64,000 nt of DNA from a virus: positions 1 to 64,000 of IMG/VR virus record IMGVR_UViG_3300043409_000868. One strand, 5' to 3'. The notes beneath the pieces are model-generated. The model was not told the origin of the DNA and did not search any database. It saw only the letters and a list, made by a program, of their open reading frames with translations. Made by a program: the position numbers and the translations under genes. Below are positions 1 to 64,000 of this stretch, in pieces; positions within the stretch are counted from its first letter, which is position 1, and each line of letters opens with the position of its first letter.

Positions 1-1
1 T

Positions 2-2605
2 TATGTTGCTTCGGGTGCAAGTACTACCTATTTAGATGTACTCAATCTCAATCCAAGTACAACATTTGCTCCGTCTGGAGCAGCAACTAACTTTAATACA
101 GATAATTTATATTTTCATTGGTTAGATATTGATGGTTATAATCGTTATTGTATTATTATTAATAGAGCAGGATATACCTTTGATCCAGTAGCACAGAATT
201 CTTTTACTTATAATGGACAAACCATTAAGTTAGATAATTTTATTACAGTTTATAGAATTGAACCCACAGAGTGGATTAAAGAAACAGTTGATCTTGAAGT
301 AGGAACTACTAATAGTAATACCTCAGGATTTAACAGAGGTGTTTTTGAATATATTACTTTTGGTAATAAAGTTGGATCTACTTCATATAAAATAGCAGGA
401 ACCACAGTTGCTAATGTTGGTACCACCAGTATCCAAGAAACCTTAGGATCAATTGATTTTGATGTTGGTTTAATATTGTGGAATAAATTAGTTCCTTTAG
501 ATTATCTTCCAAATAATTCTTCTTTAGAAATGGCATATAGTTCAGTTAACTGGGCAGGATCTTTTGCTAGTAATGAATACATTCACTCTGGTGATGTTAT
601 TAATTACAAAAGAACACAAAACCCAACTACACCCTATCCACCAGATGAAGACAATATTGATAATATTTCATCTTATTGGACAAATGTTAGAGATGATATA
701 ATTAATAGTATTGATCCAACCACATTAGAAATGGAAGAAACAGGTCAAAATTTAGAAAACTTTGAAGTTATTCCACAGTATCCAGCTACCTTAGTAAAAA
801 ATGATGTTGCAGATTTTAATGGATACAAAGCATGGAGAACTTTAAATGCTTATTACGATAAGCCAAAGTATATTCCAATTCCAAGTCCAAGTGGAGTTAT
901 TGATTGGGCTAAAGATCATTATTACAAGTCATCTCCTTTAACAGCAGAGGACAGAGACGGCAGCACAGCCTATCTGGGACTAGGCAAGGTATACTTTGTC
1001 CGTAATCCCTACCTATCCTTTCCTACGGGCTTCTACAGGGCTACTAGGTGGACTAAAAACCCTTACTTTGAGCGAGTTAGATCCGAAGGTCCTAATACAG
1101 TTTTTGATCATAGACGATTCCCATTAATCATATATAAAGATACAGCTACAGACAATAAATGGAGAATAAAGGAAATGCCTTTATTTCCTAGAAGATCAGG
1201 AAGTTCAGTAAGCAATCCTGGGCCTAATTCAGTAATAAAGAAAGAAAAAGTACAATCTATGTCTATCTGGAAAGGGAGACTTTGGATAGCTACTGATAAT
1301 AATATCTTCTCAAGTAGAACTAATGCTTACTATAACTTTTGGGTAGATGATATCAGTAATATTACTGCTTCAGATCCAATTGATATACAGGCTAGCGTAG
1401 GAGCCTATAATAAACTAAGCCACATTATCCCATTCCAAAACATCCTATTTGCTCTTAGCTCAGGCTCGGTTCAATTTGAAGTTCGTGGTAATGGAAGTGA
1501 GGGTGGTATTTCTCCATTTAGTGTAGAGTTTAGACCAACATCTTTTTATAGCACATCTAAACTAGTAGCCCCTCAGAAGATGGGTAATAACGTATTCTTT
1601 ATGAATGCTGGTAAGGTTTATATGTACCTCAGCGGTAGTTCCTTTAACGATGAATACTCTACCTCAATGGAAGTTAGTTCTCATTGTAGAGATTACCTAC
1701 CTATTAACCTAGGAGCTATTACAGTAAGCTCTGGTGTTAATACTTTGTTATCTGTTGATGCTGATAATAAGAATACAATTTATTTATTTACCTTTAGAAC
1801 AAATGGTGAAAAGGTTATTCAACAAGCTTTTCATCGTTGGATATTATCAACTAGTGATTCTATTTTTGCTCTTAAATCTTATGAGAAAGATTTATATTTA
1901 ATCTCAAAGAGAACTGGATCTTCTGGAGTTAAAACTTTAAATGTATACTTTACTTCTATGGAATCTGTAAACGTTGCAACTCCTATGATTGATTGGTTAT
2001 ACAAAGTTCCAGTAGCTCAAATGACTAGTGGTGGTGGATTGGTTACATTAACCTTACCATTTTACGATCCAATGTTAGATACAGTAATAACTGCAGAAGA
2101 ATGGGGTACATCTGGTTTATTAAACCTACCAATTACTTCTGTCTTTACCGATGGTATTACTGGACTAACTAAAATAACTGTTACTAGTTCTCCTCCAAGT
2201 TTTCCTATATACGTTGGTCGATCATATGAAATGAATATTGAATTATCACAACAAGTTTATAGATCTACTTACAAAGGTGGTGGAACTGCAGATACTCCAA
2301 CCGAAGGTGTACTAAACCTAAGAAGAGTTACAACTCGTCATTTAAATTCAGGTTCTTATGATATTGAAGTAGAGCGTAGAGGTAGAACACCTACCTCAAC
2401 TACATTCTTCCCAACTGATATCAACAGTTTACTGGATTTTACTAATGACTTAAAGATTGATTATGTAGGAGAACACTTAGTTAAAGTTCTATCCTATTCT
2501 GAAGCTTGTAAGATTTTTATCAAATCAAGCTATCCAACCCCATGTAATATATCTAATATAGAAATTCTAGGTAACTTTAGATCTAGAAACACTAGTGTTG
2601 AATAA
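2..2605 (+). CDS. Tail tubular protein B (T7 gp12-like), 5' end cut off
   Basis: The frame is open from base 2 to the stop at 2605, so the gene starts before the window; a methionine at 476 is internal. The tail tubular B proteins of T7-like podoviruses form the nozzle of the short tail. Family features visible after 1080 are a stretch with FPLIIYKDTATDNKWRIKE, then a basic RR turn with a conserved asparagine-proline, then WKGRLW followed by YYNFW. These match the repeated beta-propeller-like part of gp12. The next gene, a gp17-like fibre, starts nine bases downstream, as expected for a tail operon. A patch near 950-1060 uses more G+C-rich codons than its surroundings. Family assignment is from recognised motifs; the missing N-terminus cannot be judged. 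Confidence 0.88.
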   Translation, partial: YVASGASTTYLDVLNLNPSTTFAPSGAATNFNTDNLYFHWLDIDGYNRYCIIINRAGYTFDPVAQNSFTYNGQTIKLDNFITVYRIEPTEWIKETVDLEVGTTNSNTSGFNRGVFEYITFGNKVGSTSYKIAGTTVANVGTTSIQETLGSIDFDVGLILWNKLVPLDYLPNNSSLEMAYSSVNWAGSFASNEYIHSGDVINYKRTQNPTTPYPPDEDNIDNISSYWTNVRDDIINSIDPTTLEMEETGQNLENFEVIPQYPATLVKNDVADFNGYKAWRTLNAYYDKPKYIPIPSPSGVIDWAKDHYYKSSPLTAEDRDGSTAYLGLGKVYFVRNPYLSFPTGFYRATRWTKNPYFERVRSEGPNTVFDHRRFPLIIYKDTATDNKWRIKEMPLFPRRSGSSVSNPGPNSVIKKEKVQSMSIWKGRLWIATDNNIFSSRTNAYYNFWVDDISNITASDPIDIQASVGAYNKLSHIIPFQNILFALSSGSVQFEVRGNGSEGGISPFSVEFRPTSFYSTSKLVAPQKMGNNVFFMNAGKVYMYLSGSSFNDEYSTSMEVSSHCRDYLPINLGAITVSSGVNTLLSVDADNKNTIYLFTFRTNGEKVIQQAFHRWILSTSDSIFALKSYEKDLYLISKRTGSSGVKTLNVYFTSMESVNVATPMIDWLYKVPVAQMTSGGGLVTLTLPFYDPMLDTVITAEEWGTSGLLNLPITSVFTDGITGLTKITVTSSPPSFPIYVGRSYEMNIELSQQVYRSTYKGGGTADTPTEGVLNLRRVTTRHLNSGSYDIEVERRGRTPTSTTFFPTDINSLLDFTNDLKIDYVGEHLVKVLSYSEACKIFIKSSYPTPCNISNIEILGNFRSRNTSVE

Positions 2606-2614
2606 GGAGTACCA

Positions 2615-5600
2615 ATGACTTGCTATAGTTATACATCTAATAATCCCGTATTACTCACTAATGTTGAGTATGTACATACTGTAACTGGAAGTTTAACTTA
2701 CAGCTATAACTCCATTGCTTGGATTTGTGAATTCCCAGAAAGTTCACAACTTAAAGTATACTCTAGAGCAAGTGCTTTGGCCGCAGAAACTCTTCTTATT
2801 CAAGGTACTAATTATACTGTAAATACAACTACTAAAAATATTGTATTTGCTTCGGCTGCTCCAGCTGGTGAGTTAGTTATTAGGCGTAAGACACCCACTG
2901 ATAGAATGTTATATAGTTTTGTAGATGGTGCTAAATTAACCTCTACTCAACTAAATGAATCTTTTAATCAATTACTCTTTGGAATACAAGAGAATATCTT
3001 TACTAACGGTACTCAAAATTTTTATTATACAGTATCTACTGGTGTTCCTTCTTGGGTAGGCGGTACTACTTATGCTATTAATGCTATAGTATCACACACA
3101 GGAGCAACAGCAACAGCATTATATAAACGTTTAATAGCTGGTGCAGGTAGTACAGCACCTAATGCTGATACTACAAATTGGACTGTTATTAATCCATCCT
3201 CTAGTGGTTTTATTATAATTGGTGGACCTACTGTTGTTCAATTTGATTTATCTAGTTTGGGTGTTGGATATGCTCTTGTATGGGATGGATCTAAATTTGT
3301 TAGTTCTACATTTTCTGGAACCTTTGCATCACTTAGCGGTATTAGTGTAGCTGGTGCAGCTACTGGAGATATACTAAGATACAATGGAACAAATTGGGCT
3401 AATGCTGCTCCTTCTGTAACTATTACAGCCGCTAATCCAATATTTAGTGGTAGAACTTTTTATGCTTCTGGATTAACTCAAAGTTATTCTAATGGTGGAA
3501 CACCAATATCAGAACCAATTAGTAATATATTACAAGAATTTAAAAATTCAAGTAGTCAATGGGTTCTTACTGATCCAGTTACATCCTATAGAATACTTCA
3601 AAAAACACTCCCATCACCAAACGTATCTGGTACAGATATACCAGAAAATTTCTTCTCTACTGTCAATAGTCAGTTAGTAGGATTAGCAGCTAATGTTACT
3701 AACCCAGTTAAGGTTAAGTTCCATTGGGATTTATCTTTAAATACTTCATCATTACAAGATTTTACATCACTTCAAAATTTAATGAGTTCAGCAACAGCTT
3801 TATGGGATAGTCCAGAGGAACTGTATTCAGCTACAGGTTATGGTATTGCTATTACTACCCTAAGAAAACATGGTGTTCAAGTAACCAGTGGTTCAGGAAG
3901 AAAATATTATACATCCCCATATTTCACTTATGATACAGATTCTGCTAGCGCAGGACCCGTTTATACATCTAAAGTTAAGGGATATGGAATTAAAACATTT
4001 TATTTAAGTATTCCAGATAGTTCTACTTCTTGTTTATCTTCTATTCCTAAAATGGATTCTACTTCAGTGTATTTTACTGCCCCAGGAATAATATCTTTAG
4101 CTACATTGACAACAGCATTAAATGTTATTGGTAATGAGAATGCAGCATCATATCGGGATTATTATTTATTAGGATTACGAGATATGGCATTTGCTAGTTC
4201 TCGTCCTGCTGTTAGTACTGATTCTATAGTTAAAGATAGAGATGCTTTATCAAGATTAAAAAAAGGTTTTTTAATTAGTTCAGAATATACAGGACTAGAT
4301 AATATTTTTTTTAAAAGATTAGAAGATTCTAATGATGCTGGTTCTAATTGCCTATGGAAAATTCCTAAACAAATTATTTATTATAACAAGGCAGCACTTG
4401 CTTTAGCTGATAAAACTCTTAATGCTTTAACTACTTTAGGAAGTTTTGAAAGAAACACAGTAAGATTTACAGGTTATTCAAAATGCCTAGCACCTACAAC
4501 TAATACAAATACTTCTATTTATTCTATTGATGGTATAGGTGCTTATTACAAGGCTGATGCTGTTTGGGCTGATTGGTGTGCTCGCTGGAGTACAGATGCA
4601 GTTAATAACGATAACATAAGGTTTAATGAAGCTGATGTTGATTGGGTTACACAAAACGTAACTATAGCTTCAGATAACCTTAATTTATACAGACTTTATG
4701 GAAAATCTCCACCATATGCTGGATTTTTATACACACAACCAGTAACTCAAGGAGCAAAGGAATATTTTCCTTGGCATTTTAGACCAAACACTATTGGTAA
4801 CTCAGTAGGACCAACTGATGGTTTAATTGGTACTCATTTACTTAATATAGATGCTAATCGTTTATTTTCAGATGCAATAAACTTTATGCCAGACCCTACA
4901 GATGAATATGTGTATAGGATTGTTACTAAGGCAGGTTTATTACCTTATTTTAAAGCATCTGGTATTTCGTCCTTAAAGACTTCTATTATCTTAGAATATG
5001 GATTTACGGATCATAATTATAGTGCTACAACAACTCTTTTAGTTAATAAAAGTGATATCTTTAAAAACGGTATGTTAAAGGTAGACCAAGCACGTGTTTT
5101 ATCTAGATTTAATAAATCAAATACCCGTGTCTATGTTAAACATGAAACAGTAGAAACAACTGCTGGATCTGATAGATACGTCATTACATTAGGTATTCAA
5201 GTACCTAGGTTAAAGTCTATTGGTTATGCTAAAGTATTTAGAAAATGGAACAGTACAGCTGTATATCCAATAAGAGAATCAAATACAGCCGATACTGAGA
5301 TTGATTCTGGTCCTTGGAGTTTTGGAGATATTACTGCTGATTTTGCACGGAATATTGCTAGCCCTACCGAATCTTATGGTAGTTTAGCTGACTTAATTTC
5401 TCCTAACAATTATAATGATGCAAATCCAATTGTAGGTTCATCGGGAGTAGGAACTGGAACAGATACACAAATAATTTCAGGCCGTAATGAATGTGCTGTT
5501 AAATTTACTAGATTAGGTTTACCCACTAATCTTTGGATTCGTTTATCTGTCTTAAATACAGATGGATCTGTAGATTTTATAAACTATAGTGGTATGGATG

Positions 5601-5617
5601 TAAGTACTAACGAATAA
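2615..5617 (+). CDS. Tail fibre protein with T7 gp17-like N-terminal domain (1000 aa)
   Basis: Residues 1-130 match the virion-attachment domain of T7 gp17 (Phage_T7_tail): aromatic-rich start, then GTNYTVN, then APAGELVIRRKT, DRMLYSFVDGAKL and TSTQLNESFNQLLFGIQE. The remaining ~870 residues are a Ser/Thr/Asn-rich beta-type shaft and tip that I do not recognise; such parts usually bind the host surface and diverge fast. A good Shine-Dalgarno (aaggag) sits just before the ATG. It lies between tail tubular B and the lysis genes, whereas in T7 the fibre gene follows the internal core genes. The N-terminal assignment is strong; receptor binding is inferred from the family. Confidence 0.87.
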   Translation: MTCYSYTSNNPVLLTNVEYVHTVTGSLTYSYNSIAWICEFPESSQLKVYSRASALAAETLLIQGTNYTVNTTTKNIVFASAAPAGELVIRRKTPTDRMLYSFVDGAKLTSTQLNESFNQLLFGIQENIFTNGTQNFYYTVSTGVPSWVGGTTYAINAIVSHTGATATALYKRLIAGAGSTAPNADTTNWTVINPSSSGFIIIGGPTVVQFDLSSLGVGYALVWDGSKFVSSTFSGTFASLSGISVAGAATGDILRYNGTNWANAAPSVTITAANPIFSGRTFYASGLTQSYSNGGTPISEPISNILQEFKNSSSQWVLTDPVTSYRILQKTLPSPNVSGTDIPENFFSTVNSQLVGLAANVTNPVKVKFHWDLSLNTSSLQDFTSLQNLMSSATALWDSPEELYSATGYGIAITTLRKHGVQVTSGSGRKYYTSPYFTYDTDSASAGPVYTSKVKGYGIKTFYLSIPDSSTSCLSSIPKMDSTSVYFTAPGIISLATLTTALNVIGNENAASYRDYYLLGLRDMAFASSRPAVSTDSIVKDRDALSRLKKGFLISSEYTGLDNIFFKRLEDSNDAGSNCLWKIPKQIIYYNKAALALADKTLNALTTLGSFERNTVRFTGYSKCLAPTTNTNTSIYSIDGIGAYYKADAVWADWCARWSTDAVNNDNIRFNEADVDWVTQNVTIASDNLNLYRLYGKSPPYAGFLYTQPVTQGAKEYFPWHFRPNTIGNSVGPTDGLIGTHLLNIDANRLFSDAINFMPDPTDEYVYRIVTKAGLLPYFKASGISSLKTSIILEYGFTDHNYSATTTLLVNKSDIFKNGMLKVDQARVLSRFNKSNTRVYVKHETVETTAGSDRYVITLGIQVPRLKSIGYAKVFRKWNSTAVYPIRESNTADTEIDSGPWSFGDITADFARNIASPTESYGSLADLISPNNYNDANPIVGSSGVGTGTDTQIISGRNECAVKFTRLGLPTNLWIRLSVLNTDGSVDFINYSGMDVSTNE

Positions 5618-5630
5618 TAGGAGAATTACA

Positions 5631-5894
5631 ATGGAAAAAAAGAATGATTTTGATAGACTTTTACAAATTGTACAACTCCTAGTTATTCTAGCTGGTGTTG
5701 GTGGTTTTTTTATTGAGATAGGTAAGACTACAGCAATACTAAGTAGAACCACTAATGATATATCTGAGTTAAAGCTTATTGTCCAAGATTTATTAAAAGC
5801 CCAAATACAAGTGTCTTCTACAGATGCAAGGCATAGTGCCATGCTCGAAGACCTAAAGCAAAGAGTTTTAGAATTAGAAAGAAGGAAACCATGA
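5631..5894 (+). CDS. Small membrane protein with C-terminal coiled coil, lysis module (87 aa)
   Basis: A charged start is followed by one hydrophobic segment at about residues 10-30 (LLQIVQLLVILAGVGGFFIEI). A heptad-like helix rich in Leu, Glu, Lys and Arg fills residues 35-85. One membrane anchor plus coiled coil fits an inner-membrane spanin subunit or a class III holin or accessory protein; the sequence cannot separate these. SD aggag precedes the ATG and the stop overlaps the next ATG (ATGA), so it is translationally coupled to the holin-like gene. Position between fibre and terminase matches the lysis cassettes of T7-like phages. Confidence 0.6.
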   Translation: MEKKNDFDRLLQIVQLLVILAGVGGFFIEIGKTTAILSRTTNDISELKLIVQDLLKAQIQVSSTDARHSAMLEDLKQRVLELERRKP

Positions 5895-6082
5895 ATAATC
5901 GTAACACAACTATGGCAGGTATCGGTGCAATTATCGTAGCTATTGGTAGCGTTTTTGTAACCATGTTTGATGCAGACCCAGCAACCGTAGTAGATTTTGG
6001 TTCAGCTATTGCAGCTATTATTGCTGGAGTTGGATTGATCTTTGCTAAGGATGCCAAACCCCCGACTACTCCAAATGTTTGA
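5891..6082 (+). CDS. Holin-like small protein with two membrane segments (63 aa)
   Basis: The protein has two hydrophobic stretches, residues ~8-26 (AGIGAIIVAIGSVFVTMF) and ~33-52 (VVDFGSAIAAIIAGVGLIFA), separated by an acidic turn and followed by a short KDAKPP tail. This is the layout of small class II holins, which permeabilise the inner membrane at the end of infection. It overlaps the preceding gene by ATGA and the following one by a few codons. No endolysin is recognisable nearby, so the cell-wall hydrolase must be elsewhere, outside the window, or be an unrecognised virion protein. Holin function is inferred from size, topology and neighbours. Confidence 0.6.
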   Translation: MNNRNTTMAGIGAIIVAIGSVFVTMFDADPATVVDFGSAIAAIIAGVGLIFAKDAKPPTTPNV

Positions 6083-6272
6083 TAGAATTTTAATGCAAAT
6101 TGCAGTAGGATTATTTGATGTTTTACTTAAAAAAATTGAAGCAGGTAAAATGGCTGTCGATGCTGATGTTGATGTTGAGCGTTTGCGTCGTGCTGGTTCT
6201 AGGATTGATGAGTGGCTGCGGAAGCAGGACAGTCTTTATCCCAGACGAGAGTCCGATTCGGATAGGCCCTAA
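6075..6272 (+). CDS. Unknown 65-aa protein overlapping the lipoprotein gene
   Basis: The frame is open from 6042; ATG at 6075 (MFDRILMQIAVGLFDVL) is the likelier start because an earlier one would lie deep in the holin-like gene. It has a short amphipathic or hydrophobic N-terminus followed by a charged helix with many Arg, Asp and Glu, ending near DSDRP. From 6115 it shares the DNA with the lipoprotein gene in the +1 frame, as in Rz/Rz1 nested spanin pairs. If that analogy holds this would be the inner-membrane partner, but its hydrophobic segment is weak. It could also be an unrelated small lysis-region protein. Confidence 0.5.
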   Translation: MFDRILMQIAVGLFDVLLKKIEAGKMAVDADVDVERLRRAGSRIDEWLRKQDSLYPRRESDSDRP

Positions 6273-6408
6273 TGCTAGAGTCTATGTATATACCCTACAA
6301 CAAGGTCAATGGTTCCTCAGTAACAATACTGTAACCATTCCCGAAGGTTGGTACTGTGTACCCCCTTCCTATGTAAAAGACACTAGACCCCTAGGAGAAA
6401 TAAAATGA
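6115..6408 (+). CDS. Outer-membrane lipoprotein, candidate o-spanin (97 aa)
   Basis: Residues 1-35 are a lipoprotein signal: basic start (FYLKKLKQVK), a long hydrophobic run rich in Leu, Met and Val, then the lipobox LMSGC. The mature part begins CGSRTVFIPDESPIRIG and ends with a beta-rich EGWYCVPPSYV segment. This small-lipoprotein pattern (TVxIPxxxPxRI ... EGWY.VPP) recurs in phage lysis regions. Outer-membrane attachment and a role in the last lysis step are inferred from the lipobox and position. The first ~50 codons overlap the preceding gene in another frame. The stop overlaps the next ATG, giving coupling to the terminase pair. Confidence 0.68.
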   Translation: MMFYLKKLKQVKWLSMLMLMLSVCVVLVLGLMSGCGSRTVFIPDESPIRIGPNARVYVYTLQQGQWFLSNNTVTIPEGWYCVPPSYVKDTRPLGEIK

Positions 6409-6626
6409 AAGAAAAGTTAAATGAAATGCAAGAGAAGTTATTAGACTGCTTAATTAGCGATCTCAGTGACACAGACCGCCGAACCCCTGGTCTTTATACC
6501 GTGGTACGAGGCATCCTCAGCGACCACAAGGATAAGGTTAATACCATTCCAAACGAAGCCATTGAGGCTGTAGAGGCCGCTATGAAGGACTCAGTTCCTT
6601 TTAAGATTAAGAAAGCAGCTTATTAA
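6405..6626 (+). CDS. Small terminase subunit candidate (T7 gp18-like, 73 aa)
   Basis: A short, acidic, helical protein (MKEKLNEMQEKLLDCLISD at the start, then SDTDRRTPGLYTVVRGIL) lies directly upstream of, and overlaps by one base with, the large terminase gene. T7 gp18 is 89 aa and has the same kind of helical repeat with a 'YTVVRxxL' core that helps recognise concatemeric DNA for packaging. Assignment rests on size, position and these weak family features. No independent DNA-binding motif can be seen. Confidence 0.68.
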   Translation: MKEKLNEMQEKLLDCLISDLSDTDRRTPGLYTVVRGILSDHKDKVNTIPNEAIEAVEAAMKDSVPFKIKKAAY

Positions 6627-8287
6627 TGAAAGTTCCCCAAGAAGTAATCAATGATTTTAGAAACCATCTATATTTTTGCTTTAAGCATTTAGGACTTGGG
6701 GAACCCACTAAGATACAATATGAATTAGCCAGAGAGATCCAAGAAGGGCAGTCAGATGCCATCATAGCCGCAGGACGCGGTACGGGTAAGTCTACCATTA
6801 CAGCTTGCCTAGCGAGCTGGGAATGGCTCAGGGACCCCAATTTAACCTTCCTAGTATTGTCAAATACCCAGGGTAAAGCTATTGATTTTGTTTCTCAGGC
6901 TAGGAAGATCCTATCTGTAGTCCCTTATTGTCATTATATGATACCTCGGGACGAGGATAAAGACAATGCACTTGGTTTTAACCTAGCGGTTAGAACCAAG
7001 TTTACACAAGATCTAAACTGTGCTGCTAGAGGCATCACAGGTCAGATCACAGGTTTACATGCTGACCGTGTAGTCCTAGACGACATTGAGATCTCGGGTA
7101 AGAATGAAACCCCAGTTGGTAAAGAAGCTTTACTTAAGAAGTTAGCAGAACTAGAAAGTATTAGGAATAAGAACTCTAGAGTAATCTTCTTAGGTACACC
7201 CCATTATCAAGACTCTATTTACAATACATTAAAAGAATCATACCCTATGATTAAGTATCCTGCAGAGATGCCAGATACCTCTCTTCCCTATGAGGTAGAG
7301 GACGTGGCTCCTTGGGTCCTAGGATTGGATCTGGAGGCAGGGGAGGCAACACAACCCGAACGGTTCAATAAGGACGAGCTTGGCTCCAGACGGGCTAAAA
7401 TCGGCCCTAGCCACTATGCCCTGCAGTACAAGCTGGTAACATCCCTAGCCGATGCGGATAGATACCCATTAAAGCTTAGGGATCTAATAGTCATGGATCT
7501 AGATCCTGAGCTTGGTCCAGATAAGATAATCTGGCAAGGGCAGAATCCAATGAGAGATGTTCCTAGCTTTGGTATGACTGGTGATCACATATGTGATCCT
7601 ATGTTTATTAGTAACAAATATATTAAATATCAACATAGTCATCTATGTATAGATCCTAGCGGCAGAGGAACTGATGAGACAGGCATATGTATTTCCTCTG
7701 TCTTAAGTGGAGTTATTTTTGTTCATGAGTTACTAGGTATCCAAGGTGGGTATGATGATCATGTCTTAGCTAAGATTGCTAAGTTAGTAAATGAATATCA
7801 GATTCCCTTAGTTAGAGTAGAATCTAATTTTGGTGATGGATTATTTACTAAGGTCCTTACTCCTTATTTAATAAATCATTGTGGTAAGGTTGGTATAGAA
7901 GAATATAGAGTTAAGGGTCAAAAAGAATTAAGAATTATTTCAACCTTAGAACCTGTAATCTCTATGCATAGATTAGTCGTAGCTAGAAAAGCTATGAAAG
8001 ATCAAACAAATCAAATACAATTAACTAGATTACACTCTGGTCGTGGTGCTTTAAAGCATGACGATAGAGTAGACGTTCTTGCAGCAGCCGTAGAATTCTA
8101 TAAGTCACATATGTCTTTAGATACAGAGAGGGCTTCTGAAGACATTAAAGATAAAGAGTGGAAGAAAAGAATTCATGACTGGGCTAATAATTTTAGGGCT
8201 GGTGACTATGCCCCAACTAGTGGTGCTACAAAGGTTGTTGCAACCAATCAAAAACAAAAATCAAAAAGAAACCAATGGGGTTGGTAA
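6626..8287 (+). CDS. Terminase large subunit (T7 gp19-like DNA packaging ATPase/nuclease)
   Basis: The packaging motor protein, 553 aa. Walker A is AAGRGTGKST near residue 50. A Walker B-like VVLDDIEISG lies near residue 150, and RVIFLGTPHYQDS near 190 is the coupling region of T7-type terminases. The C-terminal nuclease half begins near 330 with LCIDPSGRGTDETGIC, and a further acidic cluster follows near 475-485 (KHDDRVDVLAAAVEF). Length is close to T7 gp19 (586 aa). It works with the preceding small subunit and the portal at 54.7 kb. Its placement before the internal core genes differs from T7, where terminase is near the right genome end. Confidence 0.95.
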   Translation: MKVPQEVINDFRNHLYFCFKHLGLGEPTKIQYELAREIQEGQSDAIIAAGRGTGKSTITACLASWEWLRDPNLTFLVLSNTQGKAIDFVSQARKILSVVPYCHYMIPRDEDKDNALGFNLAVRTKFTQDLNCAARGITGQITGLHADRVVLDDIEISGKNETPVGKEALLKKLAELESIRNKNSRVIFLGTPHYQDSIYNTLKESYPMIKYPAEMPDTSLPYEVEDVAPWVLGLDLEAGEATQPERFNKDELGSRRAKIGPSHYALQYKLVTSLADADRYPLKLRDLIVMDLDPELGPDKIIWQGQNPMRDVPSFGMTGDHICDPMFISNKYIKYQHSHLCIDPSGRGTDETGICISSVLSGVIFVHELLGIQGGYDDHVLAKIAKLVNEYQIPLVRVESNFGDGLFTKVLTPYLINHCGKVGIEEYRVKGQKELRIISTLEPVISMHRLVVARKAMKDQTNQIQLTRLHSGRGALKHDDRVDVLAAAVEFYKSHMSLDTERASEDIKDKEWKKRIHDWANNFRAGDYAPTSGATKVVATNQKQKSKRNQWGW

Positions 8288-8298
8288 GGAGTTAATTC

Positions 8299-8997
8299 AT
8301 GGAACCAATGACAATTATGGCAATTGGTGGAGCTATTGCTGGTGGAGCAAGTTCAATCTTTGGTGGGCTAGCTAGAAAAGCCGAAATACAACAGGCTAAC
8401 GATGCGGCTTATCGTCGATGGATTCAAAGTAATTCTCAAAAAACACTTTCTAATGCTAGAGAGCAATTCCAAGCATCTTATCTATATGCTCAACAATTAA
8501 AGAAAAATGATGCAATAGCTAAATCTGCATATTCTTTTCAACGAGATAATAAAGAATCTTTAAATGATTCTACAAACTTCCAACAAAAAGAACTTTCAGA
8601 TAGCCTTAGAAATCAAAAGAGTTCTTTATTAACCTCATTTGCTTTACGTGGTATATCTTCTAATAGTGGAATGTATGGAACACTGGCTGCTATGCAAGCT
8701 ATAAGTGGATTAACAAATGCAGTTCAACTAGAAAAGAATAGATTAGCCCAAGCTAAGAACATTGATAATCAAACACAAAATATGCTTTCACAACAAACAG
8801 AAAATATCTTTATGCCTAATATTCAATTGTATGATGAAGCACCCATATTAGGAGATGCTAATGCAGCTGCTACTGGTGGAATTGTTTCTGGTATGTTGCA
8901 AATTGGTGCTGGTATTGCTGGAGCAGCTACTAGTTATAGTGGAAATCCAACCTCTATAAGAACTCCAACTTTTATACCTGGTATGGGTCCAAACTAA
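8299..8997 (+). CDS. Internal virion protein (T7 gp14-like, 232 aa)
   Basis: The N-terminus is a glycine/alanine-rich hydrophobic helix (MAIGGAIAGGASSIFGGLA). A long polar helical region rich in Gln, Asn and Lys follows, and the C-terminus has another Gly/Ala-rich segment (GGIVSGMLQIGAGIAGAA). This matches gp14-like core proteins, ejected first into the outer membrane to help form the DNA conduit. A good SD (aaggag) precedes the ATG. It heads a run of four core proteins ending with the giant polymerase-containing protein. Confidence 0.75.
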   Translation: MEPMTIMAIGGAIAGGASSIFGGLARKAEIQQANDAAYRRWIQSNSQKTLSNAREQFQASYLYAQQLKKNDAIAKSAYSFQRDNKESLNDSTNFQQKELSDSLRNQKSSLLTSFALRGISSNSGMYGTLAAMQAISGLTNAVQLEKNRLAQAKNIDNQTQNMLSQQTENIFMPNIQLYDEAPILGDANAAATGGIVSGMLQIGAGIAGAATSYSGNPTSIRTPTFIPGMGPN

Positions 8998-9008
8998 GGA
9001 AAAACAAT

Positions 9009-12000
9009 ATGTCACAAATGAATTCTTCAGATAATCCATTTTCATTGAAACGAATTGCCCCAAATACAGAAATCAATGCAACACAACCAAATTATAAGTC
9101 TTCTCAACTAAGTGGAGGACAAATCCAACTTGGACAGACAGCCCAACAAGTTGCTGCGACTGGTGATGCGGCTATGTATGCAGGACTTGCAGAAATTGCT
9201 GGTGGCATTGGTAAAGCAATTGATACCTTTGCTGATATTGGAAAAAGAGTAGATGAAGAAAAAATTAATATTGTTCAAATGAACTTTGATAAGTTAGATA
9301 ACGATCCTACATTAACTCCAGAAGAAAAACAAAATCAACTTGATGCATCAATGAAAGATGTATGGACTCCAGTATTAGGAGATTCTTGGAAAGAAAAACT
9401 TAGTCTTTCTGTTAATAAAAAATGGTTATCTGACGAAGCTAGAAATACATTTGAACAAACTAGATATACAAAAGAATTGTCTAGTTTTTTAGATAGAAAC
9501 CAAACTAGAACAGACTCACCTGAATTAATACAACAATTTAATAAAGAATATTCTAGTAAATTTCCAACAGCAAAATATAATGATTGGTTTAAGATAAAAA
9601 ACTTTGAAACCAATTCTAAAATAAACCAAAAGACTGTAGATGATCAGCTAAGTATGGTTGAACTAGCAATAGTACAATCTATAGCAATACCATCACCAGA
9701 GTTTCAGAAAGCTGCTAGAGCTGGAGATCAAGCAGTTATAGGTAAATATAAACCTTTTTTTGACTTGGTAGATGATGCTAAGTTAGCTCCTGATTTAGAA
9801 CATTTTTCGGGAACTGTTTATAACTTACTTCGAGAACAATTCCTTAATCCACTAGCTAAATCTCCAACTCCTATTGAAGTTGTACAAGAAATAACTAGAA
9901 GACTTCCAGAACTATCTACTAAAATATCTAAACAAATTTTTGACGCAGCTAACTTATTTAATTTAAACCAAGTGCAAGAAGATGCAGCTACTTCTTTGGT
10001 TTTAGGTCAATCAAACTTTAAAGATACTACTGATAAAATAGATGGTTTAGGTGTTTATTTAGATTTAATGACTAGACATCTTCCTACTGTGGATATGTCT
10101 AAATTAGAAAGAAGATCTCTAATTCAAAATACCATACCACTTGTTTATGAGCAATTTAGTTTGGCTATGGAAACTGGAACAGACCCAAGATTTCAGGAAA
10201 AATATCCAAATTGGTTTAATTTAACACCAATTGAAAAATTAGATATAGTAGAAAAAGAAATTAATATTTGGATGAGTAAAGGTAATAACGCAAATAACGT
10301 AGTAGCTTTAATGGGATTTTCTCCAGAAGAAATTAAAAATTCTAAACTTACAGCAAATCAACTAGCAGAAAAAATTATTATTCAAAATGGAAGAACTAAT
10401 GTTTTACTTTCTGAAAAAACAAGAAAAGAAATAAATCAAAATGCAGAAGATGCAATTGAAAATTTAGAAGTTAAAGTAGCATCATTTGACTTATATGGCG
10501 TGGAAAAAGATTTAAAAGAAAGTGTTGATTCTTCTTTACAAGTTATATCAACAAAACTTGGAGTTGATGTTAGTACTCTTAGGGATTTGTATTTAGAAGA
10601 TAAAGATAAAGGAATACCTAAATCAAAAATTAACTACGCAGAATGGTATAATTCTTTAACACCAGAAGCTCAGAAAAAAATGATTCATGATGGATTTACT
10701 TTAAATAATTTTGAATTACTTAGAAAATATTCAACTGTTTCTAGTAAAATAGATTTAGCAGGTATTAAAAATGTCAAAAGAATACAAGAAGAAGAAGCGC
10801 GTTTACAAGCAGAACAACTAAGACAAGAAATAGCAGCGGGAAAAGAAAGAACCGCAGAAGAAAAAGCAGCACTAGCAGAAAGAAAAGCTATATTAAAACT
10901 AGATACTTTACTCCCACAAGCATCTAAATTTAATATGGGACCAGGTACTGGAAATGATAATGCTGCAAACGGTTCTATTCAAAGTGCAACATTAACAGGA
11001 TCATTATATAGTGGTGAAAATTCACAATATAAATCAGTATTACAAAATACAGTTCAAAGTTTAAAGACACTTAATGAATGGAAAAAACAAAATCCAGATG
11101 CAGAATTTTCTTGGTCAACTTCAGAGGAAGTTCACGATGCAATTAGATTTATAAATATAATTAATGAAGATGCTCCTATTATGTTACAACATGCTCAAGC
11201 AATAGATAATTTAAAGATTGAAATAGTAAACAATTTTTCAGAGGTTTGGTCAAATATTCCTTCATTAAACCCAGTGACACCAAAAACAGATACTCCACCT
11301 GCTACATTAATTCGTAATTTTGCTAAACAAACTGATGATTGGATTAATGGTAAAATTAGTTTAGATGTTTCAAGAATTCCATCAAGTCCAATTGAAAATG
11401 AACAATGGACTGCAGAATCTTTATTTACTTTTAGTCAAGTACAAGTAACTGGTCAATCTTTTTTAAAATCAGATTCTTCTATTGAAGATAAAAGATTTTT
11501 TGGTGGGATGTATTTAACTGTTTTAGAAAGAATAGGAAATGGTAACCAAGATTACCTTAAATCTGATATGGGTAAATACGATTTAACTTTACTATCTTTA
11601 ATGGGTAAAGCTTATAAACGTGCTTACGATTCTACAGGAACACTACCTGAAATTCATGGAGTACCTTATTTAATAACAAGAGCATTAGTAGGTGCTAACT
11701 GGGCTGAAGAAACAAATGTTGAAGATATGATTGCTGGGATGAATGATCCAAAAGAAATAGAACGAGTACAGTCACAACTAGGAATTGTTATTGAATTAGC
11801 TAGACTTTCAGCTGGAGATAAACAACTAGCAGCTACTGCTACAGTAGGAGAAACAAATCCAAAAGACATTTTCTTTAAAAATAAAAATGCTATTATAATA
11901 TCTTCGGCATTTGTAGCACAACCAACTTTTATACCATTAGCAATGGACCCTAATGTTAAATTAGCAGATGTACCAATTTCCCCAAGAAATAAAGCATGGA

Positions 12001-13211
12001 ATCCTGACACTTTAGTTGCTAGTATTAATAGAGTTTTTCAGGCGGACTACACTAAAGAAGATGTTGCTAATGTATTAGAACCTGTATTGCTTGCTAGTTT
12101 TCCAATAGGAACTTTAGCAGACATGTCTCCAGAACAAAAACTTAAAATAAGTGCACAAATAATTGAAAGAGCAACTGAAAATAATCCAGTTTTATTTGAA
12201 CTAGCTAATGAATTATTCTTTAATGGAATACACAATGGCACTATAAAGCCAAATAGTGATGCAGGTGAAACTTATTTTTCACTGTACGCTCATCATATAG
12301 ATGTAGTTTTAGATATTGATTCTCAAGCAAATAAACCACAATCAGCTGGACATCGTATTGGAGTAAGTCCTGTTAATACTATGATTACATTTAGAGGAAC
12401 TACAATAGATGCAGATAATAATCAGTTTTTTGAGTTAGGAAACTCAGCAACTGTTTATGGAAATAATCCAGAATCAACATTCTCCCTTGCTTTAATAAAT
12501 GACAGTCAAGATGCAGCAGCAAAACAGTTAGCTGCTTTACCAAGTATGGAGTTTAGTTGGGGAGGATGGTCTAGTCAAGAAACCACTAAAATGGGTTATC
12601 CTACTTATGTAGCTGAACTTGAAAAAATATTTACACCAGCTAAACTAGTAGATTCAAACAATAATTCTATTGGTAAAGCCAATGGGCCGATGTTTGTTGT
12701 TGGTTCTGTAATTCTATCTGATTTATATTCGACAGATACGTATTTTAAGGCAGCACTTGATCCGTGGTTTAAGGCAAATGGAACAGACTCTCCTCCAATG
12801 AGAAATATTCCCGCAACTATACAAGAATGTATAGACAACAGATTATCGTTTTTTGATACTTTAGTAGCAATTAATAAAAAATACATAGAAGATGGCGGAA
12901 CAATACCATTTATGAAAAGTGAAGGTTTAGATAAAACAACTCCAGGTTTTTCTGAATTAAAACAAAACCTTACCTATAATAGAGATAAAAGAGCTAATTT
13001 ACCAACATGGGATTTTGTTCACAGAGGTATGGACGGAGTTCCTTTATTATCTATAACCGATGCTTTTATGCTTATAGATCAAAAAAATGGCGAATCAGTT
13101 CCAGAAAACATCTATTCAGAAGATATAATAAATAAAATTAAAGATGAAGCAGCAAAACGATTTAAAGCAACCAAAGAAACTAAAGATTACACTCAAAGAA
13201 AACTCTACTAA
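9009..13211 (+). CDS. Large internal virion protein (T7 gp15-like position, 1400 aa)
   Basis: The second gene of the core-protein operon. T7 gp15 is 747 aa, so this is almost twice as long. I see no catalytic motif. The protein is mostly predicted helical, with a Glu/Arg/Ala-rich coiled coil near residues 590-625 (EEEARLQAEQLRQEIAAGKE) and polar Asn/Thr-rich stretches elsewhere. The beginning (DNPFSLKRIAPNTEI) resembles tail-proximal core proteins in tone only. Role as a periplasm-spanning ejection protein is inferred from order and size. Codon use is strongly AT-rich like its neighbours. Confidence 0.65.
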   Translation: MSQMNSSDNPFSLKRIAPNTEINATQPNYKSSQLSGGQIQLGQTAQQVAATGDAAMYAGLAEIAGGIGKAIDTFADIGKRVDEEKINIVQMNFDKLDNDPTLTPEEKQNQLDASMKDVWTPVLGDSWKEKLSLSVNKKWLSDEARNTFEQTRYTKELSSFLDRNQTRTDSPELIQQFNKEYSSKFPTAKYNDWFKIKNFETNSKINQKTVDDQLSMVELAIVQSIAIPSPEFQKAARAGDQAVIGKYKPFFDLVDDAKLAPDLEHFSGTVYNLLREQFLNPLAKSPTPIEVVQEITRRLPELSTKISKQIFDAANLFNLNQVQEDAATSLVLGQSNFKDTTDKIDGLGVYLDLMTRHLPTVDMSKLERRSLIQNTIPLVYEQFSLAMETGTDPRFQEKYPNWFNLTPIEKLDIVEKEINIWMSKGNNANNVVALMGFSPEEIKNSKLTANQLAEKIIIQNGRTNVLLSEKTRKEINQNAEDAIENLEVKVASFDLYGVEKDLKESVDSSLQVISTKLGVDVSTLRDLYLEDKDKGIPKSKINYAEWYNSLTPEAQKKMIHDGFTLNNFELLRKYSTVSSKIDLAGIKNVKRIQEEEARLQAEQLRQEIAAGKERTAEEKAALAERKAILKLDTLLPQASKFNMGPGTGNDNAANGSIQSATLTGSLYSGENSQYKSVLQNTVQSLKTLNEWKKQNPDAEFSWSTSEEVHDAIRFINIINEDAPIMLQHAQAIDNLKIEIVNNFSEVWSNIPSLNPVTPKTDTPPATLIRNFAKQTDDWINGKISLDVSRIPSSPIENEQWTAESLFTFSQVQVTGQSFLKSDSSIEDKRFFGGMYLTVLERIGNGNQDYLKSDMGKYDLTLLSLMGKAYKRAYDSTGTLPEIHGVPYLITRALVGANWAEETNVEDMIAGMNDPKEIERVQSQLGIVIELARLSAGDKQLAATATVGETNPKDIFFKNKNAIIISSAFVAQPTFIPLAMDPNVKLADVPISPRNKAWNPDTLVASINRVFQADYTKEDVANVLEPVLLASFPIGTLADMSPEQKLKISAQIIERATENNPVLFELANELFFNGIHNGTIKPNSDAGETYFSLYAHHIDVVLDIDSQANKPQSAGHRIGVSPVNTMITFRGTTIDADNNQFFELGNSATVYGNNPESTFSLALINDSQDAAAKQLAALPSMEFSWGGWSSQETTKMGYPTYVAELEKIFTPAKLVDSNNNSIGKANGPMFVVGSVILSDLYSTDTYFKAALDPWFKANGTDSPPMRNIPATIQECIDNRLSFFDTLVAINKKYIEDGGTIPFMKSEGLDKTTPGFSELKQNLTYNRDKRANLPTWDFVHRGMDGVPLLSITDAFMLIDQKNGESVPENIYSEDIINKIKDEAAKRFKATKETKDYTQRKLY

Positions 13212-13226
13212 GGAAGCATTAAATTT

Positions 13227-16200
13227 ATGTCAACTTTTCAACAATTTAATATAGACAATTCTCCGTATAAGTCTAATAGAGAACAATTAACATTAGATAA
13301 AATTTCTTCTTTAGTAAATAAATCACAAAATTCTATTACAACCAAACCAGTATCTTTCAATTTACCTGGTTTACACCTTACAGATGAAGAAGTAAAAAAA
13401 GAAAACGATACTTTTTTAGAGTTTCTAAAGGAAACAGAAGAACAAAGAAAATATATACCTGGTTCAGAATTAGAAGATATGGGTATTAAAGCTAAGAGTA
13501 GTTATTTAGATGATAAAGAAAAGTATATAGAAAGGCAAATGGGATCTAATCCTTCAGCAACTTCTAAGTTATTAGATAGTTGGAAAATTAATAGAGAAGA
13601 TAGTCCATTACTAAGTGTTGCATTGTTATCAGATTCTGTTGAATTCTTTCAACCCAAATCTGCAGCTAATAGTTTTTCAAGTGTATATAATATGAATTTT
13701 AGAGCTGCTTCTTTATGGGGTAAACTATTTGACAAAGAAGCAGCTGGACCACAATTTACAGAAGCATTAGGAAGAAATGCTCAAGCAAATGTAATTGCTG
13801 CTATTAGAGCACGTGGTGGAATTAAAGGTGAACTATGGGCTAATGCAGTAGCAAAAAGCACATACTTAAGGAATATGTTAACAGACACAGCTGAAACAGA
13901 TCAAAAATTAGAGAGTTGGATTAGAGGTTCTCCTTCTTTAATTAATTTAAAAGGATCAGTACCATTTAGTGCTTATGCTGGAGATACTGTATTAGATATT
14001 TTAGCAGATAGTGAAAAACCAGAATCATGGGACCCTAAAAGAGCAATAGAGGAATTACAAATTGCAGAACCTGGTTTACATAATTTATTATTTAATGAAA
14101 TGCAACTTAAACCAGAAGACGTAGAAAACGCAGCAAATACTCCACTACAATTTAAATATTTTATTGCGGATGCTATAGATCAATATGCATTTGGAGTTAC
14201 AATAAATGAGTACCAAAAACAAGCAGGTGGTTTAGAGTATTTTTTTGGGGCACAAGCTTTACCGTTAGTTGTAAATTCTTTTAATAGTAATGATCAATTA
14301 GCTGAAATAGGGGTAACAGCTGCGTTAACCTTTTTTACTGGAGGCACCTATGGTGCAATAGGTGGAACTGCTTTATTAACAAAGAGATTAGCAAAATCTT
14401 CTTCATTAATTAGAAAAGCATTAAAAACTGCTAACGCATTTGAAAGATTTGAATCTATTAGTGCAAGAGTAGCCCAAGTAAATAGATATTTATGGAAAGC
14501 CCAAAAGATACTTCCTAGCAATATAACTGAAACTATACTGCACAGTATGCCAGCTACTAGAGGTATTTTTATGGAAGCTAAAGCTGGTACTTCATTATTT
14601 AAAAAAACTGTACAAAAATCTACAGCACTTTTTATTGGAGAAGCAGCACAAGGTATAGTAGAATCTGGTGTTCAACAATATGAAGCTATGTCAAATGGAT
14701 TCCAAGAACACTTTAGTGCTTCAGCAATAGTTCAAAATGCTGTAGAAGAGGGTATTGGTGGTTTAGTTCTTGGTGGCCCAATTAGATTAATTGGTAAAGT
14801 AGGCGAAAGAGTTAGTACTACAAATATGGGTAAATACGTTAATAGACAAATAAACAAAGGTAAAGTAGGTTTATTAGGTTCTTTACCAGAATTAAAACCT
14901 AGTGTAGCAAGAGATATAGATTTAGCTACTAGGGTTATTATGGGTATACCAGATGGAGTTTCTTTTGAAGACTTTAAGGGTGCTCTATCAACACAAGCTA
15001 GATTAAATATTCTTATGGATAAAATAGATAACCTTGGATTAGGTGATTTACTATCTGTCTCAAGCGAAAAAGCCAATAGAAATGAAAATCCTTTTATAGC
15101 AGAAGCAATTAGTATAATGTCTGGAGGAGACAAGAAACAAGAGTTTCGTGTTCGTGTTGATATGGCACAAAGATTATCTGCTTTAATGGACCATACAACT
15201 AACGAAGAAACTGGAGTATCTACTCTATCAAGAGATGATGTAGAAGCGGTTTTTTATTTAGCTGCTATGGATTCTATAGACCCAAGTTCTAGATCTTCTT
15301 CATCGCAAACAAATAGACTATTAGAAACATTATTAGAATCTGACCAAGCAAAAAAAGGAAAAACTATTGTAACTCAACATAGTGGTGGGGAATTCACACA
15401 TACATCTAATTTTTATCAGGTTACTGATCAAGATTTAATTGATTTAGGTAATAAAATACAAGCACAAACTCAAGGTTTAGTCACTAAACTGGGTGCTGAT
15501 TCTGTCTCAGAAATTAGTGATATCTTTGGTAAAAGTATTGGTCAAGAACAAATAGACCTAACAAATGATGTATTAGACGAAGCAGAAGCTGCTTTAGGAA
15601 CTAATAACAGAGGTGTTGGAGTTTCATTTTTAGGTCTTCCTTTACTTGGGATGTTTAGATCTAAACTATCTCCAAAGAAGGTTGATACTAGTACTGGGAC
15701 TCCTCCTCCTGAAGCTGATATAGATGCTGAGGATGAAATTAAATCTGATGCGGCTGATGCGGCTGATGCTGATCGCGAAGAAGCTGCTGCGGCTCGCGAA
15801 GAAGCTGTTGCGGCTCGCGAAGAAGCTGCTGCGGCTCCTGAGGCTGCTCCTGCGGCTCCTAAGACTAACGCAGAAAAAGCAGCTGATGACCTTAAAAAGT
15901 TAGGGGATATAGGTGTTGGGGCAGCTAAACAATTTAAAAACGATACAGCTAAGAGGTTGTCTAAAGTTCTTGATGGGAGTATGACTTTTGACGAATTTTT
16001 AATCGATGCAGGAATTAAACCCAATGGTCAGTCAGGCCAGGACGCTCGAAAAGTATACGATCTTGCTAAACTAAAAGGTTTAACGTCCATAGATGGAGAC
16101 ACATATACAGCCCTTTTAGAGGAAGCAAATCAAGCTGCTGCGGCTCCTAAGGTTGCTACTGCGGCTCCAACACTAAGTGTTAAAGTTAGTGATAAAATTA

Positions 16201-16913
16201 AAGAAAAAGCCAATGAAATGGGAATATCTGAACTGCAACTTGAAAAAGCAGCAGAACTTGCCTCATCAATTGCTGATAATGATTGGCTTGGACTTCATCT
16301 TGTACAAGATGAGACACAAGATGAAGCTAATAAGCGAGCGCAAACACATATAGCTATTAAAGATAAATTTGAACACATATCTAATATTGATATTAGAACT
16401 AACGGACATAAAGGATTAAGGGGTGTTATTGACTCAAGAGTATCTACAAAATCACTTGAACAAGCACTTACAGAATTAGATAAAATTCCTGAAGACGAAC
16501 GTCACCAGCTTGATGTTCGATTTGTTGTACTTGGTTTAGCTGGAAAAGAGGTTACTATTGGTTTAGAAGTGGAAGGATATTCTCTTGAACTAATTCAAAC
16601 CGAATTAGCAAAAAGAAAGGCTGCTGCGGCTGCTCCTACGGCTCCTGAGGCTGCTCCTGCAGCTCCTGAGGCTGCTCCTGCAGCTCCTGAGGCTGCTGCG
16701 GCTCTTAAGGCTGCTCCTGCAGCTCCTGAGGCTGCTACGGCTCCTAAGGCTGCTCCTGCAGCTCCTGAGGCTGCTGATAAATCTGTAGTAGAAATATCAA
16801 AAGATTTAGTTACCGCTTTTGATAAAGATTTAGATAGTGTAACAGATGTAGAACTAACACCAGAAGAAGCAGCCGATTTACTTGGTCGAGTTTGCTATAG
16901 AAAGGGTAAATAA
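13227..16913 (+). CDS. Large internal virion protein with Ala/Pro linker repeats (1228 aa)
   Basis: The third core protein, similar in length to T7 gp16 (1318 aa), but I see no transglycosylase or peptidase motif. Residues ~335-400 contain hydrophobic, Gly-rich stretches that could insert in a membrane. Two low-complexity regions follow: an acidic/Arg/Ala repeat near residues 835-880 (EEAAAAREEAVAAREEA) and a C-terminal Ala-Pro-Glu repeat near 1130-1180. These look like flexible linkers. The protein ends three bases before the giant gene, and its last residues (TPEEAADLLGRVCYRKGK) resemble a docking tail. Conserved order suggests it is packaged and ejected; function unassigned. Confidence 0.62.
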   Translation: MSTFQQFNIDNSPYKSNREQLTLDKISSLVNKSQNSITTKPVSFNLPGLHLTDEEVKKENDTFLEFLKETEEQRKYIPGSELEDMGIKAKSSYLDDKEKYIERQMGSNPSATSKLLDSWKINREDSPLLSVALLSDSVEFFQPKSAANSFSSVYNMNFRAASLWGKLFDKEAAGPQFTEALGRNAQANVIAAIRARGGIKGELWANAVAKSTYLRNMLTDTAETDQKLESWIRGSPSLINLKGSVPFSAYAGDTVLDILADSEKPESWDPKRAIEELQIAEPGLHNLLFNEMQLKPEDVENAANTPLQFKYFIADAIDQYAFGVTINEYQKQAGGLEYFFGAQALPLVVNSFNSNDQLAEIGVTAALTFFTGGTYGAIGGTALLTKRLAKSSSLIRKALKTANAFERFESISARVAQVNRYLWKAQKILPSNITETILHSMPATRGIFMEAKAGTSLFKKTVQKSTALFIGEAAQGIVESGVQQYEAMSNGFQEHFSASAIVQNAVEEGIGGLVLGGPIRLIGKVGERVSTTNMGKYVNRQINKGKVGLLGSLPELKPSVARDIDLATRVIMGIPDGVSFEDFKGALSTQARLNILMDKIDNLGLGDLLSVSSEKANRNENPFIAEAISIMSGGDKKQEFRVRVDMAQRLSALMDHTTNEETGVSTLSRDDVEAVFYLAAMDSIDPSSRSSSSQTNRLLETLLESDQAKKGKTIVTQHSGGEFTHTSNFYQVTDQDLIDLGNKIQAQTQGLVTKLGADSVSEISDIFGKSIGQEQIDLTNDVLDEAEAALGTNNRGVGVSFLGLPLLGMFRSKLSPKKVDTSTGTPPPEADIDAEDEIKSDAADAADADREEAAAAREEAVAAREEAAAAPEAAPAAPKTNAEKAADDLKKLGDIGVGAAKQFKNDTAKRLSKVLDGSMTFDEFLIDAGIKPNGQSGQDARKVYDLAKLKGLTSIDGDTYTALLEEANQAAAAPKVATAAPTLSVKVSDKIKEKANEMGISELQLEKAAELASSIADNDWLGLHLVQDETQDEANKRAQTHIAIKDKFEHISNIDIRTNGHKGLRGVIDSRVSTKSLEQALTELDKIPEDERHQLDVRFVVLGLAGKEVTIGLEVEGYSLELIQTELAKRKAAAAAPTAPEAAPAAPEAAPAAPEAAAALKAAPAAPEAATAPKAAPAAPEAADKSVVEISKDLVTAFDKDLDSVTDVELTPEEAADLLGRVCYRKGK
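15740..15875 (+). repeat. Low-complexity GCT/GCG-rich coding repeat (first block)
   Basis: Imperfect tandem units around gatgcggctgatgcg, then three copies of cgcgaagaagctgctgcggc, encode repeated REEAAAA/REEAVAA segments. The block is richer in G+C than the surrounding gene and likely changes length by slippage. Confidence 0.85.
16617..16778 (+). repeat. Low-complexity gctcctgaggctgctcctgc repeat (second block)
   Basis: About seven imperfect copies of an 18-21 base unit encode AAPAAPEA-type sequence at the C-terminus of the 1228-aa core protein. Units differ by single-codon changes (APE, ALK, APK). This indicates expansion by duplication and a flexible extended linker just before the docking tail. 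Confidence 0.88.
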
Positions 16914-16916
16914 GTT

Positions 16917-19900
16917 ATGAGTACTAAGAGTTGCGATATTTCTGATTTTATAAAAAACCTAACAGAACAATTAAATCCCGATGGAACTAGAAAATTTACA
17001 GATGACCAAATTAAGGGAAAACTAAAAGTTGCTTACAAAAAGGGATATATTAGCCGTGCTCAAATTATCGCAGCCTCTGGCAAAGAAGATACTCTTATTT
17101 CAGAAACTGAATTTAAAGAATTAGAAACTTTGACTGATTTACTCGTTAGTTCTAATAAACCATTGTTTGATGTCTTTTCTCCAGAACAGGCTAAACGTTT
17201 ATTAGAGTTAACAAATAAAGCAAAAAATTCGGTTGGTTATGGTGAAGAAGGTAGATTAAATCAATCAAGACTTCAAGAAATTATTAATTTAGCATCAGAA
17301 CGAACACCAGAAACTTCAATTAGTATCTTAACTTTAGTTGATGAATCTATTCAAAGAGCTGAAAATAACGGAGATAAGAAAAGAGCAGCAGAACTTAGAG
17401 ACTTAAAAGTTAGATTTCAAAAGATGAACGACTTGTCATCTAAGTTAAAGATTGATTGGAATGCTATTGTAAAGACAAACAAACAATCAGATAAACTAAC
17501 AGCTGAATATGCAATTGTTAGATCAATTTTAGATGTAGGTGATAGAGAGACAGCTGAAAAAAGAACTGTATTAAGTCAAAAAATACTTGCTGTAGTAGAC
17601 GAACAAAAAACTATAATAAAAGATACTACAATATCCGAAGAAGAAAAGGTTAAGCCAGTAGCTAAATTAGAGGCAGAAAAACAAAACTTAGTTACACAAC
17701 TAGAAGAAATCACATCTAAAAAGTTTGCAGTAAATAGAAAAAAATTAGAAAAAAGATTAAAGACAATAACCCATGAACTTAGGCGATTACAGGATAACGC
17801 TCCTAATTCATTCTTAAATAAAATTTTAGTTACTGTAAGCGGAATGGACCCAGAGTTTGTTGTTACTAGTTTAAGAGAATTAAAAGAACGACAATTAAAA
17901 GTTGAAGACGATATTAAGTTAGTAGAGAAAGTTATTGAGCAGTATCCAACTGACAAAGAATTTTCTTTTCCAGAGTTAGAAAACTTAATTGGCGACGATA
18001 TCTCTACAACAAAATCAATTAAAAGTTATTTTTATGAGATTGATTTAGATGCAGATGGAAAACCAAGATTAGATTCATCTCTTAGGCCAATGAAAAAAAG
18101 AAAAGAGAAAATTACCTTTAGTGATATGAAGGCTATTGTTGACATTTGGAAAACTATTAAACGAAATAATTCATATGATTCTACAATTACAAATGTTGAA
18201 GCAAATATGATTAGAAACGCTTTATTAAGCGGAGATCAGAAATTAGTTAGTGAAGTTGATCCAGCAGATCCTTTACCTATTTCTAGGACTAACGCAGAAA
18301 GAATAACGTTAAAAGTTGGTAAACAATATGATCCTCGAAAACTAGAAGATAGGGTTTCTGCTATTAAAGATTTACATGTAGCTTTAAAACGATTAAGTTA
18401 TATCTCTTCTTTAGCAAACAATTCAGGAGTTATTTCAAGTGGAATGTTAGTTGGAGTGTTAGGATCTAATGCACAAAGCCTTAGTCATAAATTTGATAGC
18501 GCATTAGCTGATGATTCTGAGTTAAGTAATCCTTATATTCCAGAAGGTGAAACAACAAATGAAGGTCGTAGAGCTGTGTTAAGAGGACAATTAACTGCTT
18601 TAGGTTATTCTGATTCTGACATTAATGCTATGCCAGAAATGCGCAATGAATATCATGATGATTTTACTAAAATTCTGGCTTTTGATCTTGAATGGGAAAA
18701 AGGAACAAACAATATTATTGCTATTTCAATAGTAGAATTACTTAATGGAGAACCTACTCCAGTAAACTCTAGGGTAATTTATTCTACCGCTGGAAAAGAT
18801 AAAAATTTTAGTAAGGAAGATGCAGAAGAATTTTTACAATTAATACATAGATATCAGAATGAAGGTTTTAAAGTAACTGGACATAATATTCTTGGATCAG
18901 ACTCAGACGTACAGAAATTAGTATCTGTTTCTAAGAATACTAAATTAGGAATGTCTATTGCACTGAGATCTCTTGATACTATGCTTTTAGCGTTTAGGAA
19001 TGGAGATAAAACGTCATTTAGTAGAAACTTTGGTCCATCTTTAGATAATTTAGCGAAAGCTTTTAAAGTAGGTAGTAAAGCTGGTACTGGTATTACAGGA
19101 GAATCTGCACATGGTGTTTGGAAAAGTGGAGATTACTCTAAGTTTGAGGAATATATTCAAGGTGATTCTATCTTAGCTGCTCGTATTCTTCAAGAAATGT
19201 CAAAGAATGAAGGTAAAGATATTAAGGTAATGAATTCTAGGAAACAAGAACAAACACTGCATATACACGAAACAGTTCCTATTTGGTACGATACAGGAAA
19301 ACCAGAAATGGGAAGAAACCAAAGATATACTGGAGTAAATGTATTATATGATATTCAATCTTTTAATAACCTAAGAGAAAATGCTCAACAAACCATTTAT
19401 GATAATACCTTATACGATATAGCTAAAGTTAGAAATGTAATGACTAATATGGTTTTAGGTTTAATGCGTACTAACAATGCTAAAGATATTGATACTTTAT
19501 TTTCGGCAATTAATGCTTCTGAAACAGATGCATTAGAGAATATTGATATGGTAATGTCTATTTCAAGAGTTAATCACGAAGCTTATTTACCTATTCTACA
19601 ACAAGTTAGAAATAGTAATGGTAATAGATTCTTATCCAACGCAGCTAGAGAAGAAAATGGAGATATATCATATACATACTGTGATAATGGTACAGATTAT
19701 GAAAACCAAGTTATTGAAGAAATATTTAATACACTAAGTGCATATAATAGAAAAGCTGAAAAAACTATTACACGCTTTGCTGAATTAGTTGGGTTTAGGG
19801 GAATAGGTGAAACAGAAAACTTAATAGATTTTACAAAGGCTTTATTTAGTTTTTCTGCACAAAAATTTAATAATAAAGAGAGCATAAAAATACAAGACTT

Positions 19901-22900
19901 TGGTAATGGTATTTTTGACTATGTTTCAGCAGTTCAACTGGGTCGTGGTTTTTCACAAATTATGCTTGGTCATGTTGAGGAAGGTTTAACTTTATCTCAA
20001 AATATTAAAACTCCTGTAGAAGAAATTGATCGTATACGAGAAGTAGCAAAAATTGATGGAGAAGAGATTGCAGGAGAAGATAGTAGAAACTTAGTAGAAA
20101 AAAGAGAATATTTACCTATTACAAGACAAAACGTTAGTTACTTTGCTCCACTTAGTATGTACGAACAAGAACGAGCTTATAATGATTTTGCCTTACGAGA
20201 GAGATTTCATTATATCTTAAATAAAGATATTACAGATGATGATGTTAGAGAGTTTGAAAAATGGGTAGGTACAAACAAGATTGTTGAATTTAAAAACAAC
20301 ATTAAGGATAGACTTCGTTTACATAAACTCTTTAGAGAGGGATTAATAAAAACAGTAAATGATGTAAAACTCTTTATGTATGATTTAGGAATAGAATCTT
20401 TTACGGGATATGATCCTATTAGTATTATTCTTAATAAGGATTTAAGTAAAGATGAAAAGGTTAAGTTATTCTATGATGGAGCTTCTTTTGCTAAAAATGA
20501 GTTAGCAACTTATATGAAGGAGTTAGATAGAACTAGATTAGAACAAGGAAGAGTTCAGAATTATAATATTCTAATGATTGCCAATAATAGAGATATTTAT
20601 AATAGAATCCCTACATTAGAAGAAGTTAAAGAAATGTCACTAGAGGTTGCATTAGATCTTCCTCAAATGGTTGCTACTTGGGTACATGATTCACACAATA
20701 CTAGACCAGAAGAGAGACGACATCTAGAAGAAAAGAATTATTGGGAGATGTCGGAATTATCTTCTGGTGGGCCAACAGGAGCTGCTCTTTTAAGTGGCAT
20801 TTATCCACAAATAGCTTGGTACATGAGTCATCCTGAAATAACAAGTGATCCTAAAGCTATGGAACAATTAGTTTATAAATCATTGCAAAATGGTATAGCT
20901 GGTGGATCTAGGTTTTCTAGGTCTTCTTACTGGGACGATGTCCAAAGTGGACATCACCATATTGTGGCTCTTCAATGGGCTTATTTTCCTGATGAATCTC
21001 ATGTTCAAGAGGGTGGTTTATTACAGATTCTTGATAACATTAAGACTGGAAATGTAGGTCGTAGTGATCTAAAAGACTACTACAATGAAACCGCAAATGA
21101 GTTTGCTAAAGCTTTAGGTGAATTAACAAATGCTGCTATTATGAGAGGTGGATCTGACTCTAGTACAAATCCTGAATTAGCTCAAATTGAAAGAATAAAT
21201 AATGCTTTAAATAGGAGCAATGAATCAAGAGAATTCTTTAAGGGTGCCGTTATTCCCGTATTTTATAGTGCAGGATTTAATGGTGTTCTTAAAGGATTAA
21301 GAGATAAACAAAAGAAAATGCCTGGAGATCCTATTTCAGAATTAAATGATGAAGACATTCAATTTATTGCTGCAAAACTTACTGTAACTGGAGCAATTGG
21401 TACTGGACGATTAATAGATACAATTCTTGGCATGGATACAGAAAAGTCTAGAGAAATAATTAAGTTATTTGGAGAAGGAACAAAAAGATTAACTTTTGAT
21501 ATGAGAAAAAGATGGATTGATATAATGAATTTAGATAAGGATCTTAAGAATAATTATATTTCTGAAGATGCTGCTAGAGCAGGAATTAATCTTAGACTTC
21601 GTATGATTGCTGAACTAACATTACCAGCTAGATACGAAACAACTAGATTTGAAAGAGAAGAGTGGATTAAAGATAGAGTAAAATTACTTACTGAAAAATG
21701 GAATAAAAGAATTGAAAACGGAATGGAAATTATTAGAAAGTCTGGTAAAAAAGGAGTAGAAGTCGGAAGTCAATCAGAAAGAGACTTTCATGTTGCATTA
21801 GCAGGAAATGAATCAGCCTTTAAAACACAAATGTCATTAATGGCAATTAATCAAATGCAGAATTCTGGTCTTAAGTTAAATTCTTCTGATAGAGATATAT
21901 TAGAAGCATCAGTTAGAACTGGTAGATATATTGCTGAAGGTGATTTAATGTATGCTAATAATGTAGTATTTACTACAGTTGGTTTTGGTAGTGGTAGTGC
22001 TCGCGCTCAATATGTTGGTAATTATTTAACAAACTTACATGGCTCAAGACTAAGCAAAGGAAACCGAACAGTCTATAACGATGATCATTCTATTAACTGG
22101 GATGAGACAATTAAAAATAGTGCTTGGAGTCTAGAAGGAAATCCACTAACTGGTAAACCAAGAAATGAAGCTATTGCAGAAATAGATAAACTAGCAGTAA
22201 AACATTATCTTTTACAGGTTGCTACTGATTATGCCCCAACTATGATTGGTTATAATCAAGAGAATGAAAGTAGATCTAATTTCTTTAATCAATGGAAAAA
22301 TAGAACAAAACAAGAACGTGAATATGACTACATGGGTCGTATGAACGATGTTGCAAAACTAAAAACACTATATGAAACAGAAGATCCAACAACAAAAAGA
22401 ACATTAACAGACGCAGAAATTGAACTATCTATTGCTAGTAACTCAACTCCAATTAATAAGAGAATTGGAACTAGAATTTTAGCTGGTGATTTTGCGTCTC
22501 CCCATGACGAAACTGTAATGTCTATGTCAGATGCCAAGGGATTGGCTGCGTTTAGACCAAGATTGGCTGATGATGCTTTTGACGATAGAATAGTTCATGG
22601 TTTATACTCTATTTACCAAGGAACAAAACAATTAAATCTTGGAGTAGGTCGATTTAGATCTGCTGTGCAAAAACTAAAAGAAGACAATACAACTCCTGAA
22701 TCTATTCTGGATATGGAAAACTCAAGAGCAACTCAATACGACCCTGAAGAACTAGGAGTATACTTTCCTGAAATAGACTCTTCTTTAACCCAAGAAATAT
22801 TTGGACAAAGACCAACATTTAATCAAAAACTAAATAAAATGAGATTTTTATTAGATACTTTTGGTATGCAGCACGGTTTACAAGAATTAGTTAAAGCAAA

Positions 22901-25900
22901 AGAATATACTCGTTTGTATCAAATTTATAAAGTTAGACAGGCAATGAAAAAGTTTGCATTACTTCTTGGTGAAAGTAAAGATTCTAAATGGGATATGAGA
23001 TTCTTACATAGACACTTTATTCAACAAGTATTTAGAATAACAAAAGCCCAAAGAGATGCAAGTAATTCTTCTAGAAATCTCTTAAATTTCCTTAAGTCAA
23101 TTGGAATTGATCCTAGTCTATTTAAAGATGGATTTGGTAATAATCTTCACTGGATTGATACTCTTGGCATACTTGCTGACATGGGTATTGAAGAACTTAG
23201 TACTCTTAAGTTTGGAATGTCTCCAGTAGAAATGTTAACAACATCAACAACAGAAACTCCAAGTATATTAAAAAGTGGATCTACTATTGTTATGCCTAAT
23301 GTAATTCAGGGTGAAGATGTTTCAGTTATTATTCAGAGTATATGGGCAGATGTAAGGGTCCAACAGAAAGCTACTGAATATGCTGATAGATTAGTTAGTG
23401 AAGGTACTTTAAGTTCATATGAAAAAGATCCAACAGGAAAATATATTTTACTTGCTGCTGTACCTAAGGATATTCAAGTACAGATTGCACAAACTATATT
23501 TACAGATGATGAATTGATTATGGATGTTGCAGAAAATCTTGGTTTACATGTAACTTTAGAGTTTGTAGCTGGCGAAAATATGCTTAGATTACAAGGATCT
23601 AAACTACATGCTTCATCTTTGGGAGCATATGTTGTTCCACGAAGAGGACTAGGTTTTCCTTCTGCTAATCGAACAGTACTTGGTGAAAGAGATGTTAAAA
23701 CCTATTTAACTCCAGAGGCTGTTAAATCAATTCTTTATTCTGCAAAAAATGCTAAGTTTTTTAGTAGATTAGAGACTGCTGTACAAGTAGATAAATACTT
23801 GGGGCAAACAACTATTGTTGATAGATTACGACAACAACAATATGGAGAATATCTTGATAGACATTTAGAGCAGATAGCCGAAGAAACCGAACTTTTAGAG
23901 GCTCTTGAAGAAGGTAAACTACAGAAATTAAGAACTGAAAGAATGAGGGATGAATTAGGTGTTGAATTAAATTTATATGACGCTGAAGCATACTTTACCT
24001 CAGAAGATGAAATAACTGGATTAACCCCATTTAAAAATGCTATGTCATTGGATATGAGAATTGCTTATGAAAGAGCAAAACAATATCCACTTTTACAAGA
24101 TGAAGCTGAGACATTAAGGAAATTAACAACCAAAGTAGAACATGAAAAACTTTTTTTACAAATTTCCTTTATAACTTTTCTTAGAAATAACGTAAGTGGA
24201 AAAGAACTAACAGATCCTCAATTACGAATGCTTGTAAATGAGCATTTTGGATCAGAACTCACTAATTCAGAGTTTGAAAGCCTTATGAAAAACGCTAATG
24301 AAATTACTGAAATTATAGATAGAATTAATTTCTCTCCATTTAAAGGTAAAAATCCATATTTAGCACAAGCTGTAAAACATAGACAAATGCTGTTATATGA
24401 TCCTGATGTTTTAAATGTAACTAGTGGATATAGAAGTCAAAATGATATTATTAATTTTATGGAAGAATTTGATATTCCAAGTAAGGACTATGAAATAGCA
24501 GCACAAGCAGTTATTGAAGCATACGCAATTACTAATCGTTCTGTTGGTAACGCAGAAACATATTTAACTATTCCAAGCAGTGATCTAGTTAATATAGCAT
24601 CTGATCCAGATGAATTTGCTAGGGTATTCCCTAGTGGAAGTCACATTAATTCTCAATTATCAAAATTAGTGAAAGATGGGGTTATTGACGGAGAAACTGA
24701 AATATTTTATCGCCTCTTAATTGGTAAAATTTTAAAACATAATCCAAACTTAGCAAAATTCTTATCTATTGAATGTGATGACTTAAGTACTTCTAGATCT
24801 GCAGAAGCTGTTAAAGAAGATGATAGATTTATAATAAAACTTAATACAAAGTTATTAAAAAATATGGGTAGAATTGATCAGACAAGGGTATTTGCACATG
24901 AGATTTCCCATATTGCTCGTTTAGCTTTTATTGCCGATAACAGTCCTGAATGGAGAAAAGTAGAGTCTTTATTTAGATCTAAAAAGGGAAGAGACAGTAT
25001 TCCTACTATGTTACTTATTATGAATAATAATAGTAAATATGAAGGGTTTGATCAAGATGTAAAATACTATACTGAAAACGTAGAAGAATTTCTTGCTCAA
25101 TGGGGATCGTGGATTTTATTAGAAAAAGTATTTAATAATCCAGCTGTAATGCAAGCAATACAATCCAGGAGTACGGCAGCTTTATTTGCAAGTAATGCTT
25201 ATAAATCTTCATTTTATAGGATGCGAGATGAAGTTCTTAGTATTACAACTGGTTTAGCTGAAGTAGACGAAGGTGTATTATCTAGTATTTTAGATATAAC
25301 AGAGAGTATGTTTGGATTTACTTCTTCTGTAGAAAGAACAATTCACGTTACAAATGCAAATCAAAAACTAGGGATGATAAGTAGTTTTGATACGCCATTA
25401 TCTAGTAGAGAAGGAGAAGTAGATAAACTATCTAGCTTACAAAACAAAGTAAATGTTTCTGGCATTTCTTCTTTGACTGTAATTGAGCAGGCAGAATATA
25501 AAATTTTAACAAATAAATATAGCGTTTCTCCATTAAAGAATTTAGATATTGTAACATATAAAAAACTTAGAAGCACACGAGAATCTAGACAAGGAACTTC
25601 ATTAGCTCTTCCGCATGTAAGGTCTAGTTCAGGTAAATTTCTAAGTACACTTGATGATTTAAAAACTCCAGAAAAATTAGAATTGGCTAATACTATAATT
25701 CTTGAGTCTATTAAACGGGGTGGAAAATTAGCTAGAAATTTAGGAACTGTTGGTGGATTAGCCCGAGAACAATCGGAAAAAATGTTTGGTAAAAAAGCTA
25801 CTGAGATGTTTTTAGTTAGTAGATATTTATTAGGAACATGGGATTTAACTCAAGCAAGTAAAACACATCAAAGCCAGAATATTGTAGTAGCTTCTTTAAT

Positions 25901-28900
25901 GCACATTATTGGTGAAACATTTAATAATACTGAGAATCAATATCAACAACAAACTGGTGCTCGTAGTATTCGAGAAAACAGAGCTTATTCTCAACAATGG
26001 ATTGACAGAGTTTCTTATGAAGTTGGTCAATTAAGAATTGAAACTACAGATGATGAGTTTAAAACTTTATTAAAATATGCACAAGAAGTTGCAACAGGAA
26101 TGGGTCCAGTAGATCCACCAGGTATCTCAGCTGAGAAAATAGATCAAGCTAAAAAAGTAGGTAAAACCACTTTAAAAAATTCTAGACAACTTAGATTCTT
26201 TATTTACGGAAAACTTGCAAAACTTTTTGAAGAAATTCCAGTTCAATTAGATAAATCATTATTTGGATCTAGGCAAATTAGTTCAGATCCCAATAAACAA
26301 TTAGGGTTTGAAAAAAATAGACAAGATCTAATAGATGCAACTGCTAAACAAATTATAGAAAATGTAGAAACAGGTTCAATAAACGGTGCTTTGTTTTATG
26401 CAAGTGGTTTAGGACCTAAAATTAATAGATATTATGGTTATGATGATAAAACAGATTCAATTGATCCAGAATTTATTACGGAAATGAAACGAGTTCAAAA
26501 TTCAAATCCAGCTACGTTTAGGATGATTTCAGAAATTGCTGTAAGACAACTAGCTAATAGAGATAATTTAACTGAGGCTGAAGCATATAGAAAATTAAAT
26601 CAATCAATAAGTGATGGTTCTTTTTTAATTAATGGTTCTCCAACAATGCATAAAATTTGGCATGAATCTGCTTTAAAATTCTATAGTTTAATTAGTACCT
26701 ATAAACATATTAGTCATGTAAATGATGGTATCAATAAAATAGCTAAATCTAACACCTTTAGTACTATATCGTTGAAGTATCTTGGAGAATGGGCAGATGA
26801 AATAAACATAACTATAAATTCAAATGATGAAATAAGAACAGCTGGTCCTTTATTTGTACCTAATGGAAATCAATTCCTTCCAGATGGTGTTTCTAGTGTT
26901 ACTAAAAAATCTACAATGTTATTAACAGGACAGAAACAAACTAAAATAGCAGATATCATGGCTGGTTTATTTTGGTCTGAAATGGGAGAACAACCAGATT
27001 ACCTTAGGACAAATGAAATTATTACTGGTGCGCATATGAGACAAAACGAAGATATCAGTAAATTCTTACAGAATAGACTAGATAGTGTACTTGCTGATGT
27101 AGAACGTTCCAAGGGTTTTAGAGCTGCTTCTCGTATTGCTATTCAAGATATTACTGGAATAACTGGTTATGATATATACGATCTTATTTCTTTATTTAAA
27201 CAAATAAGTGATAACTTTGAACCAAAAGAAAGAACAGAACTTTTAGATTCTCTAAAGGTAATTGAGCAAAAACTTCAGATTGAGCAAGGAATGAGTGCTA
27301 GGGGATTAAACGATGAGGACGATCTTTACACTAATTTCTTCCTTAAGTGGGGACCTGATGTTACTAGATTAGCCTATGGTTCTAACTTGAATACGGCATC
27401 TTTAGTTATGGAAGGTGCTCTTGGTGCGTTAATTACAACTCGTTATGGAGGTAATCCAGTAACATTCTTTACAGATTTATTTGGTAGTGTCTTTGGAAAC
27501 TTACCTAAAGCACTCTTTGGAGGAAGTACATACAACCCAAGAGGAGTAGCTGTAAATATGATGCGTGGTTTAGAACACTCTACAAGAAACGCTAGAGAAG
27601 TTGCAACTCAACAAACAAACTATGTAGCTGATGGTGCGTCTAGATGGGAAAGATATAAGGCAATGATGTCAAGAGTTAACAATTCTATATTTAATGGAAT
27701 TGCTGAAGGAATGACAAATCAAGCGCAAAACATTATAATTGATCACCTTAATAATGGAAATTTGTTTAAGATCAGGGATATGTTAGGCAAAGAGACGTTA
27801 AATAATATGGATGAATTAAAGGCAGCTTTAAATAAATACAATATTATTGGTATTCTACCCCATATGGTATTTGAATTAAAACAAGCTGGTATCTTTGAAC
27901 CAAAAATTTTAGAAGCTTATCAGTATATGTTAAATAACGTAAAGAGTAAGAAAATAAATAATGGTACTTTAGATTTTATTGCTGCAAACGAATGGAATGA
28001 AACCCAAAAATGGAACATACTACTCACTCATAAATTAGGGTTTGATAGAAATACAGCTTATCGTGCTGTAGCTAGTATGTATGAAGCTACAAAAAACTTT
28101 AGAAATATTGTATTAGTTGAGAATAATCCTTGGGATAGTAATACACATAGTGGTGGATTACGATTCTTAATGTCATTTTATAGACAATACCCTAATTTAT
28201 TCTTTTCTCAAAAAGTAATGAGATTGGCTAATAAGGTAGACACAGGTACGTTTGCTGCTATGCTTATTAGCACTACAATCTTAGATTTACTATATAATGC
28301 TCTTTTATTAGTTGCTCTTGGTGCTATACCCCTAGCAGCTCTGTATCCATTCTCAGATGAGTTTTTATTTAAGAAGAATCCATTAGCTGCTACTAGATTA
28401 ATTCTTGGAAGAAATCCAATTTTTGGTCTTACTGGTAACTTAATTTTTGGAGCTTTGACTACTGGCTATCAGAATTATTTATCTATTAACAATGCTTATG
28501 CTAGGAAAAATAGATTTCAAGCACTAAAAAAATCAATTAAAACAGGGATTGATCAAACTGATTTAAGTATTGTTCCACAGCAAGCTGCTGAAACTTTAAT
28601 TAAAGATCCTATAACTATGATTATTCTTGGTTTAATTGCTGGTGGGAATATAAATGAAAAAGAAACATATGATATGCAGAATGCTGCTATAAATACTGGA
28701 TCTAGAGTACTTCCAATTTTTGGTGAAATGGTTGTTAGAATTGGAGCTACAAGGGTACTAATAGGAGAAAACCCAAATCTCAAGAAACGTAGTAAAGTAT
28801 CTCCAGGTATCAAACCTAATACTAAACCTAAGGGTCCAATTCAAGGATTACAAGCACCAAAGATTTCGTCTGCTAGTACTAATCCACTAACACCACCCGA

Positions 28901-28916
28901 TTCATTAATAACCTAA
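16917..28916 (+). CDS. Giant internal virion protein with DEDDy exonuclease, single-subunit RNA polymerase and HExxH domains (3999 aa)
   Basis: This fourth core protein is probably ejected with the genome. Domains seen: (1) helical region, residues 1-570; (2) 3'-5' exonuclease fold, 585-755, with ExoI DLE (D590, E592), ExoII GHNILGSD (D663), a LDTMLLA segment and ExoIII YIQGD (Y746, D750), a full DEDDy set; (3) RNA polymerase domain: LEQGR at 1208-1212, motif A DDVQSGHHH from D1340, motif B R1438-x3-K1442-x7-Y1450. These spacings match T7 RNAP (R627, K631, Y639). Motif C is uncertain; HDE at 1863-1865 is one candidate. (4) HEISH at 2661-2665 with a downstream NVEEFLA, a zincin pattern; (5) a hydrophobic segment at 3780-3811. 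N4 virion RNAP (~3500 aa) is the closest known concept. Catalytic activity is inferred. SD is weak (taagttatg). Confidence 0.8.
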   Translation: MSTKSCDISDFIKNLTEQLNPDGTRKFTDDQIKGKLKVAYKKGYISRAQIIAASGKEDTLISETEFKELETLTDLLVSSNKPLFDVFSPEQAKRLLELTNKAKNSVGYGEEGRLNQSRLQEIINLASERTPETSISILTLVDESIQRAENNGDKKRAAELRDLKVRFQKMNDLSSKLKIDWNAIVKTNKQSDKLTAEYAIVRSILDVGDRETAEKRTVLSQKILAVVDEQKTIIKDTTISEEEKVKPVAKLEAEKQNLVTQLEEITSKKFAVNRKKLEKRLKTITHELRRLQDNAPNSFLNKILVTVSGMDPEFVVTSLRELKERQLKVEDDIKLVEKVIEQYPTDKEFSFPELENLIGDDISTTKSIKSYFYEIDLDADGKPRLDSSLRPMKKRKEKITFSDMKAIVDIWKTIKRNNSYDSTITNVEANMIRNALLSGDQKLVSEVDPADPLPISRTNAERITLKVGKQYDPRKLEDRVSAIKDLHVALKRLSYISSLANNSGVISSGMLVGVLGSNAQSLSHKFDSALADDSELSNPYIPEGETTNEGRRAVLRGQLTALGYSDSDINAMPEMRNEYHDDFTKILAFDLEWEKGTNNIIAISIVELLNGEPTPVNSRVIYSTAGKDKNFSKEDAEEFLQLIHRYQNEGFKVTGHNILGSDSDVQKLVSVSKNTKLGMSIALRSLDTMLLAFRNGDKTSFSRNFGPSLDNLAKAFKVGSKAGTGITGESAHGVWKSGDYSKFEEYIQGDSILAARILQEMSKNEGKDIKVMNSRKQEQTLHIHETVPIWYDTGKPEMGRNQRYTGVNVLYDIQSFNNLRENAQQTIYDNTLYDIAKVRNVMTNMVLGLMRTNNAKDIDTLFSAINASETDALENIDMVMSISRVNHEAYLPILQQVRNSNGNRFLSNAAREENGDISYTYCDNGTDYENQVIEEIFNTLSAYNRKAEKTITRFAELVGFRGIGETENLIDFTKALFSFSAQKFNNKESIKIQDFGNGIFDYVSAVQLGRGFSQIMLGHVEEGLTLSQNIKTPVEEIDRIREVAKIDGEEIAGEDSRNLVEKREYLPITRQNVSYFAPLSMYEQERAYNDFALRERFHYILNKDITDDDVREFEKWVGTNKIVEFKNNIKDRLRLHKLFREGLIKTVNDVKLFMYDLGIESFTGYDPISIILNKDLSKDEKVKLFYDGASFAKNELATYMKELDRTRLEQGRVQNYNILMIANNRDIYNRIPTLEEVKEMSLEVALDLPQMVATWVHDSHNTRPEERRHLEEKNYWEMSELSSGGPTGAALLSGIYPQIAWYMSHPEITSDPKAMEQLVYKSLQNGIAGGSRFSRSSYWDDVQSGHHHIVALQWAYFPDESHVQEGGLLQILDNIKTGNVGRSDLKDYYNETANEFAKALGELTNAAIMRGGSDSSTNPELAQIERINNALNRSNESREFFKGAVIPVFYSAGFNGVLKGLRDKQKKMPGDPISELNDEDIQFIAAKLTVTGAIGTGRLIDTILGMDTEKSREIIKLFGEGTKRLTFDMRKRWIDIMNLDKDLKNNYISEDAARAGINLRLRMIAELTLPARYETTRFEREEWIKDRVKLLTEKWNKRIENGMEIIRKSGKKGVEVGSQSERDFHVALAGNESAFKTQMSLMAINQMQNSGLKLNSSDRDILEASVRTGRYIAEGDLMYANNVVFTTVGFGSGSARAQYVGNYLTNLHGSRLSKGNRTVYNDDHSINWDETIKNSAWSLEGNPLTGKPRNEAIAEIDKLAVKHYLLQVATDYAPTMIGYNQENESRSNFFNQWKNRTKQEREYDYMGRMNDVAKLKTLYETEDPTTKRTLTDAEIELSIASNSTPINKRIGTRILAGDFASPHDETVMSMSDAKGLAAFRPRLADDAFDDRIVHGLYSIYQGTKQLNLGVGRFRSAVQKLKEDNTTPESILDMENSRATQYDPEELGVYFPEIDSSLTQEIFGQRPTFNQKLNKMRFLLDTFGMQHGLQELVKAKEYTRLYQIYKVRQAMKKFALLLGESKDSKWDMRFLHRHFIQQVFRITKAQRDASNSSRNLLNFLKSIGIDPSLFKDGFGNNLHWIDTLGILADMGIEELSTLKFGMSPVEMLTTSTTETPSILKSGSTIVMPNVIQGEDVSVIIQSIWADVRVQQKATEYADRLVSEGTLSSYEKDPTGKYILLAAVPKDIQVQIAQTIFTDDELIMDVAENLGLHVTLEFVAGENMLRLQGSKLHASSLGAYVVPRRGLGFPSANRTVLGERDVKTYLTPEAVKSILYSAKNAKFFSRLETAVQVDKYLGQTTIVDRLRQQQYGEYLDRHLEQIAEETELLEALEEGKLQKLRTERMRDELGVELNLYDAEAYFTSEDEITGLTPFKNAMSLDMRIAYERAKQYPLLQDEAETLRKLTTKVEHEKLFLQISFITFLRNNVSGKELTDPQLRMLVNEHFGSELTNSEFESLMKNANEITEIIDRINFSPFKGKNPYLAQAVKHRQMLLYDPDVLNVTSGYRSQNDIINFMEEFDIPSKDYEIAAQAVIEAYAITNRSVGNAETYLTIPSSDLVNIASDPDEFARVFPSGSHINSQLSKLVKDGVIDGETEIFYRLLIGKILKHNPNLAKFLSIECDDLSTSRSAEAVKEDDRFIIKLNTKLLKNMGRIDQTRVFAHEISHIARLAFIADNSPEWRKVESLFRSKKGRDSIPTMLLIMNNNSKYEGFDQDVKYYTENVEEFLAQWGSWILLEKVFNNPAVMQAIQSRSTAALFASNAYKSSFYRMRDEVLSITTGLAEVDEGVLSSILDITESMFGFTSSVERTIHVTNANQKLGMISSFDTPLSSREGEVDKLSSLQNKVNVSGISSLTVIEQAEYKILTNKYSVSPLKNLDIVTYKKLRSTRESRQGTSLALPHVRSSSGKFLSTLDDLKTPEKLELANTIILESIKRGGKLARNLGTVGGLAREQSEKMFGKKATEMFLVSRYLLGTWDLTQASKTHQSQNIVVASLMHIIGETFNNTENQYQQQTGARSIRENRAYSQQWIDRVSYEVGQLRIETTDDEFKTLLKYAQEVATGMGPVDPPGISAEKIDQAKKVGKTTLKNSRQLRFFIYGKLAKLFEEIPVQLDKSLFGSRQISSDPNKQLGFEKNRQDLIDATAKQIIENVETGSINGALFYASGLGPKINRYYGYDDKTDSIDPEFITEMKRVQNSNPATFRMISEIAVRQLANRDNLTEAEAYRKLNQSISDGSFLINGSPTMHKIWHESALKFYSLISTYKHISHVNDGINKIAKSNTFSTISLKYLGEWADEINITINSNDEIRTAGPLFVPNGNQFLPDGVSSVTKKSTMLLTGQKQTKIADIMAGLFWSEMGEQPDYLRTNEIITGAHMRQNEDISKFLQNRLDSVLADVERSKGFRAASRIAIQDITGITGYDIYDLISLFKQISDNFEPKERTELLDSLKVIEQKLQIEQGMSARGLNDEDDLYTNFFLKWGPDVTRLAYGSNLNTASLVMEGALGALITTRYGGNPVTFFTDLFGSVFGNLPKALFGGSTYNPRGVAVNMMRGLEHSTRNAREVATQQTNYVADGASRWERYKAMMSRVNNSIFNGIAEGMTNQAQNIIIDHLNNGNLFKIRDMLGKETLNNMDELKAALNKYNIIGILPHMVFELKQAGIFEPKILEAYQYMLNNVKSKKINNGTLDFIAANEWNETQKWNILLTHKLGFDRNTAYRAVASMYEATKNFRNIVLVENNPWDSNTHSGGLRFLMSFYRQYPNLFFSQKVMRLANKVDTGTFAAMLISTTILDLLYNALLLVALGAIPLAALYPFSDEFLFKKNPLAATRLILGRNPIFGLTGNLIFGALTTGYQNYLSINNAYARKNRFQALKKSIKTGIDQTDLSIVPQQAAETLIKDPITMIILGLIAGGNINEKETYDMQNAAINTGSRVLPIFGEMVVRIGATRVLIGENPNLKKRSKVSPGIKPNTKPKGPIQGLQAPKISSASTNPLTPPDSLIT

Positions 28917-28934
28917 GTAAATCGACTTAGGGGT

Positions 28935-29003
28935 CAGAAATTTTCGTGGGGGTCGGTAGCTTTAGCTAAAATAGCTTTACCCCCCGTACCCCCACCAACG
29001 AAA
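28935..29003 (+). terminator. GC-rich hairpin closing the virion-protein operon
   Basis: An imperfect inverted repeat pairs cgtgggggt with acccccac around an inner tagctttagctaaaatagct loop region, just after the stop of the giant gene. There is no long T-run, so it may be a factor-assisted or phage-polymerase terminator, or an mRNA-end stabiliser. It marks the late/early boundary and could also lie near a genome end. Confidence 0.5.
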
Positions 29004-29011
29004 GGTCAGGT

Positions 29012-29122
29012 ATGAAAATTTTCTTGCTGATCAATACGTTCATGGTGGCACACAAGAACTATATTGCCTTCATTGGCAGTATACTTTGTGTGTCAGCATG
29101 GATCGTAAAGATCTATGGTTGA
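29012..29122 (+). CDS. Small hydrophobic peptide, early region (36 aa)
   Basis: ATG at 29012 follows gaaaggtcagg, a plausible ribosome site. The product starts MKIFLLINTFMVAHKNY and has a hydrophobic segment around residues 17-33 (IAFIGSILCVSAWIVKI), so it should sit in the inner membrane. It is the first of four tiny genes, each separated by strong hairpins. Such early membrane peptides in lytic phages often alter host physiology or exclude other phages. No family recognised; reality is supported by the ribosome site and by the similar layout of the three following cassettes. Confidence 0.45.
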   Translation: MKIFLLINTFMVAHKNYIAFIGSILCVSAWIVKIYG

Positions 29123-29131
29123 CAGCCAATC

Positions 29132-29159
29132 CCTCATGCTTTCGTAAGAGAGCATGAGG
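29132..29159 (+). terminator. 9-bp hairpin after the first early peptide gene
   Basis: cctcatgct pairs perfectly with agcatgagg around a 10-base loop, ten bases after a stop codon and directly before the gttagc/gctaac leader hairpin. No T-run follows. It may be an RNA end, processing or stabilising element rather than a simple intrinsic terminator. Confidence 0.5.
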
Positions 29160-29161
29160 AT

Positions 29162-29201
29162 GTTAGCTGTCGCTAACAAACGTACCTATGCGTTACATAG
29201 G
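29162..29201 (+). promoter_or_regulatory. Early-cassette double hairpin, copy 1
   Basis: Hairpin gttagc-tgtc-gctaac, a seven-base spacer (aaacgta), then hairpin cctatg-cgtta-catagg. The same arrangement recurs at 29371-29410, and its second hairpin at 29762-29778, each just upstream of the ribosome site of a small gene. It is either a promoter (N4 virion RNA polymerase uses hairpin promoters) or a 5' leader structure protecting mRNA. Confidence 0.7.
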
Positions 29202-29217
29202 ATACAGGAGATATGCC

Positions 29218-29334
29218 ATGACTTGGCTTATCTGTATCATCGGTGGACTCCTTATTGGAGTCTTATGTAGTCTCGCCTCTATCTTCAGCCGCTGGGCTGA
29301 AGAAGCCAGGAAGGCAGGTGCATACAAGAGATAA
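29218..29334 (+). CDS. Small single-span membrane peptide, early region (38 aa)
   Basis: The start at 29218 has a strong ribosome site (acaggag, seven bases upstream) directly after the copy 1 hairpin leader. A nearer ATG at 29213 gives only two codons. The product MTWLICIIGGLLIGVLCSLA is a hydrophobic helix, followed by a short basic tail (SRWAEEARKAGAYKR), so the C-terminus should be cytoplasmic. It is followed by a very stable GC hairpin. No family recognised. Confidence 0.6.
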   Translation: MTWLICIIGGLLIGVLCSLASIFSRWAEEARKAGAYKR

Positions 29335-29338
29335 CACT

Positions 29339-29366
29339 CCGCCCCTTTGCTACGGCAAGGGGGCGG
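29339..29366 (+). terminator. 12-bp GC hairpin after the second early peptide gene
   Basis: ccgcccctttgc pairs with gcaagggggcgg (one G-T pair) around a tacg loop, five bases after the stop. It is very stable but has no T-run, like the other early-region 3' hairpins. The next cassette leader begins within five bases. Confidence 0.6.
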
Positions 29367-29370
29367 GGAT

Positions 29371-29410
29371 GTTAGCTGTTGCTAACAAACGTACCTATGC
29401 GTTACATAGG
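29371..29410 (+). promoter_or_regulatory. Early-cassette double hairpin, copy 2
   Basis: gttagc-tgtt-gctaac, spacer aaacgta, then cctatg-cgtta-catagg. Through the second stem it differs from copy 1 only in one loop base. It sits upstream of the 82-aa membrane protein gene. Near-identity of the stems, loops and spacer between copies means the sequence itself is under selection. Confidence 0.7.
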
Positions 29411-29438
29411 ATTTTATAGTCTGAAAGGACTAGACAGT

Positions 29439-29687
29439 ATGAGCAAGACGAAGAAGAAGCTGATGATGAATATCATCGTCTGGTGGGTTATCCTGGTAGG
29501 AGGAACATGCGTTCTTTCGTACTTGACCTTTGTCATTGGGAAGTACGTGATGTGTGAGGCAACTCACCCAGCGGAGTGGATGTTGGTTGGGCTGTGTGTT
29601 GGTCTTCCGATCATGGGTGTGTACTTTCTTATTTGCATTGCAGATGAGATCAAGTCAGACATGATTCGTTTCCGCTTTATGAAGTAA
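29439..29687 (+). CDS. Two-span membrane protein, early region (82 aa)
   Basis: ATG at 29439 is chosen because ctgaaaggac lies just upstream; the frame is open earlier, but that would translate the leader hairpin. The start is basic (MSKTKKKLMMN), then two hydrophobic segments at about residues 10-33 (IIVWWVILVGGTCVLSYLTF) and 45-68 (WMLVGLCVGLPIMGVYFLIC), then a basic tail. It is probably an inner-membrane protein made early in infection. No family recognised. It ends just before the first copy of a 62-bp repeat. Confidence 0.68.
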   Translation: MSKTKKKLMMNIIVWWVILVGGTCVLSYLTFVIGKYVMCEATHPAEWMLVGLCVGLPIMGVYFLICIADEIKSDMIRFRFMK

Positions 29688-29690
29688 GTA

Positions 29691-29752
29691 GCTAAGAGGC
29701 TACCCAAGCTCCCTAGGGAAACCTAGGGAGCGAAGGGCTGTATCTTAACAGC
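29691..29752 (+). repeat. 62-bp early-region repeat, copy 1 (GAAA hairpin plus small hairpin)
   Basis: The repeat contains gctccctagg-gaaa-cctagggagc, a 10-bp stem closed by a GNRA-type loop, then gaaggg and a second hairpin gctgt-atctta-acagc. A near-identical unit lies at 29976-30037. In both, the unit follows a gene's end and precedes the next gene's leader. It likely acts as a paired 3'-end/5'-start RNA element. Confidence 0.8.
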
Positions 29753-29761
29753 ACATGTGTA

Positions 29762-29778
29762 CCTATGCACTACATAGG
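29762..29778 (+). promoter_or_regulatory. Early-cassette hairpin cctatg-cacta-catagg, copy 3
   Basis: The stem is identical to copies 1 and 2, with a changed loop (cacta for cgtta). Flanks gta and gat are conserved. It lies 20 bases before the ATG of the next gene. Confidence 0.65.
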
Positions 29779-29797
29779 ATATTTCAAGGAGATCCAA

Positions 29798-29980
29798 ATG
29801 GATCAGCCTAAGAAAACCACAACAAGGTATATTGTTGTGGACAACGTGTTTGGTGTGGATCTTGTTATCCATACCAATTTGAAAGAGGCCAACATTGATG
29901 CTGGCCTTTATCCTCAAACCCATATTGTTGTAGAAGTTACAACAGAATGGGAGAACGTTAAGACAATCTCTCGTAGCTAA
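29798..29980 (+). CDS. Small soluble early protein (60 aa)
   Basis: ATG at 29798 has a strong ribosome site (caaggag). The frame is open earlier, but that would read through the leader hairpin. The product starts MDQPKKTTTRYIVVDNVFGV and has alternating beta-type and polar stretches, with no membrane segment. No family recognised. It is the last of the small cassettes before the compact RNA polymerase gene; its stop codon overlaps the start of the second 62-bp repeat. Confidence 0.62.
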   Translation: MDQPKKTTTRYIVVDNVFGVDLVIHTNLKEANIDAGLYPQTHIVVEVTTEWENVKTISRS

Positions 29981-30037
29981 GAAGCTACCCAAGCTCCCTA
30001 GGGAAACCTAGGAAGCGAAGGGCTGCGTCGTAGCAGC
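29976..30037 (+). repeat. 62-bp early-region repeat, copy 2
   Basis: Second copy of the unit at 29691-29752. The GAAA-loop stem has one changed base (aagc for gagc), and the small hairpin is gctgc-gtcgta-gcagc where copy 1 has gctgt-atctta-acagc. The stem end changed as a pair (t-a to c-g), which supports the RNA structure. It lies 74 bases before the compact polymerase gene. Confidence 0.8.
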
Positions 30038-30085
30038 AAACCCCTAAGGCATTGGGGGTGCCCTATTGAGGGCCTACTCATAACA

Positions 30086-30098
30086 GTGGCATAGCCAC
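30086..30098 (+). promoter_or_regulatory. 5-bp stem, 3-base loop hairpin before the compact polymerase gene
   Basis: gtggc-ata-gccac ends 12 bases before the ATG and just before the ribosome site aaggag. A 5-7 bp stem with a 3-base loop is the geometry of N4 virion polymerase promoters, but this hairpin could equally be a translational leader. Confidence 0.35.
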
Positions 30099-30110
30099 AA
30101 GGAGAGTTCA

Positions 30111-31934
30111 ATGCCCGTTTCTCTTGCTGGTCTTCCGACCAGCGAAAAGGTTAGTAAGTTTGTCCATGACTTGCTTGTCAAGTCTGGCGAACTGTCTAAC
30201 CAGCCATCCTTTGAGATGGCGATCAAGGTGGTGTGGGAGGACATCGTTGTCCCTGCACTGGACGCGGGTGACTTGGAAGTGATCCAAGTCGGCGACGAGA
30301 AGTGGATTCGGAATACTTCGTCTAAAATGACGAAGGACAACCGAATCTGTTTGTCTCCGAGAACAATGCGGCACAACTGGGGCAGCAGCAAGATGAATCT
30401 TGAGTTGCCTCCGCGATACGCAGAAGAGCAGGAGACTCGCGCCAGTGTTCGCCTGACGATTAATCGCCCTATGTTGGCGATCATTCAGAAGGCGGCATTG
30501 GTTCCAGAGGTCGTCAAGAAGATCGGACAAGATCCTGCCGTTAATTTGGCAACGATGTTTGTGCGCAACGCAGACAAGGGTGGACAACCATTCTTTTACG
30601 TTGCACCCTTCTTTGACAGCGTTGGACGCGAGTATGGGGAGGGTCTTTTGAGTTACACAGGTAACCAAATGGTCCGAAATCTCATTGAGTTTTACGACTC
30701 AGTGGATTATAACCCCATCTTCGTGAAGGAGTTCATTGAACCCCTGGTCTACGAGTCCAGCGGCGTGAAGTTTGAGAACTTCCGTGAAGTGCTGGATCGG
30801 TGGGAGGACATCCTCCTCGACAAGTGGGCGTTCAAGAATCCGTGGCACACGCTTCGTATGGCGGTCTTCTACAACGAAGTCGTTACTCAGGGGTACTCTG
30901 GTGCCCATCTTGAGTACGACTTTCGTACCAGTGGTCCGTTGATGCTTGGGCTTCTCTCGCGCGACCGAAACATGATGGCCGACACCAATATGTTCGGTGT
31001 CGATAACCGTGATTGCCGCAACACTGTGGCAAGCTTGGTTGTTGTTCCTGCTGCTCTCAAGCAGTGGGAAGATCGCCTCAAGTCCAAGGATGTTGCCAAG
31101 CCTTTCGTGACTCAGACCACATACGGTCAAGGTCCGAAGGGTGCGGTGGCTGGCCTCTTCTGGAAGGATGCCAAGAAGGCTCCTGGGATGTGGCTCAACG
31201 GACTGGGAATGCCGCAAGAGGCATTTTTGGATGCTGTTCTCAAGCAGCAGCCAAACCTCTTCAACCCAGACTGGATCGAAATCATCCAATCTTTGGGTTG
31301 GATGAGTGCGTATTCAGCTTTCCACGACCTGTCTTCCTCTTACTACAATTCCTTCTGGGGTGCTTACAAGCACCTCAAGGGGTATTGTTTGAAGGTAGAG
31401 AAGGCAGGAATGGCCCAGATGGCAAGCACGGGCTGCAAGCCAGAGTTCACCAACATTGCTGGGTGGCGTTATTGCCACCACAAGTGGGAAGTGGAAGCAG
31501 GGGGAAAGGTGGTTCGTTTGCGTTATAACGGACCAGGTTGCTGGAAGGACTTTCCACGGGGGTTTGAAGTGTCAATCGGCAGCATGATTGACACGGCAGA
31601 CCTCTACAGTTTGGTTGTTAGGATGACACACCAAGCCGATGCGTGGATTCGCAACGATTCTCACTTCGCTATCCGCAAGGACCAGATGCGGTACTGGGGG
31701 CGATACGTCGGACACATGGCAGTGCATGACGCACTCATCGTGCCAGTACGGCAGGGGGTGGGTTTCCACAAGGTGGTGAGGCCAGTCCTCCACCGCTTCG
31801 TGGAGAATTACGTCCCGAGTGTGGACAAGTTCCTGAAGGACAATGGTCAGGAGCCGCCAACGGCCCTGAACAAGTCTCAGCAGGAACTCGTTCACTGGAG
31901 CATCGCCAACAACAAGAGGTGGCTCAACCTCTAA
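30111..31934 (+). CDS. Compact divergent single-subunit RNA polymerase (607 aa)
   Basis: All core motifs of T7-type polymerases can be read in order: DSVGR at 169-173 (T/DxxGR), motif A YDFRTSGPLMLG with D270, motif B K326-x3-K330-x7-Y338-G, and motif C VHDA at 538-541 (H539, D540). Spacings resemble T7 (R425, D537, K631, Y639, D812). The first motif B position is Lys instead of Arg. It lacks ~250 residues of the T7 N-terminal domain. Its size resembles the two N4 RNAPII subunits together, so a middle-gene polymerase is a reasonable inference. Codon use is much richer in G+C than in most of the genome, as in the next gene. Ribosome site aaggag is strong. Promoter specificity is unknown. Confidence 0.85.
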   Translation: MPVSLAGLPTSEKVSKFVHDLLVKSGELSNQPSFEMAIKVVWEDIVVPALDAGDLEVIQVGDEKWIRNTSSKMTKDNRICLSPRTMRHNWGSSKMNLELPPRYAEEQETRASVRLTINRPMLAIIQKAALVPEVVKKIGQDPAVNLATMFVRNADKGGQPFFYVAPFFDSVGREYGEGLLSYTGNQMVRNLIEFYDSVDYNPIFVKEFIEPLVYESSGVKFENFREVLDRWEDILLDKWAFKNPWHTLRMAVFYNEVVTQGYSGAHLEYDFRTSGPLMLGLLSRDRNMMADTNMFGVDNRDCRNTVASLVVVPAALKQWEDRLKSKDVAKPFVTQTTYGQGPKGAVAGLFWKDAKKAPGMWLNGLGMPQEAFLDAVLKQQPNLFNPDWIEIIQSLGWMSAYSAFHDLSSSYYNSFWGAYKHLKGYCLKVEKAGMAQMASTGCKPEFTNIAGWRYCHHKWEVEAGGKVVRLRYNGPGCWKDFPRGFEVSIGSMIDTADLYSLVVRMTHQADAWIRNDSHFAIRKDQMRYWGRYVGHMAVHDALIVPVRQGVGFHKVVRPVLHRFVENYVPSVDKFLKDNGQEPPTALNKSQQELVHWSIANNKRWLNL

Positions 31935-31957
31935 CCTTGATCGCCATCACAACCTCG

Positions 31958-31985
31958 CACTCCCTAGGGGAAACCTTAGGGAGTG
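31958..31985 (+). terminator. Hairpin after the compact polymerase gene
   Basis: cactccct pairs with agggagtg, with extra pairs inward around a gggaaa-type loop. It belongs to the same cctagg-gaaa-cctagg family of 3' hairpins seen after other early genes. No T-run follows. Confidence 0.55.
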
Positions 31986-32073
31986 CCTTGGGCATTTTGC
32001 CCACCTCGTCTACAGGAGTTCTCTGTAGAAGATACCTGTTTGTCTTAAAAACAGGCTATTAGGAGCATGTCAC
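31986..32073 (+). promoter_or_regulatory. Structured leader of the 135-aa early gene
   Basis: Two hairpins lie in tandem: ctacag-gagttct-ctgtag, then cctgttt-gtctta-aaacagg, followed by the ribosome site aggag 10 bases before the ATG. The plan matches the other early cassettes, but the sequences differ. Confidence 0.5.
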
Positions 32074-32481
32074 ATGAGTGACATCAACGTTGGTTCGCGT
32101 CAGGTCATCCGCAACTCCGAAGGCAAGGTTGTCGGGACTTTCCTCCCGTCAAAGAAACACTTCGGCAAGTTTGCGGTTACCACGTTCCTTCCGTCTGGCG
32201 AAGCGCACACCACAATCAAGGGAGTATCTGATTGGGTCATGATCACGGAGCGCAACCCAGACTGGACATTCTCTCCGTCTTACTACACCGTTGCGTGTGG
32301 TAAGGAGGGTGATGAGGTGGTGATTGAACTGACGCACAACAGTGTTCCAGAGTGGAACACTACGTTTCGCGTGCCACACGCAATGAACTGGCAGGATTCG
32401 TTCCTGATCTCGTTCCGCATGGGCATGATGTCTCTGGGTCGTGAGACGCACATCGGCAACTTTGTCGATCTCACGGTCTGA
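32074..32481 (+). CDS. Unknown early protein, G+C-rich codons (135 aa)
   Basis: A soluble, mostly beta-type protein (MSDINVGSRQVIRNSEGKVV start; FRVPHAMNWQDSFLISFR near the end) with no motif I recognise. Its start MSDI and ribosome site resemble other early genes. Like the compact polymerase it uses C/G-ending codons and clearly differs from the AT-rich late genes, so the two probably share an origin or a selection for host-like codons. Function unknown; early expression suggests a host-takeover or regulatory role. Confidence 0.62.
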   Translation: MSDINVGSRQVIRNSEGKVVGTFLPSKKHFGKFAVTTFLPSGEAHTTIKGVSDWVMITERNPDWTFSPSYYTVACGKEGDEVVIELTHNSVPEWNTTFRVPHAMNWQDSFLISFRMGMMSLGRETHIGNFVDLTV

Positions 32482-32509
32482 GAGACAAGTAAAACAAGTA
32501 CGGAGCAAC

Positions 32510-32531
32510 CCCCCTTGGGCAACCAAGGGGG
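32510..32531 (+). terminator. cccccttgg-gcaa-ccaaggggg hairpin
   Basis: A perfect 9-bp stem with a GNRA-type loop (gcaa), 28 bases after a stop codon. It belongs to the class of early-region 3' hairpins. No T-run. Confidence 0.6.
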
Positions 32532-32642
32532 CCTCTCCCTATTTGTTCTAGGTAATATGAGTTATTATATACTCTAGACTATTTGTAACCATAGACTATG
32601 GAGTAGTTATAGACTATAGGCATATCATTATACCCAGGTCAG

Positions 32643-32696
32643 TACCATACCATACCCATACCATACCCATACCATACCCATACCATACCCCTACCC
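32643..32696. repeat. Tandem 11-bp repeat (ataccataccc)
   Basis: Four to five near-perfect head-to-tail copies, ending in ccctaccc. The purine/pyrimidine-asymmetric strand (only A, C and T within units) is notable. It could be a protein-binding iteron array or a slippage product. Confidence 0.85.
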
Positions 32697-32828
32697 AGCT
32701 TATAGAATGCCGTAGCGGTCATCCTAGGGCCATTTCCTGCCATTCTACAAGGTATATCCAGCAGCTATCTATAAAAAATGCGTATAACTGTGGAATGCCC
32801 TGCTAATTTCCCATATTATACTTATTTA

Positions 32829-32853
32829 TCGTCCCCTTCGGGGACCGTGGTGG
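32829..32853 (+). promoter_or_regulatory. tcgtcccc/ggggacc hairpin element, copy 1
   Basis: A 6-bp stem gtcccc/ggggac with a three-base loop (ttc), followed by cgtggtgg. It lies ~80 bases before the 87-aa gene. Five copies exist at 32831, 33204, 38457, 41335 and 46105. All are on the + strand, with invariant stems and variable loops, and none is followed by a T-run. Confidence 0.75.
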
Positions 32854-32934
32854 AAATTGAGTAGTACTCAAGCCCAGATATAATATAGATCAGAGCGTAA
32901 ACTATCTATAGATATATCTGAATTAGGAGACAAC

Positions 32935-33198
32935 ATGTCTGATCCCAATACGCCTGACATCTCCGTTGATCCCATCGCAGCTGTTTTTCCTGTTGATCCC
33001 GTTGCTACAATGCTTCGGACTGGCCAAATTCTCATCACTCTCAAAGGTGAGTCAAATTGGCCTGGGAATTACAAGAACCTGAATGACCGTCAAATCATGA
33101 ATTTGATCAAGATGGTTCAAGAAGGTCGAGCTAACAAGCCAGAGACGGTCAAGGCTATCCTGCGGGAAGCGTTGGATCGTCAACTCATCTCGCCATGA
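32935..33198 (+). CDS. Unknown protein flanked by hairpin elements (87 aa)
   Basis: ATG at 32935 has an aggag ribosome site. The N-terminal 35 residues are Pro/Asp/Val-rich and probably disordered (SVDPIAAVFPVDPVATML). The rest is helical (NLNDRQIMNLIKMVQEG). No family recognised. The gene is bracketed by copies 1 and 2 of the gtcccc/ggggac hairpin and isolated between two long non-coding stretches, as expected for a self-contained transcription unit. Codon use is intermediate between the G+C-rich early genes and the AT-rich bulk. Confidence 0.65.
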   Translation: MSDPNTPDISVDPIAAVFPVDPVATMLRTGQILITLKGESNWPGNYKNLNDRQIMNLIKMVQEGRANKPETVKAILREALDRQLISP

Positions 33199-33201
33199 GT
33201 A

Positions 33202-33246
33202 TCGTCCCCTAAGGGGACCGTGGTGGTCTATAGGGAAACCTATAGA
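33202..33246 (+). promoter_or_regulatory. gtcccc/ggggac hairpin copy 2, followed by a GAAA-loop hairpin
   Basis: Stem gtcccc-taa-ggggac with the same downstream cgtggtgg as copy 1, starting four bases after a stop codon. It is directly followed by tctatagg-gaaa-cctataga (8 bp, GNRA-type loop). The two elements together could end one transcript and begin another. Confidence 0.7.
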
Positions 33247-33658
33247 TCATCTTTCAGGTCTATCAAGAGCCTATACATAAATCTTGGTGCAAACATCAAC
33301 TAGGTAGCCAATCTGGAGGCTAAGTAGTGCTCTTAATGATGTAGCTTATAGTGTAGCTTACTATAAGTATTCACCTAAGCATGTGTTTAAACTGCTTACG
33401 CTGTCCAAGAACGGTAGTCATAAGTTTCTTGGTATTCACCTAAGCAATGTGCCTAAACTGCTTACTTTGTTAACTACTGGCTGTGCCAGAGTTTGGTACC
33501 ACAATGTCCGCCAAAAACCTATAATAGGGCGGTATAAAAATACTATACCATTACGGTACATAGGTAAATTGCGTATACCGCGACTCAACTAGATGAGTAT
33601 AAATAGGGTTTAAGTCTAGTGCGCCCCCTTCCATTTTACGATGGGGGGTACCCAGCGA
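33247..33658. other. Non-coding stretch with long direct repeats
   Basis: I see no credible gene: the one 69-codon frame at 33383 simply translates the repeats and has no ribosome site. It holds two long repeats at 33371-33401 and 33435-33464, several tagcttata/tataagta near-palindromes, and a ccat-tttacg-atgg hairpin near 33631 flanked by ccccc and ggggg. Confidence 0.55.
33371..33464. repeat. Direct repeat pair tcacctaagca...taaactgcttac
   Basis: Two ~30-bp copies 64 bases apart. Shared core: ttcacctaagca, then a(a)tgtg, then taaactgcttac. A third, weaker copy is at 33967-33998. A shorter cacctaag core recurs at 33947, 34386 and 34441. The spacing and orientation suggest iterons of an origin or a multi-site regulatory region. 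Confidence 0.75.
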
Positions 33659-33864
33659 GGGTAACAATAATTGAATCATACCTCAACTCTTCTGTTGACA
33701 TCCATTCAATTTTAGAAGTATTGTTATCTAGACTAAACAGCAATTGTTAAGTTTGCCGAGTCACACAATTGCTGGGATCAATAAACTCGGATCTTCCTAC
33801 ACAAAGGGGCACCTTTGTATAGGAGTTTACCGCAAGCAACCTAGCCCATAGGCGGTATATAAAT
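33659..33864 (+). ncRNA. Candidate structured non-coding RNA with pseudoknot
   Basis: Complementary segments seen by eye: ggtaacaata (33660-33669) with tattgttatc (33719-33728), then the inner pair attgaat/attcaat (33670-33676, 33704-33710), then tcaac/gttga, forming one rod. Next is a 10-bp stem cagcaattgt (33738-33747)/acaattgctg (33765-33774). Its loop carries ccgagt (33756-33761), which can pair with actcgg (33785-33790), a pseudoknot. Then cctacacaaagg/cctttgtatagg (33796-33807, 33812-33823; one mismatch, loop ggca) and ccta/tagg. No coding frame spans it. I recognise no known RNA family. Strand is assumed to match its neighbours. Confidence 0.6.
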
Positions 33865-34052
33865 AGTGGGACATTATACTGTGTAGACCTAAGCATGTCA
33901 AAAAAAGGCTTTGGATTTAGGGTATGATAAGACTATCCTAGCATATCACCTAAGGTATGTATAACTTTCACACCTGAATATGTGTTTAAACTATTTACAG
34001 ATTACAATACACCTAGGCGTACTAGGTATTACTTTATTGGAGATATATTTAA
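33865..34052. other. AT-rich non-coding stretch with cacctaag-type repeats
   Basis: No gene seen. It contains gacctaagcatgtca (33886), atcacctaaggtatgt (33946) and a diverged long repeat at 33967-33998, plus a ribosome site (ggag) shortly before the next ATG. The cacctaag motifs continue at 34386-34460. Confidence 0.55.
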
Positions 34053-34304
34053 ATGACTGATTCAGGTATCCGTATTGCGCTTTGGGAAGTCAACAGTGAG
34101 AATCCCAACAGCCCTAAGTTCAATGGTATTGTTACTATTGATGGTAAGGAGCACAAGGTATCCCTTTGGGATAATTCGGCAGCTACGCACCCTAAAGCCC
34201 CAAGGCTTAAGGGAAAGACGAGCCGACCAAGTCCAAAGGTTGAAGAAGAGTCCATGATTACTGAGATTATCTGTGTCCCTATGGGCACGAATCTCCCCTT
34301 CTAA
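34053..34304 (+). CDS. Small phage protein with an 'LWxN..' core (83 aa)
   Basis: ATG at 34053 follows ggagatatattta. The beta-rich core reads IRIALWEVN, then FNGIVTIDGKEHKVSLWDN, then HPKAPRLKGK. It resembles small single-domain phage proteins with paired LW...N motifs (DUF736-like in tone); I am not certain of the family. The C-terminal tail is acidic and ends with a hydrophobic strand. The gene is followed by a convincing intrinsic terminator. It may bind nucleic acid through an OB-like fold; this is a guess. Confidence 0.65.
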   Translation: MTDSGIRIALWEVNSENPNSPKFNGIVTIDGKEHKVSLWDNSAATHPKAPRLKGKTSRPSPKVEEESMITEIICVPMGTNLPF

Positions 34305-34308
34305 TCAG

Positions 34309-34342
34309 GGGGTACTTAGGGAAACCTAAGTACCCCTTTTTT
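34309..34342 (+). terminator. Intrinsic terminator (12-bp stem, GAAA loop, T6)
   Basis: ggggtacttagg-gaaa-cctaagtacccc followed by tttttt, five bases after a stop codon. It is a classic rho-independent terminator and one of only two in the window with a clear T-run. Confidence 0.88.
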
Positions 34343-34471
34343 CCGAATACCCTAGTATATAGCTAGGGTTTAACCTTAGGTTTATCACCTAAGAATAACC
34401 TAAGATACTTAGGTTATATAGTATTATTATTATAGTATTATATCACCTAAGTATTAACCTAAGAGGGATAT
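34343..34471. other. AT-rich leader with cacctaag repeats
   Basis: It contains ccctagtatatagctaggg, tatcacctaagaataacctaag and tatcacctaagtattaacctaag separated by a tattattattatagtattat tract. The repeated cctaag/cttagg words can form several alternative stems. It ends in gagggatat before the next ATG. Likely a promoter or regulatory leader. Confidence 0.5.
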
Positions 34472-34870
34472 ATGTCACACGAAATTGTTGAAGAAGTTGC
34501 TAAAAGGTTAGATGCTAAGGTTCTTATAAGATTTGAAGACAGCAATGGTTACCAAGGTGTAATCTATTATGTCTTAAGTAAGAGTAATACTTACTCTATT
34601 GTATCTGTTCACTACGGGACCTGTGCTCTTTGTGATTTTCAACTTGGTTTGATTGAAGAATACCGAGAAATGTGGCCTGATGTTAATAATGAGATTCCCC
34701 TTAGTGCTTTCGAGCCTATGATTCAATCTCTTTTTAAAGATGTTGAAGAGTTTGGATTCCATTCAGTTGAAGACCTTATCACTAAATTTGATATGATCTT
34801 TGGTGTTGGCTACAGTGAAGAACTTGTTCGTGAAGAAGTACTTAAGTATCTTCTTCGTAATTGTCTATAG
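34472..34870 (+). CDS. Unknown acidic protein (132 aa)
   Basis: Starts MSHEIVEEVAKRLDAKVLIR after a gaggg site. A mixed alpha/beta N-terminal half carries a CALC pair (residues ~51-54), and the C-terminal half is helical and acidic (FKDVEEFGFHSVEDLITKFD). No family recognised. AT-rich codon use like the bulk of the genome. It leads a run of small uncharacterised genes up to the DUF932 gene and probably belongs to the same transcript. Confidence 0.65.
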   Translation: MSHEIVEEVAKRLDAKVLIRFEDSNGYQGVIYYVLSKSNTYSIVSVHYGTCALCDFQLGLIEEYREMWPDVNNEIPLSAFEPMIQSLFKDVEEFGFHSVEDLITKFDMIFGVGYSEELVREEVLKYLLRNCL

Positions 34871-34880
34871 GAGAATAATT

Positions 34881-35246
34881 ATGGGTCTTGATACTTATGC
34901 TGTATACTCTAGTAAACATCCTAATTATACTCAGGATGGGGATAACTCCATACCTGACACATTGTTCCCCGATAACAACCTGTGTGGTGGGATGTTTAGT
35001 GGAATGGGTGCCTCATTTCGAGGCAAACGTTACAATGACTATGTAGAATGGGCAACTGGGGTTTCCCTTTATGATCGTTTAATTGATTCAGAAGTTGTCC
35101 AAGATATGTATATCTCACTAAAGAATGCTGACTTTAGGCAGTATCGTGGTGATAATTGGGGTATTACTAAAGAAGAAACAAAACAACTAACGGAATGGTT
35201 CCGTGTAGTTAGTGAAGAAAATGGCTCTATTGCAGGATGGTGGTAA
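34881..35246 (+). CDS. Conserved 'MGLDTYA' phage protein (121 aa)
   Basis: ATG at 34881 has an aggag site; an earlier in-frame start would overlap the previous gene. The opening MGLDTYAVYSSKHPN and the following LCGGMFSGMGASFRGKRY with a C-terminal WGI/EWFRVV region are typical of a small protein family common in tailed phages and of unknown function. Conserved aromatic and glycine residues suggest a compact globular protein. The stop is one base before the next ATG. Confidence 0.75.
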   Translation: MGLDTYAVYSSKHPNYTQDGDNSIPDTLFPDNNLCGGMFSGMGASFRGKRYNDYVEWATGVSLYDRLIDSEVVQDMYISLKNADFRQYRGDNWGITKEETKQLTEWFRVVSEENGSIAGWW

Positions 35247-35247
35247 C

Positions 35248-35619
35248 ATGTATACAGTTGATATGTCTATTGTTAATAAGAAGGTTCAACAGCGTGTAGA
35301 GAAGATCCAAACTGTAGCTAACGCTAAGAAGATTCCTTTGATTGCTGCTGCTATGTGGGTAGACCAGAATGGTCCCGAGAGCACCAATAAGAAGATGTTG
35401 GCTGAGATTGGTATGAACTTTGATGAGGTTACATTGGATAACTACAAGGATGTTCTTGTTGGTCTTGAGTGTATCAATGTCAAGGTTGTATGGCAAGAGA
35501 ATCATCCTCTTACCCGTGTTGTTGAGCAACTCAATGAAGTAATTAATGAAACAATTACTGAGTGTTGGGGTGGCGAAGACATGCAAGAGTTTATTGAACT
35601 TACTCCTATCTTCGAGTGA
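35248..35619 (+). CDS. Unknown helical protein (123 aa)
   Basis: ATG at 35248 follows the preceding stop by one base and depends on translational coupling; upstream ggatggtgg offers only a weak ribosome site. Features: basic helical start (MSIVNKKVQQRVEKIQTVAN), a middle with GPESTNKKMLAEIGMNFDEV and an acidic end (WGGEDMQEFIELTPIFE). No recognisable family or motif. Confidence 0.62.
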   Translation: MYTVDMSIVNKKVQQRVEKIQTVANAKKIPLIAAAMWVDQNGPESTNKKMLAEIGMNFDEVTLDNYKDVLVGLECINVKVVWQENHPLTRVVEQLNEVINETITECWGGEDMQEFIELTPIFE

Positions 35620-35643
35620 AGGTACACAAAATACGGATAATCT

Positions 35644-35901
35644 ATGTCTGAATCAAAATCTTTAGTCGCATTCAGTGGCTATCACGCTAAGATTAATCCA
35701 ACCCTTAGCGTTAACTTTAATAGTTCTTATCGCAGTGAAGATAAGCATAACTATAAGTGTACATATGAGGTTGTTGTTGATGGTAATGCTGCTTGGCTTA
35801 CCATTGAAGAAATTTATTCTCTTGTAAATCATTTACAAAAGATTCTTTCTATTTCTAATCAAATCCCACACATTGGTAATGTAAATGTTTACCCTTCCTG
35901 A
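35644..35901 (+). CDS. Unknown small protein (85 aa)
   Basis: Starts MSESKSLVAFSGYHAKINPT. It has beta-rich Ser/Asn segments, then a helix (TIEEIYSLVNHLQKILSIS). The ribosome site (acggataatct) is weak. No family recognised. It overlaps the following 54-codon gene by 17 bases. Confidence 0.55.
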   Translation: MSESKSLVAFSGYHAKINPTLSVNFNSSYRSEDKHNYKCTYEVVVDGNAAWLTIEEIYSLVNHLQKILSISNQIPHIGNVNVYPS

Positions 35902-36049
35902 TGATGAGTTTAATTGGTTGTTCTCTTATAACACGGATGGTGGACGAGTAGTCCATCAAGATGATGAGGAACGAGATGAATATGGAAATCAACCGTCTGA
36001 AGTCGAGACTGATCCTCAATACGGATGCCTCGACCGCTGGTCGAATTAA
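35885..36049 (+). CDS. Very acidic small protein (54 aa)
   Basis: ATG at 35885 lies inside the end of the preceding gene. The product MFTLPDDEFNWLFSYNTDGG continues with a run of Asp, Glu and Gln residues (HQDDEERDEYGNQP) and ends near DRWSN. Strong acidity is typical of small phage proteins that mimic DNA or bind basic host factors. It shares DNA with the next gene's start in another frame. Moderate support only. Confidence 0.42.
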   Translation: MFTLPDDEFNWLFSYNTDGGRVVHQDDEERDEYGNQPSEVETDPQYGCLDRWSN

Positions 36050-36161
36050 TGAGTTGTTTGAGCGAGGAATCATAGCTGATTTCTCTGAAGATGGATGGGT
36101 ACTTTACCATAAAGAGTGGTATCCATTCAACACTTTCCTTGAAAGGATTAAGTATGTCTAG
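35976..36161 (+). CDS. Unknown small protein overlapping its neighbours (61 aa)
   Basis: The frame is open from 35961. ATG 35976 follows gaggaacg, the best ribosome site. The N-terminal half is basic (MEINRLKSRLILNTDAST) and the C-terminal half aromatic (WVLYHKEWYPFNTFLERI). Its end overlaps the first codons of the DUF932 gene. No family recognised. Confidence 0.5.
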   Translation: MNMEINRLKSRLILNTDASTAGRINELFERGIIADFSEDGWVLYHKEWYPFNTFLERIKYV

Positions 36162-37116
36162 TGTGTTTAATTTTGTTGGTGCTACAGTCGAGGGTCTTTC
36201 TCTCGAAAAGGCAACCAGTCTAGCTGAGATGAATTGGAGCGTAAGTAAGCGTCCTATTTATGTCTCAGATATTTCTGAAGGAAAGAATAGCAATGAACTA
36301 TTCTCTACGAGTAAGTTCTTTGCTACTACTAGGGATGATACAAATCAAATCCTTGGTATCGTTGGACCTGATTATCAGGTTGTTCAAAACAGCGAGCTTG
36401 CCTATATGTGTGAGCGTCTTCAGGGATCTGATGTAAAGATTGAGACTGCTGGTATCCTTGATAACGGTCGCCGAGTCTTTATTCAGATGCGTGGAAATCC
36501 ATTTGATGTTGGTCCTAAGCACGATACCAACATCCCTTATACCTTGTTCACTAATGGACATGATGGACAATGGCCCCTTAGTTCGTTGCCTACTTCTTAT
36601 CGAGTGATCTGTCAGAATACTCTGAACATGGCACTACAGAATGGTAGCAAGACTAATATGATTATCAGTATCCGACATACTGGTAACATGCAAGATCGTC
36701 TTGAGTCTATGTTCCAATCAATTCAGAATTGGAAGGATCGTACTGTTACTTTCCAGAATCAAGTAGAACTACTTGCTCGTAAGGAAGTTAATACCGAGCT
36801 TGTCCAAAGCTTCTGGACTAATCTCTATGTAAATTTGTTTGGAGATATCCATGAAAATCCTACTACAGAGGAACATTTGGACAATAACAAATCCGCAATG
36901 TCAACAATGACTACGTGGAGTAATACATTTGACTCCGAGGTTAAGTTGAGTGGTGCTAACATGTGGACTGCAGCTAATGCAGTTACTTCATGGTTGGATC
37001 ACAACCAAATCTATCGTGGTGTAAAGAAGAATGAAAACAGGTTCAATGATACGCTCTTTGGCACTGGTGCCAAGGAGAAGGTTCGTACTATGAACTATGC
37101 TCTGACTGCTATCTAA
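36154..37116 (+). CDS. DUF932 / TIGR03299 phage-plasmid protein (320 aa)
   Basis: ATG at 36154 follows gaaaggattaa. Family features: an N-terminal segment with MNWSVSKRPIYV, then FATTRDDTNQILGIVGPDYQVVQN (residues ~55-85), a GNPFDVGPKHDTNIPY segment with FTNGHDG (~125-150), and RVICQNTLNMAL (~160). This is the core of DUF932, widespread in phages and plasmids and linked in several systems to replication regions, though its biochemical role is unsettled. Length is typical. It is followed by a strong intrinsic terminator, so it ends a transcription unit. Confidence 0.88.
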   Translation: MSSVFNFVGATVEGLSLEKATSLAEMNWSVSKRPIYVSDISEGKNSNELFSTSKFFATTRDDTNQILGIVGPDYQVVQNSELAYMCERLQGSDVKIETAGILDNGRRVFIQMRGNPFDVGPKHDTNIPYTLFTNGHDGQWPLSSLPTSYRVICQNTLNMALQNGSKTNMIISIRHTGNMQDRLESMFQSIQNWKDRTVTFQNQVELLARKEVNTELVQSFWTNLYVNLFGDIHENPTTEEHLDNNKSAMSTMTTWSNTFDSEVKLSGANMWTAANAVTSWLDHNQIYRGVKKNENRFNDTLFGTGAKEKVRTMNYALTAI

Positions 37117-37121
37117 TTATA

Positions 37122-37159
37122 GGGTAACCTAGGAAGTAATTCCTAGGTTACCCTTTTTT
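37122..37159 (+). terminator. Intrinsic terminator (13-bp stem, T6)
   Basis: gggtaacctagga-agtaat-tcctaggttaccc then tttttt, five bases after the DUF932 stop. A perfect 13-bp stem; clear rho-independent terminator. Confidence 0.93.
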
Positions 37160-37234
37160 ATTTTACTATGAAAAAAATTATTGATGTTACTGTTCGTATA
37201 ATTTTATATGATCAACTCAATGTTATAGATACAT

Positions 37235-37714
37235 ATGAGGAAAGGAAGTGTACTGTCCTTGAAGATTCACCTAATTGTTTATCGATTACAGAATGTAATA
37301 GATCCTTTGTCAACCATGTATCAACGAGTCTTCTCAACATGGAACCACTGTGCGATACAAGTTGATGATATTGTCATACATTTCTATGATGATTTACCTT
37401 TACCTAGGTGGACAGAACTAAATGTAGATGTTAAACTTCCACATTGTAGAACATCTATAGATCTTGGTGAAACTACTAAGACTTGGCAGGAGATACGAGA
37501 GTTCACAAATAATCTACCTAACATGCGTACTATAGATTATATAGTTAGATATCTCTCTCCCCTAACTCTTTTTAAATTTCCAAAAAAACATAATGATTGT
37601 ATACACAAATGCAGTCAAACCTTACAATTTATGTTTGGGTGTGATATAATAACATCTACCCCAGATAAACTCCTAGAATACATGAAAGAATTTAATGATA
37701 AAAGTAGGCACTAA
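37235..37714 (+). CDS. Permuted papain-fold (YiiX/NlpC-like) protein, up to 159 aa
   Basis: After a variable start the protein reads KIHLIVYRLQNVIDPLS, then STWNHCAIQVDDIVIHFYD, and near the end HNDCIHKCSQTLQFMFG. An early catalytic-type His (NHCAI) and a late Cys (NDC or HKC) are the order of circularly permuted papain-fold hydrolases, which cleave amide or ester bonds. ATG 37235 lacks a clear ribosome site; TTG 37259, giving MKIHLIVYR, after aaaggaa may be the true start. The stop overlaps thyX. Substrate unknown; assignment rests on the His/Cys pattern. Confidence 0.6.
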   Translation: MRKGSVLSLKIHLIVYRLQNVIDPLSTMYQRVFSTWNHCAIQVDDIVIHFYDDLPLPRWTELNVDVKLPHCRTSIDLGETTKTWQEIREFTNNLPNMRTIDYIVRYLSPLTLFKFPKKHNDCIHKCSQTLQFMFGCDIITSTPDKLLEYMKEFNDKSRH

Positions 37715-38420
37715 AGGATTTGTAACTTTAATTGAGACTCTTGGTTCTGATTTAACTATTGTTAATGCAGCTAGGGTTTCATTTAATAAAATTAGTAAGT
37801 GGGATGAAGATGCATCCCTTGTAGACAATAATGGATTGCTTGATGTTACGTATAAATTAAATGATAAAGATAAACATCTTATTCATTACTTGGCAAAGCA
37901 TGATCACTGGACTCCCTTTGCACATCCTCAGATTTGTTTACATATTAAGGCACCTATCTCTATTCGTACACAATTCTTTAAGCATAAGGTAGGATTTGTA
38001 GAAAATGAATTGTCTCGTCGTTATGTTGATGAAGAACCAGAATTCTTCTATCCTGAGTGGTCATCTAGACCTACAGGATCTATGAAGCAGGGTGCTGGTG
38101 ACAACCTAGATAATAATGATTCAAATCGTGCTGTATATTTCTATGATTATGCAGTTAAAGCTGCTAAGTCAGCCTATGATGATCTTATTAAGCTTGGCGT
38201 AGCCCCAGAACAAGCAAGATTTGTTCTACCTCAAGGTACTTATACCGAATGGTATTGGACTGGTAGTCTTGCTGCTTATGCAAGGTTTTATAAACAACGA
38301 TCTAACTCTCACGCTCAAGCAGAAATTAGAGACTATGCAGATGTAATTAGTACAATTATTAAGCCTTTGTTTCCCATTAGTTGGAATGCGCTTACTAATA
38401 CTTTTGTAACTCCTCAGTAA
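37695..38420 (+). CDS. thyX: Flavin-dependent thymidylate synthase ThyX (241 aa)
   Basis: Makes dTMP from dUMP using FAD, NADPH and methylene-tetrahydrofolate. Signature region, residues ~100-113: KHKVGFVENELSRRYV. The canonical motif is RHRxxSxNExSxRY; here both arginines around the first His are lysines. Other family blocks: IHYLAKHDHWTPFAHPQICLHI near 55-80 and LPQGTYTEWYWTGSLAAYARFYKQR near 180-205. Length is usual. It overlaps the preceding gene by 20 bases. With the ribonucleotide reductase, deaminase and dNMP kinase further on, it supplies DNA precursors. Confidence 0.93.
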   Translation: MIKVGTKGFVTLIETLGSDLTIVNAARVSFNKISKWDEDASLVDNNGLLDVTYKLNDKDKHLIHYLAKHDHWTPFAHPQICLHIKAPISIRTQFFKHKVGFVENELSRRYVDEEPEFFYPEWSSRPTGSMKQGAGDNLDNNDSNRAVYFYDYAVKAAKSAYDDLIKLGVAPEQARFVLPQGTYTEWYWTGSLAAYARFYKQRSNSHAQAEIRDYADVISTIIKPLFPISWNALTNTFVTPQ

Positions 38421-38456
38421 CCACGCTTGTAGCTATGCTACACTCAAAAAATTATC

Positions 38457-38471
38457 GTCCCCTTCGGGGAC
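38457..38471 (+). promoter_or_regulatory. gtcccc-ttc-ggggac hairpin, copy 3, before the T7-like polymerase
   Basis: The same 6-bp stem and ttc loop as copy 1, preceded by ttatc and followed by cattgtg. The stem ends 22 bases before the polymerase ATG and four bases before a potential GTG start. The T-run needed for a terminator is absent. Confidence 0.75.
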
Positions 38472-38493
38472 CATTGTGACACAAAGGAGAACA

Positions 38494-40929
38494 ATGCTAG
38501 AATCTTGGCATAAATTAAGTGTGGAAGAAAAGTCTCGTAGAACAACAATGCAAAAGATCTACGAGGAAGAGTTGCTTGAAAATGGTGTTGAAAAATATTG
38601 GAAAGAGTATGGTAGGTCACCTGATGAAGGTAAGCCAGAACAACTGCTACTTGAATCAGCTGTAATACATCTCACTCCTTATTACCAAAAATGGATTGAT
38701 GAATGTTGTAGTAATCGTAAGTCACCTGATTGGCTAGCACCTTTACTTAGTATTGGTGCAGCTAAGATGGCAGATATTACTCTTCGATCAATGATGAGAT
38801 TGTTTCTAACAAGAAATACAATCCAAAGTTTTGATGATACAATGGGTATCCCAGCTAATGCTCCTGTTGCTCAACAAGTAGCAAAGCTTATCTCTGAGGA
38901 TGTTGTATCTATTGTTGCTTATCAACAAGCAAAGAAACGATTCTCTGAAGATTGGCGTAAGCAATCTAAGTTCATTAAGAACTGGACTGTTAAGCGGTGC
39001 AAAGCATTTACATCTAAAGTTGCTAAGATCCCTAAGCTAAGGCCTAAGGAGAAAGAAGACTTTGGTCACAACATGCTTAGAGTTGCCCTCTCTAGTGATA
39101 TCCTCACTAGTAGGATTCATTGGAATGGTAAAAATAAAAAGTCATTACTAGTATCTTTCTCTCCTTGGATCTTATGTGAAATCCAAAAGAGACATGAGCT
39201 ACTAGAGACAGCTTGCCTTGTTTACAGGCCAATGATCTCACCACCCATCCCACATACAACTAAAGAAGATGGTGGGTTTCTCAGCCCCTGGGTGCGTAAG
39301 AAGATGATCAAGAGATATCATCCTGTTGGAGCAGATCCAAAGGAGTGGGACTCAAGACCATCCCCTATGGTTCTTAAAGGTCTTAATGCTTTAATGGAAA
39401 CAGAGTGGTCAGTTAACACTCAAGTCTACCAAGTCATGAAGACTATGTTTGAGAATGATTATAAGGCTGCTAACATTCCTGCATACACATTCAGAGACTA
39501 TGCTTTCTCTAGGGAGTATCCCATTGATGGGACCAAAGAAGAGAAAGCTAAGTGGATGCAAGAATCTAATGAAGCATGGGGCGAGTGGTATAAGGAAGAA
39601 CAATCACGATCTAGAATGATCGTTAGATTAGAGTTGGCAAGAAAGATGATTCAATGGAACTTCTTTTATATGCCATACACCCTTGACTTTAGAGGACGTA
39701 CCTATTCGGTATGTGAACTTCTATCTCCTCAAGGTATTGACTTTGATCGAGGACTTGTTCACTTTGGAATGCCACGTAAACAAACTAAAGAAGGTTTGTA
39801 TTGGTTGTATGTCCATGTAGCAAATCTATTTGATCAAGACAAGAAACCATTTGACCACCGTGTTAAATGGGTTAAAGATAATATGGATCTCTTCCTCCGT
39901 ATTGCTGATGATCCATATGCTAATAAAGAATGGATTGATCCAAGTAAGAAGAAGAATAAATCATTTCAAAGATTGGCTGCTATCTTTGAGGTATGCAGGA
40001 CAGATGGACTAACACAACTCCCTGTTCAAATGGATGGTGCAAATAATGGTGGTCAACATTGGGCTGCTATTATGCGTAATAAGAAACTTGGTATCCTAAC
40101 TAATCTTATTAAAACAGAAAAGCCACAAGATCTCTATCAGTATGTAGCTGATGCTGCTACTGAGTTTATGAAAGAGAATCCAACTAATAGATGGTATCCT
40201 GCATTTCTAGAGTATTGGGATAATAGACTTCCTCGTAGTGTAACTAAGCGTTCTACTATGTGTGATGCTTATGGTCTTACATTCTATGGTATGCAGAAAT
40301 ATGTCAAGCAAGAGGGTCATGTAGATTGGGTAAGTAAAGAACAAAGAGGTGGAGCTGTAGTAGAACTAGCTCGCGCTATCCAAGTTGGCCTAGGTGAGAC
40401 AATGCAATCGCCTAACCTAGGCAAAGTTTGGCTACGAGAAGTAGCTACTATTCTTAACTCTTTAAACAAACCTTTTGTATGGACTACACCTAGTGGCTTT
40501 GAGGTACATCATGTTTATAATCAAATACTTGAACGAGTCAGTTATGCTGAGTTGTTTAATCGTCAGCAACTTGTTTTCAGCACTGTTACGGAAGACCTTA
40601 ATGGTAAAGCACAATATCTTGCAATTTCTCCAAACTATATCCATTCGCTAGATGCTGCTCATATGTTTATGACAATTTCTAGGATGTTAGATACAGGTAT
40701 GAGTGCCTTTTCATTTGTCCATGATTCTTATGGAACATATGCACCTGACATTCCTGTCATGCATAAGCTATTGCGAGAAGAATTCATCAAGATTCATAAG
40801 GAGAATCAACTTGAAAACCTCAAAAAAGAAATTGAAAAAAGATATGGAATCTATCTCCCCGAAGTCCCCACCCAAGAAGAAGGTTTTGACCTCCAAGAAG
40901 TCGTTGAATCAGAATACTTCTTCGCTTAA
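38494..40929 (+). CDS. T7-like single-subunit DNA-directed RNA polymerase (811 aa)
   Basis: Transcribes phage genes from phage promoters. All catalytic motifs are canonical: DFRGRTY (D398-R402), motif A MDGANNGGQHWAA (D514), motif B R581-x3-K585-x7-Y593-G, motif C FVHDSYGTYAPD (H743, D744). The C-terminus ends SEYFFA; the terminal FA is typical of the family. ATG 38494 is preferred because aaaggag sits just before it; the frame also has GTG at 38476. T7 RNAP is 883 aa. It is expressed behind a gtcccc/ggggac hairpin and precedes replication genes. No T7-type 23-bp promoter consensus was recognised in the late gaps. Confidence 0.97.
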   Translation: MLESWHKLSVEEKSRRTTMQKIYEEELLENGVEKYWKEYGRSPDEGKPEQLLLESAVIHLTPYYQKWIDECCSNRKSPDWLAPLLSIGAAKMADITLRSMMRLFLTRNTIQSFDDTMGIPANAPVAQQVAKLISEDVVSIVAYQQAKKRFSEDWRKQSKFIKNWTVKRCKAFTSKVAKIPKLRPKEKEDFGHNMLRVALSSDILTSRIHWNGKNKKSLLVSFSPWILCEIQKRHELLETACLVYRPMISPPIPHTTKEDGGFLSPWVRKKMIKRYHPVGADPKEWDSRPSPMVLKGLNALMETEWSVNTQVYQVMKTMFENDYKAANIPAYTFRDYAFSREYPIDGTKEEKAKWMQESNEAWGEWYKEEQSRSRMIVRLELARKMIQWNFFYMPYTLDFRGRTYSVCELLSPQGIDFDRGLVHFGMPRKQTKEGLYWLYVHVANLFDQDKKPFDHRVKWVKDNMDLFLRIADDPYANKEWIDPSKKKNKSFQRLAAIFEVCRTDGLTQLPVQMDGANNGGQHWAAIMRNKKLGILTNLIKTEKPQDLYQYVADAATEFMKENPTNRWYPAFLEYWDNRLPRSVTKRSTMCDAYGLTFYGMQKYVKQEGHVDWVSKEQRGGAVVELARAIQVGLGETMQSPNLGKVWLREVATILNSLNKPFVWTTPSGFEVHHVYNQILERVSYAELFNRQQLVFSTVTEDLNGKAQYLAISPNYIHSLDAAHMFMTISRMLDTGMSAFSFVHDSYGTYAPDIPVMHKLLREEFIKIHKENQLENLKKEIEKRYGIYLPEVPTQEEGFDLQEVVESEYFFA

Positions 40930-41191
40930 GAATGTATCTTATCCAGCTAGTATTCCTCGTCTAGTCAAGGTAACTTGGGTAGACGCTATGACTGTTGGAG
41001 GAGCTGAGTGGTTAGGTAAGGAAGAAGCTAAGACTTCCGCTAAAGAACCATTACCAATGATGTTAACAGTAGGGTTTGTTCTACATAATGATGATGAACA
41101 AATCTCTTTAACTGCTACCATTGGACCATGTGAGACTGCTCAAGTAAATAAAATACCAAAGAGAATGATTATTAAAATTGAGGAAGTGTAA
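40844..41191 (+). CDS. Conserved small phage protein after RNA polymerase (115 aa)
   Basis: The frame is open further upstream; ATG 40844 within the polymerase end is the likeliest start. The N-terminal 40 residues are Lys/Ser/Pro-rich. The core is VKVTWVDAMTVGGAEW, then LTVGFVLHNDDEQISLTA and KIPKRMIIKIEEV. This 'VxWxDA ... GFVLHxDDE ... IPKRxI' pattern belongs to a small family often found near replication genes in phages; function unknown. Confidence 0.65.
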   Translation: MESISPKSPPKKKVLTSKKSLNQNTSSLKNVSYPASIPRLVKVTWVDAMTVGGAEWLGKEEAKTSAKEPLPMMLTVGFVLHNDDEQISLTATIGPCETAQVNKIPKRMIIKIEEV

Positions 41192-41328
41192 TGGCAGAGC
41201 AGAAAAATATACGTAAGAAAGATATCCGTGAGTTTAATCCAGAGAAGTATAAAAGAGAACAGGATAAGAAACGAAGACAACTACAACGCCGAGAGGCTAG
41301 GAGTAAGAGTCATGAACCAAACATATGA
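41191..41328 (+). CDS. Lys/Arg-rich small protein (45 aa)
   Basis: ATG at 41191 overlaps the previous stop (taATG) with gaggaag upstream. The product is extremely basic and helical (KREQDKKRRQLQRREARSKS), so it likely binds nucleic acid or a negatively charged partner. Coupled to its neighbours on both sides. No family recognised. Confidence 0.55.
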   Translation: MAEQKNIRKKDIREFNPEKYKREQDKKRRQLQRREARSKSHEPNI

Positions 41329-41497
41329 CAAATCGTCCCCTACGGGGACCGCTGTAGATCATTTAAATATCTACCAACAAATGCATTTACAAGGTACTTT
41401 TAATGTATACGAACCTATTGAACAGATTAATGGAGATCCTTTGCCACCACTAGCTGTACAATGGAAGGAAGACGCAAAGCGTAGATGGGGTAGATAA
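41312..41497 (+). CDS. Unknown small protein containing a hairpin element in its codons (61 aa)
   Basis: ATG 41312 follows taggag and overlaps the basic peptide's end; ATG 41383 is an alternative. The gtcccc-tac-ggggac hairpin lies inside its codons 8-13 if the earlier start is used (residues SSPTGT). The core reads NIYQQMHLQGTFNVYEPIEQ and ends with EDAKRRWGR. The stop overlaps the next ATG. No family recognised. Confidence 0.55.
   Translation: MNQTYDKSSPTGTAVDHLNIYQQMHLQGTFNVYEPIEQINGDPLPPLAVQWKEDAKRRWGR
41335..41349 (+). promoter_or_regulatory. gtcccc-tac-ggggac hairpin, copy 4
   Basis: Preceded by aaatc and followed by cgctgtag. Same stem as the other copies, third loop sequence. It lies seven bases after a stop codon and ~34 bases before ATG 41383. 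Confidence 0.72.
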
Positions 41498-42150
41498 TGA
41501 AAACATTAGTAATTGGTGACTTGCATTGTCCAGCAGACCATGAAGACTATTTTAAATTCTGTAAGGACATGCAGAAAAAATATAAAACAAACAATACTGT
41601 ATTCATTGGTGACATTATTGATCACGAATCAATCTCAGCACACGATAAGAATCCTTCATTGCCAGGAGCATTAGATGAGTTTCAACAAGCAGTAAGTCGT
41701 GTCCGTAGATGGTACGATGCATTTAAATATGCATCTGTATGCATTGGTAATCATGATGCCAGAGTACATAAGAAAGCAATAAAGAATGGCATTCCTGAAA
41801 TTTATATTAAGACTTATTCAGATATTTATAGCACTCCTAATTGGAAGTGGGATTATAATCATGACTATAGTGGTGTGTTTTATACTCATGGTGATGGTTG
41901 GGGTGGTCAGTATCCTGCTTTCAATGCTTCCAAGGCAAGACTTCAATCAGTAGTATGCGGACATCATCATAGTCTAGCTTCTATCAATTGGATTAAAGGC
42001 CCGACAACCATGTATTTTGGTATGAATGTAGGCTGCGGTGTTGATCAAAGACACGCGGCCTTCGCATATTCAAAACCACATCTTAAGAGAGCCGTCCTTA
42101 GTTGTGGTATAGTAATCGACGGCGTTCAACCCTATTTGGAGATCATGTAA
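41497..42150 (+). CDS. Calcineurin-like metallophosphoesterase (217 aa)
   Basis: Di-metal phosphoesterase signature in order: GDLHCP (residues 7-12), FIGDIIDHES (~36-46), IGNHDARVHK (~87-96), THGDGWG (~129) and CGHHHS (~154). These match the metal ligands and catalytic His of the family. The GDLHxP/GDxxDH pattern is common in phage-encoded members. Substrate is unknown; nucleic-acid phosphodiester or phosphomonoester cleavage during replication or host DNA turnover is plausible. One base overlaps each neighbour. Confidence 0.88.
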   Translation: MKTLVIGDLHCPADHEDYFKFCKDMQKKYKTNNTVFIGDIIDHESISAHDKNPSLPGALDEFQQAVSRVRRWYDAFKYASVCIGNHDARVHKKAIKNGIPEIYIKTYSDIYSTPNWKWDYNHDYSGVFYTHGDGWGGQYPAFNASKARLQSVVCGHHHSLASINWIKGPTTMYFGMNVGCGVDQRHAAFAYSKPHLKRAVLSCGIVIDGVQPYLEIM

Positions 42151-42329
42151 TGAGTGACAACCAAGAGAAACAAGTACCAGCTGTACCTACGGAAGCAGTT
42201 GTGGCTTATCTATCTGACCTATATCGGCAGCTAGATGCAATCAGTTTTAATATCCGTACAAACATTTCAAATATCCTACCCAAAGTAGAAGGAGAAGTAA
42301 CTAATGCCAGTAGCGAACAACAAGTCTAA
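42150..42329 (+). CDS. Unknown small helical protein (59 aa)
   Basis: ATG at 42150 overlaps the phosphoesterase stop (taATG), with ggagat upstream. A mixed polar start is followed by a helix (AYLSDLYRQLDAISFNIRT). The last nine codons overlap the SSB gene. No family recognised. Confidence 0.6.
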   Translation: MSDNQEKQVPAVPTEAVVAYLSDLYRQLDAISFNIRTNISNILPKVEGEVTNASSEQQV

Positions 42330-42792
42330 ATACGCAAAATCTTTTGTGACAGGTAATGTAGTTGTCAAGTGGTCACACTTGATGGCACCAGATGATAAGT
42401 TCGGAAACCCAAATCATTCCGTAACTGTTGAGCTTACACCTGAACTGCATAAGCAGATTCAATCATCTGTTAAAGAACTAGGTGGCAAGAAAATCAATGG
42501 CTTTAAGGATCAAGATGGACTTAAGACAATTAAGTTTAAGAATGTTCTTAAGGCTAAGGAAGGTGTTAAGGTATTCCCTGTGATCGGACCTGATACTAAA
42601 CCATCAGAGACGATTCCCTTTGGTACTGATGTGGTTAGGGTTAAGGTAACCCCTGCTTTGATTAGTCGTGATGATTCTGTTTCATTCTATATGGAATCAA
42701 TTCAACTAATTGAACGTAACTATATTAGTACTGGGTCTGAGTTTACTGATGTAAGTAATACTCCTATCAGTAATAGTGATATCCCCTTCTAA
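42304..42792 (+). CDS. Single-stranded DNA-binding protein (T7 gp2.5-like, 162 aa)
   Basis: The opening KYAKSFVTGNVVVKWSHLMAPDDKFGNPNHSVTVEL has the OB-fold start of gp2.5-like and DUF2815 SSBs (SFxTxxG...HL..PD..FG.P). A lysine-rich KFKNVLKAKEGVKVFPVIGP loop follows. The C-terminus ends DIPF, preceded by polar residues; the acidic tail is short compared with gp2.5. It coats replication intermediates and recruits the polymerase and helicase encoded at 46.6-50 kb. SD aaggagaagt is good. Confidence 0.82.
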   Translation: MPVANNKSKYAKSFVTGNVVVKWSHLMAPDDKFGNPNHSVTVELTPELHKQIQSSVKELGGKKINGFKDQDGLKTIKFKNVLKAKEGVKVFPVIGPDTKPSETIPFGTDVVRVKVTPALISRDDSVSFYMESIQLIERNYISTGSEFTDVSNTPISNSDIPF

Positions 42793-42802
42793 GGAGTAAT
42801 GC

Positions 42803-43195
42803 ATGATGGAGTATAAGTTCCCAATAAACCCAGTAGCTGCATCCCGACCAAGGATCAGTAAATTCGGCGCGTATTTTACGGGACCTTATAAGAAGTTTCG
42901 TTCAGCAGCGGCTATGGTTATTAACCAAGTCCTTGGGCGAAACTTCGCTCCATTGAGCAATAAACTTGCAGTTGATATTAGATGCTATGTTACAAGACCA
43001 AAGTCAACTAAGTTAGAATATCCTAGAGCTGATGTAGATAACTACAGCAAAGGTATTTTAGATTCGTTGAATGGTAAATTGTGGGTAGATGATTCACAAA
43101 TCTGGGCTTTGTTCATTTCAAAAGAATGGGCAGAACCTGGTGAAGCTGGATACTTTATTGTATCATTAGAGGAAATCAAAGTTGGACATCGCTAA
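42803..43195 (+). CDS. RusA-like Holliday junction resolvase (130 aa)
   Basis: RusA signature: N-terminal PINPVAASRPRISKFGAYFT, then YPRADVDNYSKGILDSLNG (residues ~70-90) and VWDDSQIW-type acidic turn (LWVDDSQIWALFISKEW). The two Asp-rich segments hold the metal-binding acids. It resolves branched DNA before packaging, the job of endonuclease I in T7. ATG 42803 or the adjacent 42806 fits aaggag. It overlaps the next gene by 14 bases. Confidence 0.9.
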   Translation: MMEYKFPINPVAASRPRISKFGAYFTGPYKKFRSAAAMVINQVLGRNFAPLSNKLAVDIRCYVTRPKSTKLEYPRADVDNYSKGILDSLNGKLWVDDSQIWALFISKEWAEPGEAGYFIVSLEEIKVGHR

Positions 43196-43553
43196 GTATC
43201 GTGATATCGCATATAAGGAATTTCAAAACATCAATCAACACCGTAGCCACAATCATGTATCTTTAATTCTACAAGGAGGTAAGTTACATGGTATTGGAAC
43301 TAACAAGAGGAAAACCCATCCGTTAGCCATGAAATATGGCTATCGGAGCTGTGAACTCCACAGTGAACTCGATGCCCTCATCCAAATTCCAAGATGGGAT
43401 CGGAATGATTTGCTTTTGATTAACTTTAGGTTTGGTCCAAAGGGAGATATGAAACTTTCCAAGCCTTGCGCTTTATGCCTACCTTGGTGTATACAAGCGT
43501 TTGATGAAATTTATTATTCAGTACCCGATGGACTTGTTCAGTTGGAGTATTAA
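43182..43553 (+). CDS. Cytidine/deoxycytidylate deaminase-fold protein (123 aa)
   Basis: The zinc site of the deaminase superfamily is visible: CELHSELDAL (HxE, catalytic Glu; residues ~58-67) and KPCALCLPWC (PCxxC; ~94-103). The N-terminal NHVSLILQGGKLHGIGTN is the substrate-side strand. Likely converts dCMP to dUMP or cytidine to uridine, feeding ThyX. TTG at 43182 with upstream agaggaa is the best start; it overlaps rusA. Confidence 0.8.
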   Translation: MDIAKYRDIAYKEFQNINQHRSHNHVSLILQGGKLHGIGTNKRKTHPLAMKYGYRSCELHSELDALIQIPRWDRNDLLLINFRFGPKGDMKLSKPCALCLPWCIQAFDEIYYSVPDGLVQLEY

Positions 43554-43559
43554 GGTTAA

Positions 43560-43648
43560 GCTATTGACTGGTGTCAATTATACCTAGCATGTTCGCAGAC
43601 GTGTTAACTATATGTGGTATAATGGAGGTTCGATTCCTCCAAGTAGCT
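43560..43648 (+). tRNA. tRNA-like element, anticodon unclear (possibly degenerate, Cys GCA?)
   Basis: A canonical T arm (ggagg-ttcgatt-cctcc) and a near-complete acceptor (gctattg with aagtagc) are seen. The D arm lacks GG, the presumed anticodon stem gcatg/cgtgt encloses eight bases (ttcgcaga) instead of seven, and attatacc/ggtataat can form an 8-bp helix incompatible with a normal cloverleaf. Base 73 is T, as in bacterial tRNA-Cys. It may be a decayed tRNA, an unusual tRNA or a tRNA mimic. Confidence 0.45.
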
Positions 43649-43654
43649 TTCTAT

Positions 43655-43728
43655 GGAAGGGTGCCTGAACTGGAGGAAGGCCGTGACTTATAATCGCGTA
43701 CATGTGGGTTCGAGTCCCACCCCTTCTA
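43655..43728 (+). tRNA. tRNA-Ile (anticodon TAT)
   Basis: Acceptor ggaaggg/cccttct, D arm gcct...aggc, anticodon stem cgtga/tcgcg with loop cttataa (TAT), T arm gtggg-ttcgagt-cccac. It reads the AUA codon, common in the AT-rich phage genes. 74 bases, no encoded CCA. Confidence 0.85.
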
Positions 43729-43781
43729 CTTTATGGGGAGACGTTCTCCCCTGTTTTTATCGCAAAAGACTGTGAGGTCAC

Positions 43782-44063
43782 ATGGACCTAGAAGATGACA
43801 CACACATGAGTAATGTAACTCAAGACACAACTATTGTAAATATCCCTGTTAACCTTACCCCCCAACTAATGGAAGCACTTGTTGATGCTTTGCTAGCAAG
43901 TAAGTTTTTTAAGACAACAATCAACAACTCTCTTGATGATTATTTCCGTCATGAATTTGATATCAATGATCACATGGGTAGCTTTGAATTCAGCGATCTT
44001 AAGGATGATCTTCTTGATGGATTGGTTGAAGATGTAATTTCAAATATTAAGGATCGACTTTAA
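43782..44063 (+). CDS. Unknown acidic helical protein (93 aa)
   Basis: Starts MDLEDDTHMSNVTQ; ATG 43806 is an alternative. Features: IPVNLTPQLMEALVDALLAS helix and a strongly acidic C-terminal helix (FSDLKDDLLDGLVEDVISN). The weak ribosome site is a gtgaggt. It is coupled to the next gene through taATG. No family recognised. Confidence 0.6.
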   Translation: MDLEDDTHMSNVTQDTTIVNIPVNLTPQLMEALVDALLASKFFKTTINNSLDDYFRHEFDINDHMGSFEFSDLKDDLLDGLVEDVISNIKDRL

Positions 44064-44536
44064 TGAAGAAAATGATTATGAAGAAGTGGGTTAAGGCTCT
44101 TCGTTCTGGCAACTACAAGCAGTGCAAAGAAGACCTATGTCAAGTAGATGATAAGGGTAACCTTAGTTACTGCTGCCTTGGTGTACTTACTCAACTGTAT
44201 ATCAATGAACGTAAGCGACAAAAGAAGGGTAATAACATTGAGGGGTTTGTTCACATGGGTAACTATGAAGAAACCTATGGCTATTCCCCTGATATAAATA
44301 GTGAGGGTACTCCTGCTTGGTACATTAATGAAGAAACTGGACTACTTCCAAACGAAGTTGCTAAGTGGGCAGGATTTGATATGCTTCGTCCAGGATGGGG
44401 AGCAGGTAGTATTCATGGATTCCATGAAGACAGAAGCCTTAGTACCATGAATGATGGATACAAAGCTGTGTATCTTGAGCCTAAGTCTTTCAAGCAAATT
44501 GCAAACATTATCGAAAAGAATTACACAAACATTTAA
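44063..44536 (+). CDS. Conserved phage protein with 'YCCLGVL' motif (157 aa)
   Basis: The N-terminus KKWVKALRSGNYKQCKEDLC continues to NLSYCCLGVLTQL, then NEETGLLPNEVAKWAGF and a C-terminal SLSTMNDGYKAVYLEPKSFKQIA. This arrangement (W..ALRSG.Y.Q ... CCLGVL ... LxxMND) is a recurring small family in tailed phages, function unknown. Paired cysteines may bind metal. A tRNA-Arg follows seven bases after the stop. Confidence 0.75.
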   Translation: MKKMIMKKWVKALRSGNYKQCKEDLCQVDDKGNLSYCCLGVLTQLYINERKRQKKGNNIEGFVHMGNYEETYGYSPDINSEGTPAWYINEETGLLPNEVAKWAGFDMLRPGWGAGSIHGFHEDRSLSTMNDGYKAVYLEPKSFKQIANIIEKNYTNI

Positions 44537-44542
44537 TCACAA

Positions 44543-44616
44543 ATCCTCATAGCTCAACTGGATAGAGCAACAGCCTTCTAAGCTGTAGGTTGCTGGTTCG
44601 ATTCCAGCTGAGGATG
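44543..44616 (+). tRNA. tRNA-Arg (anticodon TCT)
   Basis: Acceptor atcctca/tgaggat is perfect, D arm gctc-aactggata-gagc, anticodon stem acagc/gctgt with loop cttctaa (TCT), T arm gctgg-ttcgatt-ccagc. It reads AGA, the dominant Arg codon in the AT-rich phage genes. Confidence 0.95.
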
Positions 44617-44639
44617 TATTTAATTTAAGGAACACACCT

Positions 44640-45074
44640 ATGCACCCAACAATCTATTCTCTTATCGCTATTACTATAATTACTATTCTTAACACTTGGT
44701 TGTGGTACTCAATGTACAAGAAGATGTTATGTATTAATCAAAAATGCAATGATCTAACTAATCGTTGTGATGCCCTATGTAGACATGTTCAAACTCTAGA
44801 TAGGAGTTTTTCAGACTTTACTCATATGTTAGTACACAGAGTAGAGAAAATGGAACTTCAATGTCATGACTTTGAAATTCGAGATGAGTTCAGTGAAGCT
44901 GATGTCTATTCTCTTCAAGATGAAATCTCACAACTACAAAGTGATGTTAAGTTTTTTAGTCCATTGACTACACTTGTTACTAAGTATAGCATTAAAGAAC
45001 AAATTGTAGAAAATACAAAGAAGTTAAATGAGTTAAAGGCTAAGCTAAAGGAGATTGAGCGTGAACTCAAATGA
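44640..45074 (+). CDS. Membrane-anchored coiled-coil protein (144 aa)
   Basis: A single hydrophobic segment near the N-terminus (IYSLIAITIITILNTWLWY) is followed by a long heptad-patterned helix with Cys, Glu and Lys (DALCRHVQTLDRSFSDF; later KEQIVENTKKLNELKAKLKE). It likely anchors in the inner membrane with the helix in the cytoplasm or periplasm. SD aagga before ATG. No family recognised; a superinfection or replication-membrane role is only a guess. Confidence 0.62.
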   Translation: MHPTIYSLIAITIITILNTWLWYSMYKKMLCINQKCNDLTNRCDALCRHVQTLDRSFSDFTHMLVHRVEKMELQCHDFEIRDEFSEADVYSLQDEISQLQSDVKFFSPLTTLVTKYSIKEQIVENTKKLNELKAKLKEIERELK

Positions 45075-45267
45075 ATTACTTTTATTACTTGAAAATGCAA
45101 TCGACACTTCGGTACATAGTGACTACCACTCTGGCTACACAGCCAAAGAAATTCACCGTAAATGTATTGCCCATATTAAACTTTTGGATAAAGCCATCCA
45201 AACATTGACAGACGCGCGCAATAGCCAACCATATAGCTTAGGTTGGGGAAAAGGTAAAGATGAATAA
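45061..45267 (+). CDS. Unknown small protein (68 aa)
   Basis: GTG 45061 follows aaaggag by seven bases and is preferred to TTG 45055. The product begins with a Leu-rich helix (NELLLLLENAIDTSVHSDY) and continues with IHRKCIAHIKLLDKAIQTL. It overlaps its neighbours on both sides. No family recognised. Confidence 0.6.
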   Translation: MNSNELLLLLENAIDTSVHSDYHSGYTAKEIHRKCIAHIKLLDKAIQTLTDARNSQPYSLGWGKGKDE

Positions 45268-45403
45268 TCAATTAACAGTTGAAGAACAGTATATGATTGA
45301 TCATGGTATGCGTCAATGTGGTCTTTGTGGTTGTTGGGATTATGTAGATAGCCACCACGGAGATTGTAAAATTTGTTCAACAGCACAATATGGAGCTGAT
45401 TAA
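45260..45403 (+). CDS. Small zinc-ribbon-like protein (47 aa)
   Basis: ATG at 45260 is preceded by aaggtaaag. Two cysteine pairs, CGLCGCW (residues 20-26) and CKIC (36-39), flank a His-His turn, consistent with a tiny zinc-binding domain. Possibly binds nucleic acid or a host protein. The stop lies two bases before the next ATG. Confidence 0.6.
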   Translation: MNNQLTVEEQYMIDHGMRQCGLCGCWDYVDSHHGDCKICSTAQYGAD

Positions 45404-45405
45404 GA

Positions 45406-45768
45406 ATGCTTAATAAAGTCAATGAAACATTTAAAATTATATACAATTCTATAGATGAAATGGAAGCAACTATTAATGAACAACGCGCTGAGATTAAACG
45501 ACTTCGTGAGCAGCGTGACGAGGCTCAAGTTGATCAACAATTGATTGAGGAACTGTGGGAGCGGCGAACAGATGCAAGCGAGGCGAACGCAAAGATTCGC
45601 CAACTGTTAGGAGATACCGAACAGTTGCTCAAAGAGCGCGACGAGGCGCGGCGTGAAGTGTGTCGGCTAATTGGTGGACACATAGACGAAAACAATAATC
45701 TAATTGGCAACGAGAATGATTGTGCTTTGTGGCGCGGTTGGGACTGCTACAAGGAGGAATCACCATGA
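45406..45768 (+). CDS. Coiled-coil protein, G+C-richer 3' half (120 aa)
   Basis: Long Glu/Arg/Gln-rich helix (MEATINEQRAEIKRLREQRD, then LLKERDEARREVCRLIGG) ending with an acidic NENNLIGNENDCALWRGW-type tail. From about 45480 the codons become markedly richer in G+C, a change that continues through the next gene and suggests a recombined segment. Stop overlaps the next ATG (ATGA). Confidence 0.62.
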   Translation: MLNKVNETFKIIYNSIDEMEATINEQRAEIKRLREQRDEAQVDQQLIEELWERRTDASEANAKIRQLLGDTEQLLKERDEARREVCRLIGGHIDENNNLIGNENDCALWRGWDCYKEESP

Positions 45769-46043
45769 GTCCAGAAGCACAAAAGATTGCAATTGCTACA
45801 GCGTGTGGAACAATGCAATGGGGTTACGCATGTGTGCCGCATAAAATTGTGCATTGCGATGTCCCAGATTATCTCAACGATCTCAACGCTATGTACAGAG
45901 CGGAAGAGACGCTGAATAGCAACCAATGGGAAACTTGGCATCGCATTGTCGGAAACTGGACTACTGACAGAGCGCACCTAACTGCCGCTCAACGAGCGGA
46001 GGCGTTCCTGCGGACGCTTGGACTGTGGGAGGAGAAACCATGA
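45765..46043 (+). CDS. DUF2591-like phage protein (92 aa)
   Basis: ATG 45765 has a strong site (aaggagga). The order EAQKIAIATACG, then VPDYLNDLNAMYRAEETL, then TAAQRAEAFLRTLGLWEE is that of a small family frequent in prophages and phages of GC-rich bacteria, function unknown. Its G+C-rich codons differ from its AT-rich surroundings, supporting transfer with the preceding half-gene. The stop (ATGA) overlaps a 19-codon frame to 46099 (MTEIEEADYW) that may or may not be translated. Confidence 0.75.
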   Translation: MSPEAQKIAIATACGTMQWGYACVPHKIVHCDVPDYLNDLNAMYRAEETLNSNQWETWHRIVGNWTTDRAHLTAAQRAEAFLRTLGLWEEKP

Positions 46044-46104
46044 CAGAAATAGAAGAAGCAGACTATTGGAATAATTATTTCAAGTCACATTACAAATAAC
46101 TAGC

Positions 46105-46120
46105 GTCCCCTAACGGGGAC
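46105..46120 (+). promoter_or_regulatory. gtcccc-taac-ggggac hairpin, copy 5, before the tRNA pair
   Basis: Same stem as the other copies with a four-base loop, followed by cattttgg. The stem ends six bases before tRNA-Leu, so a start site or a processing site for the tRNA transcript would fit. Confidence 0.72.
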
Positions 46121-46126
46121 CATTTT

Positions 46127-46208
46127 GGCTTCGTGGCGGAATCGGCATACGCAGCGGACTTAAAATCCGTAGCCGCAAGGCGTGGGGGTTCAAGTCCCCC
46201 CGAAGCTA
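46127..46208 (+). tRNA. tRNA-Leu (anticodon TAA)
   Basis: Acceptor ggcttcg/cgaagct, anticodon stem cgga/tccg with loop cttaaaa (TAA), long variable arm (tagccgcaaggcg) as in class II tRNAs, T arm ggggg-ttcaagt-ccccc. It reads UUA, common in the AT-rich phage genes. Confidence 0.93.
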
Positions 46209-46211
46209 TTC

Positions 46212-46284
46212 GGTTTCTTAGCTCAGTTGGTAGAGCAACCGACTTTTAATCGGTTGGTCGTGGGTTCGACCCCCACAGGAACCA
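46212..46284 (+). tRNA. tRNA-Lys (anticodon TTT)
   Basis: Acceptor ggtttct/aggaacc, D arm gctc-agttggta-gagc, anticodon stem accga/tcggt with loop cttttaa (TTT), T arm gtggg-ttcgacc-cccac. Three bases separate it from tRNA-Leu; probably one transcript. Confidence 0.96.
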
Positions 46285-46286
46285 TT

Positions 46287-46577
46287 ATGAATTTTCCTTG
46301 TACATCATGCGGATCTTGTTGTCGTAGAGCACACTTAGTTGATATCTTTCCACGGGAGTGGGTTTCTAAAGATGGATCATGTATCCATTTAGAAAATAAT
46401 CAATGTAATATCTACGAAACTAGACCTGATTATTGTAGAGTTGGTTATAACTTAGTTAAGTCAGGCTTAACTAAAGAAGAGTATTTCAAACGGACTGCCA
46501 TAATTTGTAATCATTTTATGAAACAGGACGGAATTGTGGATAAATTTATTCCACTAACAATCTTTCAAACGGAGTGA
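46287..46577 (+). CDS. YkgJ-like cysteine-cluster protein (96 aa)
   Basis: ATG 46287 begins two bases after tRNA-Lys. The cysteine pattern CTSCGSCCRR (residues 5-14), then CIHLENNQCNIYETRPDYCR (~34-53) and a final Cys near 77 matches the YkgJ/DUF-type metal- or iron-sulphur-binding cluster family (CxxCGxCC ... C....C.IY..RP..C). Biochemical role unknown. No ribosome site is visible, as the start abuts the tRNA. One base separates it from the helicase gene. Confidence 0.78.
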   Translation: MNFPCTSCGSCCRRAHLVDIFPREWVSKDGSCIHLENNQCNIYETRPDYCRVGYNLVKSGLTKEEYFKRTAIICNHFMKQDGIVDKFIPLTIFQTE

Positions 46578-46578
46578 T

Positions 46579-48294
46579 ATGGAAACGGAATCAAAAGTAG
46601 TATCTCGTAAACGCTGTCCCAAATGTGCAGCACAGGGAAACGATACATCAGGTAACAACCTAGCAATGTATGATGACGGTCACAGTTATTGTTATGCATG
46701 TGAATTTTACATTAAAGGAACCAAACCAATGGAATCAGTAGTAGATGAAACACCCGTTTATATTACAGAAAAGTTTCGTACTGGTGAGATTCAGGCTTTA
46801 CCACATCGACGAATTAACGAGAAGACTGCTCGTCAATATGGGTACGCAACAACAGCAAACGGAGCTGAGATTGAAAATTTCTACGGTGCGAATGGTGTAC
46901 TACAAGCTCAACACATTCGATATGACGGGAAGAAGTTTGCGTGGATTGGGGACACATCAGGACTCAAGTTCTACGGTCAAGATCTTTTCTCTAGTGGTGG
47001 CAAAAGGATTCTCATTACAGAAGGAGCAATTGATTGCCTAACTATGGCTCAATTGTTTGATAATAAATATCCAGTTGTCTCTATCCCTAGCGGCGTAGGA
47101 TCAGCAGTTAAATGTGTCAAAGAAAACTATGAGTACTTAGCCTCCTTTGAGACTATTGTTCTTTGCTTTGACATGGATGAAGCAGGTCAAAAAGCAGCGG
47201 CTGATGTAGCAGAGATCTTACCTCCAGGCAAGGTAAAGATTATGTCCTTGCCTCGTAAGGACCCTAATGAGATGCTTGTAAACGCTGAGGCAGCTCAGTT
47301 ACTACAAGCATACTGGAATGCTCGGACATACTCTCCAGATTCTATCTTACACATTAGTCAAGTAGTATCTCAAACAGATCAACATTTAAATGTATACGAG
47401 TATCCTTGGGATTCACTAACTACATTTATGATTGGTCAAGACTCTGGTAGATTAAATCTATGGACTTCAGCTACTGGTCATGGTAAGTCTACCATTATTC
47501 GTGAATTGGTTGTAGATCATCTTAACCAAGGCCGCACAGTTGGTGCTGTGTTCTTAGAAGAATCACCAGAGCAAACAGTAGATGATCTTATCTCTCTTAT
47601 TGTAGGTAAACCTGTTCGTAAAATTATGTCACAACGACAACTCAATGACCTACGAAGAACAACTAATAAATCTGTTGTAGATATGGTCGAGGATAATTTA
47701 ACTGATGAAGAATATAACAACGCTAAAGCAGAAATTGCAAAGAAACCTTTGTATCTTTATGATCACATTGGCAACACTAACATTTCTAATATCATCAATC
47801 GTCTTGAGTATATGGCTGTTGGTCTTGATTGTAAAGTCATCTTCCTTGATCATATTACTTTGCTCGGTAATATGCTCTTATCTAGCGGTTCTGATTTTGG
47901 AAACGATGAAAGATTAGTTCTTGATTCTGTAATGAAGAAACTACGAGAACTTGTAGAACGTACTAAGATTACTCTACATGTTGTAGCTCACATTAAGAAG
48001 ACAGAAAAGAATGTTGATGAGGGTGATCGTATCAACCTTAATGACCTTCGTGGCTCAGGATCTCTTGCTCAGATCTCAGATAATGTCTTTGCTCTAGAAC
48101 GCAATGCACAACATCCTGATCTAACAACAGCCAATACAACAAACATCCGTGTGCTTAAGAACCGCAAGGGTGGTCGTAGAGGAATTGCAACCGCATTGTT
48201 CTACAATGACCAGACAGCCAAGCTTATGGATGTGCCATTTGTTATTACCCCCGAAGGAGAGGTGCTTTATCGCTACGATAAAATTGGTGTTTGA
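46579..48294 (+). CDS. Primase-helicase (T7 gp4-like, 571 aa)
   Basis: Zinc-binding primase domain: RKRCPKCAAQGNDTSG and later YCYACEFY (residues 10-42). TOPRIM segment: RILITEGAIDCLTMAQL (~140) and IVLCFDMDEAGQKAA (~195). Helicase: Walker A TSATGHGKST (~300), Walker B-type CKVIFLDHITLLG (~418), then KLRELVERTKITLHVVAHIKK and RGSGSLAQISDNVFALERN of DnaB/gp4. The length equals T7 gp4A. It unwinds DNA and primes lagging strands with the gp5-like polymerase that follows. The gene end overlaps the polymerase start. Confidence 0.96.
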   Translation: METESKVVSRKRCPKCAAQGNDTSGNNLAMYDDGHSYCYACEFYIKGTKPMESVVDETPVYITEKFRTGEIQALPHRRINEKTARQYGYATTANGAEIENFYGANGVLQAQHIRYDGKKFAWIGDTSGLKFYGQDLFSSGGKRILITEGAIDCLTMAQLFDNKYPVVSIPSGVGSAVKCVKENYEYLASFETIVLCFDMDEAGQKAAADVAEILPPGKVKIMSLPRKDPNEMLVNAEAAQLLQAYWNARTYSPDSILHISQVVSQTDQHLNVYEYPWDSLTTFMIGQDSGRLNLWTSATGHGKSTIIRELVVDHLNQGRTVGAVFLEESPEQTVDDLISLIVGKPVRKIMSQRQLNDLRRTTNKSVVDMVEDNLTDEEYNNAKAEIAKKPLYLYDHIGNTNISNIINRLEYMAVGLDCKVIFLDHITLLGNMLLSSGSDFGNDERLVLDSVMKKLRELVERTKITLHVVAHIKKTEKNVDEGDRINLNDLRGSGSLAQISDNVFALERNAQHPDLTTANTTNIRVLKNRKGGRRGIATALFYNDQTAKLMDVPFVITPEGEVLYRYDKIGV

Positions 48295-49993
48295 TGTTGA
48301 AGCTAATGGGCTTCATGAAGTTATCTCTGGAAAGAAAGATTCATATCTTCCAGAGGCTACAAAGATCTGGTGTATGTCTGTCATGAATATTGAAACCAAA
48401 GAGATCTTTCTTTTTGAACAAGATAACATGAAAGATGGAGTTCAGATGTTACGAGAGGCTGATTTAATTATTGGCCATAACATCTATGGATTTGATATCC
48501 CATTGATTGAAAGATTGTTTGGTTCTCTAGATAAGAAACCAGAACAAATCATGGATACCTTGATTCTATCTCGGCTTATCTATGGTGATGCCCCACCAAC
48601 AGAAAGTCAATCCCATTCTCTAATGGCATGGGGTATCTATCTTAACTCGGTTAAGGGTGATTATAAGGGTGGTTGGGATAACTACACAGCTGAGATGGGA
48701 ATCTACTGTCTACAAGATTCAATTATTACTGATAAACTTTGGAGTCACTTTTCCAAGTTAGATTACTTAGTAACATATAATCGTGCTATTCGTATGGAAC
48801 ATGTCGTTGCTGATATGATCAAACGACAAGTCGAAGCTGGTTTTGGATTTGATCTAAAGCTTGCTGAAAATCTTGAAATGGAACTACTCATTGAGAAATC
48901 AACAATTGAAGACCAATTCCACAAAATCTTCCCAACCAAAATCATTGTTAGACATTCTGAGAAAACAGGCAAGAGACTCAAAGATAAGATCGAAGTCTTT
49001 AACCCAGGTTCTAGACAACAGATTGCCGAACGACTCTTTGAGAAGTATGGATGGCAAGGACCAATCACCGACAAGGGAAACCCCAAGGTGGACCATGAAG
49101 TTCTATCTAACCTAAGCTTTGAAGAAGCACAACATCTATGTCGTTACTTTGATCTTGTTAAATTAATTAGTCAAGTATCGGACTGGATTGGTCGTTCTAA
49201 GATATCGCGTGATGGTCGTATTCATGGGTTCATTAATACCCTAGGTGCAGTAACTGGTCGTATGTCAAGTAAGGAACCAAATATCCAACAGGTTCATTCA
49301 GATGACCGAGCGCGTAAGTTATTTATTCCTAAAGATAAATGGTCACTTGTTGGTTCTGATCTTAAGGGTCTAGAGCTACGAATGTTAGCCCATTATCTTT
49401 ACCCGTTTGATGGTGGTGCTTATGCTAAGGAAGTTTGTGATGGAGACATTCACACACACAATCAAAAAGCTATGGACCTAGACTCTAGAACCACAGCTAA
49501 GACTGCTATCTACTGCTTCCTTTATGGTGGTGGAGATGAAAAGTTTGGTAAGACTATTGGATGCTCCACTTACAAAGCAAAGCAAACAAAGAACAAACTA
49601 CTAAGTAATATCCCTGGGCTTAAGAAGTTAATTGAGAATTGTCGATTTGATACTCTTGATAAAGGTTATGTAAAGCCTTTCAATTGGCGACCTGTCTTTG
49701 TTCGTAAAGAACACGCTGCTCTTAATACTCTATTACAATCTTCTGGAGCACACATTGCCAAGGCATGGGCTTGTGTAGCTGATCAACGACTTCGTTTAGA
49801 AGTTGGTCAAGAAAAGTTTAATTGGGTTGCATCAGTACATGATGAACTACAACTCGAATGCCACCCTGATGTAGCTAATAAAATTGGTAAGATCCTCTGC
49901 GAATCTGCAACCACTGCTGGAGAACTCCTGAAGTGTTCTTGTAAGATAGAAGCAGAATATAAAGTAGGAACTAATTGGTCGGAGACACACTAA
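48278..49993 (+). CDS. DNA polymerase A family (T7 gp5-like), start codon unclear (~571 aa)
   Basis: 3'-5' exonuclease motifs: VFDVEANGL, GHNIYGFDIPL, and YCLQDSIITDKL. Polymerase motifs: SLVGSDLKGLELRMLAHYL (motif A, as DASGLELR in T7), RTTAKTAIYCFLYGGG (motif B), ASVHDELQLEC (motif C). The thioredoxin-binding insert of T7 is not obvious. No ATG lies before the exonuclease; reading from ATA 48278 gives MKLVFDVEANG. TTG 48284 and GTG 48287 are alternatives, and a strong site (aaggagagg, 48255-48262) is near a possible ATC 48269. It replicates the phage genome with gp4- and gp2.5-like partners. Confidence 0.94.
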   Translation: MKLVFDVEANGLHEVISGKKDSYLPEATKIWCMSVMNIETKEIFLFEQDNMKDGVQMLREADLIIGHNIYGFDIPLIERLFGSLDKKPEQIMDTLILSRLIYGDAPPTESQSHSLMAWGIYLNSVKGDYKGGWDNYTAEMGIYCLQDSIITDKLWSHFSKLDYLVTYNRAIRMEHVVADMIKRQVEAGFGFDLKLAENLEMELLIEKSTIEDQFHKIFPTKIIVRHSEKTGKRLKDKIEVFNPGSRQQIAERLFEKYGWQGPITDKGNPKVDHEVLSNLSFEEAQHLCRYFDLVKLISQVSDWIGRSKISRDGRIHGFINTLGAVTGRMSSKEPNIQQVHSDDRARKLFIPKDKWSLVGSDLKGLELRMLAHYLYPFDGGAYAKEVCDGDIHTHNQKAMDLDSRTTAKTAIYCFLYGGGDEKFGKTIGCSTYKAKQTKNKLLSNIPGLKKLIENCRFDTLDKGYVKPFNWRPVFVRKEHAALNTLLQSSGAHIAKAWACVADQRLRLEVGQEKFNWVASVHDELQLECHPDVANKIGKILCESATTAGELLKCSCKIEAEYKVGTNWSETH

Positions 49994-50214
49994 TGGCTAG
50001 AGATTACAAAGACGAGTATAGTAAATTTCAATCTTCTGATGAAGAAAAAAAGAACCGAGCTAAACGAAATAAAAATCGTAGAGCAGCTACTAAAGCAAAG
50101 CGAGTTAGTAAAGGTGATGGAAAAGATATTGATCACAAAGATGGTAATCCACAAAACAATTCAGCTAAGAATCTTAGGGTTGTACCTAAGGGAGTTAACC
50201 GAGGTAAACATTAA
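49993..50214 (+). CDS. Small HNH-motif protein (73 aa)
   Basis: ATG 49993 overlaps the polymerase stop (taATG). A basic stretch (KKNRAKRNKNRRAATKAKR) is followed by GDGKDIDHKDGNPQNNSAKNLR, the core of HNH-type nucleases (DHxxGNPxNNxxxNL). Length is far below usual HNH enzymes, so it may be a minimal nuclease or DNA-binding derivative. This form is common next to phage DNA polymerases. Confidence 0.72.
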   Translation: MARDYKDEYSKFQSSDEEKKNRAKRNKNRRAATKAKRVSKGDGKDIDHKDGNPQNNSAKNLRVVPKGVNRGKH

Positions 50215-50309
50215 TGCTTAATAAGGTTATTTTAATTGGTTCTTTGTTTTTCCTTGCCCTCAGTATCTACGGTATGTTTAACTATCTGTGGGGTAACAGT
50301 GATGAGTGA
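50214..50309 (+). CDS. Single-span membrane peptide (31 aa)
   Basis: ATG 50214 overlaps the previous stop. The product MLNKVILIGSLFFLALSIYG has one hydrophobic helix, then a short polar tail NYLWGNSDE. The stop overlaps the next gene by eight bases. It is too small to assign; supported by tight coupling on both sides and the typical hydrophobic pattern. Confidence 0.45.
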   Translation: MLNKVILIGSLFFLALSIYGMFNYLWGNSDE

Positions 50310-50457
50310 AGCAGTTTCTTTTATGCGCCAGATAAACGACTTTATAGCAAACAACCCAGATCATCAGTTTGTTGTTTTATACAACAATGGTGAGATAGGT
50401 TTAGGTTACATCATTAGACATTGGAAGGAAATTTCACATGAGAATTGTACAAATTAG
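50302..50457 (+). CDS. Unknown small protein (51 aa)
   Basis: ATG 50302 (MSEAVSFMRQINDFIANNPD) lies within the previous peptide's end; an upstream ggggtaac gives a weak site. A compact alpha/beta pattern with VVLYNNGEIGLGYIIRHW. The last 20 bases overlap the kinase gene. No family recognised. Confidence 0.5.
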   Translation: MSEAVSFMRQINDFIANNPDHQFVVLYNNGEIGLGYIIRHWKEISHENCTN

Positions 50458-51079
50458 TGGAAAGGGGAGAGTAGGAAAGACTACTCTTGCTAATCTAATT
50501 GCAAAGTATTCATTTAATCTTGGATACATTCCAGTTATTCTTCCCTTTGCTCAAGCTATAAAAGATCTTGCGGGTCAACAAGGAATTACTAAAGAACAAG
50601 ACTCTTCAAAGTATAGAGAGTTTTGTCAGCTACTTGGTGCTGAGAAACGAAAACAAGAAGAAGATTACTGGGTTACCCGTACTTATGATAAGATCCAAGA
50701 ATTTATGCTTCAAGAAATTAATAATAAAATTGAAGACAAAAGATTCTGGGAGTTTGTTATTATTCAGGATGATGTTCGATACATGAACGAACTTGCTCTT
50801 GGTAGGGACCTAGCTGCTACTCAAATCTTTCTTGATTCTTCTTTACGAAAGTTAGAAGAGAATGATGCTGAGTGGCGTAAACACGAAAGTGAATTACTTG
50901 CTACTAAAATTGAAAACTCATTAGATCAAATCAATTCAGAGTATGAACATTTGTTTGATGTTGTCATTGATAATGGTTATTCTCTTAAGGAACTAGAAGA
51001 AGAAGTTAGTAATAATCTTAAAGAGTGGCTGGAAGAAGGCTACTTAGAACTAGAGGAATACATTGAAGAAACCAAATGA
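50438..51079 (+). CDS. Deoxynucleoside monophosphate kinase-like P-loop protein (213 aa)
   Basis: The P-loop GKGRVGKTTLANLIAK (residues 8-23) is followed by PFAQAIKDLA, and a REFCQLLGAEKRKQEEDYWV segment typical of phage dNMP kinases (T4 gp1-like). An Asp-containing VIIQDDVRYMNE strand (~100) is the Walker B side. The acidic C-terminal third is helical. It likely phosphorylates dNMPs from degraded host DNA. It overlaps the exonuclease gene by 17 bases. Confidence 0.78.
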   Translation: MRIVQISGKGRVGKTTLANLIAKYSFNLGYIPVILPFAQAIKDLAGQQGITKEQDSSKYREFCQLLGAEKRKQEEDYWVTRTYDKIQEFMLQEINNKIEDKRFWEFVIIQDDVRYMNELALGRDLAATQIFLDSSLRKLEENDAEWRKHESELLATKIENSLDQINSEYEHLFDVVIDNGYSLKELEEEVSNNLKEWLEEGYLELEEYIEETK

Positions 51080-51872
51080 AGTAATTCTTGATGGAGATAT
51101 CATTGCCTATAGGGCTGCGTTCTGGGCTGACGCTGAGGGTGTTGAAGATATCCCCCAGCGTATTGCACAGGACATCAAGAACTGGACACCTGTTGGGTGT
51201 GAGAATGTTTACATTGCTATGTCTTGCCCTAGGTCAAAGAACTATCGTAAGATCTTCTGGCCTGAGTACAAGCGTCATCGGGAGGACTTTAAAACCCCTG
51301 ACTCTATGCCTTACGTCTTAGAGGAAATCTATCGTAGCTTCTCCCTACCTCGTTGTGTAGATCGTCTAGAGGCTGATGACCTAATTGGTATGTTGGTATC
51401 CTCTGGTAAGGCAATTGGGGTTACAGTTGATAAAGATCTACGTCAGGTTCCAGGATGGCATTGGAATCCTGATAAGGAAGATGCCCCAATAGAGGTAACT
51501 AAAGATGATGCTAATAGTTACTTTTACCAGCAATGGATGACTGGAGACACGACTGATAACATTTGGGGTCTTTGGAAGGTGGGTCCTGTAAAGGCTAAGA
51601 AGATCCTACAGAACACACCTATTGAGTTATGGGATCAAACTATTCTTGAAATGTATCAGGAAGAAGACTGGGCTAAACGCCCTGAGAATAAACGTCCTTT
51701 AGATATGATTCGTAAAGAGTTTGCTTTGTCGCAAGCTAGGTGCGTCCGTATCCTACAAGAGGGTGATTATAATCTACAAACAAATAGTATTAACCTTTGG
51801 TGTCCAAATAACCACGGAGTTAGAAACATTTTAGACCTAGATAAGGGAGAAATTTATGAGCAAAGTATTTGA
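51063..51872 (+). CDS. 5'-3' exonuclease (T7 gp6-like, FEN family; 269 aa)
   Basis: TTG 51063 with agaggaa five bases upstream gives MKKPNEVILDGDIIAYRAAF, whose DGD holds the first metal-binding Asp. Further acids: DRLEADDLIGML (~100-112), GVTVDKDLRQVPG (~120) and TGDTTDNIWGLWKVGP (helix-hairpin-helix entry, ~160-175). This is the full flap/5'-exonuclease pattern. It removes primers and processes ends during replication and recombination. It overlaps the reductase gene by 17 bases. Confidence 0.92.
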   Translation: MKKPNEVILDGDIIAYRAAFWADAEGVEDIPQRIAQDIKNWTPVGCENVYIAMSCPRSKNYRKIFWPEYKRHREDFKTPDSMPYVLEEIYRSFSLPRCVDRLEADDLIGMLVSSGKAIGVTVDKDLRQVPGWHWNPDKEDAPIEVTKDDANSYFYQQWMTGDTTDNIWGLWKVGPVKAKKILQNTPIELWDQTILEMYQEEDWAKRPENKRPLDMIRKEFALSQARCVRILQEGDYNLQTNSINLWCPNNHGVRNILDLDKGEIYEQSI

Positions 51873-53769
51873 AGATTTTGTCGCAGTAGATAAGTATTGC
51901 CGTTGGTTACCAGAACAAAGCCGTAGAGAGACATGGGAGGAAGCCGTAGATCGTTACTTTGATTACCTTATTAATCGTTTAGATCTTAAAACTAAGCTTC
52001 CTGCTGAAAAAATGGGAGATATTGACCTTGCTCGTAAAATGATGAAAGACCGAGAAGTCTTTGGTTCTATGAGAACCTTAATGACGGCAGGTCCTGCCCT
52101 TGACAAAGATGATGTAGCAGCTTATAATTGTTGTTATATTGCCATTAATACTACTCAAGACCTAGGTAATATCCTGTATGCACTGGCGTGTGGCACAGGT
52201 GTTGGGTTTTCAGTTGAAAAGAAGAATGTTAATAACCTTCCTCTTATTCCTGAATCTTTTACTAAGGGTTTAATTTATAAAGTAGCTGATTCCCGAGAAG
52301 GATGGGCTGATGCTTATGTTGAGTTTGTTAATGCTTTATATGCAGGTAAACATTACGAGATTGATTGTTCAAATATTCGCCCAGCTGGGGCTAGGCTAAA
52401 GACCTTTGGTGGTCGAGCATCTGGTCCAGAACCCTTTATTAGATTAATCAAGTTCACGGCTAACATCTTTAATGCGGCCCGTGGACGTAAGCTTAAGCCA
52501 TTAGAAGTACATGACCTTGTATGTCAAATTGCAGATTCTATTGTTTCTGGTGGAGTTAGACGCTCTGCCTTAATCAGTCTATCTGATTTATCTGATTATG
52601 AAATGGCTCATGCCAAAAGTGGACCTTGGTGGGAAAGGAATGGACATCGTGCTCTTGCAAACAACTCTGTTGTGTACGAAACAAAGCCAGACATGGGTTC
52701 CTTTATGCGGGAATGGTCATCTCTATACAACTCACGATCAGGTGAACGTGGGATTTGTAATAGAGAAGCAATGCGTCTTATTGCAAAGCGTGCTGGTAGA
52801 AAGGAAGAGTACGAATTTGGGACTAATCCCTGTTCTGAAATCATCCTACGACCAAATCAATTCTGTAATCTGTCCACGATTGCTGTACGGCCTGAAGACC
52901 AGGCCCCCCAACTCATTAATAAGATTAGGTTGGCGACTATTCTGGGAACGTTACAGAGTGCGCTTACCAACTTCTCGTATTTTGAGTCCAATAATAATTC
53001 CTCTTTCAAAAATAATTGTGAAGAAGAAAGATTACTTGGCGTTAGTATGACTGGTATCTTTGACAATAACCTAACCAATGGTGGTGATGGTCCAGAAGAA
53101 CTACAGAAATTACTAGGAGTCTTAAAATTTGTTTCCCATAAAACTAATGAAGAATGGGCTAATTATATTGGAATTAATCCCTCCGTATCTATTACCTGTA
53201 TTAAACCTGAAGGTACTACTAGCTGTGTTGCTGGTACTGCTTCTGGATTACATCCAAGGTTTAGTAAGTTCTATATCCGACGTATACGCATGGCTAAGAA
53301 CTCACCAATGGCAAGATTTATGATTGATTCAGGAGTTCCTAATGAAGATTGTGTAATAAAAGCAGAACAAACTACAATATTCTCTTTCCCTATTAAGGCA
53401 GACTTTGGTGTTACAGAGTCTCAGATCAATGCTCTTGGTCATCTTAATTTGTGGTTAGCATATCAACTTTGGTACTGTGATCACAAGCCAAGCATTACTG
53501 TTAACTATAGTGACTCTGATTTCCTAGCTATTGGGGATTGGGTATGGAAACACTGGGAAGCAATTTCTGGTATTTCTTTCTTACCGAGGGATAACCATGT
53601 ATATCAGCAAGCACCCTTTGAAATGATTACTGAAGAACAGTATGATAAAATGCAGAGTACTATGCCAACCAGCGTTGATTTTAGTCTTCTCTCACAATAT
53701 GAGTTAGAGGATGGCACCACAAATGCTCGCGCCCTTGCTTGTACAGCAGGTGGTTGTGAGGTAAGTTAA
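51856..53769 (+). CDS. nrdJ: Class II (adenosylcobalamin-dependent) ribonucleotide reductase (637 aa)
   Basis: Reduces ribonucleotides to deoxyribonucleotides. Features: AAYNCCYIAINTTQDLGNILYALACGTGVGFSVE (first redox Cys, finger loop; ~95-130), SGGVRRSALISLSD (~240), and the active-site strand FGTNPCSEIILRPNQFCNLS (~327-345) with the thiyl Cys and Glu; later KPEGTTSCVAGTASGLHPRFS (phosphate-binding) and a terminal CTAGGCE with the redox Cys pair. The monomeric size fits phage-type NrdJ. No separate beta subunit is present. It needs B12 from the host. Confidence 0.93.
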   Translation: MSKVFEDFVAVDKYCRWLPEQSRRETWEEAVDRYFDYLINRLDLKTKLPAEKMGDIDLARKMMKDREVFGSMRTLMTAGPALDKDDVAAYNCCYIAINTTQDLGNILYALACGTGVGFSVEKKNVNNLPLIPESFTKGLIYKVADSREGWADAYVEFVNALYAGKHYEIDCSNIRPAGARLKTFGGRASGPEPFIRLIKFTANIFNAARGRKLKPLEVHDLVCQIADSIVSGGVRRSALISLSDLSDYEMAHAKSGPWWERNGHRALANNSVVYETKPDMGSFMREWSSLYNSRSGERGICNREAMRLIAKRAGRKEEYEFGTNPCSEIILRPNQFCNLSTIAVRPEDQAPQLINKIRLATILGTLQSALTNFSYFESNNNSSFKNNCEEERLLGVSMTGIFDNNLTNGGDGPEELQKLLGVLKFVSHKTNEEWANYIGINPSVSITCIKPEGTTSCVAGTASGLHPRFSKFYIRRIRMAKNSPMARFMIDSGVPNEDCVIKAEQTTIFSFPIKADFGVTESQINALGHLNLWLAYQLWYCDHKPSITVNYSDSDFLAIGDWVWKHWEAISGISFLPRDNHVYQQAPFEMITEEQYDKMQSTMPTSVDFSLLSQYELEDGTTNARALACTAGGCEVS

Positions 53770-53779
53770 GGAGTACACT

Positions 53780-54007
53780 ATGTCTCAGATGTATGTTGAA
53801 ACAGAGTATGATATGGACATGGCGTTAGCCGAAACTATTAAATTAGCGAAACTAACCAATTGTCAATTGGATGTTGGTTTCAATAACATGAAAATGGTGC
53901 ACATTTTCTTGGATAATCTCCAAGAACAACTAGTAGAAAATAAAATAAATCCTAATAAAAAGGACTTTCACCTTAATATAATGGTAAAAACAAATGAACA
54001 AGCTTGA
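53780..54007 (+). CDS. Unknown small protein after the reductase (75 aa)
   Basis: ATG 53780 has an aaggag site. The protein starts MSQMYVETEYDMDMALAETI and continues with mixed alpha/beta character; MKMVHIFLDNLQEQL near the middle. Overlaps the next gene by 14 bases. No recognisable family; its position after the reductase suggests but does not prove a metabolic role. Confidence 0.6.
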   Translation: MSQMYVETEYDMDMALAETIKLAKLTNCQLDVGFNNMKMVHIFLDNLQEQLVENKINPNKKDFHLNIMVKTNEQA

Positions 54008-54209
54008 AATTTTATTAAAGAAGTGGAAGGCAGGGTCCATTAGGGACCCTGACCTTTCGTTGTGTCTTAGTTACATAAATGGTTTATTACTAGAGAGATC
54101 AAATGAAAGAACAGTTGAACATAAACAAGGACCTGATTCAGTATCTGGAGAAAGCGATATCCCTGCAACCAAGCGACTTAAAATTAAAGGATTACGAGAG
54201 GGGATTTAA
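53994..54209 (+). CDS. Unknown small protein, heavily overlapped (71 aa)
   Basis: MNKLEILLKKWKAGSIRDPD opens a helical, basic protein. The first 36 codons are unique. The rest is shared with the next gene in another frame, and its composition there (QGPDSVSGESDIPAT) looks less natural. It may be shorter in truth than its open frame. It contains a cagggtcc/ggaccctg inverted repeat near 54031-54051. Confidence 0.42.
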   Translation: MNKLEILLKKWKAGSIRDPDLSLCLSYINGLLLERSNERTVEHKQGPDSVSGESDIPATKRLKIKGLREGI

Positions 54210-54285
54210 AGCTGGTCAATTAGAAGTTATCTCAAAATTACGTACTTTATTTGAACAACAGGAAAGGAGAAACGGTTATGCCTAA
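54103..54285 (+). CDS. Unknown helical small protein (60 aa)
   Basis: ATG 54103 follows agagagatcaa, a good site. A helical protein with KDLIQYLEKAISLQPSDLKL and ERGFKAGQLEVISKLRTLFE; the latter resembles short helical phage proteins located before portal genes. It overlaps both neighbours. No family recognised. Confidence 0.52.
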   Translation: MKEQLNINKDLIQYLEKAISLQPSDLKLKDYERGFKAGQLEVISKLRTLFEQQERRNGYA

Positions 54286-54679
54286 TTTTTTAATGATGTC
54301 TGAACTAAAACAATTACCTGAAATAAAGAAATATAAAGGTGGTGGTGGTGGCGGAAACATTGATGTTGCTGGACAAATGCGTCAACAAGAAGAAATGATG
54401 GGTAGACAAATGGCTATGCAACAACAATACCAGATTGACGCTGAATCTCGCTTTCGTGCTGAGTCTGATCGTCAACGTAATTTAGAATATCTAAATAGGC
54501 AAACAGCAGCAGCCGCTAAAGAAGAGAGATATAAGAAACAACAACAACAAGAAACAGCACTTGTTAGTGAAATGACTGGTCAATCAAAGTCAGAGTCTAA
54601 TGACTTTGGTGGTGGTTTTAACCTAGCAATGCCAACAATCGAACGACCAGGATATGAAAGTATTAGTCGTCCAATATAA
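54278..54679 (+). CDS. Gln/Met-rich helical protein before the portal (133 aa)
   Basis: ATG 54278 has an aaaggag site. A run of glycines (GGGGGGN, residues ~21-27) separates a short head from a long Gln/Met/Arg/Glu helix (MRQQEEMMGRQMAMQQQYQI, later RQTAAAAKEERYKKQQQQE). The Gly/Gln content and position directly before the portal suggest a minor virion or assembly protein, comparable in place to T7 gp7.3. Not a classical scaffold by position. Confidence 0.62.
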   Translation: MPNFLMMSELKQLPEIKKYKGGGGGGNIDVAGQMRQQEEMMGRQMAMQQQYQIDAESRFRAESDRQRNLEYLNRQTAAAAKEERYKKQQQQETALVSEMTGQSKSESNDFGGGFNLAMPTIERPGYESISRPI

Positions 54680-54688
54680 GGAGAGAAT

Positions 54689-56299
54689 ATGAAAGCTGAA
54701 AAGACTATTAAGGATAGATGGTTTACTCTAAATGCAAAACGCGAATCAAAATTAAACAAGTCCCGAGCTTGTTCTGCATTAACTGTACCGACTCTATTAC
54801 CATATCAATCTCTATCTGGAGAGGATAATCTTGTTCAGACTTATTCATCTGTACAATCGAGGGGTGTTACATCTCTTGCTAGTAAAATTCTTAGTGTGTT
54901 AATTCCATTAAATGATACTCCCTTTTTTACATTTGGTCTTCGTAATGGTAGAGAACCAGAAGCCGAAGTGGGTGAGTACTTAAGTAAACTATCTTTTCAA
55001 GTATATAAAAAACTTATTTCTAATAACCTACGAGAGATATCTTACTTAGCTATTCAACATTTAGTTGTTATTGGCGATGTATTAATTGTAATGGAAAATG
55101 ATTTTTCTTTCCGTGTTATTCGATTAGATCAATTTGTCGTTCGTCGAGATGTAAATGGTTCTATTAAAGAATTTATTTATCTTGAATACATTTCTCCTAG
55201 TAACGAGGAGGCTGCAAGTGCGTATGACTTCCTTTCGGGTGAAGAAAAACAAACTGGTTATAAGACGGTATATATCCGAGTCTCGCAAAGCCCTGATCTA
55301 TCGTGGCAAGTTGAAAAAGAACTTGACGGAACGATCATTGATACGGGATACTATACTGTTCTTCCTTATATTATCCTTCGTTGGGCTAGTGTTGCTGGTG
55401 AAGACTATGGTCGAAGCCATGTAGAAGATATCTATTCTGATATTAGAACCTTAGAATCATATAGTCGTGCTATGATTCAAGGCATGGCAGCAGCCTCTAC
55501 ATTCTTTATGGGTGTAGATCCAGCTGGTATCTCTGAAATTGATGATCTTTCTGTAGCACAGAACGGACAATGGGTTGGTGCAAGAAAACAAGATATCTTT
55601 GTCATTACCCCAGGAGACACTATTAATCCTCAGTTGCAAGCGTGTGCTGCGGCTGTAGATGCTATGCGTAAAGAGGTAGGTCAAGGGTTCTTACTACAGA
55701 CCTCAGCCATGCCTACAGGTGACAGAGTTACTGCTACTGCTGTTAGAGCCGTAGGTAATGAATTAGAAACAATCTTAGGTGGTACATTCTCGTCTATTGC
55801 TAGAGACTTTATGATTCCAATTGTTCGTAGAACAATCTATTTAATGATTGAAAATAATGAAGTTGATCAAAGAATGAAAGAACAATTTGATGAGAATAAT
55901 GGTATTCTTAATATTGAAATCTTAACTGGTCTACAATCTCTATCTAGAGAATCTGATATTACTAAGTTACTACAGATGGGTGAAATGGTTCGCAATCTTC
56001 CTCCAGAAGCTGCTTCTAGTTTTAAATGGGAAGCATATGCTAGAGCCTTAATTACATCTATGGGATTTGATGCAAACAATTGGGTACGTAGTGCAGAAGA
56101 AATTGCAGAAGAAAAGCAGAAACTAGCTCAACAACAACAGCAGATGGAAATGCAAAAGATGTTTGCACAAGGTTCTGCTAATGCTATGAGTGGTGCTGCT
56201 CAAGCAGATCTACAAGAGACAGGTGGTCAAAATATCCCACCTGAAATGGCACAACAAGCTATGCAACTAATGGGTCAAGGAGGTATGCCTAATGGCTAA
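54689..56299 (+). CDS. Portal / head-tail connector (T7 gp8-like, 536 aa)
   Basis: N-terminus AKRESKLNKSRACSALTVPTLLPY then YSSVQSRGVTSLASKILSVLIPLNDTPFF is the hallmark of T7-type connectors. Later RWASVAGEDYGRSHVEDIYSD (~230) and QTSAMPTGDRVTATAVRAVG (~345) are other family blocks. The C-terminus is Gln/Met-rich. The length equals T7 gp8 (536 aa). It forms the dodecameric channel through which the giant core proteins and DNA leave. Stop overlaps the next ATG. Confidence 0.95.
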   Translation: MKAEKTIKDRWFTLNAKRESKLNKSRACSALTVPTLLPYQSLSGEDNLVQTYSSVQSRGVTSLASKILSVLIPLNDTPFFTFGLRNGREPEAEVGEYLSKLSFQVYKKLISNNLREISYLAIQHLVVIGDVLIVMENDFSFRVIRLDQFVVRRDVNGSIKEFIYLEYISPSNEEAASAYDFLSGEEKQTGYKTVYIRVSQSPDLSWQVEKELDGTIIDTGYYTVLPYIILRWASVAGEDYGRSHVEDIYSDIRTLESYSRAMIQGMAAASTFFMGVDPAGISEIDDLSVAQNGQWVGARKQDIFVITPGDTINPQLQACAAAVDAMRKEVGQGFLLQTSAMPTGDRVTATAVRAVGNELETILGGTFSSIARDFMIPIVRRTIYLMIENNEVDQRMKEQFDENNGILNIEILTGLQSLSRESDITKLLQMGEMVRNLPPEAASSFKWEAYARALITSMGFDANNWVRSAEEIAEEKQKLAQQQQQMEMQKMFAQGSANAMSGAAQADLQETGGQNIPPEMAQQAMQLMGQGGMPNG

Positions 56300-56588
56300 A
56301 ACAACAAATAAAGAATCTATGCCGTGTAATCAACCAAAGAAATCAACTTCTCCTGGAAAGAAGAAGATGGTTAAAGCATGTGCTAATGGACAAGAAAAAA
56401 TCATTCACTTTGGAGCTACAGGTTATGGTAACAACTATAGTGCGGAAGCTCGCAAATCTTTCAAAGCACGGCATAACTGCGACTCTGCGGATAATAAACT
56501 AAGTGCTAAATACTGGGCTTGTAAGAATCTATGGGCTGGGCCTGGGGGTGCTAAAACACCATGTCCAAAAAATAGGAAGTGCAAATGA
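56292..56588 (+). CDS. Conserved basic phage protein after portal (98 aa)
   Basis: Cys/Lys-rich: VKACANGQEKIIHFGATGYG, then NYSAEARKSFKARHNCDSAD and LSAKYWACKNLWAGPGG. This highly recognisable pattern (GxxKxIHFGAxGYGxNYS ... FxARHxC ... YWAC..LWAG) belongs to a small family found beside head genes in many phages; function unsettled. Its Cys and His residues may bind metal. It overlaps the portal and the following fibre gene by a few bases. Confidence 0.8.
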   Translation: MAKTTNKESMPCNQPKKSTSPGKKKMVKACANGQEKIIHFGATGYGNNYSAEARKSFKARHNCDSADNKLSAKYWACKNLWAGPGGAKTPCPKNRKCK

Positions 56589-58249
56589 CAGACCGTAAAC
56601 AATCAGCCCACGCACGCCGTGAAGATCGAAAATTACAAGGTACAACAAGTGCTACTGACAGTAATACTATAGTTAACCTTAATACTTTTGTTGAACAGAC
56701 AACTCAAAATCTAGCTACTATTGGTAATACCTTAGGTAATGTATCTACTCAGACTGATTCAACTACTATTCTTCTAAACCAACAACTAGATGTAACCAAT
56801 ATAACCTCTTGGGAAGCTAGAATTCAAGATTTAGAAAATAATCCAGTAGGTGGTGGCGGTGGAGGTATAGATCCAAGTGATCCAGATCAACCAGTAATTA
56901 TTGTCGATAATTATATTAGACAACCCAATGGTGATGCTGCTGGAACACTTTCTCTTTATCTATACCCATATGGTAATACTACAGTATTAAATTCATTTTC
57001 TCTTCCTATTTTTTTTGTTGAATCTGAGGTAGATCATCCTGGAATCATGGGATTTAGATTCCCTAATTATAGCACTGGCCCATATGCTTTAGCCTTAGGT
57101 GCAACAGTAACAGCTGATATATGTAAATTTCTTGATGTAAACACAGTATATTATATAATAAAAACACCAGCAACTTTATTTCACTCAATTAGAATAGGTT
57201 TTAAAGATGATTATGGAACTGATATTACAACCAATGGTATATTCTTTGAAAGGTTAATGGGAGAAGCTAATATTAGTATTGTTACTAGATCTGGTGGAAC
57301 TCAAACAAAAACATCTAGTGGTATTGCATACTCTGCTAATACTTGGTATATATTTAAAATTGCCAGAACATTGACAAATACTGTAGATTTTACTATTAAT
57401 ACAACTACAATTAACCAAACTACTAATATACCAACAGGATTTCTTAATGTTGGTATACAACTCCTTAGTGATGGTACTAGCAATACCGCTGATGAAGATT
57501 TTAAAATAGATTTTTTTAGTCTTAAATTAGGTGATGTTGCTGCAGTATTGCCAACAGGAACCACAGTAGTAGGTACGGCTGGTGAAGTTGAAGTAACTAC
57601 AGTTGGATCTGTTATTACTGTAGGATTACCTAGCTCAGTACTGATTAATACAACATTAACTTCCCTTGCTAATAACGATGTACTACAATGGAACACAACA
57701 GAGTGGGTCAATAGATCACTATCATCAGCTGGTATAGCCGCTGCTACCCATACTCATGTAATAGCAGATATAACATCTATACCACAAATGAGATTACTTG
57801 GTAGATGGAATGCAGGAGGAACTGGAGTAGGTCAACACATTACTATTGGCAACGGTCTTAAACTATCCGCTCTTGGTGAATTAGCTACCATAGCTAATTC
57901 ACCTGTTCCAGACACTTTAGCTTTAACAGCAGGACTAGGTTTAACAGGTGGTGGAGATTTATCTGCTAATAGAACATTTGCTGTAAATTTTGTTACTTCG
58001 GGTGTTAGTAATGCAACTCAAGTAGTAAGAGCAGATGATTCAAGATTATCTAACTCTAGAACCCCTACTAGCCATACTCATGCCCTCAGTGATCTTACAC
58101 AAACAGGTGCTACTTTAAATCAAGTTATTCAATGGAATAATACGGCATGGGTCCCTGCTACAATTTCTGGTGGTTCAGATTTTATTGATGGGGGATTCCC
58201 TAGTGATAATTACAGTAACATTGCAACTATAGATGGAGGAACACCTTAA
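56585..58249 (+). CDS. Tail fibre/appendage protein (554 aa)
   Basis: ATG 56585 overlaps the previous stop (ATGA); GTG 56579 is an alternative. The N-terminal helical part ([19 protein letters not shown]) leads to a Gly-rich hinge ([12 protein letters not shown], ~95-105), a lectin-like beta domain (~110-320) and C-terminal repeats such as [17 protein letters not shown] and [16 protein letters not shown], with [10 protein letters not shown] and [10 protein letters not shown]. Such repeats recur in phage fibres and appendages. A role in adhesion is inferred. Confidence 0.72.
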
Positions 58250-59418
58250 TGGCATCTAAGATACAAATACGAAGAGGTACTGCTGCACAATGGACTGCGG
58301 CTAATCCTATTTTAATTATAGGTGAGTTAGGATTTGAAACTGACACAAATTTAATTAAAGCTGGTAACGGTAGTACAGCATGGACATCTCTTCCTTATTA
58401 CACTGGTGCTGTTGGTCCTACGGGTGCTACAGGTGCTACGGGTGCTACAGGAGCACAAGGAATTCAGGGCATCCAAGGTGCTACTGGTGCTACTGGTGCT
58501 ACTGGTGCTACTGGTGCTACTGGTGCTACTGGTGCTGCTAGTACTGTTGCAGGTCCTACGGGACCTACAGGACCTACAGGTCTTACGGGACCTACAGGTC
58601 CAGCAGGAACCAATGGAACTAATGGAACAAATGGTGCACAAGGTATCCAAGGCGATACAGGATTAACAGGTCCAACTGGACCTACAGGAGCACAAGGAAT
58701 TCAAGGCATCCAAGGTGCTACAGGATTAACAGGTGCTACAGGTGCTGCTAGTACTGTAGCAGGACCTACAGGTCCTACGGGTCCAACAGGTCCTACGGGT
58801 CCTGCAGGAACTAATGGCACAAACGGAGCGCAGGGAATTCAGGGTAATACAGGATTGACAGGTGCTACGGGTGCTACAGGTGCAGCAAGTACCGTTGCGG
58901 GTCCAACTGGACCTACGGGTCCGACAGGCGCAACAGGCGCGGCAGGAACAAACGGCACAAACGGCGCGCAGGGCATCCAAGGTGCTACGGGCGCGACGGG
59001 CGCGACTGGTCCCGCAGGAACAACGCTCGCATCAGGTCTGACAGGCACAACGCTTGCATCCAATGTCGTCGCATCTAGCCTGACATCGGTAGCAGCGTTA
59101 ACCGCTGACGCATACGCGCTGTCCTCAAGCGGCATCAGCACGAAGACGGCAAGTTACACGCTCGTAGCAGGTGACAACGGAAAAATTATTACAATGAATG
59201 TGGCATCAGCAAACACGCTAACCGTTCCAGCATCGCTTGCTGTTGGGTTTAATTGCACAATTATACAGCTTGGCGCAGGACAAACAACAATTACAGCATC
59301 TGGTACTACTTTAAATTCATATCAAGGTTATTTAAAAATTAGTGGACAACATGGATCAGCTAGTATAATTAGTTATGTATCTAATGTTTACAATATAGCA
59401 GGGAGTTTAAGCGCATGA
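58249..59418 (+). CDS. Collagen-like tail fibre protein (389 aa)
   Basis: N-terminal [20 protein letters not shown], then [20 protein letters not shown] is the phage tail repeat that caps many fibres. Residues ~53-265 are Gly-X-Y repeats ([26 protein letters not shown]), predicted to trimerise as a collagen-like triple helix. The C-terminus ([20 protein letters not shown] ...) is a beta-type tip. The DNA from about 58900 to the middle of the C-terminal domain is richer in G+C than the rest. It overlaps both neighbours by a few bases. Confidence 0.82.
58405..59040 (+). repeat. Collagen-type coding repeat (ggtgctacaggtgctacggg)
   Basis: Runs of 9-base Gly-Ala/Pro-Thr units, including at least six consecutive ggtgctact copies near 58480-58535, plus larger duplicated blocks (gcacaaggaattcaaggcat; gctgctagtactgt). 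Copy number is likely to vary by slippage and unequal recombination. Confidence 0.9.
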
Positions 59419-60164
59419 TTATTCCATCTCAACATGCCAGTCGAGTTGCTAGGGCTGCTGCTGCCGCGCCTCCTGCGGGTAGCGCGTTTACGGCGGGAGA
59501 GTTCAACTTTAATGACCAGTACGGTCTGACTTCAAATCAGGGATACACGACAAACATTGTCACAATGCCGCACGGTGGAACATTGGCTGTCTACTGCAAC
59601 AATGTTACCGATGGTGGTGGGTACATCTACAAGAACGGAGTGGCGCAGACCGCGTACACCACATCCGCTATGGTTTCATCTGGCTTCTATGCGTACTCAG
59701 CGCAGTACGCGCAGTTTGCAGTTGCAACTGGCGACCAAGTATATTTTCAGTACGCAGGGTTTCCGTTCGGAAATGTTATCTTAACTATTGAAGTGCGAAA
59801 CGCTACTTTTGTTGGGACTCTAATTGATACTCATCAGGTCGAGTTTACTGGCGAATGTTTCCTGACTACAGCGGTAGTCGCACGCATGGGTGGCGTTGAC
59901 AACGGACCAGAACTCACCGCTATGCGAATGCTGCGTGAGCATTACCGTTCGACTCAGGGCTACGCAGAAGAGATCCAAGACTACTACACCCACTCCCCGC
60001 TCATTGTAAATGCGATCAACAACTCGCCTGACAAAGATGCGATCTACCTAGAGATCTATGCAGTAGTAAAGGCTTGCGAGTCATTTGTAATGGCGGGTGA
60101 ATGGGAACAAGCGCACGACCAATACATGACCATGTACCTAAACTTAAAAGGGAGATTTATTTAA
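59415..60164 (+). CDS. Fibre-associated protein with 'CFLTTA' C-terminal domain (249 aa)
   Basis: The first ~135 residues form a beta-rich domain ([35 protein letters not shown]) resembling collagen-associated adhesin heads. The C-terminal ~105 residues start [21 protein letters not shown], then [14 protein letters not shown] and [15 protein letters not shown]; this 'CFxTTA ... LRxxR ... YY..sP.iV' domain recurs at the ends of phage and bacterial proteins, role unknown. Codons are G+C-rich, unlike the flanks. Ribosome site is weak; coupled to the collagen gene (ATGA). Confidence 0.7.
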
Positions 60165-60910
60165 TGAAGTTACAACATCAACTTAAATTGTTTTTTATCT
60201 CATTAATATGTTTAACTAACACAACCTCTGCACAAATTGACCCTACAGCCAAGCTCAACCTATCCCTAGTGGCCCCACAACAGGCTGTGGCACTAGATGA
60301 TATCATTGAGGTACAGCTCATGGTATCAGCCGAGAATGCCCCACAAAGGTTTGTAGTGGCTGATGTACCCTTTGGATGGAATAATACCAAACTACAACTC
60401 CTAGGAGTATCCTTAGTTGAATCTCATGTTGGGGTTATGTCTGGATACTCTACTTTTCCTAATAATGATTATACCTTATGCAATGAAGTAGTTCCTCCAC
60501 AAGATGGTAATGGAATGTTTTATTGCTATGGAGTACTAGGTTACCAATGGATTGTAACCACAGAGCCAGCCCAGATGTGTAAGTTTGTCTTTAAAGTAAT
60601 AGGATTAGGTCAATCAGAGATTATCCTATATGACAACCTACCCCTTAATCCACAATACCCAGCAGAATGTATTGTATACGGTTGTTGTGTAGGTGGAAAC
60701 ATTGTTACTGGGTCTTTAACCAATACAACTGTTGGTCTTGCTTTACAGGGTGATTTTAATAATGATGGTTTAGTAACAGCTCAAGACATGGGTGAACTCC
60801 TAGCCGACTGGGGATCTACTAGTTTTAAACCTAATCCACATGACATTAACGGAGACGGCACAGTAAACTCACAGGACTTAGCCTTACTGGTTAATAACTG
60901 GACTCAATAA
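60164..60910 (+). CDS. Secreted protein with dockerin-type EF-hand repeats (248 aa)
   Basis: ATG 60164 overlaps the previous stop after gggag. A Sec signal peptide occupies residues 1-24 (basic start, LFFISLICLTNTTSAQ). A cohesin-like or immunoglobulin-like beta domain (~28-185) follows. The C-terminus has two calcium-loop repeats, DFNNDGLVTAQDMGELLADW and DINGDGTVNSQDLALLVNNW, the dockerin I pattern, and WG/WT endings as in Planctomycetes surface proteins. It may act outside the host cell, or be host-derived cargo fixed in the fibre region. Export and calcium binding are inferred from motifs. Confidence 0.85.
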   Translation: MKLQHQLKLFFISLICLTNTTSAQIDPTAKLNLSLVAPQQAVALDDIIEVQLMVSAENAPQRFVVADVPFGWNNTKLQLLGVSLVESHVGVMSGYSTFPNNDYTLCNEVVPPQDGNGMFYCYGVLGYQWIVTTEPAQMCKFVFKVIGLGQSEIILYDNLPLNPQYPAECIVYGCCVGGNIVTGSLTNTTVGLALQGDFNNDGLVTAQDMGELLADWGSTSFKPNPHDINGDGTVNSQDLALLVNNWTQ

Positions 60911-61111
60911 ACCCACCCAATCTGCAGTGTTCTAGTTAAATCTATTGAACCTCAGATTGTTTTTTAGGTATCTCTTCCTACCTAAATCAACCATTACTAT
61001 TAATAGAATCCTGTAATCTACTAATGTGTGGTTGGTGGGACAAATATTCAACAAATAACCTAGGAGTTAGAATCTTTAACTAAAGACGCAACAAAAAAGG
61101 AGGCAAATTAA
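60911..61111. other. 201-bp intergenic gap in the late region
   Basis: It includes hairpin ttaggta-tctcttcc-tacctaa near 60964-60985 without a T-run directly after it, a short T-run before it, and aaaaaaggaggcaaatta as ribosome site for the next gene. It is the longest gap among the structural genes, so a late promoter or terminator is likely here, but none could be proven. Confidence 0.5.
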
Positions 61112-61225
61112 ATGCCAAAAGTAGGTAAAAAATCATTTCCTTATACAGCAAAAGGCAAAGCCGATGCAAAAGTAGAAGCTAAGAAATCTGGTAAGAAAAT
61201 GTCAATGAAGAAAGGCTATAAATAA
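61112..61225 (+). CDS. Lys-rich small head-region protein (37 aa)
   Basis: ATG 61112 follows a very strong site (aaaggagg). The product MPKVGKKSFPYTAKGKADAK is extremely basic and ends MKKGYK. Short proteins with this 'MPKVGKKxFPYTxxG' start are common near phage head genes and may bind packaged DNA. Stop overlaps the next ATG (taATG). Confidence 0.72.
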   Translation: MPKVGKKSFPYTAKGKADAKVEAKKSGKKMSMKKGYK

Positions 61226-61293
61226 TGACTAAGAAAAAATCAACAACTAAAAAGAAACCCAAGATGTCTTGTGGTTGCGGAGGTAAGAAATGA
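61225..61293 (+). CDS. Lys/Cys/Gly micro-protein (22 aa)
   Basis: MTKKKSTTKKKPKMSCGCGG is followed by KK. A tiny basic peptide with a CGCGG end, similar in kind to micro-proteins found beside the MPKVGKK-type gene in other phages. Overlaps both neighbours by one to four bases; ribosome site aagaaaggc is fair. Low certainty as a protein, but the coupling is tight. Confidence 0.5.
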   Translation: MTKKKSTTKKKPKMSCGCGGKK

Positions 61294-62087
61294 TTCCAGC
61301 ATCAGGTTCAATTAACGTATTAAGTACAACTACTTTAGGAACATCAGCATTAACTGGAACCTTAACTGGAACTACCGTTGCAGGTAGTAGATTACTAATT
61401 GTTACAAGTACTCCACCAAGTGCTTTAGATGGTATTAGAACAACAGCTGGTTTATTTTTAGGAAACGTAACAAACTTTCCAGTTGGATGTAGGGTAATTG
61501 CTCAACAAAGCCCTGTTAGTTATGCTTATGTTGGTGTATCTCATGCAGCTGGTACAGCTACTCTTAGTGTTGCTACTATGCCTTTTGCTTCTGTATCAGG
61601 ACAAACTTTTACTGTAACAGGAGCAACTAATTCTGCATTAAATGGAACATATGTAACTACTGCAACAGGAAGTACAACTACTTTTGTATTTGCTTTAGCA
61701 GCAGATCCTTTAACTGGTTTTACTGGATGTTCAGTAACTCCAGGTATTATCAACAGTGTAGCTGGAACATCAAGTGGTTGTGTCGGTTATTATACAATTA
61801 ATATGCCAGCTACAACTACTGTTAATGCCGCTTCATTAAGTACTGCTACTTGGACTCCATTTGTATTACCAGCTAGTACAACACATGTAATTAGTACTGC
61901 AGTTACTGCTACAAACACATTTGCTAATCTTATTTTAGATGGTGTGGGTTCTGTTACCCTTCCTTGTTTAGACATTGTTTGTTTTAAGAATCTATTTGCT
62001 GGTAGTTACGTTATGGCAAATGGAGGAGCAGCAACAGATGTAAGTAAACTTGTCTTTTGTACAGTCAACCCTAATGGAAGAAATTAA
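61290..62087 (+). CDS. Ser/Thr-rich beta structural protein (265 aa)
   Basis: Starts MIPASGSINVLSTTTLGTSA. Almost entirely Ser, Thr, Ala, Gly and Val with immunoglobulin-like and repeat character (FTVTGATNSALNGTYVTTAT), plus a few Cys near the C-terminus (PCLDIVCFKNLF). A short internal stretch resembles one in the next gene (GLFLGNVTN here, GVFIGAITN there). Likely a minor head-decoration or tail-adhesion protein. Ribosome site aggtaag. Function unknown. Confidence 0.6.
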   Translation: MIPASGSINVLSTTTLGTSALTGTLTGTTVAGSRLLIVTSTPPSALDGIRTTAGLFLGNVTNFPVGCRVIAQQSPVSYAYVGVSHAAGTATLSVATMPFASVSGQTFTVTGATNSALNGTYVTTATGSTTTFVFALAADPLTGFTGCSVTPGIINSVAGTSSGCVGYYTINMPATTTVNAASLSTATWTPFVLPASTTHVISTAVTATNTFANLILDGVGSVTLPCLDIVCFKNLFAGSYVMANGGAATDVSKLVFCTVNPNGRN

Positions 62088-62108
62088 TTAAAATTGGAGG
62101 ACTAATCA

Positions 62109-63524
62109 ATGCCAGCTATTTCATTTCCACAAGCACTAGCTCTTGCTAAAGGTGCTAATTATAATTTTCCAGGTAAATTTCCTGGCATTAATTTAGCTAC
62201 ATTGCTGAGTACTGCAACACCCATTAGACTAAATCAACCATCGTTTGTACTTAGTAACTCTGCACCTAATGCATTAAATTCTGCGGCTGTTTTATACACC
62301 CTTGCTTCTAGCACTACTGTTAATGATTCAAAATTAGTATATAAAACTGGTGGTAATTTAGTAGATACTGCTATGAAATGGACTAATGGAAAAAACTTGG
62401 GAAATTGGTATGAAATCCAAAGACATGCTGGTACTCCAACTGGTGGAACAGTATCTTCTGATGGTACAAAGTTAAAAATAACTTGTGGACCTGGTTTATC
62501 TAGTGTGACTCGTAGTCTAATACATGATACTCTTTATGATAGAAATGGAGTTTTAATAAATCCTTCTTCATCAAGCACAGTAATAGGATGGTTATATTTT
62601 TCAGATAAAGCAAATGCTACTATGTACTATAAAGGTTATGTAGAAAAAAATGATTTTCTTGCTGAAAATGGAACTATAGATTCAGCTAAAACACGACAAA
62701 AAACTTTTTTTGTTGGTTATACATATAATCACCTTTTTGAAATAATAGATCCAACTTTAAACATATTAGTAGGTTCGCAGCATGGTTTTGGTTTTATTCC
62801 AGTTCAAGCTATAGGTGGACAAAATTATACATGGTACGCTGTTGTAAAAGCTAATAACGCTTTAACTGACACTGTTGAATATCTATATAGCTTTAATACA
62901 AATCTTTCGGCTTTTTCTTCACAAAAATTAAAAGTTAATTTTACTGATGGAGTAGTTACTTTTTATGCTAATGATATGGTAACTCCTGTTGCTACAGTAA
63001 CTGTAGCTGATATACCTAACATTTTCATAGTAAACTCAGCTAACGCTATGTATGCTGGTGTATTATCACAAAAAGGTGGAGATATTTCAGGAACACATAT
63101 AGCTGGAGTTGGTTCTATATATGTAGAAGAAGCAGCTTCTTGGAGACAATTACCAGCTGGTGGTAAGGGTGGTTTAATTGCTACTTTAAGTCTTGCAACT
63201 AATGTTGTTACTTTAACTACTGGTACTACAACTGGACTTAGTGTTGGTATGCGCTTAGAAAAAACAAGTACTGGAGGTGGTGCTTTTAATGCTCTTACAA
63301 GCACAACAGGAGTATTTATTGGAGCAATTACTAACTCAACAACTTTTACTGTTGTTAATAGTATTTACACTACAGCAGCTAACCATGCTACTGCTGGTTC
63401 CATTACATTTGATGCTGGTTTACTTTTTGGTGCTAATAATTATGAAGATACAAATACTGAAATTACCTCTTCAGATACTCAATATCACAATACTGGTATC
63501 CAAATCCTTAAAAAATTAAAGTGA
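62109..63524 (+). CDS. Structural protein, first member of a tandem family (471 aa)
   Basis: ATG 62109 follows ggaggac. Its start MPAISFPQALALAKGAN is shared with the next, incomplete gene (MQVSYPQLLALARGAN), so the two are paralogues by duplication. The middle (residues ~110-320) resembles lectin-like beta-sandwich domains. The C-terminus has TGTTTGLSVGMRLEKTSTGG, an immunoglobulin-like repeat. A surface or adhesion role is likely; position among fibre genes supports this. Confidence 0.62.
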   Translation: MPAISFPQALALAKGANYNFPGKFPGINLATLLSTATPIRLNQPSFVLSNSAPNALNSAAVLYTLASSTTVNDSKLVYKTGGNLVDTAMKWTNGKNLGNWYEIQRHAGTPTGGTVSSDGTKLKITCGPGLSSVTRSLIHDTLYDRNGVLINPSSSSTVIGWLYFSDKANATMYYKGYVEKNDFLAENGTIDSAKTRQKTFFVGYTYNHLFEIIDPTLNILVGSQHGFGFIPVQAIGGQNYTWYAVVKANNALTDTVEYLYSFNTNLSAFSSQKLKVNFTDGVVTFYANDMVTPVATVTVADIPNIFIVNSANAMYAGVLSQKGGDISGTHIAGVGSIYVEEAASWRQLPAGGKGGLIATLSLATNVVTLTTGTTTGLSVGMRLEKTSTGGGAFNALTSTTGVFIGAITNSTTFTVVNSIYTTAANHATAGSITFDAGLLFGANNYEDTNTEITSSDTQYHNTGIQILKKLK

Positions 63525-63531
63525 GGTAATT

Positions 63532-64000
63532 ATGCAAGTATCCTATCCCCAATTACTAGCTCTTGCTAGGGGTGCTAATTTTTTTTATAACTTCCTTCCT
63601 AATAGGGGAATTAAGTATAGTACATTAACAGCTTCTAGTGGTTTTCGTTTTAAAGATCGACCATATAATGGAGCTGCACTTGATCCAGATTATGCTATTG
63701 GTTTAGCATCTTCAGGTACAATAGTTTATAATAAAAGTACTAGCACTGATTTATTAAACTCACAATTAATTTATAAATATGGCGGTAACTTAAGTGATAC
63801 ATCTAATTTTTCGTTAGGAATGAAATCAACTACAACTACATATGTTCCAGGAACTACCAATGCAATTATTAAAATAGGTGATTGGTTACTTGTTCAAGCT
63901 ACAGCTAGTGCGCCAAGAGAAACTGGATTATTTAAACTTACAAATAAATTTGTTACTTTATCAACCAATTCTACAATGACCGTTAGCAGTAGAATTATGT
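63532..64000 (+). CDS. Paralogous structural protein, cut by the window end
   Basis: ATG 63532 follows gtgaggtaatt. The frame is open for 156 codons to the end. Opening MQVSYPQLLALARGANFFYN parallels the preceding gene, as does a later LNSQLIYKYGGNLSDTS (DSKLVYKTGGNLVDTA in the neighbour). Composition is Ser/Thr/Asn-rich. The full length cannot be known. Confidence 0.68.
   Translation, partial: MQVSYPQLLALARGANFFYNFLPNRGIKYSTLTASSGFRFKDRPYNGAALDPDYAIGLASSGTIVYNKSTSTDLLNSQLIYKYGGNLSDTSNFSLGMKSTTTTYVPGTTNAIIKIGDWLLVQATASAPRETGLFKLTNKFVTLSTNSTMTVSSRIM

Follow-up and report, generated by a model that had tools for sequence, protein, structure and literature searches.

The virus described here probably belongs to a lineage of T7-like podoviruses, with genomes of approximately 65–80 kb, which carries three single-subunit RNA polymerases (ssRNAPs), one of them a giant protein with a core of reversed blocks, and uses them in a transcription cascade. 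The window, i.e. the whole stretch of 64,000 nt analysed here, comes from uncultured, T7-like bacterial viruses whose sequences stem mainly from aquatic metagenomes. The computed support consists of three families of polymerases, each with its catalytic residues intact, of their conserved synteny and of the rearranged motif order, which is also kept; packaging, activity, promoters and timing we infer. The features are compiled in Table 1.

Table 1. Polymerase genes, motifs of the giant protein and candidate promoter elements in the window (all on the + strand)
Feature	Position	Basis or remark
Giant 3999 aa protein: exonuclease, predicted rearranged ssRNAP core, HExxH region	16917..28916	Where T7 has gp16, its last internal virion protein
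Giant, DEDDy 3'-5' exonuclease domain (aa ~584–756)	18666..19184	PF13482 in relatives, PolA match, residues
Giant, motif-C-like H1257-D1258, before motif A	20685..20690	D 21/21, H 18/21
Giant, motif A, D1340-x4-G1345-x-H1347	20934..20957	D and G 21/21
Giant, motif B, R-x3-K1442-x7-Y1450	21228..21266	K and Y 21/21
Giant, 'QNTxW' and GR block (aa ~1640–1730, R1696), after motif B	21834..22106	R 21/21
Giant, HExxH zincin-like motif (aa 2661–2665)	24894..24914	Weak Pfam match, SprT-like, E 0.068
Compact single-subunit RNA polymerase, 607 aa	30111..31934	Residues, profiles, fold, tree
Repeated hairpin element ATCGTCCCC(TNN)GGGGAC, copy 1	32829..32845	Candidate promoter
Repeated hairpin element, copy 2	33202..33218	
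Hairpin, 6 bp stem and 3 nt loop, upstream of T7-like RNAP gene	38428..38442	Conserved; candidate promoter
Repeated hairpin element, copy 3	38455..38471	Adjoins T7-like RNAP start
T7-like RNA polymerase, 811 aa	38494..40929	Profile matches; ORF listed from GTG 38476
Repeated hairpin element, copy 4	41333..41349	

The T7-like and the compact polymerase

All three reading frames lie where the initial annotation had placed them, the third one at 38476–40929 when read as 817 aa from its GTG. The relatives use an ATG at position 38494 instead, which gives 811 aa. This protein is a standard T7-like RNA polymerase, as had been claimed: it matches PF00940 (4.7e-82) and phrog_414 (3.6e-150), and its motifs GR, A, B and C appear in canonical order together with the PF00940 match. 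With this enzyme as the anchor query, relatives were recovered from viral contigs. No relative of this protein turned up in bacterial or archaeal genomes, and scans of viral contigs with only the compact protein or only the giant core as the query likewise yielded none. Direct searches of Pfam, PHROG and PDB with the window's own 607 aa and 3999 aa proteins returned nothing useful, thus the relatives were needed for their detection. The related records all keep the three genes in one order, first the giant, then the compact enzyme and then the T7-like enzyme, and the compact gene adjoins the giant in 16 out of 16 assembled records that have the giant, the window's own counted. With the synteny fixed in this way, the presence of three ssRNAP genes in one phage is well supported. 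A T7-type morphogenesis set, also expected from the first inspection, was identified as well.

The family of the 607 aa protein is, judged by sequence comparison and modelled fold, a single-subunit RNA polymerase. Its catalytic R, D, K, Y and D follow each other in the T7 order; D270, K330, Y338 and D540 are invariant in 17 homologues, R173 and H539 nearly so. In a profile-profile comparison (hhalign) the family matches T7 RNA polymerases at 1.9e-31. The AlphaFold (AF2) model (pTM 0.72) contains the palm/fingers fold for which a structure prediction had been proposed as a check, and finds T7 RNA polymerase in the PDB (Foldseek, 5.5e-13) and viral RNA polymerases at 1.1e-15. Among the relatives, phrog_414 is matched by 8 of 17 and PF00940 by 7 of 17, and tblastn with one of them retrieved the RNA polymerase of Marinomonas phage CB5A (1e-16). 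In the set of sequences used for the tree, the equivalents of R425, D537, K631, Y639 and D812 are retained with the exception of one His in the R425 column, and Phe replaces H811 in four rows. The previous assignment to the T7-type polymerases thus holds, but the label 'RNAPII-like' is not supported as a statement of membership. The N4 RNAPII is a heterodimer (gp15 and gp16) whereas the compact enzyme is encoded by a single ORF, its relatives match the T7-like phrog_414 far better (8.6e-44) than phrog_2051 (9.3e-14) or the N4-like phrog_2166 (3.1e-6), and in the tree most of them stand separate from N4 RNAPII. Compared with T7 RNA polymerase, the initial ~290 residues are missing, the N-terminal promoter-binding parts among them, therefore the compact polymerase probably finds its promoters in another way. 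The G+C content of the gene is high. Since this is common to every relative, a recent transfer was rejected as its origin.

Gene order, hairpin elements and the proposed cascade

The gene order suggests both a virion location of the giant and a succession of early, middle and late transcription. Lying at the place of T7 gp16, behind the genes for the internal virion proteins, the giant would probably be packaged and ejected together with the DNA, and would transcribe the first genes, beginning with the neighbouring gene for the compact polymerase. This second enzyme may serve an early or middle set of genes, that for the T7-like polymerase included, and the T7-like polymerase would then transcribe the replication and morphogenesis genes.

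A possible alternative, to which we give roughly one chance in three, is that the three enzymes exist and the cascade runs differently, for instance with early genes begun by the host RNA polymerase or by the compact enzyme. The timing is indeed proposed from gene order only, and the promoters are candidates. However, sigma-70-like sites between 28.9 and 46.6 kb are not enriched (48 versus 44.5 by chance), while specific hairpins are more frequent than by chance and resemble the type of element used by the N4 virion RNA polymerase (vRNAP). The early region has recurrent hairpins which are shaped like N4 vRNAP promoters (5–7 bp stem, 3 nt loop) and are candidate promoters. For the repeated element of Table 1 the chance expectation is 0.01. 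The candidate hairpins occur in the sequence contexts TGTAGCTATGCTACA and ATCGTCCCCTTCGGGGACCG.

The core of the giant protein

Concerning the giants, we see about an even chance that they form a family, probably virion-borne, whose members are active, DNA-dependent T7-superfamily RNA polymerases with their blocks reversed and a proofreading-type 3'-5' exonuclease fused to them, and start the cascade of three ssRNAPs. The initial annotation had read motifs A, B and GR in this protein. All of them are real and invariant in the 21 giants compared, which share 14–24% identity with that of the window; it had missed the motif-C-like HD before motif A and the position of GR after motif B. The core thus reads C-A-B-GR in place of the canonical GR-A-B-C, in 21 out of 21 giants, and an assembly error was rejected as the cause of an order identical in so many sequences. 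As far as Asp, Lys, Tyr and Arg are concerned, invariance is confined to D1258, D1340, D1387, K1442, Y1450 and R1696, and the T7 catalytic set is contained among them. Two motifs first picked by eye, 'SELSSGGP' as A and 'SPHDETV' as C, are not conserved and were discarded.

The profile comparisons point to an ssRNAP core that has kept the catalytic set and has given up the canonical motif order. The A-B block matches N4 at 1.2e-5 and ssRNAPs at 2.1e-4, the GR block ssRNAPs at 3.7e-5 and N4 at 0.0012 (0 of 70 shuffles for either GR match). For motif C the match to its ssRNAP counterpart is weaker than those of A-B and GR (P 0.017, 18 aligned columns only), and in the comparison with the N4 profile this block falls, weakly, on the GR region (P 0.085–0.15). 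In the shuffle control against the ssRNAP profile 0 of 70 was obtained for all three sub-blocks, each of which best matches its corresponding ssRNAP block, and the matches were reproduced in two disjoint subsets of giants. Giants of the relatives reach up to 1.9e-6 with phrog_414, and 1.4e-4 with the N4 profile. In the distant records G024, G025 and G028 a giant of 3259–3808 aa has no detectable core.

By sequence the order of the blocks is reversed relative to T7 and N4, and a 3-2-1 order (C, A-B, GR) cannot arise by one circular permutation. It appears unlikely to us that the ssRNAP was instead circularly permuted in one simple step (A-B-C-thumb-GR), in which case the true motif C would follow B and precede GR, and HD1257-1258 would be something different, even if single permutations of this kind are more frequent in evolution and motif C at 1258 is weakly evidenced. 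Of the Asp residues located from motif B to the GR block none is invariant, in contrast to D1258, which is found in every giant: distant giants have lost D1501, and D1676 is present in 17 of 21. Moreover, the region from B to QNT has no match in ssRNAP, N4 or PolA profiles. When the blocks were rejoined in all six orders (hhalign), the 3-2-1 order did not score clearly above the others; this test is uninformative because long insertions keep hhalign from chaining the blocks.

Similarly doubtful is a core of RNA polymerase descent which now has another role, as a DNA-binding or structural ejection protein or a primase, or which owes its motifs to chance. The direct profile hits are weak and the core has no confident fold: its AlphaFold model has a poor palm (mean pLDDT 64), and Foldseek found no match with this poor model. 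Against this reading stand the location of the catalytic set among the invariant polar residues at so low an identity and the three independent block matches with their reproduction in the disjoint subsets. The exonuclease is recognizable by PF13482 (RNase_H_2) in 9 of 21 relatives (best 3.2e-11) and by a match of 9.4e-4 to PolA exonucleases. This match and the DEDDy domain upstream of the core, as in PolA, would fit a DNA polymerase A-like enzyme that repairs the entering DNA or processes its ends; such an enzyme is very improbable since the polymerase blocks reach only 0.1–0.34 with PolA profiles compared to 1e-3 to 1e-5 for A-B and GR with ssRNAP and N4, most giants have DxY and not DxH after motif A, GR is followed by P-x-G as in RNA polymerases, and the exonuclease, positioned after the core in distant giants, is a separate module.

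The T7-type RNA polymerases belong to textbook knowledge, and we found no description in the literature of a member in which the catalytic blocks are rearranged. Should the reversed-block core of the giant be active, the ssRNAP fold would tolerate the reversal of its parts, there would be an RNA polymerase to which an exonuclease is attached, and N4 would no longer be the sole example of virion-carried transcription by a single-subunit enzyme, since a second route would exist. A lineage in which three one-piece polymerases act in succession would make it possible to test how the transcription cascades of phages evolved, and may be a source of new small RNA polymerases for laboratory use.

Comparison with known systems

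As is probable for this lineage, the crAss-like phages have giant virion-borne polymerase proteins; in the crAss-like phages their catalytic core is of the multisubunit type (double-psi beta-barrel) and unrelated to ssRNAPs. The 648 aa RNA polymerase of phage phiEcoM-GJ1 (BFVD A9Q1Q4) is similar in size and predicted fold to the 607 aa enzyme and differs from it in sequence (13% identity); we know of no two further RNA polymerases alongside it in that phage. With T7 and the Autographiviridae the lineage shares the T7-like RNA polymerase, the replication and morphogenesis set and the gp16 position of the giant. T7 itself has one phage RNA polymerase, made early by the host RNA polymerase, and its gp16 of 1318 aa has no polymerase.

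N4 (Schitoviridae), as is proposed for this lineage, combines a giant protein with an ssRNAP core (vRNAP, gp50) with a second phage RNA polymerase in a cascade. The A-DxY-B block can be aligned between the two, but the term 'N4-style virion polymerase' is not supported as a statement of membership. In N4 vRNAP the motifs GR, A, B and C are in canonical order at positions 420, 557, 666 and 948, so only the A-B block is collinear and the GR block of the giant is displaced; a search of cultured phages with the giant gave no match, and the giant has an N-terminal exonuclease domain. To our knowledge a DEDDy domain is not known in N4 vRNAP. As far as the available part of the N4 annotation goes, its RNA polymerase genes are vRNAP, RNAP1 and RNAP2 only.

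A parallel to the C-A-B order is found in the permuted-palm RNA-dependent RNA polymerases of birnaviruses and permutotetraviruses, in which motif C precedes A and B and the active site is assembled normally (PMC4666646). These enzymes are RNA-dependent, belong to another superfamily and have no displaced GR/thumb block. In the giant, the catalytic residues of the reversed blocks (C, A-B, thumb/GR) may be brought together spatially in the same manner.

Three polymerase genes in a T7-like genome

The claim of the initial annotation that a single T7-like phage carries three single-subunit RNA polymerases (ssRNAPs) is well supported, and an ORF listing contains all three reading frames where it had placed them. 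The virus record is 69,006 bases long, with bases 1–64000 covered by the window, and has an exact 127-base repeat at both ends; therefore the genome is probably complete. The morphogenesis set is T7-like (tail, terminase, portal, scaffold, capsid), and the gene for the giant protein occupies the position of gp16 in T7. A giant was found in 16 of 20 related records searched, those without a match being 37–47-kb fragments. In 15 assembled giant-bearing relatives and the window's own record the next gene codes for a 586–667-aa protein. The gap from the giant to this compact gene is about 0.6–1.7 kb, and the T7-like RNAP gene then follows downstream; in three records this order runs across contig ends.

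The T7-like enzyme matches 2574 phage records. In the frame of its relatives it starts at an ATG (811 aa), within an 817-aa ORF beginning at an upstream GTG. As search anchor it led to 45 related viral loci, and its alignment recovered further relatives; a scan of bacterial and archaeal genomes for it yielded none. In the tree, this lineage's T7-like enzymes make up a single clade adjoining known T7-like RNAPs. In an 82-kb relative (G018, loci L044/L045) the gene is split near residue 618.

On its own, the 607-aa compact protein has no useful library match. Within its 17-member family, phrog_414 is matched by eight members (best 8.6e-44) and PF00940 by seven (best 9.4e-16). The family aligns with the T7-like enzymes at 1.9e-31 (hhalign), spanning only T7 profile positions 292–827, and thus is without the N-terminal domain of T7 RNAP. 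D270, G275, K330, Y338, G451, D510 and D540 are invariant, R173 and H539 nearly so; these conserved residues correspond to motifs GR, A, B and C of T7 and come in the T7 sequence of motifs. Structure prediction bears out the proposed polymerase: the AlphaFold2 model (pLDDT 74.6, pTM 0.72) has T7 RNAP (5.5e-13) and mitochondrial RNAPs as top PDB matches, and the 648-aa RNAP of phage phiEcoM-GJ1 as best viral structure match. All compact enzymes but one fall outside the group made up of that clade and the known T7-like RNAPs, on branches so much longer that the tree does not settle whether they are a single clade. The G+C content of the compact gene is 50–59% in every relative, against 37–46% for whole records, so the gene has not been imported recently.

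Features of the window and of related viral loci (L numbers)
Feature	Location	Strand	Remark
Giant protein	16917-28916	+	3999 aa
HExxH zincin-like motif	24894-24914		giant, near aa 2661-2665; EExxH in part of relatives
Hairpin with CGTACCTATGCG	29161-29178, 29370-29387
Tetraloop hairpins	29708-29731, 29997-30012, 33227-33246, 34309-34336
Compact enzyme	30111-31934	+	607 aa
Pistol ribozyme	33583-33653	+	RF02679, 50 bits
T7-like enzyme	38494-40929	+	PF00940 4.7e-82; phrog_414 3.6e-150
tRNA-Ile (TAT)	43655-43729
tRNA-Arg (TCT)	44543-44616
Four-base-loop hairpin variant	46104
tRNA-Leu (TAA)	46126-46209
tRNA-Lys (TTT)	46212-46284
Collagen-like GxT repeat protein	58249-59418		from translation
ORF with two dockerin-like repeats	60101-60910		DFNNDGLVTAQDM, DINGDGTVNSQDL; from translation
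Pistol, relatives	L006 3125-3193; L009 4327-4390; L016 4850-4927; L019 4875-4927; L025 4579-4645
Type-II hammerheads, relative	L026 2028-2093, 2507-2575

Predicted catalytic residues and block order of the giant

The giant was split into sub-blocks, which were scored against a merged T7 and compact profile and against N4 vRNAP profiles, using column-shuffled profiles as control. The A-B block matched ssRNAPs at 2.1e-4 and N4 at 1.2e-5, the GR block at 3.7e-5 and 0.0012. The C block reached 0.017 against ssRNAPs, with none of 70 shuffles as good; against N4 it gave 0.15, aligned elsewhere. The three ssRNAP placements were reproduced in two disjoint sets of giants (n = 12 and n = 9). With family-A DNA polymerases the polymerase blocks gave no match (0.1 to 0.34), whereas the exonuclease block did (9.4e-4). 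Marine giants have motifs that look closer to those of T7 (IHDS, TYFDGNFNGIHH, FKKPVMVYLYGAG, SGRLYATE) and match phrog_414 directly (1.9e-6 to 1.4e-4); one giant matches the N4 profile (1.4e-4). An AlphaFold2 core model from 21 sequences (pLDDT 64.3, pTM 0.58) is of low confidence around the active-site motifs, and Foldseek found no match with it.

In 21 aligned giants, 14–24% identical to that of the window, invariance of an Asp, Lys, Tyr or Arg is confined to the columns D1258, D1340, D1387, K1442, Y1450 and R1696. Motif A reads D1340-x4-G-x-H and motif B K1442-x7-Y1450; the latter shares Y-x-x-G with the N4 pattern. D1387 corresponds to the D of the DxY after motif A in T7 and N4 (DPR in six giants), and the R1696 block aligns with the T7 stretch QNTAWKIN...DWRGRVYA...PQG. 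H1257-D1258 is, from sequence, a candidate for motif C. All 21 giants run C, A, B, GR, whereas T7 has GR (422), A (536), B (627), C (810) and N4 has GR (420), A (557), B (666), C (948). Thus, T7 blocks 1-2-3 stand as 3-2-1, and this reversal is the most surprising part of the finding.

A DEDDy exonuclease domain, matched by PF13482 in nine of 21 relatives (best 3.2e-11), lies upstream of the core. In distant giants of 5200–5490 aa (records G023, G029 and G032; loci L201, L199 and L200) it follows the core instead, therefore it is a movable module.

Candidate promoters and structured elements

Sigma-70-like sites are not enriched in the 28.9–46.6 kb region, unlike two hairpin elements in the window. 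ATCGTCCCC(TNN)GGGGAC occupies four intergenic + strand sites (expected 0.01), and a variant has a four-base loop. In the window and no fewer than 12 related loci, TGTAGC(TAT)GCTACA directly precedes the start of the T7-like RNAP; in some loci the compensated form TATAGC(ATA)GCTATA is found there. In both elements a stem of 6 bp closes a loop of 3 nt. N4 vRNAP promoters are hairpins of this shape, and it is a lead that the giant may use such hairpins as promoters.

A TGTTAGC(TGTY)GCTAACA hairpin followed by CGTACCTATGCG occurs twice between the giant and the compact gene, and also in the related record G015. Near the compact gene, the window and related genomes repeatedly contain long intergenic hairpins whose tetraloops are GNRA or TTCG; many of these hairpins lie around CCTAGG, and some have terminator-like T-run ends. 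A Pistol self-cleaving ribozyme is located downstream of the compact gene here and in five relatives; a sixth has two type-II hammerheads upstream of it.

Relation to known systems

The giant core matched no cultured phage among 50,697 records. In the consulted sections of a survey of N4-like viruses, vRNAP is a hallmark of Schitoviridae and the combination of giant, compact and T7-like RNAPs is not mentioned (PMC10654107). Among open-licence papers we found no description of a permuted single-subunit DNA-dependent RNAP. Some RNA-dependent RNA polymerases do have palms permuted to C-A-B (PMC4666646), thus such a rearrangement can keep the active site intact.
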